From: Sinohyriopsis cumingii
Taxonomy: Eukaryota > Mollusca > Bivalvia > Unionida > Unionidae
Assembly (NCBI GenBank): GCA_028554795.2
Contig: CM068842.1
Coordinates: 49,559,574 to 49,623,573, forward strand
Direction: 5' to 3'
Length of the DNA stretch: 64,000 nucleotides
The position numbers and the translations under genes are program-made. The notes beneath the pieces are model-generated. The model worked only from the letters and a program-made list of their open reading frames with translations. It made no database searches and had not been told where the DNA came from. Of the stretch, positions 1 through 64,000 are shown one piece after another. Within the stretch, counting starts at the first letter, position 1. Every line of letters starts with the position of its first letter.

Positions 1-1707
1 CTAATCTTTAGAAGCTCTAAGTACTTTACAACATTAGACAACACCTATAAGATAAAAAACATATAATAATAATATTATTACAAAAACAAACACCATGAAA
101 TTAGAAAAACATTAAAAAGTAAAAAACATGCTGAGAATATTTCAGGTAGGAAACATTATTAGGTCTTTAAGTTTGTTCTTGCAGTCAAAATAAGGGAGTT
201 TTGAGAGCTCTCGTGAATGTGATCACCGTGTCTTTGTGTCTAAGTTCAGTGGGCAATTCATTCCAAGTTGCTGCGCCCTGGTATGCAAAAGAACGCTGTC
301 CATATGACTTTGTTTTCATAGTGGGAATAATGAGTATATGATTGTCAGAAGAGGAGCGTAAGTATCTTGCTGGTGTGTACACATCGGTGAGGTCGGATAG
401 GTATGTTGGACTAGAGTCCAACAGTGAAAAGTAGCACAGAGAACAAATTTTGTGTTTGATTCTGGATCGAATGGATAGCCAGTGTAGGGTACAGAGCAGC
501 AGGAAGGTGTGCTCTGATCGTGGTACTCTAAGTATGATCCGAGCAGCTGTGTTTTGAACTTTTTGAAGTTTCTGGAGTAGATATTGAGATGAACCAGACA
601 GAATTGAGTTACAATAGTCCAGTCTTGAAAGTACTAATGAATACACAAGTGTTTTAGTGGCATCAACTGAAAGATATTTGCGAATGGAGCTGATGCGTCT
701 CAGCTCAAGATATGCAGCCTTGCATATGTTCATGACATGTTGGTGCAATGTGAGAGTACTGTCCAGAGTAACACCTAGGTTTCGTACTGATTGTGTGAAT
801 TTAATGATGGTGTTGCTGATATTTATTGTTTGAGGTAAAGGATGTGAATGAGAAACTCTTTTTGTTGTGATCAGAATGGCCTCAGTTTTATCATCATTCA
901 TCTACAGCTTGTTACATGTCATCCATGATTTCACATCAGAAATGCACCTGTCTACACCTTGGATGGTAGCATCAACTTCAGTTGGGTGGCTAGATTTGTA
1001 TATTTGGGTGTCATCAGTATACAATTGGTGAGACACTGGATCATGATCTATGACACTTGAGAGCGACTGAGTGTACAGAATTAAAGGGAACTGGTCCAAA
1101 ATCACACCCCTGTGGAACACCACAACATAGATCAACTGGGCTGGAGTGTATTCCATTTGCAGATACAATTTGTGTCCTGTTGACCAAGTAGGACTTGAAC
1201 CACAGAAAGGCTTTATCATGAATGCCAAATACATGCTGGAGACGGTGAAGTAATATATTATGGTCTATTGTGTCAAATGCTGCAGACAAATTAAGGAGGG
1301 TGAGGACTGTAATCTTTCTGCTATCCAATGCAGAATGTCATTAACTACTTTTAGAAGAGTAGTTTCAGTACTGTGGCAAGGGTGATATGCAGATTGTACA
1401 TTGCTAAAACGACTGTTTGAATTTAGATGAGATACAAGCTGGGATAGAACAACCTTTTCTAAGATTTTTTATATGAATGGGAGATTAGAAACTGGGCAGT
1501 AGTTCTTTAAATCGTTATGGTCTAGTGTTGGTTTCTTCAACAGAGATTTTACAATGGCAGTTTTGAAAAATGATGGGAATTCCCCAGATGAGAGAGAGAG
1601 GTATTAATAACATCAGTTAGTGAAGGCAATACTGGATCTAAGCACTCAAGCAGCAGTGATGTTGGAATTGGATCAAGTTCATGTGACTTTGGTGCACTCT
1701 TCATCAA
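1..1707 (-). mobile_element. L2/CR1-like LINE, copy A (5'-truncated; 3' end cut by the window edge)
   Basis: Non-LTR retrotransposon on the minus strand. It aligns along its whole length with copy B at 55.6-57.5 kb, including the non-coding 3' tail (here 1-184). Homology with copy B stops abruptly at about 1,707, where copy B goes on into more reverse transcriptase sequence. This is therefore a 5'-truncated insertion, as expected of LINEs. The 3' terminus lies at or just beyond base 1. The clade is judged from the AAFDTIDH, GVPQG and NDDKTE motifs shared by CR1/L2/jockey-group elements; I did not place it phylogenetically. Confidence 0.85.
185..1700 (-). pseudogene. reverse transcriptase of L2/CR1-like LINE, broken
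   Basis: Reverse transcriptase remnant that would copy the LINE RNA at the insertion site. On the minus strand the order is: finger region with DPIPTSLLLECLDPVLPSL (about 1,690-1,549), palm motif A with AAFDTIDHNILL and motif B with a GVPQG box (1,328-1,041), the catalytic loop as LYTDDTQIY (motif C; usual YADD), then NDDKTEAILITT and the thumb/C-terminal part in one open frame of 238 codons (901-185). At least three frame changes separate these pieces, so it cannot make an enzyme. No endonuclease domain is present because the 5' end is missing. Copy B keeps longer open frames. Confidence 0.85.
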
Positions 1708-2000
1708 TATACATTGGTTGATACTCAACCTTGAAGAGGTCAAAGTGATTCAGGTGAGTGGCTGGACAGTGATGTCAATGTGATTGAAGTGAGTGACTGG
1801 ACAGTGGCTGGCAATACACACTGGTTGATGCAAACCCTTCAAAAAGTACAAGTGTAGTAAGTGATTGGACAGTGGCAGGCAACACACTCTGATTGATTTT
1901 GTCCCCTTCAGTAAAACTGAGGTAAAGGATTGGACAGTGACTGGCAAAACACTGGTTGATGTTCACCATTCAATAAGACTGAATCAGGTGAGCATGTCCA
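1708..2000. repeat. diverged minisatellite, unit about 65 bp, about 4 copies
   Basis: Four imperfect copies of a unit containing GATTGGACAGTGnCnGGCAA followed by AACACTGGTTGAT start near 1,760, 1,795, 1,863 and 1,927. They abut the truncated 5' end of LINE copy A. No coding sense is visible. Confidence 0.6.
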
Positions 2001-4424
2001 GTGCAGAAAAATATAAAAATATAATACAACCTCATCTCAGTGCATGGAACTAACTGCCGTTCAACCAGCATATGTTTTATGTCCTGGAGTTTGTTCAGTC
2101 ACCTGGTTCCAGTAGGTTTGCCAAGTATTGGTGATATGCTTATTAATGCATTAAGTGTAACTATGGAATTCTCCAACCATAAACTGTTAAGTGTAGGTCT
2201 GCTTTGGCAGCTTTGTCTTTCTTTTCATTCCATTTTATACTGGTATGACTAAATAACCAACAATATATCATTTCATTTTCCCTCATAAAGAAGGGTAGAA
2301 GTGTTTCTACAACATAAAACTGGATTACGTGTTTGAAGATTTTGCAAAGCTTTAAGTGATGACAGCAAGTCAGTGAAAAAGAGGAGTCAGTTTTTGGTGT
2401 AAGTTTTAATAATTTCTAAAGAAACCTATTTAGCTTTGATCAGCTGTGACCCATTCTCAATCTTAAAATCCATAGGCAAATAGGAGATGAAATCCACTAT
2501 ATATGCATTCTAAATATATTCAACTCAATAATGGAGACACTAATCTGTCACTTGCATTGACAGATCATCTCAATCCTGGCTAGTTTCAAATTTAATGCAA
2601 GCTCTCAACTAGCTGGCTGCAGTTACAATTTATGGCCACTGCTTAAAAAAAAAATGGCTATAAATAATATACTACAAAAAAACAAGTGAAGCATTTAACA
2701 TTATGATTGGTCTGTTGAAAAGTTGTATGAATCTGCAGGTAAGATGCAATTTTAAGTAGTGGTGGCTTGTTAAGAATGTATAAGTACCAATTTGCAACAA
2801 TGTAGGCTCTTATTTCAAACTTTTGGCTAGAGCTTTTATGGATGGGTGCATTACAAAGGGATCGTATACATATGAACTTGTGTTGGGAAATCAAAATTAC
2901 AGCAACAGAATGCCAAACATTCAAAGGCCAAAAAGACTACTCAAAACAATGATATGGAAGTCGAAAATTCCAACACCTTCAACTTCAAGGTCTCATCATT
3001 GCAACCAATATCCCATGTAAAAGACACATTTATCAACAGGGGAAACAACTCTGTACAAAAAGATGTCGATGAGACAAATACATAAAGGACTCATGGTACT
3101 AATTCAGTTCTCAAACACCATGGTATAATAAATTCAAGAACTTAACATTCTGGGGTGCTCATAATCAAACCTATATTTATGAGTATAGACACACTTGGAT
3201 GATGGCTTCTGTGCTGAGAAAAAAATATGAACACTTTATTTTCTGGATGCACCTGTGATTGAAACCCATGTTTTCTTTCAATTCTGGACCAAAAGAGTCA
3301 GGTATTAATTTCAGCAACGAGTGTTCCAAACTCAATCCTGTTAAAGCACTGAAATTCCATCAATAAAACAATGTCTCTCTTTTTTTTGAAGTTGCAACTA
3401 GGATAAGCTCTCAAAAGATTCTTTTTACTAAAATCTGTCATTATCAACCAATTCTGGCCAGCTAAACCAATATATACCCTATTTTATCTTCACCCATTTC
3501 TGGACTGGTTCAGATTTTTCCATATCATTATTACCATGAGACATAAAAGGCACATCTAGGTCTATAAGATAATGTTCACATCAAATTGCATCTAAATCTG
3601 TTGAATGGTTCACAAGCTTTACTGATTACAAGCAATTCAAGCAAAGATATGAAGGTGGCTGACAAGGGCCATAATAATTATAATGGAGTAGATGTGACAA
3701 GAATGTTCTCAACAAGGGCCAGAATTTCAGTCCAAAATGAAATAGACAACACTACCCCACCTTCAAAAAAAAAACAACACATACCAGTCTATGAAATAAT
3801 TTTCATGTAAACAACACCAGCATATGTCATTTAGTTCTTGAGCTGCAAGCAACAGTCCATGTATAAATACATGATGAAATTAATGGGCCATGTATAGCTC
3901 AATCTAAAATGGGCTTGAGACACAAAACCCATAAAAAGCACATTCAAGATAAATGGACAGGTAAACCTCAAACTGCATATGAATATGGTTTAAAAGTTAT
4001 GATGGTTGCTAAGATCTGAAGCAACAGAAATTTAAAATTGATCAAAAAAATGCAACACTGTTAGAATGGGACCAGAAAAGATGAAACCTTTAGAAGGTAC
4101 CATCATGTAGTAGGCAAGTCACCTGCCAAATGGCATACAATTATGTATACAGGTTGCAGAGCTACCATGGTTACAAGAGGTGTGCAAAGATGAACAGACA
4201 GATGGGGCATTAATAAGGGGTAAAAGAAAATGCATGTATTATCACTGACAGAACCATGTGTATGATCCATGGCTCTGTGCTGCCTGCTGGATGAAACCAT
4301 GAATTATATAGAATTCTCCTTCATAAAAAACATTATTCTGGCAAAGCACATTATGTACATAAACATATAATTGAATGAGTGAGGGAGGTAGGTAGGTAGG
4401 TGTTGGCTGATAGGCATTTACCAT
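2001..4424. other. no gene seen; AT-rich unique-looking sequence
   Basis: Only short chance open frames occur and I recognise no motif, exon pair or repeat here. Confidence 0.5.
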
Positions 4425-4592
4425 TATAAACCACTAGTTAATGCTGAAGCAATTGGAGTAAAGTGACTTGCCCCAAGTCACACCATGGTAGCCAACACAG
4501 GCTCAAGTCTGAACAGGATTTAATCCCACAACCCATAAATTATGAAACTGGCACACTCACCACCAGGCCACTATGGTTCCCTGACAAAGTAG
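4425..4592 (-). mobile_element. tRNA-derived SINE, family C, single copy
   Basis: Read on the minus strand, it begins with a tRNA-like head: a box A-like TGGCCTGGTGGTGAGTG and, about 35 nt later, a box B-like GGTTGTGGGATTAAATCC. The body contains TGACTTGGGGCAAGTCAC. It is a different family from the seven CA-tailed SINEs. No clear target duplication was found. Confidence 0.55.
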
Positions 4593-5154
4593 TACAACAA
4601 TTATATTAGTTAGGTTGCCATCCATTGCTTCAGGATACGTTTTCTTCTACAGTCTGAATACAGTGTAACTAATCAGGACTGAAACTCAGTAAAACCAAAA
4701 TACTCTTGAAGCTTAATCATGTTTAAAGTCTGGAAATTTTTATTAACTTTTTTGTCAGTAACCAACAACTTGAAAACTCCGAAAACAGAAATTCACTGTC
4801 TCAAAAGTCAACTTCAAAATAAAATGAACCACCAAAAAACAAAACTTATTCAGAGCGATGCAGAGTAAAATAAAACCACAGTAACAAATACAGATGCTGC
4901 TGGTGAATAGTAAAACAAGAGCCCCTCAAAGGGACAGACTTTCTGCTAGCTGAAAGAATTTCCTGGAATCGAGATAGGACAATTTTTTCCTTTTAACTGC
5001 TGAGTGTCCAAGCCATCAAATAATCTTTACCGATAAGGTTTTCAAATAAGCTGATGTGGGCTGACATATTGGATATTAGAATGGCACCAATATCATTCAG
5101 GACCAAGAAGGCATCATAATAAGTCTTTGGTTAGAACATCATGTTGATATGACT

Positions 5155-5690
5155 TACATTTTGAAGAGTAACAATATCATGAATTTCATGATGGCTGCCA
5201 TGGTGGCCATTCTGGATATCACCATTTCTGTTTATGACATTATAAAGTTGTTTTTTTTAGGTCAAGATTTTCAAAATGGCCACTGTGACAGCCATACTGG
5301 ATAAATCTGAGCAGCACCATTTCATTTTGGACCAACTAGACTTCATAAGAAGTCTTTTATTACATACCGTCCATTCAGGAGGAATAACCATACAAAGATT
5401 TTCAGGATTGCTGCTATGGTGCCCATACTGAATGTGCAAATGGTATTGTTTTTCATTAAGGACCAATTAGTAATCATCCTAAGTCTTCTGATATAACCCC
5501 TATTTTATTATGACTTTCATTCAGGATGAATAACAATAACATGATTTTCAAGCTAGCCGCTGTAGCTGTTATGCTGGACAGCAATAACAAACTTGTGCTA
5601 ATGGGCAAATGGACAAAGGAAAACAGGCCATCCAAATAAGTTTTTTTGTCTATCACCACTTGAGTTAATAAAACCCAGGAAAGTAACACA
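5155..5690 (+). repeat. dispersed 130-150 bp satellite, array 1
   Basis: Three to four degenerate tandem units marked by TTTTCAArATGGCC-like words at about 5,268, 5,396 and 5,541. Each is followed by a CATTTCATTTnGGACCAA-like word and an AAGTCTT word. The same unit recurs at 59.3-60.0 kb in this orientation and at 48.7-49.9 kb in reverse. Confidence 0.6.
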
Positions 5691-6175
5691 TACTGTACAT
5701 ATCTTTTTTTAATGCACCATCATAAGACTCCTGGATACCTATAGACCATGGCTGCATCATGTGTCCAGTAGATAAATAACTGACAACTTCAAGATAGATC
5801 TAACCTCCAAACACATTTTTCCAGGACTAACTTTATGCCATATTCATTTTTATCAAAGTCTATGACTGACTGAAGTCTTCTCACTTTGGAGAATAGAAAC
5901 AACCCATAATTACAATCCCTTTATGTTTTGCTTGAATTTAGAAAACATTACTATCAAGACAAGAGATTAGCGCAAATTTTAAGCTTTCCATTTAAGTCTT
6001 CAAATAGGCTGTAGCTCATTCAATGATGACCTATCCTGATATCATGTAAATTAAACAATCATTAATGTGGTGAACCAGAACCAGCAAATCATTTTTTTAG
6101 ACTGACTAAATGATGTGTATTGGTAACAGGAACTGTACTATATGTGCATGCTGACATCTTTTTTTACTATCATCT

Positions 6176-6490
6176 AAGTGTGTCTGTGTGTGTGTAACAT
6201 GGACTTTTAAAGTAGCTTAAAAAATATTCAGTCATATCACTACAATGTCTACAGTGTGTCAGTTTATAGTGAAGTCTAGCACTGGGGCAACATGTTGCAG
6301 ACATGTAGCATCATGTCCCACCCAGTCACATTATCCTGACACCAGGCAGACCAGTCCAAACAATAACCTCTTAATGCTGAGTGCCTAGTGAGACAGCTGT
6401 CAGTACCAGTCTTTGGTATTACAGGGTTTCGAACCCACAACCTCCCTCATCAGAGGTGGATGCTCAAACCACTAGGCCACCAGAGAGGTC
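6176..6490 (-). mobile_element. SINE-A copy 1 (tRNA-derived, CA-tailed)
   Basis: Minus-strand copy. The tRNA-like head at 6,490-6,410 carries TGGCCTAGTGGTTTGAGC (box A) and GGGTTCGAAACCC (box B). The body has the family words CATCATGT and CCAGTGCTAGAC. The tail is (CA)n, seen as TGTGTGTG at 6,180-6,195. Confidence 0.85.
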
Positions 6491-8960
6491 ATTAGTTAGT
6501 ATTAAATTTTGAAGTTATCTTTTTATTGTTCTCCTGTCTCTCAGATCATCTAAGTCCTAAACATGTTTGAATGCAAGAGGACATCTAATCACTTTGTGTT
6601 CTAAGGTGAAATTTGTGAAACTTGACTGACCAAAAATAATTTTTAAAAAACTGTGTGTGTATTTAAAGGTTTCAATCTTCAGATGTTTCTCTGTAGATGA
6701 TTTTAAATGCAAAAGAGTTACTGGTCTTGGTGTACATGGATTTTTGCCTTGGATTATAAGTACTAACACTTAACCATGGCAACCAAAAAAGACAATGATC
6801 AATGTTTATCACTTTCCTATGCCTTGTTTTAAATTATTTCCTCCTGATTACCATATATTTTTAAATCTACCGTTACAAGCCTGGCAAGTTTTTAAACTTA
6901 AGTGTTTGCAAAATAGAAAGTCAGTGTACTTCATATATGGACAATTGTACTGAATAACCCCACACTGTGGAATGATCCACTCCTAACTGCAGACATTTTG
7001 ACTACCAGAATGAAATATGTGTGAACTTCAATTCCTAACATTCCAGCCATGGCTTTGAATCATGCAACTCAACAAATTACAAGATAAATTCACTACAGCA
7101 TGATCACTTGAATCATAAAAAGCCACAAAACTGCATCCACATACATTCCTTCAAGCATAATATACATTGCAATACCATTCACCATATCTACTAAAAGGTT
7201 TACCCTACACACTGGTGGATATTGGACATCTGTGTGCCTTACTACACTGACAGATTCAGTTACAACTTTATAAAACTTGATATCTATTAAGTATGTATTT
7301 AAGATTTACTTCCTTCAAGAATTAAAGCATGGTCTAAGGGTTACAATGTATGGCTTGGTTTTAAAATGAACAACATGAAACATGTCCATGCACTGTACTG
7401 TTTTTGACCTTACATGACCTTTTAACATCATTCAATTCTAATTAAAAACAATCATCATATCAGCAGCAAAAAATGTCTGTAAATTAAAAATGAAATACAA
7501 TATCTGCAAATAAGGTACACTTTTTAAACTTTATTTCCTTATAAAAGTTTTTTTTGTGAATCTATGAAAATTTTATGCCAAAAAAATGCATTATATATAG
7601 GGCTTGTATTTTAAGGTGCATGATCACTCTCGCATGCTGCCGTGCTCCTTGTACTGCCTCACAAATAGCGACCCATCACTCACCCAATCTTATTATTCAA
7701 AACAAAGATTTCCATGCTTTCTGGGCAAACTTCTAAATTTTTGTCCCAGATTTCATGGCAGTTGCCCTTCACAAATACTGATATGTTTACAGTTCTGCCA
7801 TTTTCCTTTATGACATCATGTGCCATAAATGATGATGTGCCGTGAACGAAAAAGCTGATAATGATACTGTTAGACGGCTGGGCATGCACTGCACATGATA
7901 TATAAATGACAAAGTCAAAAAAAGTCGACAAGAGTGAACACACACACACACACATATACTGGTACCAATACTACGTCCCTGTTTAAGCAGATAATATCAC
8001 TGCCAGGTGAAGTCTCCCTACATCAGTTATGCGTCCTAGTGCTCCACATAAAGGGAGAATTCTGCCCTTATCATGAACGACGTCTGACCTTCAATGATAG
8101 TCAAAAAGAATTATTTGTTTATCTTAAGATACTCTTAAGAGATTCATGCTGGGAGAAGAAATGGTGAAATCTGACATATTTATTCCCTCCATTGCACTAG
8201 TTGTTTATTCACATGTTTACAATAAGCAATGTCACCATCTTTTTATACAGGAATTTGGAACACTTCAGGGTTTTCTGCATTAGCTTTGAATTAGCATAAG
8301 ATCTGAATCTCAGCTTAGTGAAACTTCTGGTACAACACCTTGAAAAACTTTAGTCTTTGGTGTGTATTATCATATTCATAAAACAGTGCTTATAGCAAAA
8401 GTAGAGACATACAACCCGAAATTTTAAGATTACGAAATTCAATGCAAAGCATTGTTTTCTTCCTATAACTGCACTATGAGCAATGTTTCACAAAAACAAT
8501 ATAGCACACCAAAGATTCTTAAGTAGCAGCTATTTATCTCAGCTGACACTCTTGTCTGACTTGCTCAAAAAACATTTTAAAAAAGCAATCTGAGTAATTA
8601 ATGCAATTGGCCAACACTTTATACACAAAGTATTACACATGCTCATGAAGTTGGATGGTGAGATAAGAAGGCAGGACACTACCTTAAGTGTGTGAGAGAG
8701 AGATTTATTTGTTAATTCATAATATATAAAATTGGGGTGGTCATAGCTGACCCAGTCAAATCCAGTTTTGATGCAAGTAAAGTATCTAGTAGATAAAGAT
8801 GTGCAAAACTTTAGAAAAAAAGTCATCCGGGTACCCATAGATCCTAATGATTGGTTACCCAGGTACCCAAAGAGAAATTATATTACATGCCATAATTACA
8901 GAAAACCATATGAAAAACATACATTTATCTTTGCTGCTTACCTTTATCTGCAGTTAGTTA
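6491..8960. other. no gene seen; short (CA)n at 7,935-7,955
   Basis: AT-rich sequence with scattered stops in all frames. Apart from a short CA run I see no repeat family or exon. Confidence 0.5.
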
Positions 8961-8965
8961 AAGTT

Positions 8966-9288
8966 TTGTGTGTGTGTGATTTGGATTTTTAACGTAGCTT
9001 TAACAATTTTTCAGTCATATCGCTATGATGTCTGCAGTGTGGCAGTTCATAGCAATGTCTAGTATTGGGGCATCATGCCGTAGATGTGTAGCACGATGCC
9101 CCACCCAGTCACGTTATCCTGACACCAGGCTGACCAGTCCTAACACTAATCTCTTAATGCTGAGCGACAAGCGAGGCAGCTGTTAGTACCATTTTTGTAA
9201 GTCTTTGGTATGACTCGGGTGGGGATAGAACACATGACCTCCTGCATCCAAGGTGGATGCCCTAACCACTAGGCCACCAGAGCGGTAG
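8966..9288 (-). mobile_element. SINE-A copy 2
   Basis: Minus-strand copy with an intact tRNA-like head (box A TGGCCTAGTGGTTAGGGC at about 9,275), full body and a short (CA)n tail at 8,966-8,980. Confidence 0.85.
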
Positions 9289-10739
9289 ATAAATTCTTGT
9301 CACAAATTGACTAACTCCATGTGGATTAGTACGAGAATACAGACACAAAACAACATGATATACTATTATACACAACATTCACTTTAACTAATAAAGTCAA
9401 ATCTACAAATTCTGAATGCTGTATTACATCACTGTAGAATTCCTCTTTCAAAATTTTTAAAGGGCTATTGATTTGTCCTTTTCCTGACACAACATGTTCT
9501 TAAATTTAACAAAATCCATCTCCTCTAAACATTTTTGTCATTTAACATCCATGAGTCACAATGATAAAGCCTGTTTCGGTTAATATTTGGCACCATGGTT
9601 TTTCAATACAAACTGGTCTGCTTCTTACGAGTGTATCAAACTATAATGAATCTGTGACACATTGTTTCAAGTTATCTGTTTTCTTAGAAACGTTTCATGT
9701 GCAGTTACTGTTAATAGAAAAAAAGGAAACTGTTCGACATACATAGGTAAATGGTTGCACAATTAAAAAATATTTGATCAGTGGATGGAGGTCTACAACG
9801 AATCAATGGCACATGATACGAGCCTTGAATTGTACTCCTTACTCTGTGTCTCACTCACTCCTGACATTTCCAGATATAATCTTTGATCTGAATTTGGAAA
9901 CCTTTTATTTTCTGCTTTTTACATGAACTAAACGGGTACCCTATAGCTAATTATATTACACTGGTAATTATGAACAGGTGAGTTCTTTGATATGCATAAC
10001 AAATAAAATATAGACATATATAAATTAAACAATTATGATTATTTGACTCCAAAGCAGTTTTCAATTATTTTAAAGGGGAAATACATGTACATCATTTGTA
10101 TCATCACAAACTTAAAAGGTATCTGCAACTCCAAATGTTGATACTGAACCCAGCCCACTCATACAAAAGTAGTAGTATATATAGTAGGCCAGGGAGTCTG
10201 TATATCATTTTATGGAACAGTCAGTTTAAAATGGATACACCTCTCAATAACTTTATTAAATGTCACTTTCATGAGAATATTACGTTTCAACACAATATCT
10301 TTCTCAGTAAGACAATACAAATAGACAAAAATCATATATGTTGTGTAACCGGGGGGGGGAGGGATGGGGAGACCGGCAACTATTTCATTTCTTTCGGGAT
10401 GATGAAATTGCATCTAAATTTCAATATCTGACCAAATATTGTCTGGTTGTGGTCGCAAAGCAAAGGTACAGAAAGAGGTTTTAATAGAAAAATTAAAATG
10501 TTGATTTCATTGCTGCAGCTTGGTCAAGTTTGAAACTTTATAGTGTTGATGTGTGACGAAGATATGACTCCTGTGAGATGGTCTGCACTGACCAGATGTT
10601 TGATGTTGGATATTTCTATCTTCCCTGCTATAAACATATGCATGTATTTACTGCCAGCCCATATTTTATGCTGGATTTTGCTTCATCTGTGATAGTATAC
10701 TTGTGAATATAGGTAAAAGTACCATATATATTTGTGTAG
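9289..10739. other. no gene seen
   Basis: AT-rich. The longest open stretch (10,096-10,431, +) contains a G run and has no recognisable protein features. Confidence 0.5.
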
Positions 10740-11143
10740 AAGTTGAGTCAAACTGCAAACAAAAAAGATCTTGATTTATCATAACATTATGCGCTTGCAG
10801 ACCAGGGTATGTTTTTTGTTCTACTGAGTACTCCTAACAAACTGCACAGACCAGATCTGCTGTTGGATTATGCGCCAGAAGATCTATGTCTGTGCAGTTT
10901 GCAAATGTACTTGACTTATACTTGGTAAATTTGGTAGGAAGTGAAGAATAAAACAACTAGATATAGTACAGTATACTGAAAACTGCAGAGACCCAGATCT
11001 GCCATTACATAATGTGCTGGCAAATCTGGATATATGCAGTTTGTAAGGGTAATCGGCAGAAAAAACAACAGAGACCTTGATATGCAGCCGCATTATGCTA
11101 TGGCAGACGTGGGTCTTTGTTGTTTGCAGTTTGACTCAACTTA
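10740..11143. mobile_element. foldback/MITE-like element with four internal hairpins
   Basis: The ends are perfect inverted repeats of at least 21 bp: AAGTTGAGTCAAACTGCAAAC at 10,740-10,760 and its complement at 11,123-11,143. Inside are four hairpin units of about 65 bp, at about 10,756-10,821, 10,838-10,901, 10,979-11,043 and 11,062-11,132. The second has a perfect 14-bp stem (CAAACTGCACAGAC). Three of the four loops carry an ATTATGC-like word. No coding potential. The target duplication is unclear. Confidence 0.7.
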
Positions 11144-13190
11144 TAAGCAGGTAGGCATGGTAAAAACATGCATGTATATTAGATACTAAGCCCAACAGAC
11201 TGGCTCCCTGGTCTTATCCTAGGGGAAATAATGTAACACTTTATTTTTACCACCACCCTATAATAAACAACTGATTGTATATACCCTTGTGCAACTGGCA
11301 TACATCTGTTGACAAAATATGAGCAATGTACTCAATGATCAGTGTTTATAGTGTTCGTTTGTAGAGCAAATAGCACTGACCCTATTCTACACATACATAT
11401 ATGTATATGTAAGGTGACGGAGGAACAAATGTACCCACACAACATAGATACAGTACTATTTAAATTGCAGGGTAAAGATGCAAGTCTGATGGGTGCCATA
11501 AGTCTCAAGGTTGTTGCTTCAGCACTTTATCTGACTATAAAAGAAAAGGACCTAAGTGTATTTCCTACAGACAAATGAAGGCATCCAACCTTTTCCATAC
11601 CAAAATGGTCACATTTTAGCTGAACTTTTCCACATGATGTTGCCAAGTAAATGATATAGGACTGTATCTGTTTCTATAAAACACGGTATACAGAGAAACT
11701 CAAAGCTGGGTAATCAGAATTGCCATATTTGAGGCTTCATAAGTAATTTTTAAACACAATTTGGATGTCGGTGATAGAGTAATCAATGCAGGTGATACTG
11801 GCTATTAACTAAGTGACCAGGGGCACCAAATTTCAGTTTCGCTGACAAGAATATCAAACCAGTAGAACTGCAGCCATTAAGGACTTAGTCCTGTGTTATG
11901 CACAAACCAGAATTGATTTTTATACCAAAGTCACTGATTCCCTACCAGAAAGCAAAATATGTGTAAATAATTCTAATTACAAAAGTCATCTACAAGTTTC
12001 TTGCTATTGACATTAGAAGCATCTCTAAATTTTCATTTCAATATACAATATATGCAGGTGGGTGTTCAAAAACAGGTGAAGTTGGCCTGATTTTTTTAGC
12101 TATCAAAAAGCTGCTGGTACTAAAGCAACTATTCCCACAACCAGGACTAAAATATACAAAATATACAGCAATGTTTTGCAACATTACCTACACAGCACCA
12201 CAAGAAGTTTATTTAGTGCTGAGGCAATGGAGTAGGATTGTAACCTCCACCCTTTCACAAAGAAGCATGAATGGGATTCATTTGTTGAGAATTTATAATG
12301 ACATTGGTCTTTCAAATTCATTCATATGAGGATGGAAGATTATGTTTCTGTATTTATTTTAATGACAGAATTAAAAAACAAAAACAGTATTATAACTTCA
12401 TTCCATTTAAAGTAAATAATAAATAGGTTATTCAACAATTCATTCACTGCATTATAAATTCAACTGCTACATATTCCCAATGGCAAGCAAACAAATCCTA
12501 AGGGCCTAGAAATTAAACTAATTAGGTGTCAGCAGACCTGGCTTGGAAATCATAACACTCTTGAGCTTAAGATTTTGTTTTGATCAAGCTCATTCAGTTA
12601 TGTGTAAGGCTTTGCTGAGATATGGTAACTCCACATGCTGTACATAATTTTATGTAGTTTCTGTAAACTTTGTTTTTGACTCCTTAAATTTGTGCCTCTC
12701 TAAAATGTGATGGGAGAAGACTGAAGGGATGTGTTTCTCTTTACCATCATTTATGCTTCATGCAGAGTCCCCATGTTTTTATACGAAAATTTGGGTTTGT
12801 TTTTACTCAGTCTGAACCCCAGTTGTGACATCAAGGAGATTTTTGACTCAATCTTGCACACCTCATGGATAACTGGGGGAGTGGGAGGTCTTTTTTTTCT
12901 TATTCTGCACCTCAACTTTGGCCTCTGGTAAAATATTCTAAAAGTGGTTAAGAATGCATGTACTGAAGAAGTGATCTTATGATGGTAAAATAGTGCAAGT
13001 TATTTATAAATTGCCATTTATTTGTTCCTCAAACAAAACAACAGTACACACACATATATCACTCCAAGCATCAAACCACAAATATTCCTGTTATCCCCAA
13101 GTACAGAAAGATAACAGTGATACCTTAATTCAGGTCAATTTGTTAGTGAAAGACCAAGTGTACATGAAACAAAATTTAACTCAAATTTAA
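11144..13190. other. no gene seen
   Basis: AT-rich non-coding sequence without recognisable repeats or exons. Confidence 0.5.
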
Positions 13191-13191
13191 C

Positions 13192-13375
13192 CTGTGTGAG
13201 CTCAAGTCTTGGGCTTGGCCAATGTGGGTATGTGAGAAAGCATGCCAGTAGCTTCTCATGGGACGGTGGTTCTTTCTGGGGTTTTCCCCGGTTCTTCTTC
13301 CATCATTTATACTGGCCACCATGTATAGTCTATCTTGTGCTGAAAAATGGCAGTAAACCCTACAGCAACAACAAC
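13192..13375 (+). mobile_element. SINE-B copy 1 (5'-truncated)
   Basis: Shares with copies at 35.4 and 42.5 kb the block GGCTTGGCCAATGTGGG, a GGTTCTTTCYGGGGTTTTCCC core, ACTGGCCRCCATGTATAG and a CAACAACAAC tail. The tRNA-like head is missing, as expected of a 5'-truncated insertion. Confidence 0.8.
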
Positions 13376-14430
13376 TGAGAATACCCAACCTTAGTAAATT
13401 TAGAATCACAGAGGCTTAAAATCATCTGCTAGTGACCATACTAAAAAAGGACACTCAACAAAGTGTAACATAGAAACCTACTAGTGCACTCACATGGAAA
13501 GACATTTGCCTAATCTGAACTGCATAGACCTTTGCCACTTTTGTATGAGTGTTGGACAATATACTCTTTCGGGTGTTCATATTATCACAAAAAAGTATTT
13601 AAGAAAAAATGCAAGAATCTATTAGGTCTCAATTTACAGCTAACATATACTTTTATATAATGTACCTAAAACCTCTGCAATATTTACACATTTAACTGTC
13701 AGAACATCCTTTATATTGGAGAACATTTTACTCCTGATGACCTTTAAAGTTCTTCAACATGTAGAAAGCAACAGTGCCAATGATGTGTCAATACATATAA
13801 TCTCCCAGAAAACTGGGGGGGGGGGGGCAATATAAGGATGTTCACAATACGGAAAATACTGGTGCACCGTCGTCAAAAAACTTATCTCAATAGCGGCAGA
13901 GTGGTAGGAGGTCCATTGTAAATTATACTTACCAAGATCTTCCATGACTTTCTGCGTATAGTCGCTGCTAATCATCAACAAGTACTAATATCGCACTGAA
14001 AAGCTGCTGCACGTGTGAGTGGCAATTATAATCATCTGTCTGGCGGTGTTACATCTGGTTGGTACGGCGAATACATCGCCCGATCACTGGAAGTCAGTGG
14101 GACAAGAGCGAAGGCTTATATGACAATTGTGCACTTCCTGTCCACTGGAGTCGGGTCGCTTATCAGCAGGAACAGCTAGATGTAGACTGAAGCGCTCAGG
14201 AAGAAGCGATTACTTGTTCGACGCCCCTGAACGGAAACATATAAGCAAGTTGCAGGACTAATCAAGCATATACAAACGGTAAAGCAATCCTACGATAGCA
14301 CCATTATTTTTCGACAGCCATGAATGTGACGTCACACAAACACTGATAACACCTATGACCAATTGAGAGAGACGAATCTTGTTCCGGAAATTCTATTAAG
14401 CTTGTGACAACAGTAAATATATATAAGTAA

Positions 14431-14433
<3 letters not shown>
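13376..14433. other. no gene seen; G11 run at 13,817-13,827
   Basis: Non-coding. The only notable sequence is the poly-G run. Confidence 0.5.

Positions 14434-14520
<87 letters not shown>
14434..14520. repeat. (TA)n microsatellite
   Basis: Uninterrupted alternating TA of about 87 bp. Confidence 0.95.
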
Positions 14521-14524
<4 letters not shown>

Positions 14525-15274
14525 AATACTTAGAATAATACAAGCAAACAAGCAATAAAGAAATATGCACTGTGTAGATATTTATCTTCCTCTAATTTAA
14601 AAAGTACAACAAATTCTTCCAATGTATGATGAATTTATTATAATAATCTCCAAAACACGCGCAAAATGAGGGAATACCGATATGTTTCTTTTCTTCTTCT
14701 ATTTGTATCGAAACTTTAACAAGATTGCAAATAATTGGATTAACCTTAAATCTGAGTATTTTCCAATATAATATCCCATAAAGAGATCGTATCAACAATT
14801 AGAATGAGTCCGTTCTAACAAATAAATAGGGTGTATGAAGATTTTGCCTGGGCCATGGCACAAAAATGGCGTATAGTTCGAAAGTTGCAGGGATTGTCTC
14901 GGTAGGTGGCGATACAAATAAAACGTCGTAATAACACATATAGACCAATGTAGACACATTATGTTATCGTTGTTTTTCTTGTAGACAATTTTTTTTTTTA
15001 AATGGTGTAGTACTAGCACACCGAGCTTTTTGAAGCCATAAATGTACGAATAGTTTTTATAAATGTACGAATAGTTTTTATAACTGCTGTCATTAAGTAG
15101 GCAAAGAAAACTCATACAATTACCCGCGAGGGATGGGGAACAAGATAAAGAAAAATACACACACAACAGCAAAAAAAAAAAACGCCGGTATAACTTGTGT
15201 TCTTAGTACTAATATAAGGCGCGAATACGTAACAAATATTACATATGACATGGAACATTTTCCCTAGAAGCAGG
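14521..15274. other. no gene seen; short tandem at 15,040-15,080
   Basis: AT-rich. A 21-bp unit (AAATGTACGAATAGTTTTTAT) is duplicated in tandem around 15,040-15,080. Nothing else recognised. Confidence 0.5.
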
Positions 15275-15330
15275 TAAGATAAGATAAGATTAGATCAGAT
15301 CAGATAAGATTTCTTTATTTCAGACTGCAT
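15275..15330 (-). repeat. 3' tail of a non-LTR element: AATAAA followed by (ATCTT)n
   Basis: On the minus strand the sequence reads CTGAAATAAAGAAATC followed by pentanucleotide repeats (TTATC/TGATC). This layout is common for LINE 3' ends. No coding part of the element is recognisable upstream (higher coordinates). Confidence 0.45.
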
Positions 15331-16597
15331 AGTCCATATATCTCATTTAAACTATATATTTATAAAGTAAATGTATTTTAAACATCAAAGATCATATATA
15401 TCATACGTACAAGTATACAGACACATCTACAACAATGTTAACAATAATTACAGTTGCATTTTTGTATATATTTACAAACAAAAACATTTTATATTAAAAA
15501 AGTTAGTTATGTAACTATTTTGGTGATATATTTATATGAAATTAATTTTGTAGATTGTCAGGGATATCACAGCTTTCATTTTATATATCTAAAATTAAGC
15601 GAATCACGATATAAAAATAACTTTTTATATAAGTTATTCATTGAAAATACTATATAAATAATGATGTATCCCCTAAAATAGTAACAAAGCGTAAGAAATA
15701 TTAAACAACAAAACCAGAAAACTAAATTAATTCAAAGTCTTATAGGACTGAAGAACTGTTTTTTTTTTTTCTTTTTGTCGAAAACTTCAACCTTTTACAA
15801 TAACCTTGCAACCACACCTTGATGTTGCATACCAATATATTTAAGCAACTTATTTATTTTTGATGGCTTCATGGTCATCATCTACTTAGAATCATAGTTA
15901 ATATTCCATGGAGCAAACCTAATTTACTACATATCTTTGCAGAGCAAGTTTAACGTCGTGCAGCTACAATGTTACGTGACCTAGGCCAACATTTCCTGGT
16001 ATGCAAAGTAGACTTATCCTTTTTTGTGTGGCTATGAACATGTATGATGAAAGAAGTTCCGTCTGTCCGTTATATATTTAAACTTTCTGGAGATGTAGTA
16101 ACTTGAGAGTTGCGGAGATGGAAGGGGGGTTGGGCTGTATACAAGTTATAGCTATTGACACAGCGTATAAATAGTAAGGTGTCAGGAGGTAATGGAGATG
16201 TGTGATCCTTGTGGTTTGGGGGTTGTCGTTATCTAGGAGATGACTGACCACGGTGTTATTGCCTGGATCGAGTAATTAATATCATAAAATATGAAATTAA
16301 TGGAAGGAGTAAGAGCGATCTGAGCAAAGGTATACAATAGAACAAGAAGAGCCCCCGTATGCCAAATATAACAATTTAATCAGTTACGTAAAGAAAATTG
16401 AACATGACATACTAATGATTCGCTTACTCTTAGAAACAGAGTTAATTTTATGCGAAATCCAGCTAGCATTTCTGTTATACCGATAGAACAAAGTTCATCA
16501 TAGAATCGAGTGACTGATGAAACTCAACTTGCCGGTATGTCAGTATCACCTGGTGTTTCCTTCCACCCACCCCAGTCATTGCTGATGATAGGTCAGC
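15331..16597. other. no gene seen
   Basis: AT-rich non-coding sequence with a T12 run near 15,760. No features recognised. Confidence 0.5.

Positions 16598-16640
<43 letters not shown>
16598..16640. repeat. (CT)n microsatellite
   Basis: About 21 CT units. Confidence 0.95.
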
Positions 16641-16642
<2 letters not shown>

Positions 16643-17984
16643 GTTTTTTTGTTCTCCAGGGATCAACTCATATTCTAGCTCTTTTCAAAAGATATTGTCT
16701 TTCGAAATTCAACAGAACTAGCCATGGTCATTTCGCACCTAAAACCTACTAATAACCCTATTAACCATGAATTTACGTCTTCCTAGCTGCTCTCGTATTC
16801 CAGTTGAGACCATGACATAATTAAACCTCTCAGATAATATTACTGCCCAGCTGTGGTTATAAATTTACCAACTGAATTATGCCAGTCGGCACCCAATCCT
16901 TGATTCTCGGTTGAAAAAGTTCACAACTTAATTACACACGAATTAATGGGCTTCACTCCTTGTCCTAACAACGTTACTTTGCTAATTAGCGACTCATTGA
17001 CATATATTTCCAAACATAGGAAAAAAAATCAATCCTCAGCATAAATTACAAACCAATTAAGACAGATAACTTACATATTCGCACAATTGTATAAGGTGAA
17101 ATGCATGAAATCTTATACTACATGATGTATATTACATACAAAGTAAATGAGTCCGACTCATTCATATAACAAAATACTGTATGACATTCTTACCATACAT
17201 GAATTATATAGCATGCACGATTATTTTCTGAACTCAAGGAAAAACTGAAATATGAATTTAAAAATGAATGAATTCAGCAATAATTACAAACTAATAATTC
17301 ACTTTGTACGTTATTGAGACTAACATTGCCTTTCCGAGTCCTGGCTCGCTTATCATAAAAAATTCGATCCGTCTCTTTTATGGCTCCAGGTTCTAAAATT
17401 TCAGACCCCTTGTCCCTTAGACGATTTGTTTAACGAGAAATATTGCTTATTAATTTTCATCGGAGTCCCTCAGACTAGGCAGAAAACTTTGGACTGACTA
17501 ATGTCGCGAGGGTTATTATTTTGAGGCCCTGATTTCCTACTGGGACAGCCACGCACCCGTTTAGCTTAGCCAATTAGGATTACTACTTTAACCGCCAAAT
17601 ATTATATCACTCCCATATAATTTACAATAAACTTCTCTAGTCCGCCTTTATTAATAACTTTTCTGAAGAATATAATATTGTAACACCTATTTCAAATGGT
17701 CAACGACTTCTCAACATTTCTATGACTTGTCTCAAACTATTGACATTTACTGCTATTGACCATGAGTTAGCGTAGCACTCTATCTAGCTTTAACCGTTAA
17801 TCGTGTGAGTCCTTCTTAAAATTAAATTCATGCCCCAAGCAGAACGTATTCCATTTCTCGCAGTCAACAATTTATGGCGACTCTTACCTATACATCAAAC
17901 TTAATGTTTGTGTATCATGCCGACCACGACAGAATGTACCGTGAAATTATTCTAGAGAAATTATTCGAATTTTTTGCCCCATTA
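16641..17984. other. no gene seen; left flank of the Polinton
   Basis: AT-rich, with no exon or repeat recognised. Confidence 0.5.
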
Positions 17985-17990
17985 CATAAC
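17985..17990. repeat. Polinton target-site duplication, left copy
   Basis: CATAAC here against CATAAG at 36,501-36,506: five of six bases agree. Six-bp duplications are the rule for Polinton integrase. Confidence 0.8.
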
Positions 17991-18392
17991 AGTAGTGAAG
18001 GGGGACGATATAGGGACAATGAAAAATCCAGTCAAAAAGGTCGTGGGACGAAACAGTACAATGGGAATTTAACATGGGGAATATTAACATGGGTGGAACT
18101 ATAGAGGGACAACAAGTATTGGGATTGTATAGGGACAAGAGGAATGGAACAGGTAAGGTGACGCCAAGGTACTGACGATTAGCAACAATGTAGCAAGGGG
18201 CTGACCTCAATCTGATGAAACAGCAGGGGAAAAAACATAGAACGCTAGGCGGGAACAGGACTGGCTGGACGGAGACAGAGATAACACAGACAACATACAG
18301 TATATAAAGAACTATACAACACACTATAAAAAAATTAGGCAAGAATGCAACACTTTTCGAGGCATATGAGTGGCCCTGAAAAGGGCCTTTGG
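17991..18392 (+). repeat. Polinton left terminal inverted repeat
   Basis: About 402 bp, matching the complement of 36,111-36,500 with scattered substitutions. It starts with AGT, as Polinton termini do. Its inner edge coincides with a histone-like stem-loop, beyond which similarity stops. Confidence 0.92.
18372..18387 (-). terminator. histone-type 3' stem-loop (left TIR)
   Basis: On the minus strand: CCCAAA, then GGCCCT-TTTC-AGGGCC (perfect 6-bp stem, 4-nt TTTC loop), then ACTCA. This fits the metazoan replication-dependent histone mRNA stem-loop. Downstream GAAAAGTGTTG is a possible weak purine-rich histone downstream element. It follows the leftmost minus-strand gene. Confidence 0.75.
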
Positions 18393-18581
18393 GTTCTTCT
18401 ATTTTCTTCAGGTCTTCCACCATTTCCTCACTATTTCAATGATTCCTTTCTTCTTCTTCTTTTCATCCTCTGGCACCCAGTCAGGATGGCTCATCAATCT
18501 AAATTTCTTCTGCACTTTCATCCAGTTTTCATTTAGTCCCTTAAACTACTCATTTTTCTTTCTGTTTTCTCTTTCCTTTCT

Positions 18582-18998
18582 TTACTTGGACGAACTTTCT
18601 TTTATCTTCATCACTTCTTCTTCCAGAACTTTCCTCATTAGTTCTTCTGCTTTCTTTAGCTGGTCCAGCCCCCACCTTACAAAAGACCACTCGGTGTAAT
18701 TCAATATATCTTGTAGTAAAAAAAAACACCTGACTTTCATCACATTATCAATGGCCTCCTTCAGTGTTCCCACTCTCACATACTGAGGTTGAATGAAGCC
18801 TCGTAATCTCTTCACTTCTTTCTCTGTCATGTCTTTCACAAGATGCATGGCTACTTTTAGGTTTGTTACTTGTCTTATTACAAAGTCTTATGTAACTGGA
18901 TACCTCCATTCCTTCTCAAGCCTTTCCACTACATAGAAGGCATCCACCAACAAGCACCAACTACTGTCCTTCAAGTTGTTGAATAAAGCGATTGTCAT
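18582..18998 (-). pseudogene. Polinton accessory gene 1, small coiled-coil-like protein
   Basis: I do not recognise the family. The reading frame starts at an ATG at 18,998, has one in-frame TAA about 43 codons in, and then stays open to 18,582 (about 138 codons in all). The second half (MHLVKDMTEKEVKRLRG onward) ends in a Lys/Glu-rich, probably helical stretch (QLKKAEELMRKVLEEEVMK). A TATA box lies about 52 bp before the ATG. A histone-type stem-loop lies about 195 bp after the stop, inside the TIR. It is the outermost minus-strand gene and lies outside the capsid block. Function unknown. Confidence 0.5.
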
Positions 18999-19043
18999 CT
19001 TCTTTTGATATTCCGTAGAGTGGCGCGAACGTTGAACGCTTTG

Positions 19044-19054
19044 ACTTTATATTT
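19044..19054 (-). promoter_or_regulatory. TATA box for accessory gene 1
   Basis: AAATATAAAGT on the minus strand, centred about 52 bp before the ATG at 18,998. This is the same spacing as three other accessory genes in this element. Confidence 0.55.
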
Positions 19055-19218
19055 GTCAAGCACGGACGTGAAGGAAAACATCCCTATCAACAAAACATAC
19101 ATTACCCATATGATTACCCTAAAAAACATGGAATGTGCGGACTTAAAAGAAACACTCACTCACTTTTTACTTACAAACACTAATTACAATCACAAGATCA
19201 CTGATTATTTTGACAAGC

Positions 19219-19290
19219 TACGGAAACGAAGTGCTTATAGTCACACTTCTAACAAAGTTAAAGAAACGAGGTGCTTATAGACACACTTCT
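19219..19290. repeat. two tandem copies of a ~38-bp unit
   Basis: AAACGARGTGCTTATAGWCACACTTCTA occurs twice, joined by AACAAAGTTAAAG. Confidence 0.7.
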
Positions 19291-19336
19291 ATTTTTTTCT
19301 TCTAACTTACTAACCTACCATTGACAATTGAATTAG

Positions 19337-19374
19337 TATCTCTTTTCTAAATATTAGGTAGCCGTGAAAGGGCT
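19337..19374 (-). terminator. decayed histone-type 3' end signal after accessory gene 2
   Basis: On the minus strand: stem-loop AGCCCTTTCACGGCT (19,374-19,360; five pairs with a mismatch at the fifth position and one loop base lost), then ACCTA, and 13 nt further AAAAGAGATA (19,346-19,337), which resembles the purine-rich histone downstream element. Spacing and downstream sequence match the copy at 29.6 kb. It begins about 40 bp after the stop at 19,413. Confidence 0.55.
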
Positions 19375-19412
19375 GTTTTTGTGGACGAAGAGGTATGGCA
19401 ATCTTTTATTGT

Positions 19413-19554
19413 CTAAGATTGCGTCCTTGTCTGGCAGCAGGCTCTTTCACAGGATAGGGTCTCCTTCTTCTGAAAGAGAAGGAGAACTCTTTGGTGTCTA
19501 CACGGCAGTCGACAAAACCTCTGTCTGGTTCCTGCTGTTGCTGTCGTTGCTGAT

Positions 19555-19589
<35 letters not shown>

Positions 19590-19792
19590 TGTTTCTGAAG
19601 TCTGTACTTCTCCGTCCATTCTTCCTTTTCTTAACTGATTTCCTCTATGAAGAGCTCTTCTATCAGGTCTTCAGTCACTTTCAACATTCTGACATTCTCT
19701 ATTACTTCCGGTTTCGATATCAGGCTTTGCCTGACACGATGTAAATTCACGTAAGCTTCGTTCAACTTGGCTAGTCTTGAGCACATCTTCAT
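19413..19792 (-). pseudogene. Polinton accessory gene 2, coiled-coil-like protein with (GA)n expansion
   Basis: Family not recognised. The likely start is the ATG at 19,792 (MKMCSRLAKLNEAYVNLHRV), which lies 50 bp after a TATA box. The first 50 or so residues look helical and charged, ending in DLIEELFIEEIS. A frame change there, next to a CT/GA microsatellite (19,557-19,590) coding for repeated Arg-Glu, leads to a second open piece ending at 19,413. It resembles accessory genes 1 and 3 in size, position and charged C-terminal half, but I could not establish homology. A histone-like 3' signal follows. Confidence 0.5.
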
Positions 19793-19836
19793 TGGAGGAC
19801 GAGTCAACAATGGATGGACAGACTGGAGACTACACC

Positions 19837-19847
19837 GCTTTATATGG
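19837..19847 (-). promoter_or_regulatory. TATA box for accessory gene 2
   Basis: CCATATAAAGC on the minus strand, about 50 bp before the ATG at 19,792. It supports that ATG over the upstream in-frame codon. Confidence 0.55.
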
Positions 19848-20094
19848 TTCAAGCGATAGAAAACATCCCTACACTGTTTAGAGTCGGAACGGTAGGATAG
19901 TTTGATTTGAGGGTGAGGGATAGAGAGAAGTCAAAGAGCATGGATCACCATAAAAATAGCAAACAAACGACAGACGCCGTCTTTTTCAAAACACAACATT
20001 TTTATTCAAATAAATAACAATCAACAATTAACAATTAATAAATTTTTTAAATTAACAATCCAATAAACTAACAAACATTTTTTCTAATAACAAA

Positions 20095-20662
20095 CTATTT
20101 TGGACAATGTTGACAACGTTGTGAAGTGAAGCTGGACTTCCACTGTTGGAAGTCATTGGGCCATTGATTTACACTACGTTCCCTAGCTAAAGACAAATGA
20201 TAACAATAATGGTCACCAAACCATCGATCTACTTTCTCATCGTTTGTAGATGAGTGACGATCAAAATAAGTCACTAAATGTTCTAAAGAATATCCAAGAC
20301 AGCGTTGATGAAGAAAATACACACAATATTATCCACACACCATGGAATCTGTGCCTTGTAATTTCACATTATTGAATCGTGTTGTCTGGGCATTTCTTCT
20401 TATAAAGTCAATGATATCGTCTTCCAAAGTGGGGGGGGGGGGGCAATCCATACGAAACAAAATACTCCACACAACCTTCTTTAGGAAAGTAGACGTCTAC
20501 CCAGTGGGTTCCTGGGAGATGACTGTCGTCCGTGGTGATGACATAAGCTTGATGGTCTTGAGGTTTGCGATGAGGCACTTCATCTTTAGCACACACGACA
20601 GGATTCCAAGAAGCAGTGTAGGAACTGTGGTTCAAAAGGTAATAAAGTTCCCAGGTATCCAT
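20095..20662 (-). pseudogene. PRO: adenain-like cysteine protease (Polinton PRO), inactivated
   Basis: Homologue of adenovirus-type maturation proteases, which cleave capsid precursors in Polintons. It starts MDTWELYYLLNHS at 20,662, typical of the family. The catalytic His lies in PGTHWVDVY, followed by EYFVSYGLPP, where relatives usually have Asp in place of the Val. A G12 run (20,431-20,442) then shifts the frame. Further on, the catalytic Cys region (YCVYFLHQRCLGYSLEH) is in frame but preceded immediately by a TAA stop. The protein ends at 20,095. Total length suits the family (about 190 residues), but the gene cannot be functional. Confidence 0.85.
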
Positions 20663-20735
20663 TTGTGTGTGTGTGTGTGTGTTTTTTTTTTTTTTGTTTT
20701 TTTTGTTCTTTTTTTTTTTCTTGTTTTTTCTTTAC
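20663..20735. repeat. (GT)n plus poly-T low-complexity insertion
   Basis: A GT run followed by several T tracts lies between the protease start and the end of the acidic protein gene. It extends that gene artificially with a Lys/Gln-rich tail. Confidence 0.85.
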
Positions 20736-20739
20736 AGGT

Positions 20740-21187
20740 AATGACAAGTAACCGTTTCTTCCTTTCGTCTCTGCACTCTGAGCCAAGAGAGCTTCGATGT
20801 GATGGATCTCTAAAGTCATCAGTGGAGGAGAGGAATGATCACGCAAGTCTTTATACCACTGATGCAACGCGGCTTCTTCCGACATGAGACTCCAAGCTTA
20901 GTCCAGATACTCGTCCAGTTTTTCTTTTTGACTCAGCATCAGACATTTATTGTGTTGAATTTGACTCGGATAATCGTTTTCAGTTCCATAGCAATCTTAC
21001 TTGATCAATTCGGTAATTGTTTCTGCCAGGTGTTTGGCAAAACAGGAAACTAAATGTTGTTCTTGTTCTGGCCATATGGACTTCATGACTATGTCCTTTT
21101 CGTCTTTGTCTTGGGGTTCTGTTTCCACGGTCTCCTCCCATTCCAAAGATTCTCCACTATCCAAAGAGGGATTACAGTCTTCCATAG
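20740..21187 (-). pseudogene. Polinton acidic small protein, unknown
   Basis: Family not identified. Two stops divide about 149 codons starting MEDCNPSLDSGESLEWEE at 21,187. The N-terminal third is strongly acidic. The middle (EQEQHLVSCFAKHLAETITEL) and the end (WYKDLRDHSSPP, MTLEIHHIEALLAQS) look helical. It lies between the major capsid and protease genes on the same strand. Its start, with the end of the capsid gene, is duplicated in tandem just upstream, so a second broken start lies near 21,510. Confidence 0.5.
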
Positions 21188-21776
21188 CTTCTAATAGTCT
21201 AGAATGACTTCTCTCAAACTGTTGACTTCTATGGTATTGTCGAATTCACTGTGTGGGGTAGAGGTTTAGCAAACTCAAGTTCCACACAAGTCTGACCGGA
21301 TTTTATAGGGTGGAAATGTCCCTCATCGCTGCCTTGGTCTGGAGTGAAATCAAAATCCCACAAAGTGTAGCCTCCTGCATAATTTTCGTGGTGTTGGTTC
21401 CTAACTTCATGACTATGTCTTTTCCGTCTTTGTCTTAGGGTTCTGCTTTCACGCTCTCCTCCCATTCCATCCCCAAAGATTCTCCACTATTCAAAGAGGG
21501 ATAACAGTCTTCCATAGCTTCTAATAGTCTAGAATGACTTCTCTCAAACTGTTGATTTCGATTGTATTATGGAATTCGACATTAAGGATGACGTTAATCG
21601 TGTTGTTTACATGTATTGGCTTTGGAAAATGAAGTTCAACACGAATTCGGCCGGATTTTATAGGGTGAAAATGTCCCTCGTCGCTGCCTTGGTCTGGAGT
21701 GAAATCAAAAGCCCACAAAGTGTAACCTTCTGCTTAATCCGCATACGTAATGCCGTGACTAGTGTTGGTTCCTAAC
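21081..21776. repeat. tandem duplication of the MCP 3' end and next gene start
   Basis: Block 21,081-21,404 is repeated at 21,405-21,776. Both begin CTTCATGACTATGTC and end GTGTTGGTTCCTAAC. Each contains the C-terminal MCP motif FDFTPDQGSDEGHFHPIKSG and the start of the acidic gene. The copies differ by substitutions and a net indel of about 48 bp, so the duplication is old. Confidence 0.85.
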
Positions 21777-22810
21777 TGTCCGGTGGCTTCGTACAGGGAC
21801 AAGTACGACCTCAAGTAATTCTTCTTGTCACCAAACTTAGGTTCGAAGGGTCGGGTACACAAGGTCTTGCCATCGCAGCTGACTTCGATCTTGGATACGT
21901 CGTAGTGATAAAAGTTGAAAGGATTTTCATTCTGGACTCCGTTGAAGCATGTGTTGCTCACGATACCAAGGATAAAACGTTTGTGTAACTGCCCTTGGAA
22001 CAGATGATCTTCGATCATACAGTGCTGTCCATTGGGAATGATGAAAGTTTTCACTTCCACGCGTCATATCGGATACATGACAGTCATTCTGTTCAAAGTG
22101 TGACTGATGTCGTTTCCCACTTTAGGTAAGACGTCGTATGTAGAGTTTGGCTTCCTCGATTTTGGTTTTGTAAGCGTCATCATTTGCATCCATTTAATGG
22201 AAAGCGGTACTGCTAAGATTCAGTCTCAGGCGGACATCCACATCGTTCAGCAGATAGTTTTCTTGTAACCACATGTCCAAAAGCAAAGGGTTCCATCAGT
22301 TCTAAACTCTTGCTGTCTAGGATTTTGTTTCGTCGTTCTATAAATCCCTTATTTTGGAATTTCTTTACATCAACTTAAGTGTTGTTAAATTAACCTGGTG
22401 TATCAGGTTTCCATACCACGCAAGCATCCAGATAAGTGTTCTTGGCTTCTTTTCTGTACGTCAAGAGTTTTTCAAGGTAGGCACGATAAGGCTAAGTATC
22501 TATGCTGCTACTGACCAGTTTGTTCTTCAAGTAAAAATCCACTGAGCTGAACAACTGGCTCAGTGTCTATAGGATTTCCAGTCGGATCCTGAACTTTGAC
22601 TTTCAAGTACAAGTAACTGCTGTTCAGATCGATGTAACCTTCGGGCTGTCCTTTGATTTCAAACTTGATGGGAGTTGATCCTGAGTCATTGACAGACGAA
22701 ATGGGATGAAATTCGACCCATTGGGATTCTTGCATTGTTATCATAGCGGGTAGCAAGGCAAACAGATCCAGTTCCAACTTGGAACAGGCGCAAGACTCGC
22801 GGTGCTTCAT
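21521..22810 (-). pseudogene. MCP: Polinton major capsid protein (double jelly-roll), broken
   Basis: Homologue of the Polinton/adintovirus major capsid protein, often annotated in animals as F54H12.2-like. It starts MKHRESCACSKLELDLFALL at 22,810. The conserved N-terminal block includes WVEFHPISS, GYIDLNSSYLYLKVKV. The middle is scrambled by several stops and frame changes. The second half is clear at 22,060-21,734 (VEVKTFIIPNGQ, FQGQLHKRFILGIV, NPFNFYHYDVSKIEV) and at 21,718-21,521 (FDFTPDQGSDEGHF, NVEFHNTIEI). Overall span is about 430 codons, normal for the family, so the decay is by small lesions, not truncation. A partial second C-terminus follows in a tandem duplication. Confidence 0.92.
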
Positions 22811-22828
22811 TGTTTTTTTTTTAATGAT

Positions 22829-23274
22829 TTAATAATCAAAAACGTCTATCTCTCGGAGGGTTCCTCTTTTCTTAGTCTTTCTAGCTTTATGACTATGAAG
22901 GCTTATGAAGGGGTGTTTTCTACGTCGTCTCTTTCTGCCTTGTCCATGCTGTCGCGTCAGGGAAGCAGGAATGCCTGACTCGGCAGCGTCCAGGGCATTT
23001 ATTGGTATTTTTTATGTCGGCCCAAAATATCTTTGCCCGTTTTCAGCAAAACATCTTTGTCTGCTCTCAAGAATGCTTCTTTAGAGCTTTTGTTTGTCGA
23101 TGATGACATTTTGGAGAAATTATTTGCCTTGCGTCAAGGCGCAGCTTTCAAGGTGTGCAATCCTCATGTCACCATCTGTTTCAAAACAGGAGCAACCGAA
23201 CGAAAAACCGATTTCAACATATCTCCTAAACCATGTCCTCGCTGTCGAGCGACGCCTCGGTACACTGGATACAT
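22829..23274 (-). pseudogene. Polinton pVI/pX-like basic small protein, frameshifted
   Basis: Starts at ATG 23,274 (MYPVYRGVARQRGHGLGDML), three bases after the stop of the minor capsid gene. It ends at 22,829, eighteen bases before the capsid start. The Gly-rich amphipathic start, followed by SVFRSVAPVLKQ, resembles the membrane-active pVI-type proteins found beside Polinton capsid genes. The C-terminus is very basic (HGQGRKRRRRKHPF, HKARKTKKRGTLREIDVF), typical of pX-like nucleoprotein tails. Stops and frame changes occur near 23,160, 23,105 and 23,020. The opposite strand has a long open frame here that I regard as a shadow. Confidence 0.7.
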
Positions 23275-23277
23275 GAC

Positions 23278-23817
23278 TTACGATTCATTAGAGAATCGTT
23301 TTCGAAAATGGAGTTTCAACGTGACTTTCCCTTTGGTAAATGGAATGTTTTCTCCCAGATCTCCTTTTATAGCAACGTTGACAGTGTCAAGATACGACTT
23401 GCTGACGACACACTATATAGTACTCAATAGTGACATTTTCATGGCACTGTCCAAAGCTTTAGGAAACACGACATTAAACCTGGTAGCAATCGTGCTCACC
23501 AAATATTGACCATTAAAATAATAGCCTGAGGCAATTAGGATTTTATAGATCCACTTTTGAGTTTGTGAGTCATATTCTTTATCATCATATTTTACAATGT
23601 CATGAACTTCGACCGTAAAATATTTTTGATTTTCAACGATATTTTTGATTTGTGTCGGGTGAATGATTTACACCAAAGCCACCTCCCAATGGGCTTCGTG
23701 GTCTAATTGGATGGCCTGAGTTACTTTGGCCGTGTAACAGCATAAACAGTTGTTGGAAAACACCTCCATGGAACTCTCACTGGGTAAGGTTAAGTAAAAT
23801 TGGTTGTTGTCGTTCAT
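23278..23817 (-). pseudogene. Polinton minor capsid (penton-like jelly-roll) protein, broken
   Basis: Starts MNDNNQFYLTLPSESSMEVF at 23,817, the characteristic start of the Polinton minor capsid protein (FYLTLPSNSS type), with HEAHWEVALV about 45 residues on. An in-frame TAA follows directly, then the frame stays open through KYFTVEVHDIVKYDD and IASGYYFNGQYL to a stop near 23,430 and, after it, a final piece ending at 23,278. Its ATG overlaps the stop of the upstream membrane-protein gene (ATGA), and its stop lies three bases from the next start. This is very tight viral-style packing. Confidence 0.82.
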
Positions 23818-24217
23818 AATTCCAGAGTTCTGCTGTCCGAGGTGTCACTGGAAGTCAAAGGAGTGTCTCCGCCCAAAATGTTGTTGTTGTTGGAGTGGTG
23901 ACTGCTGGGAGGGTGACTGCCGTTGTTCCCGTTCGAGGAGTATTTCAGAGAAGGATTGGGAAGAAGGTAACCGATGCAACTGCTCAAAAAATGGTCCACA
24001 ATTGTTTGTCGCCTTGTTGAAAACTCAAATTGGCAATGGCAGCACCGATGACACAATACACCACAAAAATCTGGCAGAAAAAGACGATTTGCATTTTAGG
24101 CACACTTTCGCCACACCACACCCACAAGGGTTGCTTTTGTAGATTTGGCAGAGAAGACCTGAGTGAAGGAGTGGTCACTGAGATGGTAGTGGTATCTGAG
24201 GCTGTGTGGAAGGGCAT
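23814..24217 (-). pseudogene. Polinton one-pass membrane protein, frameshifted
   Basis: Starts MPFHTASDTTTISVTTPSL at 24,217, five bases after the integrase stop. One hydrophobic helix (MQIVFFCQIFVVYCVIGAAI) about 45 residues in is followed by NLSFQQGDKQLWTIF. A frame change near 23,990 leads to VDHFLSSCIGYLLPNPSLKY, a pattern I associate with a conserved small Polinton/adintovirus membrane protein, then a Ser/Asn-rich tail ending at 23,814. The stop overlaps the next start. Role unknown; a virion membrane or entry function would be speculation. Confidence 0.65.
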
Positions 24218-24222
24218 GATGG

Positions 24223-25290
24223 TCACTTCTTTGTATAGTCGATGACTTGCGAAGCATCGATCCAAGAATCAAAACTGGAGGATATCCTTTCCAACGCACT
24301 TTTTGATAACCCGTTTTCCTACTTTACGGGGTCTTCGTTCGAGAATGCTTTCTATGTTGTACACGTCTTCTTTTTTTGGTGACACGATGTAACTCGGGCA
24401 AGTAAAACGATTCTTTTAACACTTCCCCGTTCATGTCTTCCAATTTATAGACGGCAGGATGACGGCCATGCACTCACTCGTCCAGTGACACAAAACGATT
24501 CGATGGTCTTACTGTCAACACTCCACTTTTCTTGGGGACAGCCACTGTCGGGGACGTACCAAGCAGGCGCTCGAAAACGGTCACTTCGTTGTCGGGAGTC
24601 ACTTCTGGGAGGTGGGGGCACGTCCAATGCTTCAGTGGTAAGATTGATTGTACTCTTGAACCAGGTGGGGTAAGATGTCGATGTACTTGAGAGTGTCGTG
24701 ATGCGTAAAATATTTCCACATGCGTTCTTTCAAAGTGCGTTCAAAACGTTCCACGATGCTGGCTTTGGTTTCTGGATTCTCGGTGGTGAAAAAATGACAC
24801 GTTTCTTTTCTCCTTTTGGAAAGTTTGCTTCAGAAATTATGTGCCTTTGTCGGTTTGCCTTCGAAGAGGGTGACGACCGCTTTGTTTCAAAACCAATTGG
24901 AGGGCTCACACTAATTCACTGCTCGATTCGAAAGTCAATGGCACGACCCAGGCAAATTTGGAAAAGAGGTCGATGACACAAAACAAATATCTGTAGCCAC
25001 GATTGTAGGTGCTCAAATGAGAGACATCGGCTAAATTGGCTTGCCGTTGATGATCGATACCCTTCACTCGAGTGCGACCTTTGGAAAAGTTTCGTTGAAT
25101 GGGTTTGTGTAAAGTGTACGTGGCTTATTCTTGTAACCATCGTTGCACTTGAGGTAAATGGAGACTTTTCAGTCGAGTTTTGGCAGCACGATACAATTTC
25201 TGAATTCCTCCGTAACCTGCAGGATGGGCTGGATCGTAGTAAATGCTGACTAACACCTTCTCCGTTTTTAATAAGTCACCTACTCTTCGC
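24223..25290 (-). pseudogene. INT: Polinton retroviral-type integrase with chromodomain, broken
   Basis: Integrase that inserts the element with a 6-bp target duplication. On the minus strand: N-terminal zinc-binding region (YYDPAHPAGYGGIQKLYRAA, near 25,250-25,190), then RVKGIDHQRQANLADVSHLS with the first acidic position, GYRYLFCVIDLFSKFAWVVPL (near 24,990), a second-Asp region reading QTDKGT, fragments of the ENEET/Glu region, VTPDNEVTVFERLLGTSP, and a C-terminal chromodomain (VRWKGYPP, then FDSWIDASQVIDYTKK) ending with TGA at 24,223. Several stops and at least four frame changes interrupt it. The exact start is not resolved; a Pro/Ser-rich stretch lies just upstream. Confidence 0.88.
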
Positions 25291-25911
25291 TGATGATACT
25301 TTGTACGGGACGAGATGGTGGTTTGGAAACGGCTTTACGTGTCCGATGTGCCACGGGAGTAGAAGTCGAAGGTCGTGGTCGAGGTGGTAATGGCTTTTTT
25401 CATTTCTGGTTTCCCTTCTTTGTTTATCACTTCAGTTCTTCCAGTTGGAGTGAGGGGGAAGAGGTCAAAAAAAGGCGCTGAAATCTTGTAGGAATGGGAG
25501 CTGCTGACGGTGTTTGAAATACTTATTGTACCTCTTCTTTCTTAGGCATTCGTGGGGCTGCGTCAGTCATGACTGTTGGGGGGGGGGTTGACGATGATGG
25601 TGATGGACTTTTCATCTAGGTCTTAAATCTTTCAGAGTGGGTAGATCTGTTTCGTCTAAAGTTTCTGGTGAAAAAGTTGCAGTCATTACAAGAGTTGACC
25701 GTACGTTTACGAATTTTCTGTTTCTGATAAGGCGTGGAGATCCATCAACGAATGCAATTAGTGTTGTAACTGGGACATCTCGGTCAAATTTAGATTGGGA
25801 GGCAAATGTGGGGTCCGTTGTTCTTGCCAATGATGGTATTCCATCCATCGTTTGTAAGGCACTATAGTTTTAGAAATTCCATTCGAGTTCAAGGATCACG
25901 TATGAGACTTT
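25291..25911 (-). other. Polinton segment between integrase and core-like protein A
   Basis: Minus-strand open pieces encode a Ser/Pro-rich stretch (KSPSPSSSTPPPTVMTDAAP, near 25,615-25,560) that may be the integrase N-terminus, and an unrecognised 78-codon piece at 25,848-25,612 (FDRDVPVTTLIAFVDGSPRL). No family recognised. Confidence 0.4.
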
Positions 25912-25917
25912 TGGACT

Positions 25918-26184
25918 CTAGAGGTCCCTTTTATCTTCCTGGTCCTTTTTATCTTCCTCCCACGAGTCCTCCCAGCATGGTTCCCAATACTTTTTCTTTT
26001 GACGAATGGGGATTTTCTTTTGAACTATTTGGGGAAGAACGTGATGACGTTTGGTTAAGCATTGTTTCTGGTGTTTAGGCAAAGGTATCGTGCCTTTCAA
26101 GACGTTCAAACAACATTCGAGTTTTATTCGCATGGGTGGAGAAGCTTTGGACAGGACGGACAACATGTCTCCATGTTTGACCAA
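25918..26184 (-). pseudogene. Polinton small core-like protein A
   Basis: Resembles the roughly 100-residue conserved Polinton/adintovirus protein with an ALNVLKGNIPL-type centre: here ECCLNVLKGTIPLPKHQKQC, followed by a Lys-rich loop and, after a one-base frame change near 26,010, a Gly-rich hydrophobic end (VLGTMLGGLVGGR). The 3' part of the open frame is out of register. A probable paralogue lies at 27.0 kb. Its role is not known; basic and hydrophobic content suggests a virion core component. Confidence 0.55.
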
Positions 26185-26309
26185 ACGAGGAGGCAGTTAT
26201 TTCCTTTTCTTTCCTTTGGGTTTAGAGGAGGAATGGTTTCTGGGGGTGACATATTTGGATCTTCTAGAGCATAAAAACACAGATGCCCATGCTTTGCCTC
26301 AGACCTTTT

Positions 26310-26643
26310 TTATACTGGAACGAGTCGCCACGGATTTTCTTTACGTCGTATCAACTTGATGACAGCCATCACGTGTCGTGGAGGGGTTCTTAACGGACTA
26401 AATCGGGACTGTTCTTGCTTTGACAAATCCAGTAAACTCTGCAACATTCCCGATCTCTCTTGGACTTTGATTTTGGGAGCAGGTACTTTGTAAGCAGCTG
26501 CCACTGTAGCTAAAGAGGAAGAGGGTGTCACCGCTGGAGGCGAAGATCGTGGAGACACCGGTTTCCATTGTTTCAAATGAGGAAGAACGGGTGTCTAATT
26601 GGGGTTGGCAGACATCACCAACAACGGAGAAGTGGAAGAACAT
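26310..26643 (-). pseudogene. Polinton Pro/Ser/Ala-rich protein segment, unknown
   Basis: Open piece 26,576-26,310 reads VSPRSSPPAVTPSSS and AAAYKVPAPKIKVQERSGML, then LLDLSKQEQSRFSPL and a basic end. A frame change links it to further Lys/Pro-rich sequence (QNKRKVPPTSKSPQKTASIR) at 26,640-26,880, which may be the tail of core-like protein B. Family not recognised. Confidence 0.4.
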
Positions 26644-26884
26644 GAGGCTACTGCAGACGCGGTCACTGTCGCTGGAGGTCGTGGTTTGTGAATGTAATGT
26701 TGCGTCCTGGCCGAAGTGTCTCTCTTGCGGATAGAAGCTGTTTTCTGAGGGCTTTTTGAGGTCGGGGGGACTTTTCTTTTATTTTGTCTGTGGGTTTTTT
26801 TTTCTTCTGGGGCTGTGACCTGGTCTTGACACCGTTGCTCGTTTTCTTCTTTGGGCTTCGTTTGGCTTTTTTGGGAGTGACTTA

Positions 26885-27250
26885 TTACTTGGGGAGAACT
26901 TTGGGGGCATTAGGATCCCATTTTAAGAGGGAACGAATGATAACACCTCCTAGAGAACCGCTCCCTCCAGGTTTCAAAATGATTTGCTTTTTGGTTTGAG
27001 AGTCGATGCGGGGATCGGCCAGTTGCATCAAGGCTACTTTGTTTCTGTCCAAACAGAGTTTGGTTTGATAAGGAATGTGAATGATTCCTTGCAGTAATTG
27101 ACGTGCTGTCATCGTAAACCATCGTAAGATTTCTTTGAGACTGGTTTCTAAGACAAGAACACGTATTTGTGGATTTTTTTCGCGACTGATGCCGTACAAG
27201 GCACGAATCAATTTGACGGGAAGACGAGACTGAAGGGACGTAATGTTGAC
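26885..27250 (-). pseudogene. Polinton small core-like protein B
   Basis: Contains LIRALYGISREKNPQIRVLV, a middle TARQLLQGIIHIPYQTKLCL and RNKVALMQLADPRID, and a Gly-rich hydrophobic end (KPGGSGSLGGVIIRSLL). The order helical start, LLxGxIxxPYQ centre, basic loop, Gly-hydrophobic tail is the same as in protein A at 26.0 kb, suggesting an ancient gene duplication. Past the stop at 26,885 other frames read on as a very basic Lys/Pro-rich tail. It lies directly downstream of the ATPase. Confidence 0.55.
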
Positions 27251-27299
27251 GCTGTGTGAGACAGACCCAAAGTGTTCGAGGTTTTTATAGATTTTTTTG

Positions 27300-28010
27300 T
27301 TAAGTCGACAACGGGGACTTGTACAGGACAGGCCCTCCGCCTTGACACCAGTGGTGAAACAGATGGGTACGAAATCGCAAATAATCGGGGGTGGGGGTTG
27401 GTGGGTTTAAATCCACGAGTCAATATGCGTGTGGGGTTTGAGTGGCATTATCGTACGCATGAGTCAGCCAAGGCATTCCTAACTGTTTGGCTAAGACTTG
27501 CACTTGCGATTTATCTCTAGGGCTTTTAAACAAGACCACGTAATGAGCATTGAGACTGATGGTGCGATGGGCTTTACTTTGTTGAAACAAATTTTGAGTA
27601 ATGTAAATGACACTAGCATTATGATGATGCCCTTTGCTCGTAAACCACAGTTTAATTTCTTCTTCGGATTCTCCTAACATGTCCTCGAAAATGACCAGAT
27701 GGGTTTGACTGGGGTCAGACACAGTTCCGTCTTCTTCGCTAGGAATCCCTTCCACAAACACGATGGAATCGCCTCAACTTTCTCGCAAGAGGTTGTAAGC
27801 CGATTTTCACTCTTTGTAACAGCACACGATTCGTTGAGGTGGACGATCGATCAAATGATGTTTATGTTTCATCAAACGTTTGACAAATTCGGTTTTGCCT
27901 GAGCCACTAGGTCCGGCAATGAGCATGTTAAAGGGATGGTGAAGATACAAGGCCTCCCAACTGGCACGAAGTAAGTGTTCGTCGATGATTTGAAAGTGAA
28001 GGAAGAGGGA
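27300..28010 (-). pseudogene. ATP: Polinton A32/FtsK-like genome-packaging ATPase, three in-frame stops
   Basis: Packages DNA into capsids in related viruses. Walker A is intact as IAGPSGSGKTEFVK (about 27,910). Walker B is HLVIFEDML, followed by the sensor-like SVIYITQNLF, then LNAHYVVLFKSPRDKSQ. In-frame stops fall after QRIVCCYKE, shortly after in LLRES-GDS, and after TQTPHAY at 27,420. Beyond the last stop the family C-terminus (LVDLNPPTPTPDYLRFRTHL) is still readable to a stop at 27,300. The N-terminus appears fused to truncated polymerase sequence near 28,020. Confidence 0.88.
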
Positions 28011-28024
28011 GCAGAGACAGCAGA

Positions 28025-28673
28025 GGTAGCCACTTCGTGAGGGTGCACTTTCAAGGTGTAGCGTGGAGCTAGGATATATTGCAATTGTTGCATTTCAGGA
28101 ATGCACAGGGTGTCTTTGGCTAGCCCCGCTTGTTGTAACAGGAGTTGTGCTGATTCTCTTTGGTGTTTGGCTCTGTTCGATGTTCGAATGTTCTCCCAGT
28201 CTCTTTTCCATTTTATCGTGTCGTTCTTGTCAGCATACGTTCATTCCACCACGATGGCAAGGGCTAAACACATCTGGTCTTGAGGGTTGTTAATTTGGAC
28301 GAGACTACGCTTGATACTTTGAAGGTCGTCGATCAATAACACTTTTCTGCGTTGTCCGATCCCCTTGGGGAGAGAGACGTGGGTCATGAACAGTGTGGCT
28401 TTTCCATCGGTGATATGAAACTTGTCATTGGATTGTTGCACGTGTTGAATCTTGTCGATGACTTTGGAAGGTGTTAATTCTGCAGGGCTACTAAACAAGA
28501 TCCAAACGGAAGACTTGAGACTGTCGTGATGAATGGAAAGTCTCTTTGGGTTCACATTGTTGTTTCAGTGTGGTTAACAAAGAATCCCACACCTCGGTGA
28601 TAACGGTCTCTGCTTTCTCCAACGGTACGTCGGACTTTAAATCTTTTAATTTCACAGTGTACGTGTAAGCCAT
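28025..28673 (-). pseudogene. POLB: N-terminal part of Polinton protein-primed DNA polymerase B; catalytic core missing
   Basis: Starts MAYTYTVKLKDLKSDVPLEK at 28,673. After a frame change it reads SSPAELTPSKVIDKIQHVQQ, SNDKFHITDGKATLF, VSLPKGIGQRRKVL and VQINNPQDQMCLALAIVV, then in another frame LCIPEMQQLQYILAPRYTLK. This is the order of the long N-terminal extension of Polinton PolB, upstream of the exonuclease and polymerase domains. Immediately after, sequence switches to the start of the ATPase. No exonuclease or YCDTDS-type polymerase motif is visible anywhere in the element. A deletion of about 3 kb is inferred from the usual family length. Confidence 0.8.
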
Positions 28674-28984
28674 CGTTCTAGATTTTCTAGAGGAGCGCTT
28701 TTCCGTCTCTCAAATGTGATAGTACTTTTCAGGGTTTACTAATGGTGGTGAACTTTGGATAGGTGTAGACTATCTGGGTCTCGATTCTGGCTCACTCATG
28801 TCATCTTCAAAATCACTGGCATGAATTTGTACCAAGACTTCAGCTACTGTACCAGGCGATAAATTACGTTTCTGCCTCTTACTTTCTTCTCCTTTCTCCA
28901 CGAAATGATGCGATCGTTTCATCTTGAGTACGAAAAGTCAAATGACTACATTTTAAACGCTATTATACCCATGTCAAACCATAG

Positions 28985-28995
28985 TATATATAAAG
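28985..28995 (+). promoter_or_regulatory. TATA box for the zinc-knuckle gene
   Basis: TATATATAAAG, about 57 bp before the ATG at 29,048. The leader CATTTCACTCTCAAACCGAG contains no other ATG in good context. Confidence 0.65.
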
Positions 28996-29047
28996 GATGT
29001 GTGTCTTCCCTTCCAATATTCATTTCACTCTCAAACCGAGCAGAACG

Positions 29048-29419
29048 ATGGAAGAGCCCACAGAAATCGAACTTCTGATCAGAGCTTTGCGAGGTGTCAT
29101 AAGAAAATTTTCTTCAGACAAGCCGACGGACTACTCCCCCTCCAATCGAGATAAAAGTCAAGATACTTGCTATATCTGTAAGAAGAAAGGACATTGGACT
29201 ACAGAGTGTCCAGACCGTCAAAAAAGCCAGACAAGTGCTAGAAGAGACAAAAGTCAAGATACCGGTTATCATTGTCAATAAAAAGGACATTGGTCTTCAG
29301 AATGACCTAAGAAACAACAGGAGCAAGCAGAAGAGAGGGGTTCCGAACATTTTTTAAATTTCTTCATGTTCACAGGTTTTTCCTCCTCTTCGTCCTCACT
29401 TTCTCCTCGAACTTTTTAA
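29048..29419 (+). pseudogene. Polinton accessory gene: CCHC zinc-knuckle protein, two in-frame stops
   Basis: Plus-strand gene divergent from the polymerase, 124 codons counting two internal stops. It begins MEEPTEIELLIRALRGVIRK. An intact zinc knuckle CYICKKKGHWTTEC (CX2CX4HX4C) is followed about 20 residues later by a second, ruined one: its first Cys is Gly, a stop interrupts it and another stop replaces its last Cys. The KSQDT spacer is repeated before each knuckle, so the knuckles arose by internal duplication. The tail is acidic then Ser-rich. Such knuckles bind single-stranded nucleic acid in retroviral Gag and LINE ORF1. Capture from a retroelement or a host gene is possible. Confidence 0.7.
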
Positions 29420-29600
29420 AGTGTTGTGTTGTGATGTGAATTGGATGTAAAATTTGTACCAGAATAGACCAGACAGAAAACGTAAGTGTCTCTTGGTTTT
29501 GATTTTTAGAATATGAACCTACACTCATGCATTCACTCACTCACATCATGGGTATAAGAAAGGGCTGTTGAGTTTTAATTGATTTTGGCAATTGAAATAC

Positions 29601-29640
29601 TATCTCTTTCCAAGATAAGTGGGTGGTCATGAAAAGGACC
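29601..29640 (-). terminator. histone-type 3' end signal after accessory gene 3
   Basis: On the minus strand: GGTCCT-TTTC-ATGACC (29,640-29,625; five of six pairs, mismatch at the fifth), then ACCCA exactly as in histone mRNAs, and 13 nt after the stem GGAAAGAGATA (29,611-29,601), which matches the position and composition of the U7-binding downstream element. It begins two bases after a TAA stop. Confidence 0.65.
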
Positions 29641-29641
29641 G

Positions 29642-30201
29642 TTAGGTATTTGTTTGTTCAAAAAACAAACAGAGGAACGGGACGTAATCATCTTTAACTG
29701 CCTTAAGCCTTTGCCACGCCCAAGGCCTACTTCTGGACTGGCCCCTGTCGATGATGATTTGGTGGAAATCACTAGGGGTGGTATCGCAGGCGTAGTAACA
29801 GGACTGGGTTGTTTGACTCGGGAAGGTCTTTTTCTCTTGGGTCGTAATAAAGAAGTCTAATACATTTGTTTCAGACTCCTTAACTCTGCTACAGTGTCTA
29901 AAAGTACCATTACCGTTTGGCTTTCACTATTCTCCTTCTCTCATAGACCTTGTTTCTTCTCTGCTGCTTCTTCCTGTCGTTTCCTTCTTGCCTCTTCTTC
30001 TTCTCTCTGTTGATGTTGAAGGAGAAAAGAAGAAAGAAAATCGACTAAACCCCAGTTAAAATCGACCTCTTTTAGATGTAAGCCTATGTTGACTTTGGTA
30101 GCCACTGCTATACCATCGCTTCTCGTCTCCACGTCCGGTGCACCCCAATTCATTGTCTTCTTAGTTGTTATTGGTGTGGTCCGTCCCAGAATTAATATCA
30201 T
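29642..30201 (-). pseudogene. Polinton accessory gene 3, Glu/Arg/Lys-rich C-terminal half
   Basis: An open piece at 30,201-29,941 reads TMNWGAPDVETRSDGIAVAT, LKEVDFNWGLVDFLSSFLLQ and then the coiled-coil-like QQREEEEARRKRQEEAAEKK. After a stop and frame changes, another piece (IIDRGQSRSRPWAWQRLKAV) runs to a TAA at 29,642. The start is uncertain. It is near the right edge of the original element, next to the nested LINE, and is followed directly by a histone-like stem-loop. Family not recognised; the layout resembles accessory genes 1 and 2. Confidence 0.45.
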
Positions 30202-30925
30202 TCGACGGACTCCCTAGTTCCGAATAGTTAAAGGGTTTTATGTCTGTTTGTTTTTCCCCACAATATGTATGATTATGTTGTATTGCAATTATGAAGAATT
30301 TAACTTTTAATAATTTTGATTCTAGGGTTTGTATACCGTCCTATTCTTATGTATAGATTCTCCTCAACCCTGGCTGTTCTTGGAGTTTATTTAATATACA
30401 GTGATCCTTGAAGGGATCAGTAGTGTCCTTTGTGTGATATGTGTATATGCTATTTGTTTGTATGTTATCCTGCTTAGTTGTAAGGACTGGCTATATATGA
30501 ATCAGATTCTAAGAGTTGTCAGTCATTTATTGGTTCATTTGTAACTCGGGAAGTTCGCTGGTGACGTAGTTGTCATCTGTACCGTGCTTCCCGGTTTATA
30601 GAACCTTTTTTACTTTAATGTGTGTGCTTTGTAAGATAGAGATAGGTAGAGGAAAGATTGGTATAATTAATATGTTGGATATATGTATTTGCAATTGTAT
30701 TTTTGCGTGTATTTATGTCTGCATGATGTACAGTGTTTCTGTGCTCGTAATGTTCTTAACTGTTCATTGTTTGTATGTCTATTCATTGATACACAAGGGT
30801 CTCAGGTATAACATTACCTAGAAATTTGCAATTAATGAATAAAGTAGTTGAAGGAATTGTAAATTAGAATTCAGTATCTTCTCTTATGTTTTTATGATTA
30901 AATTAATATATAAAGTTAATTCTTT

Positions 30926-33087
30926 TTATATATCTTTATCAAGAATGTTATTTGTGTAGAGTAGTTGTTTGTTATCTATTATTCCATATTTATTCTTAAT
31001 TTTATCTCTTAGAGCCTGTCTTTCTGTTGAATTTTTAGGGCATACAGTAATTAGGTGGGTTTTTGAATCTATAGATTTTCCACATAATCTACATTTTGGT
31101 AGGGTATTTATTAAGAATCTAATACAGACAACTTCGCCCGTTACCCATTTATCAAGCAGGTATAGGAACAGTCTCCTTTGGACGGAGGCTGACCCTATAC
31201 CTGCCCAGTTTTTCCAGATGGCCTTCCAATTCAAGTCAGGGTAGCGATATTCAATTTCTTGTTTATCTTGAGAGACTATTACGTTCAGGATTTCATAAAT
31301 ATTGTTCTTCCTGTCCCATACTTTGGTATTGTCTCTGTAGCTGTATAACAGTTCACTAACTCTTCTACATGACCCTGGGGGTTTTAATATTTTAATTAAT
31401 TTGCTATTTTTATATATATCATTATTAAAACGGAATAAGTAACTATATATATAAATATTTATTGCTTCCCAAGGTAATTTGGGAGAACTGCTTAATTTAC
31501 TAAACCTATTTAAAATAATTGCTTTTTGCTTAGTACTGAAGCTGGGCAAGGCTAGCCCTCTTTTTCTTTGGATCTGCATATGTATTTTTCTTCAAGTAGT
31601 GGATTTTATTATTCCAAATGAAGCTCATTATTTTCCTTTCAATGTTGTCGATCATGGCTTCTGTTAGTTGCACCGAATTCACTACATAATCTAATTGACT
31701 ATTCATGTGTATTTTAGCAAACTGTATACGGTCCATTAAGTTGATCTTTGTGTGCGACTATGCTTCAATCTGCTTTTCTATCTTGATTAATACCTCACGG
31801 TAGTTCTTGTGAGTGGAGTTCATTCTGTAAAATATCCCTAATGCTTTTTCATGATTTTTAATCAGGTTTGGGATCTACGAGGGTGGTTGCCCCTCCAGTT
31901 TCCTATTAATAACATTTCTGTTTTGTCATGGTTAATTGCGGAACCAGAGGCTTTTCCAAATTGTTGGAATTCATACTGTAAATGTTTTAAGGAATATTCA
32001 TCTCCGGTAACGTTTGTACAGTCATCTGATTGTAATATGGTTTTAAAATCATGTTTCAAATTTGGCATTTTGATTCCTTGAATATTAGTGTTTTGGTTGA
32101 TATTTATGTTCAAGGATTATATTGCTATCACATATAGCAACATAGATAATGGACAGCCTTGCCTCACCGATCTTTCTATTTTTATATCATATGTGAACGC
32201 TCCGTTGATAATTATTTTGTACGTAATAATAGCATGGATGGCTTTAATCCAATTTATAATGTGTCTACCAAAATCACACCTCTCTAAGGTTTTAAATATG
32301 AAGTCATGCTCTATTCGATCAAAAGCATTCTCCTGATCGAATAGAAACATGACTCCCTCTTCATTTTTAATTTTTAAATATTCTATTATAGCTGATAGTG
32401 TGTTATCTAAAATGTTCCTTCCTACCCCTCCACACTCATTTATATATATTATTAAATTTAAACAGTTCCTTATCCTATTAGTTATTATCTTACTCAGTAT
32501 CTTATAATCATTGTTTAATAAAGTTCTCGGTCTCCAAGTTTTGATTTCCTCCCTGACCCATTTCCCTTAATATAATAATGTAATCATTCCTTCCCTCATG
32601 CTTTTAGCCTTGTAACCAGTTAGTAAAATGATGTTATAGAGTAATTCTAAAAAAAATCTACTAGTTCGTTCTGAAATTTAATATCGAAGTCCGATGTGAT
32701 TCCACCGGATCCAAAAGACTTCCCTTTTTCGAGACGTTTTATAGCTTTTATTATTTTCTCAGCTTTGATAAGCATATCACATTTTTCACATTCACTTAAA
32801 GGTATTTGTTTGTACGTGGTTTGCTGTAAATTTTGGGATTTATATATATTTGTGTAATAGATTTTAATGCATTCTAGTGTATCTTTTTTATCCTTGTAAG
32901 TTATGTTATTAAAGCGAATTGATTCAATCTTTTTAAAATTCCCTCTTTTTATTTCTAGTCTTTTATACAGTCCTCTTCCCTTTTTATACGAATTCGAATG
33001 TTTTCCTGCTCTAATTTTGATACCTTGGGTTAATTCTTTTTCTAAATCCTCCCATTGTCTAATAGCTTCCTTATCTTCATGTGTCAA
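30926..33087 (-). pseudogene. LINE ORF2, reverse transcriptase and C-terminal domain
   Basis: From 5' to 3' on the minus strand: a linker (33,087-32,647) with KRLEKGKSFGSGGITSDF, palm motif A in 32,350-32,117 as LFDQENAFDRIEHDFIF, motif B as SVRQGCPLSMLLYVIAI, a catalytic loop now QSDDC in place of YADD (about 32,030), ASGSAINHDKTEMLLI, then a C-terminal part (31,579-30,926) with CRLCGKSIDSKTHLITVC, a CCHC-type knuckle common in L1/Tx1 ORF2. Frame changes separate these segments. The QDxEKAFDR and VRQGCPLS patterns place it in the L1/Tx1 group. Confidence 0.8.
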
Positions 33088-33207
33088 AAGTTCATTTTTT
33101 GTTTTAATTTCAGAGTACTTCTTTTTAATCCATTGTTTATGTATTGTTTTAGTTTTGCTCTAATATGTTGTTATTCTCCTAATCTCATTCTTTATTATTT
33201 CCCAGTC

Positions 33208-34050
33208 TCATATTATATTTCCCACATATTTTGTTTTAAAATTATTCATATGGGTGCGGAATATATGTGTATAGTCAACATCTAAAAGGTGAGTATTATT
33301 CACCTTCCATACGCCTGCACCACATTTTGTTGTGTTTGCAATCAGTATCTCAAGTGTAATCAATCTGTGGTCTGAAATCTGCTCATCCAAAATTGCACAC
33401 GTTTTAAGTACATTAATATAGCTATCTGAGATATAGAAAATGTCGAACCTACTTCCATTGTTATTTCCATACATGTACGTATATTGCCTGACACTTGTGT
33501 TACAGTATCGGTATGCATCCGTTATGTTATTTGTCTTTGTAAATAATTTAATCCATTTATGAAGCCTATTATCTGACTCAGTAAGTTGTTCACTTTTGTC
33601 CAATTCTGTTTGTATCCAACTGAAATTTCCTCCTAATATACAAGGGTCGGTAACATAGTGTTGAATATAATGATTTACATTAATAATAAAATTTACTTTT
33701 GTAGGACTTACGCTTCCTGATGGTACATATGTATTAAAATACATTCCACTTATTCAATTTAATATGAATTAAACGACCTTGTAATTCTTTTGGGTTTTTT
33801 AAGTGTTCAAAGTTTAACCCCTTGGCAGAACGCCGAACAATTGTAGCCACCCCGGAAAAGATTTCGGACGGGTGGTTATCGGTAATAACTAAGGCGTCTA
33901 ATTCCTCCTCTAGTTTCTTCACCACATGCTCAGGCATTTTGTGCGTTTCTTGTATTAAAATTATGTCATAACGTTTTGATTATTTTATGATTTTATCTAT
34001 TTTATTTGTAATTCCATTTATGTTCATAGTCAAGATATGTAGGTTTAATC
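33208..34050 (-). pseudogene. LINE ORF2, AP-type endonuclease domain
   Basis: Reads TMNINGITNKIDKII and ILIQETH (catalytic Glu) near 34,040-33,930, then EELDALVITDNHPSEIFSGV, YVPSGSVSPTKV, a degenerate GDFN box as ILGGNFSWI, GNNNGSRFDIFYISDSYI and the catalytic SDHRLITLEI box. It would nick target DNA for reverse transcription. Stops near 33,960 and 33,740 break it. Confidence 0.75.
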
Positions 34051-34146
34051 CCTCCATATTGACTATGGACAGGTATTTTAGTTTCTTTATGTATTAATTT
34101 GTAAATTTCAAAGTGAAGGTCTTGTGACTTATAAAAGCAATTATAT

Positions 34147-35181
34147 TTAAAATAATTTTGTTTGTTTAGTGGGCAGTCTTCTTGCTCTGTACTGTTCTAT
34201 ACTAATTTTTCTCCTGTCTCTGTTCAGAGGAACTGCTCTTCTCTCTTGCTGGTGATCTTTTTTCTCATTTCTAGATTCTCTGATGAATTCCGTTATGTCT
34301 GATTCTGAGGGAGTCATGGGGGTGGAGGCTGCCCTTTTCCTCTTCGTTGGAATCATAGGAGTTGATGTGTTTTTCTGCATTTGCACGGGGGGTTCTTGAG
34401 TTTCCAGATAGTTTGGACATGTAGCTCCTTGATTTATGGATTCTTCTATAATGTTACAGCGTTCCGGTGTTTCTTTTTCTTCTCCGAATTTCGGTTCCTC
34501 TATGACGTAGCATGGAATAGGTTTTTTCGTTTTGATTTTTTATTCTTTTGCCTCCAATTCTTTCTTTCTCAGAATTATCCGTGCTCTGGCTTTGGCCTTC
34601 TTCTTTTCTGCCGAGCTTGCTTGGCTGGCATCTTCCCACTTTTCTGATATATCTTGTGATGGCACTTCTGAGCTCGCTTCCAGGCTATCCTGGATAGGAG
34701 AGTTTATCACTTCTCCTATTTTGTCTTTTGTCGGTTCTGGCACTTGTTATAAAGCTTTTTCCGTGGCCTCATCGACTTTGGGTTCTTGTGTAGTATTTCC
34801 TGCTGCCGCCGCATAGGATTTTGGGACGGTGTCTTGTGTTTGCTGGTTGTTTTGGTTGTGGTTTTGGCAGTCCCTTGGAAGGTGACCCATATTTCCACAC
34901 CTATTGCATTGCCTGTGGTTCTCACACCCTCTATACCATGATTTAATCATGAAACCCATGACATAGAAATATGGCTGAATCTTTTTGGCATATTCAGCTG
35001 CTAGGGTCAAGATCCTTACCCTTGTGAATACAGTGGGGAAACCCCAGTAAGTCGCCATCTGGGCCCTGGTGACTTTAACTCCGAATTTCTTGTCCACATT
35101 ACTTGTTAACTCTTTCAGTGAGATTTCTAATGGAAGCCCAGAAAAGTGGACCTCCACGTTTGTATCTCCCAGGACTTTCAT
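34147..35181 (-). pseudogene. LINE ORF1, RRM-like and zinc-knuckle nucleic-acid-binding protein
   Basis: The main piece (35,181-34,747, 144 codons) starts MKVLGDTNVEVHFSGLPLEI, an RRM-like fold start, continues to GVKVTRAQMATYWGFPTVFT and ends with a CCHC knuckle CNRCGNMGHLPRDC. Further charged pieces at 34,743-34,540 (Lys/Glu-rich) and 34,386-34,147 are in other frames. The LINE ORF1 relic at 61.4 kb has a similar order. Confidence 0.75.
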
Positions 35182-35388
35182 CAGTGGTGGTGGTGGTGGT
35201 GGGGTCGTATATCTTCACCGCTTTTTCTTTAATTTCTATTGTTTGGTTGTTCTTGTAGAGGGGTATATCTCCCTTGGCAAATAGAAGTATAAACCTCTTC
35301 CACCATTTTGCAGACCTTGAATGTTTTCCGTCTTAGTTCCTCTCGTTATTAGATATTGCAAAATTTCTTAGTTTCCTTCATGTTTGAA

Positions 35389-35647
35389 GGGGGCCCCGAG
35401 TGGCCGAGTGGTCTAAAGCGCTCTCCGTTATGGATCACTACCATCTCACCTCTGTCTGGGTGGGTTCGAATCTCGGATTCAGCCAATGTGGGTATGTGAG
35501 AAAGCTTGCCAGTAGCTTCTCGTGGGTCGGTGGTTCTTTCCGGGGTTTTCCCGTTTTATTCCTCCACCATTAATACTGGCCGCCATGTATAGCCTATCTT
35601 GTGCTGGAAAATTGCGTTAAACCCCGCAACAACAACAACAACAACAA
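35389..35647 (+). mobile_element. SINE-B copy 2, full length
   Basis: tRNA-like head with box A GAGTGGCCGAGTGGTCTAAA and box B GGTTCGAATC separated by a long variable region (Leu/Ser tRNA type), then the family core and a (CAA)n tail. It is flanked by an 11-bp target duplication TCATGTTTGAA at 35,378-35,388 and 35,648-35,658. The perfect duplication suggests a fairly recent insertion into the Polinton or the LINE edge. Confidence 0.92.
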
Positions 35648-35820
35648 TCATGTTTGAAAACTGTGTCGCATGGATTGACTGATCACAGACGCGATATAGG
35701 GAATGTGACGTCACAGCCCGCTCCCTTCAGACTGGAAGACTGACTCCGTGTTGTGACTGAAATTTGTAACGCGTATTTGGATTGGTGAATAAACTCAATC
35801 CGTTTCTATCCGCACTTCCC

Positions 35821-35830
35821 CTATAAATAA
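35821..35830 (+). promoter_or_regulatory. TATA box for right-end accessory gene
   Basis: CTATAAATAA, about 48 bp before the ATG at 35,872. Confidence 0.55.
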
Positions 35831-35871
35831 CCGCAGTTCACTGCATTCCCTTCACCTGTTCTCGTCACAAG

Positions 35872-36097
35872 ATGTGGACAAACGTTGAATCATCTATTCT
35901 CGTATCCTCAATGCTGTTCCGTACGAACTTACCCATTTTGTCAGATCATCATGGACAATTATCAGGATCACCGATACAAGCGTTTGGAAAAGAAGAATTT
36001 ATGTGGAGAGACAAGGCTGTTTGAAGAGAGTTCTCATCATCAGAAGTTTGAGGAAGAGAAGAAAACCTATGATATGCCCTCTATATTAACGGAATAA
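35872..36097 (+). pseudogene. Polinton right-end accessory gene, small, probably frameshifted
   Basis: Two overlapping readings are possible. From the ATG at 35,872 (48 bp after a TATA box) a frame runs 50 codons (MWTNVESSILVSSMLFRTNL). From 35,950 another runs to TAA at 36,097 and is charged (YKRLEKKNLCGETRLFEESS, KFEEEKKTYDM). A frameshift joining the two is plausible. A perfect histone-type stem-loop starts 18 bp after the stop. The gene points outward into the right TIR. Family unknown. Confidence 0.45.
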
Positions 36098-36110
36098 TGT
36101 TAACAAAAAA

Positions 36111-36500
36111 CCAAAGGCCCTTTTCAGGGCCACTCATATGCCTCAAAAATTGTTGCTTTCTTGCCAATTTGTTTCCCAGTATGTTGTATAGTTGTTTATA
36201 AGTTGTATGTTGTCTGTGTTATCTCTGTCTATGTCGCGCCAGTCCCGTTCCCGCCAAGCGTTCTAAGTTTATTTTTTCCTGCTGTTTGCTCCGATTGAGG
36301 TTAGCCCCTTGCTACATTGCTGCTAATCGTCAGTACCGTGACGTCACCTTACCTGTTCCATTCCTCTTTTCCCTATACAGTTCCAATACTTTTTGTCCCT
36401 CTATAGTCCCAACCATGTTATATTCCCATTGTTCCTATATCGTGCCACGACCTTTTTGACTGGATTTTCCATTGTCCCTATGTCGTCCCCTTTCACCACT
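36111..36500 (-). repeat. Polinton right terminal inverted repeat
   Basis: About 390 bp, complementary to 17,991-18,392. It ends CACCACT, i.e. AGTGGTG from outside. The inner edge coincides with the CCAAA flank of the stem-loop. Confidence 0.92.
36116..36131 (+). terminator. histone-type 3' stem-loop (right TIR)
   Basis: CCAAA then GGCCCT-TTTC-AGGGCC then ACTCA. It has a perfect 6-bp stem, TTTC loop and near-consensus flanks, 18 bp after the stop of the right-end gene. The downstream purine-rich element is weak (CAAAAATTG). Confidence 0.78.
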
Positions 36501-36506
36501 CATAAG
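36501..36506. repeat. Polinton target-site duplication, right copy
   Basis: CATAAG, pairing with CATAAC at 17,985-17,990. Confidence 0.8.
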
Positions 36507-36714
36507 GAATGTTTGTATCTTCTTAGAATGTTTTTTTAAAATCTTTTTTATTTATTTTAATGCAGATAAATGAACTGATCCAAAGAAATGCAGAAAATGT
36601 TTCATCAAAGAGGTTGTGTAATATCATCATCTGAAAACCAAATTGCTAATAGAAACAAAATGAAACAAAAATGGCCAGTGTATTTATTTTAGACATGTTT
36701 CTACAAAAGCTTGT

Positions 36715-37038
36715 GACCGCTCTGGTGGCCTAGTGGTTAGAGCGTGGGAGGTCGTGGGTTCGATCCCCGGCCAAGTCATGCCAAAGACTTACAAAAATGG
36801 TACTAACAGCTGCCTCGCTTGGCGCTCAGCATTAAGAAGTTAGTGTTAGGACTGGTCGGCCTGGTGTCAGGATAATGTGACTGGGTGGGACATCATGCTA
36901 CATGTCTGCGGCATGATGCCCCAGTGCTAGACATCACTATAAGCTGCCACACTGCAAGACATCGTAGCAATATGACTGAAAAATTATTAAAGCTACGTTA
37001 AAAGTCCAAATCACACACACACACAAACACACACACAC
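36715..37038 (+). mobile_element. SINE-A copy 3, full length
   Basis: The best-preserved copy: tRNA-like head (CTCTGGTGGCCTAGTGGTTA, box B GGGTTCGATCCCC), body, (CA)n tail. It is flanked by a perfect 12-bp duplication ACAAAAGCTTGT at 36,703-36,714 and 37,039-37,050. Confidence 0.95.
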
Positions 37039-37050
37039 ACAAAAGCTTGT

Positions 37051-38209
37051 TCTCGTTTTTTTTTCTTCTTTTTTCTTTCTAGTCCTAATAGAATAAATAT
37101 TTACTAGCGGTCTTAGCGTTCTTGGCGGGGGGAGGGATGGCGGGCGGTTGCTCAAAGCTCCAGATGTCTTGGGTCACGAAAACCATGGGCGCTAGATGTC
37201 TTGGAACGCCAACACGACACTGGGACGACATTGCCCGCCAAGAGCGCCATTTACCCATAGTGTGTCACTGTTACTGGATACAAAAATGGTGGGGCTGAGT
37301 AATGTTGGGAGAAAAGGGCGACTCTCCTTTCATCAGTCATTAGTTCAAACCAGTGACATGTTTCCGCACAGGCCGATTAGGTCAACGGCGTCGAATTTTA
37401 TTGGGCGAGAAAATTTCAGCGGCATTTAACTTTTTTTAAAGCACGCTGTGGTGAATAAAAAATATATAGCGATCACAACACACACACACACAAGTAAGCA
37501 GCTGTTGAAGAAAACAAGATTCTCGATTCGCGACCATTCTTTTCCTGCTGCATCTCACCTATGTTCAAGTACGCAAGCATGTGACTTGCACCTGTACCTG
37601 TGCTCACGTGTCTTGGAAGAAAGAGAACAATGGATGGATGGCCTAAATCACCTAGAAGGTGTGAAATTAAAGACTTAAACTGAGATCAGTTCTACTTTCT
37701 CATGCTTAAAGTAAACGAGAACATCCAGTTGTTGTATATGCTTAATATTTCATACGAATCTACTCTCATGGTACCAACGAACAGGAAAATTAGTGTCAAA
37801 TCAAGTGTAAGGGAGCTATTAATATATACTTTAATTTTATTCTCAGACTCTGCCCAAGATTCGAAATACCGAAATTACTAAACCATTCCTACGGCTTTGG
37901 TTCAAAGTAAAATTTGTCCATGACATGAAAACTGTTGCAGATTTTTTTTTTCTCCCTTAAAATGCTTCTTGTTCTAAGCTCAGCAAAACTCGTCGATTTT
38001 AATATACACCCTTGTGTTATTAATGTTATTTGTTTCAGTTTGTCCCATATGCTACACAACAAAACCAAAACAGTAGGTTAATTTTTATTTTCTTCTTATT
38101 TATTCGCTTGCCTTCCAGAAACATTTCTTGCTCTCTCTTGTATTTACTCTGTCATTTCGCTGAGTATATTTGAATTCACCCAGGTTATTGCATTATATAC
38201 AGGACTGTG
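37051..38209. other. no gene seen; short (CA)n at 37,478-37,492
   Basis: Non-coding, no family recognised. Confidence 0.5.
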
Positions 38210-38400
38210 AAGCACTGGACATGGGACCTGTGTTGTGCTCGACTCGTTCCATTATTAATAGCATGGCGAAGTTAGAATCATCTTGATGGCGATGTGTTGG
38301 GCTCGCCTCTCCTCGTCATTAATAGTGTGGCGAGGCTAGAAACATCCTATTGGCGATGTGTTGGGCTCGCCAACAAAAATCCTGATGGCGAGCTTTTCCT
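38210..38400. repeat. imperfect tandem repeat, unit about 75 bp
   Basis: GGCGATGTGTTGGGCTCGCC occurs twice (38,288 and 38,357). A third, diverged unit lies upstream, and a TTATTAATAGYRTGGCGARG word falls between them. It is GC-richer than its surroundings. Confidence 0.65.
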
Positions 38401-39483
38401 GTGTGTCTACATACCTCTAGAGTCCGAATTCGTTATCTAGTCTTCTGGTGACGTAAAATTCCAATTTCAAATAAAATTAGTTAAAACAATGGTGGAACAC
38501 GTAAACGGTGCTGAAATCCGCAGATCTGAATATGCTGCAGAAACTTTAAATTTACAAAATCGATTGTGTAGACAAAAAATTAAACTTCCGCAAAATACTA
38601 CCTCGTTTTTAAGTCAGAGGAGAATAAGGATGATATCCTTTGTGTGTAAAATATTTCCTACGATAATTAAACGCATTGGATTAAGCAATGATGGGTCGCG
38701 CTCGATATACAGCTTAGGGGCGCTCGACAGATATTATGAACTTCTTAAAGAGTGTCACGTGTACCGTCGGTAGTTCGCATTTGCAACATACACAGTTGAG
38801 GGGATGTTGGCATACCTCCGTGTTACTTTCATGTAATGTGTCTGAAATTTCTTTGGATATTGTACTTGTAGAAATTGTACATGATCTAAGCACACAGCTA
38901 ACCACTGCTCCCATGTGCTAAAATAATCAGCTTGCATTAGTCTAAAGTAAACTATTTGTATTTGTATTAAAATGTGGTAAACAATTCTGCTCGACTAGAC
39001 AATATCAGCTTCTGAAAGTGCCATGAATGAATTGCCAAATATATAAAATGTAACCAAAAGGTATCAGTACTTTTTTAAAATACAATTTATCTCGGAAGTG
39101 AACATGACCAGGCGGAGCTAGCTGTTGTTTTTTTCTTTTTCTCTTCTATACATGCACATCTAAAGTAAGGCCAGGTCAGTAGAACAATTAAACATACACC
39201 AAAATATAGGGAATTAAAAGTTCTTTAAAAATTACCTTATGTATAAAAAAACTCTTTTTAAATAGCCAGTGAGGACAACCGGGGAAATTCTTTTTTTATT
39301 TCAAAATCTAACCCTATGGAAAATACTAAACTATAGAACGCCACCTTAATGGTATGTAATGTTAAAATATAATATCTGTCTTAATGGTATGTACTGTTAA
39401 AATATCGAATTCAGCCTAATGTATGTAATGTTATAAATATCATATGATGCAGGGAAGTTGAACTGGGTATATGAAGTTAAAGG
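38401..39483. other. no gene supported
   Basis: A 94-codon open frame (38,489-38,773, +) has an ATG but no recognisable domain or composition bias. The rest is AT-rich non-coding sequence. Confidence 0.4.
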
Positions 39484-39491
39484 TTTGCTAC

Positions 39492-40015
39492 ATCTTCGTT
39501 AGCGAAGGTTCCGATATGATAACCCTATATAAACCTTGGCCTATCGAGCAGATATTTCTGTGCTTCGGGTATGTGAATTTCATTGGATGCGGCGGCAAGC
39601 CAGCGCATTTAATCAAAATTAACTCGTTCAGATCTGAACACTGTTTCTACATGATCGAAACATGAGAAGCACACAACTTGAATTGACTGATAAATAAGCA
39701 GTTTTCACGTGCCGGCACGTGTTTGTACCAATACATTTCACTCAAATACACCTGTAATGGCTTCTCTCTGGTACGAAGTCATACTTTCGATGTAAAATTT
39801 ACAAAATATCCTTTTTAAGTCAATTGTCTTCACCATTTTCGGCCGATGTACAATGTACCGCTGTTGCACGCTGTTGGTTAGTTTGCATCACATACTAAGG
39901 GAGGCAACTCATGAAATCAAATAAATCTCCCTCGGACAAAGCATTAAAATATCTTTTGAATCCGCCAAGGTGTATATAGGGTTATCATATCGGAATCTTG
40001 GCTAGCGAAGATAGC
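39492..40015. mobile_element. MITE-D copy 1, about 520 bp, hAT-like
   Basis: Non-autonomous DNA transposon. The terminal inverted repeats of about 38 bp read ATCTTCGYTAGCSAAGRTTC then GATATGATAACCCTATATA. A perfect 8-bp direct repeat TTTGCTAC flanks it at 39,484-39,491 and 40,016-40,023, suggesting hAT-type integration, although three extra bases sit at the right end. No coding capacity. Confidence 0.75.
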
Positions 40016-40609
40016 TTTGCTACCGAGGTACGGGCTGATCGATGCATGGTGCATGCAGGGTGTTAGAAAGAGTGAATCTTTATTTCAGCAACAGGTAAAA
40101 AAAACAACAATTTACTGAAAGAATGGACGTGCCAGGTAGCAGACTCTATTCAATTGTTTCATTGAAGAAATGTTAACCTTGAGACAGTCATGGAATTATA
40201 CCTTTTGGAGGATTATTTGAAAATTACACGCACTTTCTAAAATTAATTGTTCTGTACATGATTTGATGGTGGAAAAGAGGAGACACAACAAGAATCACTT
40301 CATGAACAATTTGGTTGAGATGAATATTATGTAATTATGATATTTGCATTTTATGAAAAGTTAACAGAAAAATATTTATCAACATATTAGTGACAATTCC
40401 TAATACAAGTACATTTTTATTGTTTGATGCAAAATAGAATTAACTCGTATCGTGGTTAAATTCACGGTCTCCAAATATAATGAATTGGCGAAATAAAGTT
40501 ACCAAAACAGGTATAATCGTCCTTACAGCCTGTGCGTAGAGACTAAAAACATTTGATTCAAACCGACAACGCTTGAAAAGAGACTCTGCTAACACAATGG
40601 GTACATTAC
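40016..40609. other. no gene seen
   Basis: Non-coding AT-rich sequence. Confidence 0.5.
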
Positions 40610-40885
40610 ATTAAAGGAGAGTAACATAAGGAGATACATCGAAGAGGCTAGGAACACATCTACAACCCTCAACAGAAATGCCCTCTTGAAGCATACCCCA
40701 ACCTACCCCCGCAAAAGCCCCAAACTCATCTCCTCTGTGGTTACTTACCGCCCCCTGTCCTAAACGTAGAAAAGATCATTCAGAAGTACTGGCACCAGCT
40801 CGAATCATCCGAATGGCCGATTGACCCAATTCAATACAGTAGACTTAACCATCTCAAAGACCATCTAGCACGTGCCAAGATAACT
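40610..40885 (+). pseudogene. Penelope-like/retroelement RT C-terminal scrap
   Basis: One frame reads TLNRNALLKHTPTYPRKSPK then LISSVVTYRPL. After a frame change, PPVLNVEKIIQKYWHQLESS and LNHLKDHLARAK follow. The order V-TY-P-LP/N-I--I--KYW, then LKDHLARAK resembles the region after the reverse transcriptase in Penelope-like elements. It is short and broken, so the assignment is tentative. Confidence 0.35.
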
Positions 40886-41984
40886 TCAGACAGTACCACA
40901 AATGTTGGCACATATACAGCTACAAAGACAAGCGCTTGTGTATATGCAAACTTATGGTTAACGTTTGGATAAAGGAATTAACTTTGTCTTCATTCAGCGG
41001 TTATGATGTCAGGCCCAAAATGTTATCTATATTCTGACGTGCCAAATCGGTGCCATCAAACAGGTTAATCAAACCATTGGATTCAGAAAACGAATATATA
41101 ACCACAAGAATTATATTCGTAACAAAACAATGAGAAACTATCAAACCACTAAATCGTAGTTTAACATTCGTTAGAGTCCTACGATGTGCTACCAGCTGAG
41201 TCTTTAACCCAGGGTGGGTCGATATAAAGACCGCACGGACGGAACGATACCTTGTCAATATTTCAGTCAGGCATCGGTTCATGACCGGATAGCAAATCTT
41301 TCGAGCTATTATCGTACAAATACTTTTGGACTCTCTTTAAAAGAAATCATCGGCGTACGCACTTGCCCTCCGCACACATGGATTTGTTACAAAATTCATT
41401 AAGCAATATTTAAATACATCTCTTTTATCCCCCTCCCCGGAAAAATTCCTGCAAACGACCATGTAAGAAACTATTATTATTATTATTATTATTATTCACA
41501 ATTCCTCTATAACGCTCTCAGGACACATTTACCCTACTATCTTATCCACACAGAACTTCATCGCGGTAGACAACGTAGTACATATTGCAGCTTCAAGTCT
41601 ACAATGGTACTGTTTTTCACTACGATTCGTTTACCTCCATCGTCTTTTGCTTGGAATAAGGTCAAATCAATTTGGTTCTCCGCACCAATCACATTCATTT
41701 GTGCTGCCCGTCGTATCTTTTGATTTTTGTCAATAAAATTGTGCTATTCTGAAGAAGAAAAAAAGTACACAGTAGCTGACACCGCAAGAAAAACATTGTG
41801 CTGACATTTAGAGCTTCTTGATATAAATAGGAAATGTTGACACTTTAGCCTACAGTTGACTAGCTACACCATTGATATTATAGGCAGAGAAACCTTGAGT
41901 GGTATTCCAACACGCTAACAAGATATTTATCACAGAAGTCCAGTAAACATAAAACACGTTCGATAATGCAGAAAATACATGTGC
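40886..41984. other. no gene seen; (ATT)n at 41,474-41,497
   Basis: Non-coding. An ATT microsatellite is the only feature seen. Confidence 0.5.
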
Positions 41985-42041
<57 letters not shown>

Positions 42042-42331
42042 ATTTTTTTACGAAGCTTTAAAAAATGTTCAATCATATCGCTACGATGTCTGCAGTGTGA
42101 CAGTTAATAGTGATGTCTAGCACTGGGGCATCATACCGCAGACACGTAACATCATGTCCCACCCAGTCACGTTATCCTGAAACCAGGCCGACCGGTCCTA
42201 ACACTATCTTCTTAATGTTAAGCACCTAGCGAGACAGATGCGAGGACCATTTTTATAAGTCTTTGGTACGACTGGGCCTGGTTTGAAACCCGAGACATCT
42301 CCGATCTAACCACTAGGCCACCGGAGTGGTC
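41985..42331 (-). mobile_element. SINE-A copy 4 with (GT)n(GA)n tail
   Basis: Minus-strand copy: head at 42,331-42,260 with TGGCCTAGTGGTTAG, body, and a tail expanded to GTGTGTG followed by about 20 GA units (41,985-42,036, plus-strand reading). Confidence 0.88.
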
Positions 42332-42508
42332 CAGAAAATACCTAGTGGGTTTAATAAATTAAGTAAAATTAAAATAGAAAATAAATGCTCTCCTTAGAAT
42401 CTTATCATGATTATCAGTCCTACATTGGAACACATTTACTTCAAACATTAACATACAATAGTGAACAAGGAAAATCATGCTTTTGTTTTGTCTTAAATCC
42501 TCCATAAG

Positions 42509-42760
42509 GGTCCCCGGATGGCCGATTGATCTAAGGCACTCGCATTTACACAATTATTACATGTCACCTCGACCCGTACGGGTTCCAGTCTCAGGCTTGG
42601 CCAATCGGGTGTGAGAAAGCTTGAAGCAGCTTCCCGTGGGCAGGGGATTCTTTCTTAGGTTTCTGTCGGGTTCGTCCCCCACCAGATATAATGGCCGCCA
42701 TGTATAGCCTATCGTGTGCTGAAAATGGCGTTAAGCCCACAACAACTGCAACAACAAATC
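42509..42760 (+). mobile_element. SINE-B copy 3
   Basis: Head GGATGGCCGATTGATCTAAG and GGGTTCCAGTC, family core, ATGGCCGCCATGTATAGCC, and CAACAACTGCAACAAC tail. More diverged than copy 2. Confidence 0.88.
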
Positions 42761-42781
42761 TTCCAAAAACTTGGATTTTCC

Positions 42782-43300
42782 ATCTCCGCTAGCCAAGGTT
42801 CAGATGTGACAACCCTCTATACACCTTTGTGTATCGAGCAGATATATCTCTGCTTCGGATCTGTGAATTTCATTGGATGCAACAGCAAGCAACCGTATCC
42901 AATTAAAATTAACTTGTTCAAATTTGAACACAGTTCCTACATGCTCGAGACAAGCGGAACAAGCAACTTGAATTGACTGATAAATAAGCAATTTTCAAGT
43001 GCCGGTCCGTGTTTGCACAAAAACATTTCACTCAAATACACCTGTAACGGATTCCCTCTGGTATATAATCATACTTTCAATGCTAAACTCCCAAAGTATC
43101 CGTTTTAGGTCAGTTGCTCCCACCATTTTCGGCCGATGTACAAATGTACCTCTGTCACACGCTGTTGGCTAGTTGGTTATTACGTACTAAGGGAGGCAAC
43201 TCATGAAACCCAATAGCTGTCACTAGTACAAAGCGCTAATATATTATCCGCCTAGGTGTATGTATAGGGTTATCTTATCGGAATCTTTGCTAGCGAAGAT
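42782..43300. mobile_element. MITE-D copy 2
   Basis: The same family as 39,492-40,015 along its whole length (shared interior words CACCATTTTCGGCCGATGTA and AAGGGAGGCAACTCATGAAA). Ends ATCTCCGCTAGCCAAGG and its complement. A flanking 8-bp repeat is imperfect (GATTTTCC/GATTTGCC). Confidence 0.8.
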
Positions 43301-44709
43301 GGGATTTGCCTCAGATATATTTCATTAAAAAAATGAGAACCGTCTCACAAATAGCACACACGTAAAACAATAGAAATTGTTTTTTTTTTCTTTCTTTTTG
43401 TAGAAGCAACCGTTTCTCATACAAACTCAAAATCAGATGTCCAAATTAGAGAAAAACTTTTCTTGATAAAGGAAATGGGAATCAATCATTTCGAAATAAG
43501 ATTATCTTTAAAGTAGTTTATCCAATCATAAGAAAACTTGGGGAAAAGTTTTTGACCCAAATGCTGTCCTTGCATACAAATCTATAGCAAACAAACTGAA
43601 TAGCAAATACACATATAGCATACACAGGACATAGGAGACCCTTGGCAAAAGTCACTTGAGAGTACAAGGGATGGGAATCCGACTAGGATATTGAAGCCTA
43701 GATCAGATTAACAACCCTTTAGTATACACTAGGGGAAAAATACTCATCAACATTTGTATTTAAATAAATTTTTGATCAAAATTATGTTGGAAATGTAATA
43801 CATACACAATGCACCTTAAGGGGGATACATAAACACATGATCACACATTTATTTATTTTTGGAAACGGGGGGTGGGGTCATCTGTCTGGTGCCTCCCCAC
43901 CCCAAAGAATATCTTTCATAACATCCCATTCAAACATGTGATTAAAAGGTCATAAATATAATTGTATTTTTTAATTTTCAAAACTATTCCGTGACAAATA
44001 CACTGCATAAATTCTGACTTAATCCGATAGAACATCACCGTCGCTTCACAGCGACCGGACATAAATTAACGCGTGAGCGGTATATCCAACATTACCGTAT
44101 CTCTTTACCTACGCTACCACATACTCGATTACTATTGCACAAAATCCACAAAATTCTAGTTCACATCAATCCCTAACTTACAAGATTATTTAAGCATTAC
44201 ACAATCAGATATAAGCGTATGATTATCTTTAACTCACGATAATCAGTATGGTCTTATCAGACAAAGAAAAGTATTTCATATAACCCTATGAAATCCTACA
44301 CACATAAAAATTTGAATAACATGCAGTCGTCAATACTATCAATGAACTAGTAACTGTAAAATTAATAAAATTGCATAACAACTCTATCATCTACAGATTT
44401 CCATGAAATTGAATAAACGATACATAATATGGATCATAGTCATATCAAACACATTTGCACAAATCAAACAATCAAAAATAGAAGATTACGTGCAGAAATT
44501 GTGCGTCCTAGCACCAAACCCTGTCTTCTCTTAGAAGACAGCCACGTGGTCCCAATTTCTTCTTTAATGAGGAAAGCACTATTCTTTTTAGGCTTCTTCG
44601 GATCCACTGTTCCTCTCTCAGGAAATTTAAGACTAAAGAATTTCGGCCTAGGTCGTCACTTTGGATTCACATTACTTTCAAAATGTAGGCCTTAACTTAC
44701 TCTAGCCAA
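43301..44709. other. no gene seen
   Basis: AT-rich, non-coding; a short open frame at 44,429-44,695 has no recognisable features. Confidence 0.5.
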
Positions 44710-44782
44710 TCGTTCATCATCATCTTTATTTCCTTCCATGGAAGATTACATGATATAAGAATAAATCATCTGAATACAATCA

Positions 44783-44820
<38 letters not shown>

Positions 44821-45171
44821 AATACAAATTCTTACACAATATCAATCAACAAAGTGTTCGTCAACTCATAAGTTGCAAGTTTCAGTACCTTATTTACAGA
44901 AGATAGCTGCACACTGCATGACAAAGTATGCTGCATACAGGACGAATAGCTCGGAGTTTTCTTTGTCGATTACTCCTGATGGTAACCTTTTACCTAAAAG
45001 ATATTGTAGTTGCAGCTCATCTTCTGCATTAAATAACGTAATGTGCAGGCTCAGGGGAAATTTATCAGTAAGGAAATCCCAGAAAGAATTTCGAAAGTTC
45101 GACATATAAGGACAACTAACACAACAATGAAGTATCAAGTCTGTATAAACATTCCCACATCTAATACACAT
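44710..45171 (-). pseudogene. 3' end of a LINE: C-terminal zinc-finger domain and 3' tail
   Basis: On the minus strand the reading MCIRCGNVYTDLILHCCVSC, PYMSNFRNSFWDFL has the spaced Cys/His pattern of the C-terminal domain of several LINE ORF2 proteins. It ends at a stop near 44,890. The 3' tail contains a long homopolymer (44,785-44,817) and ends GGAAATAAAGATGATGATGA near 44,715, a polyadenylation-like word plus trinucleotide tail. Confidence 0.6.
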
Positions 45172-45710
45172 ATCAAGCTGTGTTTGTGGAACAGCAGCCC
45201 ATAGTTACAAATTTACAGAGTAAAGTTCTTGTAAATGGGCAATTTTCAGATTGGTTCTCAATTGGCCAAGGAGTGAGACAAGGGGGTGTTTTGTCAACCT
45301 TGATGTACACAATATTTATAAATGACTTGCTGCTACAGTTAGAAAATAGTGGATTTGGAGCAAAGATTGGATCCTTAGCTGTGGGAAATCCAACCCTAGC
45401 TGATGATATTTCACTTTTGGCTATATATCCTAGCAATCTACAAAAGCTGTTAGATATAGCATACGACTACAGTAATAAGTGGCGATTCGAGCTTAGTGTT
45501 ACAAAGTCATACATTATCATTTTCGGACCCCAATACAAGAATTTTATCAATATGAAATGGTATCTTGGCCCGTCATGTTTGCCGGTCACCGATTCGGCAA
45601 CACACCTGGGTCACCGGATTAACTCAAAGCTGACGTCGCATGACGCAATACTCGATGCATGCAAGAAAACTACAGTAATAAGTGGCGATTACAAATAGTT
45701 ACAAATAGTT
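45172..45710 (+). pseudogene. reverse transcriptase fragment of the same LINE, inverted
   Basis: Plus-strand frame of 172 codons (45,180-45,698): SIGQGVRQGGVLSTLMYTIF (motif B), then LADDISLLAIYP (catalytic loop, with Leu for the usual Tyr), WRFELSVTKSYIIIF and SATHLGHRINSKL. It directly abuts the minus-strand 3' end at 45,171, head to head. This is the arrangement produced by twin priming. The open frame suggests moderate age. Confidence 0.72.
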
Positions 45711-47690
45711 AGCAAGATACTCACTTCTTTCGTCAGATTTTAGACAGACTTGAATCTGAACTACGGTGCAAATCAATTTCCCTTTAACAATGATAATTTG
45801 ACATGTGTTCCTATCAAGCGGTTATGGTTGGTAGCTCAAATATTTACTTTCTTAGGACAGCGTTGCAATGTCCTAATCAAAGCTCAATGAGTCATAAATG
45901 CTAGCCTTTCAAGTTTTAACACTGACACGGGGGGGGGGGGGGAAGAAAGGTCAAAGTGACCCTTCACAAAGACTTTTCTGGCTTAAACATAACGGATGTG
46001 GAAATGAGAAGAAACATTTCATCATCTCTGTTGACTCAGATCTTCAATCGCCAGCATCATACGTGATCATCTTATCTCAATCGGATACTGCGTGTATGGA
46101 AAGCTTCTTCTCATTTCCATATCCATTATTTGGTGTTGACATAGCTACGCACGATTCTTCTTGGCATATGATGTACGCAAACAGTTGCAGGGTCAACTTG
46201 CACATTTTTCTCTATTTCTTCCTGTATTTTCATCAGTGTATTGAGATTAAATACAGGAAGGGAATAACGAAAACACGTATGAAAATTAAAATGCTATTAA
46301 AATGTTGATATATTCTTTTTAATTTTAAGTTTATAAACTTTTTTTTGGGGGGGGGGCATAGTAACAGACACAAAGTTGTCATCTTTACCTTGCTTTCCAT
46401 ATCAATCCAATAATAGGTCCATAACTGGTGATAATCCAAACCCCATTCCCATTTTTAAGAAATCGGCGAATATTCATTAAGTACATCTTTGTCTGATTAT
46501 AACAATGCCACTTCATTTGTTTTCCTTGTTGACAAACGTGTTAGAATGGCTGCCTAGTTGTACAATTTGAGAAATACCGTAAATGGACAAATATGGATTG
46601 AATATGAATGTGTGAGTAAATGTACTTGGACAAAAGTATAAATTAGTCAATAGAATATAATAAACCAAACCTTTATTTATTTCGTCTTGTTTGGCTTCGA
46701 TAAAAACGTGCTATGCTCACTTTGCACAACTCCAGTCCTGCATCTTAGCCTTGGTTCTAGCATGGACTTGTGCACGTGATCATTACTCCTGGATTGGTAG
46801 TTTATTTTCAGTGTTCTACAATTCCCCACCCCCTCCAATGCTATCATACGCCAACAGCTGTGCAGTCACATATATGACGTTCAAAATGTTGTTTGCATTT
46901 GTTGGACCAACCAGGGTTAATAAAAACAAGAGATCCAAGTGGCCTGCTTTCTACCTACAATCTAAATGCAATGCATTTAGCCAAAACAAATGGTTCAGCG
47001 TGGTACTTTTAATTTTTTAAACATAGATTTTGTATTGATGGTGATGTTTTGTCATAATCCACATTGAATTATGCATCAACATCATTTGCACAAGCGTAAA
47101 AATCCGTATGTCCTGATGCTCTACTTGAAATTTACTTTATTGTTGTTTAGGTGGTTTACAACGGCACTTCAGCACATTTGAGGCTATATTATGCCAAGAA
47201 AACGGGAGTTATTTGTCTTTCACAATGGCATATAGAGACAGCAGACGTGTGGCTGACCTGGGAAGTGTATCTAAGCCGCAACCATTGTATTACGAGTTCA
47301 GTGATCTACCAACTGGGATCCCTTGCTTCTGTTAAGCGGTAACAGTGGAGTCATTTAAATGTTTTCTTAATAATAGCCGTACTGAATAATCACATTCATT
47401 TGTACAAAATTAAATCGTTTTCATGCTGGAGTGCTTTCTGTCAAAGTTCGTTACATTTTCTCCTGAGCGGGTTTTGAGAAGTCATTGTAAGCTTGTTTGT
47501 TTTGTTGTTGTTTTTGTTGTTGTTGTTTTTAATAAAATTTTGTCAATATTTTTATTGTGGCCAATGGCGAATAGCCATCTTTTGCACAAATTTAAAAGGC
47601 CGTCTTGCCCGAATGTTTTCTTTCAAATTTAGACCCCCCCCCCCTTCGTACAGTGGTTTTCAGAAGTCGCGTAATGTTTTTTATTTATTT
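45711..47690. other. no gene supported; G12 at 45,931 and G9 at 46,347
   Basis: A 136-codon open frame at 45,898-46,308 starts next to a G run and shows no domain. The remainder is non-coding. Confidence 0.45.
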
Positions 47691-47696
47691 AAATAT

Positions 47697-47965
47697 TTAG
47701 TAACGGTGGCCATGTTTGTTAGTTGATCGGCGCCATGTTTGTTAGCTGATCAGCCTAATTTGTATACCATTTAATGGCCTTGATTCATACTAGTACTCGT
47801 GCTTTCTGTCAGCTTCATTGATAACGGATTTAAATGTCTTCAAATGCATTCTGTTAAAATTTGTTAAACGCTAGCTAACATGACAATTAAATGTTTACTA
47901 TTTTTAGTAACGGTGGTCACGTTAGATGGTGAATCAGCATAATCTGTATATAATTCAAAGATTTT
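47697..47965. repeat. diverged tandem repeats (24 bp inside about 210 bp)
   Basis: GCCATGTTTGTTAGYTGATC occurs twice in tandem at 47,708-47,752. The surrounding TAGTAACGGTGGYCA ... CAGCMTAATYTGTATA block recurs at about 47,908-47,960. Confidence 0.55.
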
Positions 47966-48270
47966 CCTACTTATATTTGCGTAAATTGGTTTTATTTAAG
48001 CATTCAACTTAACCAGATCAGGGCCCAATTAAAACCTTGGGGGTCCCTGGTCACTTAAGACGGAGGTGTGGGTGCTTTATGGTTTAACAAAAACACTCGG
48101 AAAGCCGTCCTTAAACTGCCCTTTATACGAGTATAATTATTACAGCTATGTTAGGCTAAGTATTAGACGGTTTAGACCTATATAGGACTTATTTAATCAC
48201 ATCGCTTGGTGGTTCCGGGGCACGCACCCCACCCCCACATCTGACCATGTACCAGATCATGTGGGCTCAG

Positions 48271-48297
48271 TATAATAATAATAATAATAATAATAAT
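48271..48297. repeat. (ATA)n microsatellite
   Basis: Nine trinucleotide units. Confidence 0.95.
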
Positions 48298-48396
48298 GAG
48301 GTTTCGAATAACACAAAATGGCGACTGTGGAACAAATGAATGAAGACACAAAGTAATGAGATTGTTATAAAATACTTTCAAGTGAGAAGATTGCAG

Positions 48397-48551
48397 ACGT
48401 GAATGTTGATATTTCAAAGTTGCCTGAAGATGTCAGGCTGAAGTTAGCTGAATTGGATTTGGAACTATCAGAAGGTGATATCACACAGAAGGGGTATGAG
48501 AAAAAAGAGTTCGCCTTCTTGCATCATATGCCAAGAAAAACCCAGTGCAAG
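48397..48551 (+). CDS. DIP2: exon encoding the N-terminus of DIP2 (disco-interacting protein 2)
   Basis: The reading VNVDISKLPEDVRLKLAELD, LELSEGDITQKGYEKK (48,399-48,506) matches the highly conserved N-terminal DMAP1-binding-type region of DIP2 proteins, whose later parts are adenylate-forming domains. The conserved block is free of stops, unlike the transposon relics around it. A splice acceptor-like TTGCAG ends at 48,396. After GYEKK the sequence departs from the DIP2 pattern and reaches a donor-like CAAG/GTACAT at 48,551. In-frame stops precede the exon (around 48,354), so the start codon must be in another exon or the copy is a retained fragment. No further DIP2 exon is visible to 64 kb, so the next intron would exceed 15 kb. 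Confidence 0.6.
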
Positions 48552-48719
48552 GTACATTTTAGCTCTACTGGTCCTTGGCAAGAAGAGCTTATTCTTTTGT
48601 CTGTCATATGTCTGTCATCCATCTGTTTTATCACAAGTTTGTTAAATCTACTCAACCTTAACTCCTTGGATGATTGCTATGAAACATTCCACACACTTTC
48701 ATCCCATTGTCCAATTCGT

Positions 48720-49870
48720 CACAAATAAAATTGCTGAAGGTCAGGCATCCACAGTGGCCAGTATTAAAATATTAGGTTTAAATACTACTGAATGGATGCT
48801 CATATCAACGTTTGGTTTTCCAGTGAGAGACTTCTTAGGATGTCTGGTTGGTCATAAACGAAATGGCGCTGATCTGCCCACTAATATGGCCACCACAGCA
48901 ACCATCTTGAAAATTTCATTATCACAGCTCCTTCTGAACAGAATCTTATATTGACATGGGTTTTCACCAGAAGGCTTCTAGAGATCATAGTTTTGAACCC
49001 TGGCAGACATACCAAAGACTTACAAAAAAAAGGTACTAGTAGCTGCCTTGCTTGGCACTAAGCATTAAGACATTAGTGTTTATTGTTAGGACTCACTGAC
49101 ATGGTGTCAGGATAATGTGACTGGGTGGGACATCATGCTACATGTATGCGGCATGATGTCCCAGTGCTAGACATCACTATAAACTGTCACAATGCAGACA
49201 TCGTAGCGATATGACTGAAAAATTGTTAATGCTACATTTAAAAGAAATCAAACCCCAGAAGATTTCATAATGTTTCCCGTTGGTCGTTAGTGAAAATGTT
49301 TCGGTCAGACATCTAGTATGGTCCCACATAGGGGCCATCTTGAAAATCTTGTTATCACTACTCCTAAATGGATGGCCATACCAGCATGAGGTTTTCATTA
49401 AACACTTTGATGTCTGGTTGGTCCTTGATGATATTGGTACCTGTCTGTCATCTGATATGACCATCACAGTGGACATCTTGTAAATATTGTTATCATTGCT
49501 CCTCCTGAACACAAAGACATATTATTATGTGGCTTTCACCGAAGACTTGTTAGGATGAGTATTTGATCATAAACAAATATGGTGCTTATTGGAGGCCCAA
49601 TATGGCTGCCGCAATGGCATTCTTGAGAATCCTGCTATCACTATTCCTACTGAATGAAGGGTGATATTGACATGATGTTGTCACCAGAAAATGTCCAATA
49701 TGTCTTATTAGTCATTAATAAAAATGGTGTTGATCTGTTGTCTAATATGATTGCCATAGTGGACTGCTTGCAAATCCTGTTGACACTATTTCTTTTGGAT
49801 AATTGGTATCATAGATTTTCAATAAAGACTTCTTACCAAGTCTTGTTGCTCCTAAATTTTTAAACTTTTG
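48720..49870 (-). repeat. dispersed 130-150 bp satellite, array 2 (reverse), split by a SINE
   Basis: Units are marked by ATCTTGAAAATYTTGTTATCAC-like words at about 48,903, 49,334, 49,476, 49,619 and 49,769 (spacing about 145 bp), with TGTCTGGTTGGTCnTnAnnA and CCAnnAnGGCCAnCnnnGC words between. It is the reverse complement of arrays at 5.2 and 59.3 kb. Confidence 0.7.
48985..49252 (+). mobile_element. SINE-A copy 5 (head truncated)
   Basis: Starts within the tRNA-like part (box B-like AGTTTTGAACCCTGGC), with full body, and lies inside the satellite array. Confidence 0.82.
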
Positions 49871-49892
49871 TGCTAATCTGATGCCAAATAAA

Positions 49893-50085
49893 TGACTTTG
49901 CCAGTCACATTACAGTGTCAATCTATGCATGTGATTCGGCCAGTCACAGTGCAGTATTGATCTATACATATGACTTGACCAATCACACTGCAGTATTAAT
50001 TTTTTTGCATTTGATTTGGCCAGTCACATTGCATTATCAGTCTATACGTATGACTCAGCCAGTCATATTAGAATATCCTTAGGAA
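49893..50085. repeat. 39-bp minisatellite, about 5 copies
   Basis: Unit TGATTYGGCCAGTCACANTG then CAGTATYNATCTATACATA. A further partial copy (TTGATTCAGCCAGTCACAGC) resumes at 50,399 after SINE-A copy 6. Confidence 0.75.
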
Positions 50086-50088
50086 GCA

Positions 50089-50375
50089 GGAGGTAGTAGG
50101 TTTGAACCCCGGCAGTCATACCAAAGACTTAACAAAAATTGTGCTAACAGCTGCCTCGCTTGGCACTCAGCATTAAGATGTTAGTGTTAGGACTGGTTGG
50201 CCTGGTGTCAGGATAATGTGTCTGGGTGGGACATAATGCTACATGTCTGCGGCATGATGCCCCAGTGCTAGACATCACCATAAAATGCTACACTGCAGAC
50301 ATCTTAGCAATATGACTGAAAAATTGAAAAATTGTTAAGCTACATCAAAAATCCTAATCACACAATCACACACTC
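50089..50375 (+). mobile_element. SINE-A copy 6
   Basis: Head truncated before box B (GTAGGTTTGAACCCCGGC), full body, short CA tail. It interrupts the 39-bp minisatellite and is flanked by CATATTAGAATATC and CATATTAGACTATC, an imperfect 14-bp target duplication. Confidence 0.85.
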
Positions 50376-50429
50376 ATATTAGACTATCTGTTCTTGCATT
50401 TGATTCAGCCAGTCACAGCAGCAGCATGC

Positions 50430-51140
50430 TGTTAGCCAATGTTTTCTTGTTACATCTACTTGCTCCATTTAGCAATCAATTTGATGACAATATGTCCATC
50501 CACGCCCTGGAAGATAACGGTGTTAGATTAAATCAGTGTTGACGTTTTCTACTTTATAGCAAAATAGAAAGTGGGATTGACAAAAAAGGCAGACTACTGT
50601 TGTATTGACTGTCAGAACTATTTGAATTATATTTTGTCTCATCTACAAAACCCTGGTGAGACATGGGTCTTTAACATTTTTTTTGTCAGCATTGGGATTA
50701 TTTGTTCAAATTATATGTTCAATTCAAGTTACAACAAAAATGGCCATTTTTGTGATAAAAAATAATAAAGTTTATGCAGGTGAAAAATGTCAATTAGAGG
50801 GTAACATTTTTAATTGCAATATGACAAATAGAAAATAACATCAACATTTTCTGATTACATACACATATATTTACCATGTCACGCTTTATGCTAAACACAT
50901 TTTTGCAGATGAAGTTTAATTTGTAGCATGATCTCATTTAATTATGAGACTTCAGATTCCTACATGAAATTGGCATCATTACACATTACTAGACCAATTT
51001 ATAACCTGTAAGTGTCCATTTTAATACATGATGTATGCAGTCAACCTCAGATAATGTGGGCATGGAGACAAATACAGAAAATTTAGCTGCAGATAAAATT
51101 ACTGTCTTTCAGATACCAAAAATGCAGATATGACTAACCT
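50430..51140. other. no gene seen
   Basis: AT-rich non-coding sequence. Confidence 0.5.
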
Positions 51141-51144
51141 TCAG

Positions 51145-51700
51145 ACATAGCTAGCACTGAGATGTGGCAAACACTAAGATGTGAGTAACATTTACACGTG
51201 GCAAACGCTAAGATGTGACTAACATTTACACATGGCAAACACTAAGATGTGACTAACATTTACACATGGCAAACACTAAGATGTGACTAACATTTACACA
51301 TGGCAAACGCTAAGATGTGACTAAGATTTACACATGGCAAACACTAGAATGTGACTAAGATTTACACATGGCAAACACTACAATGTGACTAACATTTACA
51401 CATGGCAAACACTAAGGCATGAGTAACATTTACACATGGCAAACACGAAGATAACGCTAACACTCAGGCATGGCTAATTCTAAGATGTGGCTAACATTCA
51501 GACCTTTCTAATATTAATATGTAGGTTACAATCAGATACAGATACTACTAAAATTTGGCTAACACAGACATGGCTACTACTAAAATGTGACTGACACTCA
51601 GACATAACTAACACTAAGATAAGGCTAACACTCAGACGTGGCTTTACACTAAAAGACGACTAACACTGAGACATGGCTACTACTAAAATGTGGCTAACAC
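51145..51700. repeat. 34-bp minisatellite abutting an RTE-like LINE
   Basis: About nine well-kept copies of GATGTGACTAACATTTACAC ATGGCAAACACTAA (51,145-51,450), grading into degenerate CTAACACTCAGACATGGCTA-type units up to the LINE 5' end near 51,700. Confidence 0.9.
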
Positions 51701-52458
51701 TCAGATGGGAGTGGGAGACAAGCGCCCCAATCCTCCAAAATGCCCCATACGGCCTGCGTCTCTTACTGCCTCTGTCAACTAAAATCCAGCTCCTGGCCTT
51801 CGCGAGTGGCTTAGATTTGAAGCCCGGCAGACCATGTTTTCTACTAACAGGAGAAGGGGTGAAGGCGGCCCACTGGCGCCTTAAAACCAGTTGCTTCGGG
51901 TAGATGGGACTCGTAAACCTTGGATGGTAGCTCATCTAGGAGAAGGAAAACTCCGATTCCAAACCTCTGCTGCCTTGTGGCTATACCCACTCATAGGAAA
52001 GGCTAAGGGAGTAAACCCCGACAGAAAATCCGGAGATGGAGTCCCTAAGGCGGTATGACATTGACTTCAACGTCATTCCGGCAACTCCTGCGACGCCGTT
52101 GGTGCCAAGCTGTATCGGCATTCGTCGTTCCCTTGGGCACACCAGCTGCGTGGAGAGGGGGGATCTGCTGCATGGGCAACAGCTGGTTCTCCATACCACC
52201 CTGCCCAGGCTTCATAGCTCCACTGGAGAGGACACTCCAGCGTCGTCGTACGGCGTCGGCACAACACGAGAAGTAGCAGTTTACCGGTTCTAAGTCAAAG
52301 CTCGATTGGCGTAGAGCTTGGCGCCAGGGGTTACTTCTGACGGTGGGAGAGATCATCAGGTCTCACTGGACAGCTACCGCCCGCCTCAAGCTGGGCAGCC
52401 CCCAGTCAGTAAGGTGCTGCCCGCCATGGCCTGCCTGCTTCACTGGGTGCGTGGAGCT

Positions 52459-53967
52459 TAGAGAACCATCTCGACAAGTGGGCCACAAAACTCTGCACCA
52501 GGAAAGACTAAAAGAAGAAATAAAAAGACTCCAACTCTTCGTTTTGCAACCTGGAACATCAGGACCATGTGTCCTGGATTGACCACTGACCTACAGCAGA
52601 TCGACGATGCACGGAAGACTGCCGTCATTGACAGAGAACTCTCCCGACTGAGCATCGACATTGCCTGCCTCCAGGAGACCCGACTGGCTGACAGCGGCAC
52701 CCTCAGGGAAGCCAATTATACATTCTTTTGGCAGGGAAAGCCCTTGGATGAACCTAGGCAGCATGGTGTAGGCTTTGCCGTCAAGAACACGCTAATCGCC
52801 TTCATTGAACCTCCATCATCAGGTACTGAGAGAATCCTTGCCCTCCGGCTGTCAACATCCTTAGGCCCGGTCAACATCTTCAGTGTGTACGCCCCAACCC
52901 TCTACTCCACCTACGAGGAGAAAGACAAGTTTTATGAGGCTCTGGATCAGGCAATATCCAGTATCCCCAACAATGAAAGCCTTTACTTACTAGGAGACTT
53001 CAATGCTAGAGTGGGAGCTGACCATGAGGCCTGGTCCACCTGTCTCGGCTTTTACGGAAGGGGCAAGATCAACGAGAATGGTCAGCGACTGCTGAAGATG
53101 TGCTGCTCCCACATCCTATGTGTGACAAACACTTTCTTCAAATGCAAGGAGATCCACCAGGTGTCGTGGAGACACCCACGTTCACGCCACTGGCACCAGC
53201 TAGACCTCGTCATCACCAGGCGTGCAGAACTGGCCAGTGTCCTCCTTACCCGCAGCTACCACAGTGCCGATTGTGACACGGACCATTCCCTCGTGGCCAG
53301 CAAGATGCGAATATTACCCAAGAAGCTGCACCACGCCAAGAAGAAGGGTCACCCACGTATCAACACCTGCTGTGCAAGCAACCCAGAGAAAACACAGCAG
53401 TTCATCAGCAAACTGAAGGAAGCCCTCACCAAAGTGACACCTGATGACACCATTGATTCCAAGTGGTCCCATATCCGTGACTCTGTGTACAATTCAGCCA
53501 TCACAGCTTACGGGAAGAGGGAGCGAAAGAATGTCGACTGGTATGAGGCAAACTGGGAGGAGATGGTACCCGTGACTGAGGCAAAGAGGAAAGCCCTCCT
53601 GGCATACAAGGCTGCACCTAGCCCCAGAACACTACAAGCCCTCAGGATTGCAAGGAATAACGCCCAGAAGACCGCCCGCCGCTGTGCCAACACCTACTGG
53701 CTGAACCTTTGCAACAGTATACAGACAGCTGCTGACACCGGGGATACAAGAGGAATGTGTGAGGGTATCAAAAAAGCGACAGGCCCCCCCCCACCCCCCG
53801 CTACAAGACCGCCCCCCTCAAGTCCAAGACGGGCGAAGTCATCACAGACCAGGGGAAACAACTGCAGCGATGGGTTGAGCACTATCTCGAGTTATATGCA
53901 ACCCAAAACAATGTCACTGGAACTGCCCTGGACGCCATTCCAGACCTGCCTGTCATGGAGGAGCTAG
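52459..53967 (+). pseudogene. RTE-like LINE endonuclease domain
   Basis: The frame opens at 52,459 and reads LRFATWNIRTM before the first ATG at 52,567, so that ATG lies inside the conserved domain and is not the natural start. AP-endonuclease motifs: IACLQETRLADSG (catalytic Glu), FSVYAPT, LLGDFNARVG, QLDLVITRR and CDTDHSLVASKM (catalytic Asp/His). After a Lys-rich linker the protein leads towards the reverse transcriptase, but a C-rich tract (53,787-53,803) causes a one-base slip. The last 55 or so codons of this frame (from PPPPPATRPPP) are therefore out of register. Confidence 0.88.
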
Positions 53968-55596
53968 ACACACAGCCCACCCTGGAAGAGCTCGGAAAAG
54001 CCATCGATTGCCTTGCCTGTGGGAAGGCTCCTGGAAGCGACGGCATTCCGCCTGAAGTCCTCAAGAGCGGAAAACCAGCACTGCTCCAGCCCCTACACAC
54101 ACTCCTCTGCCTTTGCTGGGAACAGGGATACATCCCACAGGACATGCGTGACGCCAACATCGTCACTTTGTACAAAAACAAAGGAGACCGTAGCCACTGC
54201 AACAACTATCGGGGCATCTCCCTCCTCAGCATCGTCGGAAAGGCCTTCGCCCGTGTTGCCTTGGCACGCTTGCAGATCCTAGCCTTCCGCGTCTACCCAG
54301 AATCCCAGTGTGGATTTCGAGCCGGCAGGTCAACTGTAGACATGATCTTCTCACTACGTCAGCTGCAGGAGATGTGTCGCGAGCAGCGGATGCCCCTCTA
54401 CATTGCCTTCATAGACCTGACGAAGGCATTTGACATGGTTAGTCGGAGTGGACTCTTCAGACTCCTGCAGAAGATCGGCTGCCCCCCACGTCTGCTTGCT
54501 GTCATTATGTCGTTCCACGAGAACATGCACAGCACAGTGTGCTTCAGTGGCGCAACATCTGAAGCATTCCCAGTCGTTAGCGGAGTCAAACAAGGCTGTG
54601 TCCTTGCACCGACGCTCTTTGCCATCTTCTTCTCCATGCTTCTCCAGTACGCATTCAAGGACTGCAGCGAGGGAGTGTACATCCATACCAGGGCTGACGG
54701 CAAGCTGTTCAACATCGCCCGTCTCCGTGCTAAGACTAAAGTCACAGAGGTACTCATCCGTGAATTGCTCTTTGCCGACGATGCAGCCTTGACATCACAC
54801 ACGGAAGATGGACTTCAGCAGCTGGTATGCTGCCTCTCCCATGCATGTAAGGAATTTGGACTGACCATCAGTTTGAAGAAAACAAATGTCATGGCACAGG
54901 ACACAGACTCCCCTCCCTCTGTCTCCATCGACGGTTACACTTTGGAAGTTGTCGAGAACTTCACATACCTCGGGTCTAACATCTCCAGCTCACTCTCCAT
55001 TGATTCTGAGGTGGGCGGCAGGATTGCCAAGGCAGCAGCAGTGATGGCCAGACTTAACCAGAGGGTCTGGAACAACCCCAACCTCACGGAGAAGACCAAA
55101 CTGCGTGTCTACCAAGCGTGCGTGCTCAGCTCACTTCTCTACAGCAGCGAAACATGGACCACCTATGCAAGACACGAGAGGAAACTCAACAGCTTCCACC
55201 TGAGATGTCTGCGGCGCATTCTGCACATCCAGTGGCAGGACAAGCATGTTCTCCATACTCAGCGAGAGGCGCCTTCGCTGGCTCGGCCATGTCAAGAGAA
55301 TGGACCCAGGTCGCATTCCCAAGGACCTGTTATATGGGGAGTTAGCAGAAGGTGTACGACCAACTGGACGACCACATCTGCGCTACAAAGATGTTTGCAA
55401 GAAGGATATGAAGACAGAAAACATCAATGTCAACGACTGGGAGAGCTGTGCAAACAACCGTTCCAGCTGGCGTCTAGCTGTCAGGCAGGGAGTTCAAAAC
55501 GCAGAGAAAAAGAGAAGAATAAAACAAGCTGAAAAGAGAGCTAAAAAGAAGGATAAGCAAAAGCGTACTTTGGAGCTATGCCATCGTCTCTCGTAG
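53955..55596 (+). pseudogene. RTE-like LINE reverse transcriptase
   Basis: Continues the endonuclease protein after the slip at about 53,795; the open frame shown starts at 53,955. Motifs in order: ACGKAPGSDGIPPEVLK, NNYRGISLLSIVGKAFA, CGFRAGRSTVDMIFSLRQL, AFIDLTKAFDMVSRSGLF (motif A), SGVKQGCVLAPTLFAIFF (motif B), ELLFADDAALTSH (catalytic FADD), GLTISLKKTNVM, NFTYLGSNIS. Near 55,235 a small deletion shifts the frame, and the C-terminus (LRWLGHVKRMDPGRIPKDLL, ending Lys-rich) is read from 55,246 to 55,596. Catalytic residues are intact, so loss of activity may be recent. Confidence 0.9.
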
Positions 55597-55616
55597 ACGG
55601 ATGGATGCCAAGAATA

Positions 55617-57545
55617 ATGAGAACTTTGTATAGCGCCTAATCTTTAGAAGCTCTAAGCGTTTTACAACATTAGACAACACCTATAAGATCAAAAAGCATA
55701 TATAATGATATGATTACAAACACAAACACTATGAAATTAGAAAACAGAAAAAAACATGCTGAGAATATTTAAGGCAGGAAACAATATTAGGTCTTTAAGT
55801 TTGTTCTTGCAGTCGAAATAAGTGAGTTTTGAGAGCACTCTTGAATGTGATCACTCTGTCTTTGTGTCTAAGTTCAGTGGGCAATTCATTCCACGTTGCT
55901 GGGCCCTGGTATGCAAAAGAACGCTGTCCATATGACTTTGTTTTCATAGTGGGAATAATGAGTATACGATTGTCAGAAGAGGAGTGTAAGTATCTTGATG
56001 GTGTGTACTCATGGGTGAGGTCGGATAGGTATGTTGGACTAGAGTCCGTCATTTAAACGTAGCACAGAGAACACATTTTGTGTTTGATTCTGGATCGAAT
56101 GGATAGCCAGTGTAGGGTACAGAGCAGCGGGGAGGTGTGCTCTGATCGTAGTACTCTTAAGTATGATCCGAGCAGCTGTGTTTTGAACTGTTTGAAGTTT
56201 TTGGAGTAGATATTGAAATGAACCAGACAGAATTGAGTTACAATAGTCCAGTCTTGAAAGTACTAATGAACACACAAGTGTTTTAGTGGCATCAACTGAA
56301 ATATATTTGCGAATGGAGCTGATGCGTCTCAGTTCAAGATATGCAGCCTTGCAAATGTTCATGACATGTTGGTGTAGTGTGAGAGTACTGTCCAGAGTAA
56401 CACCTAGGTTTCGTACTGATTGTGTGAATTTAATGTTGGCGTTGCTGATATTTATTGTTTGAGGTAAAGGATGTGAATGAGAAAGTCTTTGTGTTGTGAT
56501 CAGAATGGCCTCAGTTTTATCATCATTCACCTGCAGCTGGTTACATGTCATCCATGATTTCATATCAGAAATGCACCTCTCTACACCTTGGATGGTAGCA
56601 TCAGCTTCAGTTGGGTGGCTAGAGTTGTATATTTGGGTGTCACCAGCGTACAATTGGTGAGACACTGGATGATGATCTATGACACTGAGAGCGGCTGAGT
56701 GTACAGAATGAAGAGAACAGATCCAAAAACAGGCCCCTGTGGAACACCACAACATAAATTAACTGGGCTGGAGTGTATTCCATTTGCATACACAATTTGT
56801 GTCCTGTTGACCAAGTAGGACTTGAACCACATAAAGGCTTTATCATGAATGCTAAATACATGCTGGAGACGATGAAGTAATATATCATGGTCTATTGTGT
56901 CAAATGCTGCAGACAAATCAAGGAGGGTGAGGACTGTAATCTTTCCGCTATCCAAAGCAGAGAGAATGTCATTAACTACTTTTAGAAGAGTAGTTTCAGT
57001 ACTGTGGCAGGGCGATATACAGAGTGTACATTGCTGAAACGACTGTCTGAATTCAGATGAGATATAAGCTGGGATAGAACAAGCTTTCCTAATATTTTTT
57101 ATATGAATGGGAGATTAGAAACTGGGCGGTAGTTCTTTAAATTGTTATGGTCTAGTGTTGGTTTCTTCAGCAGAGGCTTTACAATGGCAGTTTTGAAAAA
57201 TGATGGGAATTCCCCTGGTGAGAGAGAGGTATTAATAACATCAGTTAGAGAAGACAATACTGGATCTATGCACTCAAGCAGCAGTGATGTTGGAATTAGA
57301 TCAAGTTTAGATGACTTTGGTGCACTCTTCATCAGGATTGTACGTACGAAATCCAAAGAGACAGGTTCAGATGCTGCTCCTACCGCAGCATTCAAATGAG
57401 AAAATATGCGCTCTAAATACATATCCAGGTTTGGAAGGCAACAAATGTATCAGATTGTTTTCGATGAAATTAAAAAGGTTTCGCTGCTCAGGTTTTCTAG
57501 ATTTCATATCCACACCAAGGCAAAATTATACCCCTGATGTTCTAT
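55617..57545 (-). mobile_element. L2/CR1-like LINE, copy B
   Basis: Minus-strand sister of copy A (1-1,707), with the same 3' end: the words TATAGCGCCTAATCTTTAG and AGAAGCTCTAAGCG. It abuts the RTE-like LINE tail to tail. It extends about 300 bp further 5' than copy A and is also 5'-truncated (no endonuclease). Confidence 0.88.
55795..57422 (-). pseudogene. reverse transcriptase of L2/CR1-like LINE copy B
   Basis: Pieces on the minus strand: VKPLLKKPTLDHNNLKNYRP (57,422-57,099), motif A LLDLSAAFDTIDHDILLHRL and motif B CCGVPQGPVFGSVLFILYTQ (56,955-56,677), catalytic loop changed to YAGDTQIYN (usual YADD) and VNDDKTEAILITTQRL in a 238-codon frame (56,755-56,039), then the C-terminal end (56,052-55,795). 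Four frames are needed, and the Asp-to-Gly change in the catalytic loop alone would kill the enzyme. Confidence 0.85.
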
Positions 57546-57887
57546 ACCAGCATAGGTGAAGGAAAATTTGTTAGAACACGAACATGCCACAGATAAAGAA
57601 TGTAATCTATTTTCTAAGCGTTTGTGCTAGCTTTAAATGGATTAAGTGATCACTGTGTCATTCTTCTTATATGAAAAAACAAGCAAAAAAAGTTTAAAAA
57701 AACAACAACATGTAAACATTTAAATTTTGTCCAAACTTTTTTCCTTATTAATTCTTTGAATAATTATTATGCTGGTAACACATGGAGCAATATAATGTGT
57801 GCATTTAAAATGGATGGACCTTTTTGATCCACTCCAGTCGATTGTTTTTAGAATGTAACTTTTTCAGTTTATTTGTACTTACAACAT
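57546..57887. other. no gene seen
   Basis: Non-coding. Confidence 0.5.
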
Positions 57888-58064
57888 CAGGGGTCTCAAA
57901 TTCAAACCAACCCGAGGGTCGCATGAGTGCTTTTTCGATACCTCAAGGGCCGGACCACCTTTGTTATCTCTCATTACACCTTGTGACGCTAATCATTGTG
58001 CAGGCCACAGGACACGGCTTGGCGGGCCGCATGCAGCGCGCGTGCCGCGCGTTTGAGACCCCTG
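57888..58064. mobile_element. hAT-like MITE, 177 bp, GC-rich
   Basis: Ends are 13-bp inverted repeats CAGGGGTCTCAAA and TTTGAGACCCCTG, the terminal sequence typical of many animal hAT elements. The interior (GGGCCGGACC, GGCGGGCCGCATGCAGCGCG) is far richer in G+C than the flanks. Eight-bp flanks match only partly (TACAACAT/TCCTACGT), so the insertion is old. Confidence 0.85.
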
Positions 58065-59335
58065 TCCTACGTCGTTCGCGACAAAGGTGAACTGTAAATG
58101 TCTTTAATTTTGACATAAGAAAATCTTGTAACTTCTGTATCAACTTCAAACGTCTTCATACCAGGATGCTGTCCACCAAATTTGGTTGAAATTGTTTAAA
58201 TGACTTTTGAGCACCTGAAAATAGCAACTGACGATATTTTAACCCTTGAACCTGTCCCACAAAGTTAAGAACTGACCAATCACATGTCAACAGTATCAAT
58301 ACTACAACCTAATTAACTGTACAAGCTTTAGACACTAAAAAAATGTGTTAAAGTTTAGTCGATAGCGTACTGCTAGTTAGCACGTCACAGTTGTGAATAT
58401 TATTGCCTATATTCCTAAGCTATTCAAAAACTATTTCTTTCGTCTCTGATGTCTTCCATCCATTACCTTTCTCCTAAATTATCACGCTCTTTTTTTCTCT
58501 TTTGACCCCTTTCCATAATGTCTTCTATTACCTCTTTCTCATACATAAACTTTGAAGATCAAGAACTAACAAGAATTTTCCAAAAAGACCGACATTCTAA
58601 GGTCCACAAAGAATTTTCAGGAATCCATGATAAATCCATTTCTTCTGTCCTTTTATTCTTTTTAACTACTAAGTATTGATACCATCCCTGATATTCTTGA
58701 AACACTCCATCATACTAAATTTAGTAACAAAGATATTATTGTATATTTGAGATAACATGTTCACAAGTGCAGTACAAAATTCTCTATCACACCCTTTGAC
58801 CTGGAACACGATATCATTGAGAGATCATTGAGCCTGGACTCAGACAATGTCAATATGCACCTCGATGCTAGCTTTGTTTAAATCTATAATACCGTTTTAG
58901 CCATCCAAAAGTTATTCAATTGGTACCAATCAGGGTATTTCTCAGATCTATCCCCCAAAAAGGTTTGATTAAAAAAAACACATTCATACTCGTTACATGT
59001 ATTCGTGCTCCCAAGCCAACACGGTTAAAATTCCGACTAAAGACATTTTACTTAAAATCCATGTTTAGTGCCGACTATCATCTTGTTTACTGTAGTCAAT
59101 AAAATCTAAAGTTTAGTTATGATTCATCAATATGTGTACAAATTACTGCGTTCATCAGCTCATTGAAGTACACCCCTATGATCTGACATTAGGGTCAAGT
59201 CAATGGTCATTGCTTTCAATGACGCTTGACCTGACCTCAATGTCAATTAGATTTGGTCTTCAAACCCCTTCACCATTTTCATTCAGAACCAATTACATGC
59301 TGCAAACAGTGTTTTAGTGAAAAAGCCATGTCGTA
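58065..59335. other. no gene seen
   Basis: AT-rich non-coding sequence. Confidence 0.5.
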
Positions 59336-59338
59336 TGG

Positions 59339-59995
59339 GTCATCAGCTTAGAAGAATAAGTGATAATATTTTCAAGGTGGCCATAATGGCTGTCTGATCA
59401 GCCCCTATTTTCATTTAGGGCCAACCAAATATCAAGAGAAGTCTTTGAATGAAAAGCCAACCTGGCTACAAATTCTGTTCAGGAGAAGCAGCAATAAGAT
59501 TTTCAAGATGGCCTGATTGGAGGTCTACTAGACAACAGTTTCTCTCAAGACTAACAAGATATCATTAAAAAAAACCTTGTTAGTGAAAACTCCATGTCAC
59601 TATAACCATCCATATTTGAGAAGCGATGATAACAAGACTGATAATACTGCAGCCATATTTTAATGTCAAGTTAGCGCTTTTTTCATTTAAAACAATCTAA
59701 ACAGCATGACCCTTTTAGTAAAAATCCTACGCTGATACAACCATCCATTCTGGTGAAATAGTGATAACAACATTTTCAAGATGGCAACCATTACAGCCAT
59801 GTTTGTACCGTTTTCATTCAGGACTGACTACAAATTAGTATTTTTGTGAAAGGCCCATGTCACTATGGCCATCTGTTTAGGAGAAGTATCAATATGGAGA
59901 TTTTCAAGAGAGGTTCAAGGGGCTACATTTTCATTTGGATCAATCTGACTCTCAGATGAAAACCTATACCAGTACTCAAGGAAGAATAGTGATAA
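59339..59995 (+). repeat. dispersed 130-150 bp satellite, array 3
   Basis: About five units marked by ATTTTCAAGATGGCnnCCAT-like words at about 59,371, 59,501, 59,774 and 59,903, with TTTTCATTTAGGnCCAACnA and CCATGTCACTATGGCCATC between. Confidence 0.7.
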
Positions 59996-60667
59996 CCACA
60001 CTCTACTTAATGGATGGATGGATACAGGATGACAGGTAATTGCATCAGCTGTTCTAGTCTTTGACCAGTAGAACTAAAAATTAAGAGCCAAATTTTATAT
60101 GATGTATAGATTGAACTCAATATCACTGGTACTGCCACACACACAAATATCACTGAAAGGTTTTGACAGAAAAACAGTATGCTAATGAAGTAGGAAGAGT
60201 TAGTGTCTTTTGTGTGTGATAAAGTCAATTGTTGATAGACACATGACCAATGCAGGTCCATACCATTAGCTTACTTGTTGTCATAGCCAGGTGAGTTGTC
60301 AAATGACAGATATTTTATTTGTAACGTTTTACTGGGATATAATTATTGAGGATGTTATTTTATGTAAGGACCAAGTTCAAATATAAATTCTTTATTGATG
60401 GTAAAATTCATTAAAGACAAGCAGGTTTTGCATTTGATAATAAAACTGAACATAATGTTGAGTTTCCTAATAGTTTAACCATAAAAAAAGTGTAATCAGA
60501 CACAACATGGCATTATAAATATGCATCAGATTTGCTGACATTAAAAATCACCGAACACCATAAGGATACTAGCCTCTTTACCATCTTTAATTCAGATTTG
60601 GTCAGAAACAGTCTCTTGAGTGTCATGAAGCTCAGCCTATCACGAGCAAGATCATCTAATTACTATG
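59996..60667. other. no gene seen
   Basis: Non-coding. Confidence 0.5.
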
Positions 60668-60674
60668 TATAAAT
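60668..60674 (+). promoter_or_regulatory. TATA box upstream of H3-like exon
   Basis: TATAAAT about 65 bp before the ATG at 60,736, a distance normal for animal histone genes. Confidence 0.5.
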
Positions 60675-60735
60675 GCTCATACATGCAGATTTTGATACTC
60701 CTTCTTGAGAAGTAAAGTCTGTTTTATCATCGGCA

Positions 60736-60813
60736 ATGGCATATACAAAGCAAACAGCAAGAAAGTCCACCGGAGGAAAGGCTCAGAGAAAGCACTTTAA
60801 CCAGAGTGTTAAG
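60736..60813 (+). pseudogene. histone H3-like N-terminal tail fragment
   Basis: ATG followed by MAYTKQTARKSTGGKAQRKH: identical to the histone H3 tail from residue 3 to 15 of the mature protein (TKQTARKSTGGKA), then diverging (Q for P, H for Q), and FNQSVK up to a donor-like AAG/GTATAT at 60,813. The similarity ends where the H3 globular domain would begin, and the downstream frame is T-rich and not histone-like. Either a truncated H3 orphon that kept its promoter, or a spliced H3-tail-bearing protein whose other exons are outside the window. No histone 3' stem-loop follows nearby. Confidence 0.65.
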
Positions 60814-61375
60814 GTATATGTGCACACAAATTGTTTTTTGTCATCGTGTTTGAATTATTTTACTATTCACTTTTGCTTTTTTCAATTGTTCAATTTTCAA
60901 ACTTTCTTTTGCAATTTTTGTATTTTGTATTTTTGTAGATCTTGCTAGTTGCTAGTTGCAGGATATATTTTTCCCTGTAATTAATTTTGACATAAAATCA
61001 GATTCTCTGCTTTCAATTTTTGCTCTTTGTAGTTAGTGGTGTGAGACCTTGTGAGTTACATTCACTTTCAAATTATCAGTGAGCACTACTCATACTCAAT
61101 TAAAGAGATCTAATCCCACAGAGTAGAATGGAGAAAATCATAACCAGCAAAACCATGGATAGGGGTCAAAGCTATAGAAATACTGTTAGAGTAGTGAAGG
61201 GGGTAGGATAGGATTATTTAACTGCAGAACATCCAAATGGAAGTCAGCTTCTGGACTTCAGGTATGCTAATTAGTGCCCCCCCCCCCTCCCCCCGACAGT
61301 CTGATATTTTGACTGCACTGAAACTAGAGTCCAAAAAGAAACAATTGATGGAATAAATAGGGGGAAAATAGGTCT
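60814..61375. other. no gene seen; C-rich tract at 61,278-61,295
   Basis: T-rich non-coding sequence, with one poly-C tract. Confidence 0.5.
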
Positions 61376-62030
61376 TTGACACCCCAGTGCTGCAACGCAA
61401 AGAGAAAGGTTAAAGGTTTGATAGCCTCTGTGACCAACGCACCACCGATTAAAAGAGAGGTGGAAAACCAAATACTAATAGAAAAACTTGAAAAGAAGTT
61501 CAAAGTCCAGGTAAAAGGACACAAAATGGCCCATGTCTGGGGATACCAAACCGTTGAAACGGGTATCTGAATAATATCCATAGCGAAAGACGATACAATC
61601 AAGATACCAACGTTCTAGGATTCTTAGTATCGCGGCTATGAAAGAGCATGCCCACAATGCAAAAAAAACCCCAGGGCATGCACCTAAAGAGTGTAAAGAA
61701 CCTTTTGTTCCTGGCTCACATGCAGCGGCTGCAGCTCTAGTACAGGGACCCACATAGAAAAAAATTTAGTTCAGCCTTTATTAAAGATGAAGGTGAAGTT
61801 CAAAACATGGTTACAAATGATCTAGCAGCCCAAAATGAGGCTGATCAAGAAGCCCAAAGGAAGGCAAACAGTGCCCAGGCACAGGCAAGCGATATAACGG
61901 GGGCCCTGGAAGCCACAGACCTCGAATGGGAGGACTCCGAAACTCCCAGGAAAGCCTGCAAAACGGTGTCCTTCGAAAAAGAGGGGAACTACTTGCCAAA
62001 AATCCCTACTTTCTACTTCATGTAGAGGAG
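61376..62030 (+). pseudogene. LINE ORF1 relic (RRM-like plus CPQC knuckle remnant)
   Basis: Frame pieces read NQILIEKLEKKFKVQVKGHK, MAHVWGYQTVETG, then IISIAKDDTIKIPTF, RGYERACPQCKK and RACT. The order (K-EKKFKVxVxxxxMAxxWGxxT, then a Cys-rich knuckle) parallels ORF1 of the Tx1-like LINE nested in the Polinton (DKKFGVKVTRAQMATYWGFP). Stops are frequent. A charged Gln/Ala-rich tail follows to about 62,030. No ORF2 follows, so it is a fragment. Confidence 0.55.
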
Positions 62031-62348
62031 GGGGAAGAGACACCAGAAACGGAGAACCCAACTGAAGAAAGTCTGGTTGACTTCATAGGGATCAAACTTC
62101 TCACATCAACACCGGCACCAAAAAAGGAAACTAACCAGCTCCTCCCATCGTTCACTCGCCATAATTCTAAATTGATAATATAATTATGAATAAAATAAAA
62201 AATGATAAAAACTGGACACACGAAGCTAAAGTATACACAAGACAACCAGGATAAATTTGATGAAGTTTTTGCCATCCCTACATAAAGACTATATATATAG
62301 CATACATACAATATAGCAATAACACATATAGCACACATGGGACATAGA
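62031..62348. other. charged open stretch then non-coding
   Basis: Probably the end of the ORF1 relic (to about 62,183), then AT-rich sequence. Confidence 0.4.
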
Positions 62349-62523
62349 TCTTTCTATCCTGACACCAGGCCAACGAGTCCTAACACTAATCTCTTAATGC
62401 TGAGTGCCAAGTGAGGCAGCTGTTAGTACCAAACGTTTTTGGAATGACTTGGCCATGGTTTGATCCCATGACCTCCTGCATCCGAAGCAGATGCTCTAAG
62501 CACTTAGGCCACCAGAGAGGTCT
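62349..62523 (-). mobile_element. SINE-A copy 7 (partial)
   Basis: Minus strand, head with box A and box B (62,523-62,450) and the first half of the body. The 3' half and CA tail are missing. Confidence 0.8.
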
Positions 62524-63285
62524 ACGTCATAAGCAAGACCATCTCATTATGTGTGCAAATCATGTGCATCATGTAATCTATCCAAAATATCGATGCTACA
62601 AGCTCACATTTCATGTCTGATTAAAACTGGATCAGAAATATGGCTTTCAAAGTGCCAACATCCATGAACTATCAACTGCAAGATCACTTCATTAATATGC
62701 ATGAATCTTGCTCATTATCCATGTATGATACACGCCATATTCTTGATTCAAACTGGATCAGAAATATGAACACTACAGTGATAACAAACAATTACTAACA
62801 GATGATGCACAATGGATACAAGCCAAAACCTTAAGATTACTTATTGTCAGGTGAGCTAACATGCCTAAAAAATTGTCAAGTTAGTAGAAACATTGCACAG
62901 CATACTTTCTTTCCCAAATGTATTAATACTGTATTATATTTGGTAAATTATGAAACTGTCAGTTTATAAGCTGACAACTGGCATTGATAATTCTGATATG
63001 GATACCAAATGTTAACTCTGAAAATTAGTGATAAATAGTACACCTGTATATATGGCTGTTCATTTGGTACAATTCATGTTCCAGTAGGTTACAAGTTTTT
63101 ATTCTGAGAAATGTCCTATTTGTAGTGGCAAGAAAAAATGAGAACAAATTAAAACAAGATGTGCAAGTGGGCTTGATATCATTCACCTGCCTGACATCTA
63201 CCAAATGTTCACAATGAAATCTGGAACAAGAGAATACTTTCCGCAAATATTTCTTCCGTTATCCTGTTGAAACAAATCTTTCAAT
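62524..63285. other. no gene seen
   Basis: AT-rich non-coding sequence. Confidence 0.5.
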
Positions 63286-63289
63286 GTTT

Positions 63290-64000
63290 CTCCCGTTTTG
63301 CATCTTCATCCATATCAGATGGGAAATCAGTATCATTTATCCAATACTGAAAGGCTGCTGTGCAGAATACTTTGTCAAGTTTGGCAGTTATCAAGAATTT
63401 TTATTGATTTTTTTGTTTTTAGTATCGATGACCCTATTTTATGGTACATCAGCATCGTTTGTCCAATACTTAAAGTCCTCTATGCCAAATTCTGTTTAGC
63501 AGTTGTTCAGAAAGGCAGCCATATTTGATAATGGATCTGTATCATTTCTTTAAATGTGAAAGGCCTTAGGAAGTTTTCTGTCAGATTTGGTCAAATTCTG
63601 TTAAGCTACTTTTAGCAAGGTACTTAATGTTTGGATATTTTTCACAGCCAAGCCTCTTTTAAAATCAGATTGGCATCATCATATATACTTAAAATCGCTT
63701 TATGCCATGATACTTACTGTAAGAAACCTTTTAAATAATTTTCTGTTCTAGCAATGACAGTAATATTTAGTGCTGAAGTAGCATCATCATTTATATAAAT
63801 TTGAATGCCCTAATATTGCATGAAAGTTTCCTGTCGAATTTGGTCAAATTCTGCTGAGAAGTTTCTAAGAAGTTGTATGATGTTTTAATACCGCTTTTAA
63901 AATGCTGACCTTATTTGATGACTGACTGGCATCATTTGCACCAACTAAAATGGCCTTTATGCTACGATGCTGACATATTTTTAAAAAGAATTCTGTTACA
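63290..64000. repeat. very diverged tandem repeat, unit about 120 bp
   Basis: The word GGCATCATTTGTNCAATACT with a following TTTATGCCA-like word recurs near 63,333, 63,452, 63,539, 63,676, 63,778 and 63,928. TTCTGTCNRATTTGGTCAAA recurs at about 63,577 and 63,828. It runs to the window edge. Confidence 0.45.

Follow-up and report, generated by a model that had tools for sequence, protein, structure and literature searches.

The 3' ends of metazoan replication-dependent histone genes carry a stem-loop (RF00032) and a downstream element, and to our knowledge such ends are usually presented as a property of these genes alone. Our literature search for histone-type 3' ends on Polinton accessory genes found none. 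Matches to RF00032 in Polinton-like viruses and virophages have been counted in passing (PMC12220804); the section of that paper on RF00032 deals with neither gene ends nor a downstream element, and gives no host comparison or mechanism. The stretch of Sinohyriopsis cumingii DNA analysed here (64,000 nucleotides, the window) holds an element that resembles the Polinton/Maverick (adintovirus-like) elements in its terminal inverted repeats (TIRs), its probable rve integrase remnant and its A32-like packaging ATPase, and a relative of it has a family B DNA polymerase (L039; PF03175, E 8.8e-42), for which protein priming is putative. Unlike described Polintons, the present family has histone-type 3' ends on its accessory genes. 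These ends agree with those of host H1, H2A, H2B and H4 in stem, loop, downstream element and spacing, whereas the genes that end in this way belong to a virus-like transposon and are not histones. Judged from these sequence features, it is very probable that these Polintons form the 3' ends of their terminal accessory genes through the host's histone pathway (SLBP and U7).

A fossil Polinton and its signals

The window copy is an old, dead fossil of an abundant Polinton/Maverick-type element (Table 1). Its outer ends were inspected for a target-site duplication of 5-6 bp and are not sharply placed; in family members the outer stem-loops lie 15-21 kb apart. The PF00665 match in the integrase remnant reaches 20.7 bits, below the Pfam cut-off of 32.6, and the ATPase remnant has 70 relatives, several with PF04665 on record (FtsK/A32-type). 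The capsid and maturation protease labels are our assumption from motifs: one minus-strand piece resembles a protease, and others presumably derive from the major capsid gene, the first of which has three relatives. Pfam searches gave no capsid or protease match, and no family B polymerase match in the window copy. The inserted LINE carries a reverse transcriptase domain (PF00078, E 1e-18). The window subfamily is 48-65% identical in protein to its relatives, and the signals are still present.

Table 1. Features of the window element, with positions counted from the first letter of the window.
Feature	Position	Strand	Remarks
Left TIR	17980-18398		~85% identical to 36105-36511; inner end starts just before the stem-loop
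GAAAAG, HDE-like (histone downstream element)	18353-18358	-	13 nt past stem, like GAAAAG in host H4 and H2B
Stem-loop after geneL (TIR copy), perfect	18372-18387	-	RF00032 38.1 bits
geneL remnant, broken accessory gene upstream of left stem-loop	18411-18887	-	tblastn relative 53% identical
AAAGAGATA, HDE-like	19337-19345	-	14 nt past stem
Decayed stem-loop after gene19b remnant	19360-19374	-	12.7 bits
gene19b remnant	19409-19930	-	65% identical to relative in L031
Protease-like piece	20411-20731	-	open piece; no Pfam match
Probable major capsid gene, pieces	21524-22828	-	no Pfam capsid match
Integrase (rve) remnant	24635-25124	-	PF00665 E 5.2e-4 in 24909-25124
Packaging ATPase remnant (Pox_A32-like)	27423-28094	-	PF04665 E 1.9e-4, below cut-off
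Zinc-knuckle gene	28994-29278	+	opposite strand; PF00098
AAAGAGATA, HDE-like	29601-29609	-	15 nt past stem
Stem-loop after gene29, one mismatch	29625-29640	-	RF00032 27.5 bits
gene29 remnant (MTETQKT...GKGLRQLK family)	29642-30213	-	48% identical to L034 protein
LINE insertion splitting the gene29/geneR pair	30926-35214	-	open pieces; RVT_1 in one
geneR remnant	35831-36097	+	53% identical to L034 protein
Right TIR	36105-36511		~85% identical to left TIR
Stem-loop after geneR (TIR copy), perfect	36116-36131	+	RF00032 38.9 bits

An earlier, sequence-only reading of the window had described four histone-like stem-loops at gene ends of this element. Such stem-loops are indeed there, and far more extensively across the family than that reading noted; of its four, the copy at 19.37 kb is decayed and would not stand alone. 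Both TIR copies read CCAAA GGCCCT-TTTC-AGGGCC ACTCA with six perfect pairs, as had been described, and lie above the RF00032 cut-off of 34 bits. The 29.6-kb copy, GGTCCT-TTTC-ATGACC, is followed by ACCCA as first reported, forms five of six pairs (E 5e-4 over 4227 families) and falls below the cut-off. The 19.37-kb copy reads AGCCCTTTCACGGCT, is out of register and is not significant by its score; it is read as a decayed stem-loop because relatives carry an intact AGCCCTTTTCAGGGCT at the end of the same gene.

The downstream elements had been placed exactly 13 nt past the stem at both internal copies. The distance is in fact 14 nt for the 19.3-kb copy and 15 nt for the one at 29.6 kb, and the left TIR has an element at 13 nt that was overlooked. 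The right TIR stem-loop is followed by CAAAAA at 13 nt and has no clear downstream element. The stretches GAAAAGAGAT and GAAAAGAAAT are candidates for pairing with U7.

The argument that four such stem-loops are not easily explained by chance survives with a correction to the count. A simple stem-loop scorer gave 31, 31 and 24 for the observed stem-loops, whereas its best score on simulated DNA (60 sequences of 64 kb each from a first-order Markov model) was 23; the TIR pair counts as a single observation, since both lie inside TIRs that are ~85% identical. A site outside the element (2,426-2,411) scored 23, which was reached in one of the 60 simulations.

The signal across the element family and the host genome

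A search of the 2.9-Gb assembly with RF00032 gave 589,472 first-look candidates, of which 75 were scored and all 75 were above the cut-off, so that the genome holds at least 75 matches. Among the 56 of these 75 that were examined, the element family was matched by BLAST in 55, and the remaining one (L054) was assigned to the element by eye. Histone coding was sought at 50 of these loci and none encodes a histone.

The signal comprises a 6-bp stem, a 4-nt T-rich loop and an AAAAGA-type element ~13 nt on, and lies ~15-40 nt past the stop codon on the sense strand. It is carried by geneL, gene19a and gene19b at the left end of the element and by gene29 and geneR at the right end. Loci were picked by RF00032 score, which biases the sample of subfamilies and leaves only the other gene ends of the same elements free of bait; among 59 such bait-free ends, mostly of gene29, gene19a and geneR, 58 have a stem-loop with at most three substitutions (44 exact). 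An AAAAGA-type element stands behind all 58, and one end is without the signal. These counts, and those for the twenty loci below, leave out tblastn matches that are below 45% identity, span fewer than 25 aa or stop over 12 residues short of the C-terminus; low-complexity false matches were among those removed.

In twenty 10-kb loci, 46 of the 47 stem-loops with at most one substitution follow an accessory gene, and the 47th follows a frame-broken geneL. A fused ORF in L032, running from the start of the protease region to the geneL C-terminus, has a stem-loop. None of the long ORFs of PolB, capsid or zinc-knuckle type in twelve loci has a stem-loop of its own, and the relatives of the zinc-knuckle gene likewise have none. 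Within the 150 nt looked at downstream of that gene, A(A/T)TAAA occurs at 58-83 nt in four of the six copies listed (L034, L036, L039 and L042, not L038 or L044). A contrast in poly(A) signals was set aside as evidence: these are rare at accessory genes, but core genes mostly lack them too.

All four host histone genes examined have such a stem-loop with GAAAAG downstream, at 13 nt in H4 and H2B and at 14 nt in H2A and H1. GAAAAG lies at 13 or 14 nt in 94 of 108 element sites (0.06% in shuffles), the exact motif being absent there in the other 14. In a set of 117 sites selected for a downstream element no more than 30 nt away, AAAGA lies 15 nt from the end of the stem in 112 cases and 16 nt from it in the other 5. 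The signal is present family-wide, with this anatomy, strand and position, and is identical with the host histone signal. As a reading of the window stem-loops, histone-type mRNA 3'-end signals are strongly supported: they stand on the sense strand, after stop codons, with a host-like stem-loop, downstream element and spacing. For U7 snRNA itself, RF00066 gave no match among the 65 genome candidates that were scored out of 801,960. A search by U7 pattern turned up 6 sites, fewer than the 10 of its control, and a good 3' hairpin was seen in none.

Genome-wide there are 47,774 exact bipartite signals, against none for the reversed control and 114 matches to H4. The pattern also fits host H2B, and some of the 47,774 matches are histone genes; assuming that H2B is roughly as common as H4, its share would be small. 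Bipartite signals stand in the fixed geometry of the element among the sets listed (23 sets, 6 nested in others). The copy number of the element family may be on the order of ten thousand.

Competing readings and the proposed use of the host pathway

That the stem-loops are chance hairpins or misassigned host histone genes is hardly credible. The 19.37-kb copy is not significant alone and the genome-wide pattern also fits H2B, so some matches are histone genes; against this stand the RF00032 E-values, the Markov simulations, the 50 loci without histone coding and the empty reversed control. On these grounds chance is rejected, and misassignment is rejected for the 50 loci tested. Scarcely more likely is that any hairpin would do, as a mark for polyadenylation or termination. 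In mimiviruses a hairpin reportedly has this role, and here too a hairpin sits at gene 3' ends, but its sequence is invariant and is that of the host histone signal, with the same downstream element and spacing.

The stem-loop could also act at the DNA level: an inverted repeat at the inner TIR edge might serve recombination, replication or packaging, its likeness to histone signals being secondary. The TIRs begin at the stem-loop, and in one of 18 loci (L003) the segment with gene29 and geneR, flanked by two stem-loops, has the reverse orientation, as inverted-repeat recombination would give. This reading is nevertheless improbable: signals also follow internal genes, nearly all bait-free ends have one, 46 of 47 stem-loops lie at an accessory-gene end in the sense orientation, and for a DNA hairpin a downstream element at the host histone spacing would be superfluous. 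We rate as equally improbable a single capture of a histone 3' end that then multiplied, unused, through duplication and gene conversion. Young, similar copies are numerous, conversion between the TIR copies is possible, and gene19a, gene19b and geneL may, on inspection, be paralogues. Yet stem-loop identity is 1.00 for both geneR and geneL, against 0.49 and 0.55 at 75-140 nt downstream, a difference that partly reflects selection, as bait sites are included in the classes (11 of 113 sites of unrecognised gene class were omitted). Bait-free geneR ends are exact in 12 of 13 cases, and in the gene19 classes, which are free of bait, identity is 0.94 and 0.92 at the stem-loop and 0.76 and 0.73 downstream. 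In the gene19 class the basal G-C pair is replaced by A-T, a paired change that keeps the stem, and the old window subfamily retains the signal; both argue against an unused capture.

If the elements do use the host histone pathway, host SLBP would bind the stem-loop, the U7 snRNP would pair with the downstream element, and the pre-mRNA would be cut a few nucleotides past the stem without poly(A) addition. We propose that production, stability and translation of the accessory-gene mRNAs would therefore be concentrated in the period of host DNA replication. For the element mRNAs, use of SLBP and U7, lack of poly(A) and S-phase timing are what we infer from the signal and the known pathway. We lean slightly towards the wider view that a family of about ten thousand copies routes a class of its genes through the histone mRNA pathway, and so would make non-polyadenylated, replication-coupled viral mRNAs. 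Were this so, coupling to DNA replication would be a novel means by which a virus-like element sets the timing of its gene expression. Because 47,774 exact signals face 114 H4 matches, S-phase bursts of element transcription could then compete with histone mRNA for SLBP and U7, which raises the question of the burden the element places on the histone pathway. Several small genes bear the complete host signal, which recurs at tens of thousands of sites, and the element would supply natural variants of the processing signal. A match to the Rfam histone stem-loop in an animal genome, moreover, need not denote a histone gene.

Searches for DNA relatives outside the host genome gave no loci in IMG/VR (by pattern, ATPase, capsid, PolB and gene29) and none in GTDB contigs (by gene29). 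At the protein level gene29 has relatives (20 proteins). One of these, P0082, runs past the usual C-terminus into ...SGPPTSLEKRY, the only tail of its kind among 93 proteins; this tail looks like the translation of a stem-loop with its downstream element (cf. L051), a hint that it may derive from such a signal.

Stem-loops and gene content of the window element

The perfect stem-loop pair described by the sequence-only reading in the terminal inverted repeats (TIRs) of the Polinton is present in the sequence, and both members score above the cut-off of RF00032, the Rfam histone 3' stem-loop model (38.1 and 38.9 bits). All four stem-loops of that reading are visible at their sites, those at 29.6 kb and 19.37 kb in imperfect form; the former has a single mismatched pair (27.5 bits) and the latter is out of register (12.7 bits). 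As the TIRs are ~85% identical, the TIR pair counts as one observation. A control of 60 simulated sequences of 64 kb each reached a maximum score of 23 against observed scores of 31, 31 and 24.

The genes between the TIRs are broken, and the window copy is a dead element. Its pieces that we take to be probable capsid and protease genes gave no such Pfam match. In a relative from the same genome (L039), a frame of 1204 aa is open and encodes a family B polymerase domain of viral type.

Features of the window and of two related loci (L003, L032)
Sequence	Feature	Position	Remarks
Window	Left TIR	17980..18398	Stem-loop at inner edge
Window	Right TIR	36105..36511	Stem-loop at inner edge
Window	Integrase remnant	between TIRs	PF00665, below cut-off
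Window	A32-like ATPase	between TIRs	PF04665, below cut-off
Window	Zinc-knuckle gene	between TIRs	Opposite strand (+)
Window	LINE	30.9-35.2 kb	Inside the element
Window	Dispersed repeat	36747-37028	Up to ~280 bp, adjoins right TIR; may be a SINE; again near 6.2, 9.0, 42.0, 49.0, 50.1 and 62.4 kb
Window	LINE	52567-55532	Two ORFs, 466 + 525 aa: endonuclease (PF03372) + reverse transcriptase (PF00078)
Window	Direct repeat pair	1-1706 and 55637-57334	Identity 93%; weak reverse-transcriptase match in second copy
L003	gene29/geneR segment	~770-2650	Between its two stem-loops
L032	Open frame, 332 aa	5042-6040	Starts in protease region, ends in geneL C-terminus before stem-loop

A class of accessory genes carries the stem-loop

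RF00032 gave 75 scored matches in the 2.90-Gb assembly (589,472 first-look candidates), all of them above cut-off. In a sample of 56, BLAST matched 55 loci to the window element or its accessory proteins; the 56th (L054) is a 306-base piece in which the geneL frame was seen by eye. Histone coding was found by tblastn in none of the 50 loci with larger flanks. The stem-loop lies downstream of recurrent small genes, namely geneL, gene19a and gene19b at the left end of the element and gene29 and geneR at the right. Since third-position changes in geneR (333) exceed those at first (127) and second (75) positions over 45 pairs from 24 copies, geneR is a real coding gene. No third-position excess was seen in the last 75 codons of gene29 (counts 52, 96 and 105; 37 pairs).

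Accessory gene classes and their signal. Identities are mean pairwise values for the 16-nt stem-loop and for the region 75-140 nt downstream, with 11 of 113 sites unclassified and omitted; bait sites inflate the stem-loop identities of geneR, gene29 and geneL
Gene	Length (aa)	Copies	Stem-loop	Downstream	Bait-free ends with stem-loop
geneR	76-78	34	1.00	0.49	12/13
gene29	~182-196	29	0.97	0.83	21/21
geneL	~130-200, two types	16	1.00	0.55	2/2
gene19a		17	0.94	0.76	17/17
gene19b		6	0.92	0.73	6/6

Because loci were picked by their stem-loop (the bait), bait gene ends were excluded and only the others counted. A stem-loop with at most three substitutions is present at 58 of these 59 ends, which still come from elements selected for a good stem-loop elsewhere; 44 are exact, and an AAAAGA-type element follows the stem-loop in 58/58. 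Across twenty 10-kb loci, 46 of 47 stem-loops sit 3' of one of the accessory genes, and the remaining one is 3' of a frame-broken geneL. Among the core genes listed as long ORFs in twelve loci, the only one with its own stem-loop is the fused L032 ORF, which terminates in the geneL C-terminus; the signal therefore marks a class of genes.

The gene19 classes, which contain no bait sites, have the stem AGCCCT/AGGGCT where the other classes have GGCCCT/AGGGCC, a paired change. Other stem-loop differences are mostly single and look like decay.

Likeness to host histone genes and a proposed 3'-end route

An H4 query gave 114 matches in the host, mostly in tandem clusters whose repeat unit measures ~8.27 kb, and many on short contigs; the part of the array examined holds H4, H2B, H2A and H1. 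The H4 3' end reads GGCCCTTTTTAGGGCC, with GAAAAG 13 nt further in both copies examined. In the same cluster, H2B has GGCCCTTTTCAGGGCC with GAAAAG at 13 nt, while H2A (GGCCCTTTTAAGGGCC) and H1 (GGTCCTTTTCAGGACC) have it at 14 nt. The H4 stem-loop scores 37.7 bits with RF00032, lower than 69 of the 75 element-type matches (42.6-45.6). GAAAAG stands at 13 or 14 nt in 94 of 108 element sites, compared with 0.06% of shuffled downstream sequence. Of the 117 sites required to carry the downstream element within 30 nt, 112 have AAAGA 15 nt from the stem and the other 5 have it at 16 nt. The shared stem-loop, GAAAAG and spacing argue that, at the level of sequence, the element signal is the host histone signal in both its parts.

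In histone mRNA the stem-loop is bound by SLBP and the downstream element is paired by U7 snRNP; CPSF73 cleaves the pre-mRNA a few nt 3' of the stem, and the mRNAs, which are without poly(A), accumulate in S phase. We propose that the terminal accessory genes of the Polinton would be expressed via this SLBP/U7/CPSF73 route. Because the TIR begins at the stem-loop, the outermost genes at both ends would share one terminator, whose copies TIR conversion could keep identical. RF00066, the U7 model, gave no match to a U7 snRNA gene among the 65 candidates scored of 801,960 in the assembly, and a U7 sequence pattern gave 6 matches against 10 in the control, none of the 6 with a good 3' hairpin.

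A bare Rfam stem-loop match in Polinton-like viruses is already in print: section 16 of PMC12220804 includes, uncommented there, six histone 3'UTR stem-loops among the non-coding RNAs of PLV and virophage genomes. For a bipartite signal that sits on a gene class and is matched to that of the host, no published account was found. In PMC8097293, on vertebrate Mavericks, the terms histone, stem-loop, hairpin and polyadenylation do not come up in a term search, and no paper was returned for Polinton combined with histone stem-loop or SLBP, or for adintovirus combined with polyadenylation. Scans of IMG/VR and GTDB gave no DNA relatives beyond this genome. In P0082, a public-source protein relative of gene29, the frame continues through an apparent translated stem-loop and downstream element, a mere hint in sequence of the signal outside this genome.

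Copy number, geometry and rearranged copies

The exact pattern GCCCTTTTCAGGGC-Y-A-N12-R-AAAAG occurs at 47,774 places (23,666 + 24,108), part of which will be histone genes as the pattern also fits host H2B, and at none (0 + 0) in its reversed control. With roughly four sites to an element, this number suggests some ten thousand copies. For gene29 there were 29,252 first-look candidates, and all 150 that were scored match at an identity of at least 90%.

Among the first 100 places listed, all on a single contig, 74 belong to 17 complete sets, each made up of four or five sites (6 nested sets removed). Each set has two or three tandem sites, 13-18 kb of other sequence and a divergent pair, in an order that agrees with the window element; divergent neighbours within 2.5 kb are spaced 1,086-1,124 bp in 19 of 19 cases.

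Two relatives are rearranged. The open frame in L032 is a fusion, and the gene19 region is missing there. In L003 the gene29/geneR segment has the opposite orientation to that in 17 of 18 comparable loci, and looks as if it had recombined between the inverted stem-loop repeats.
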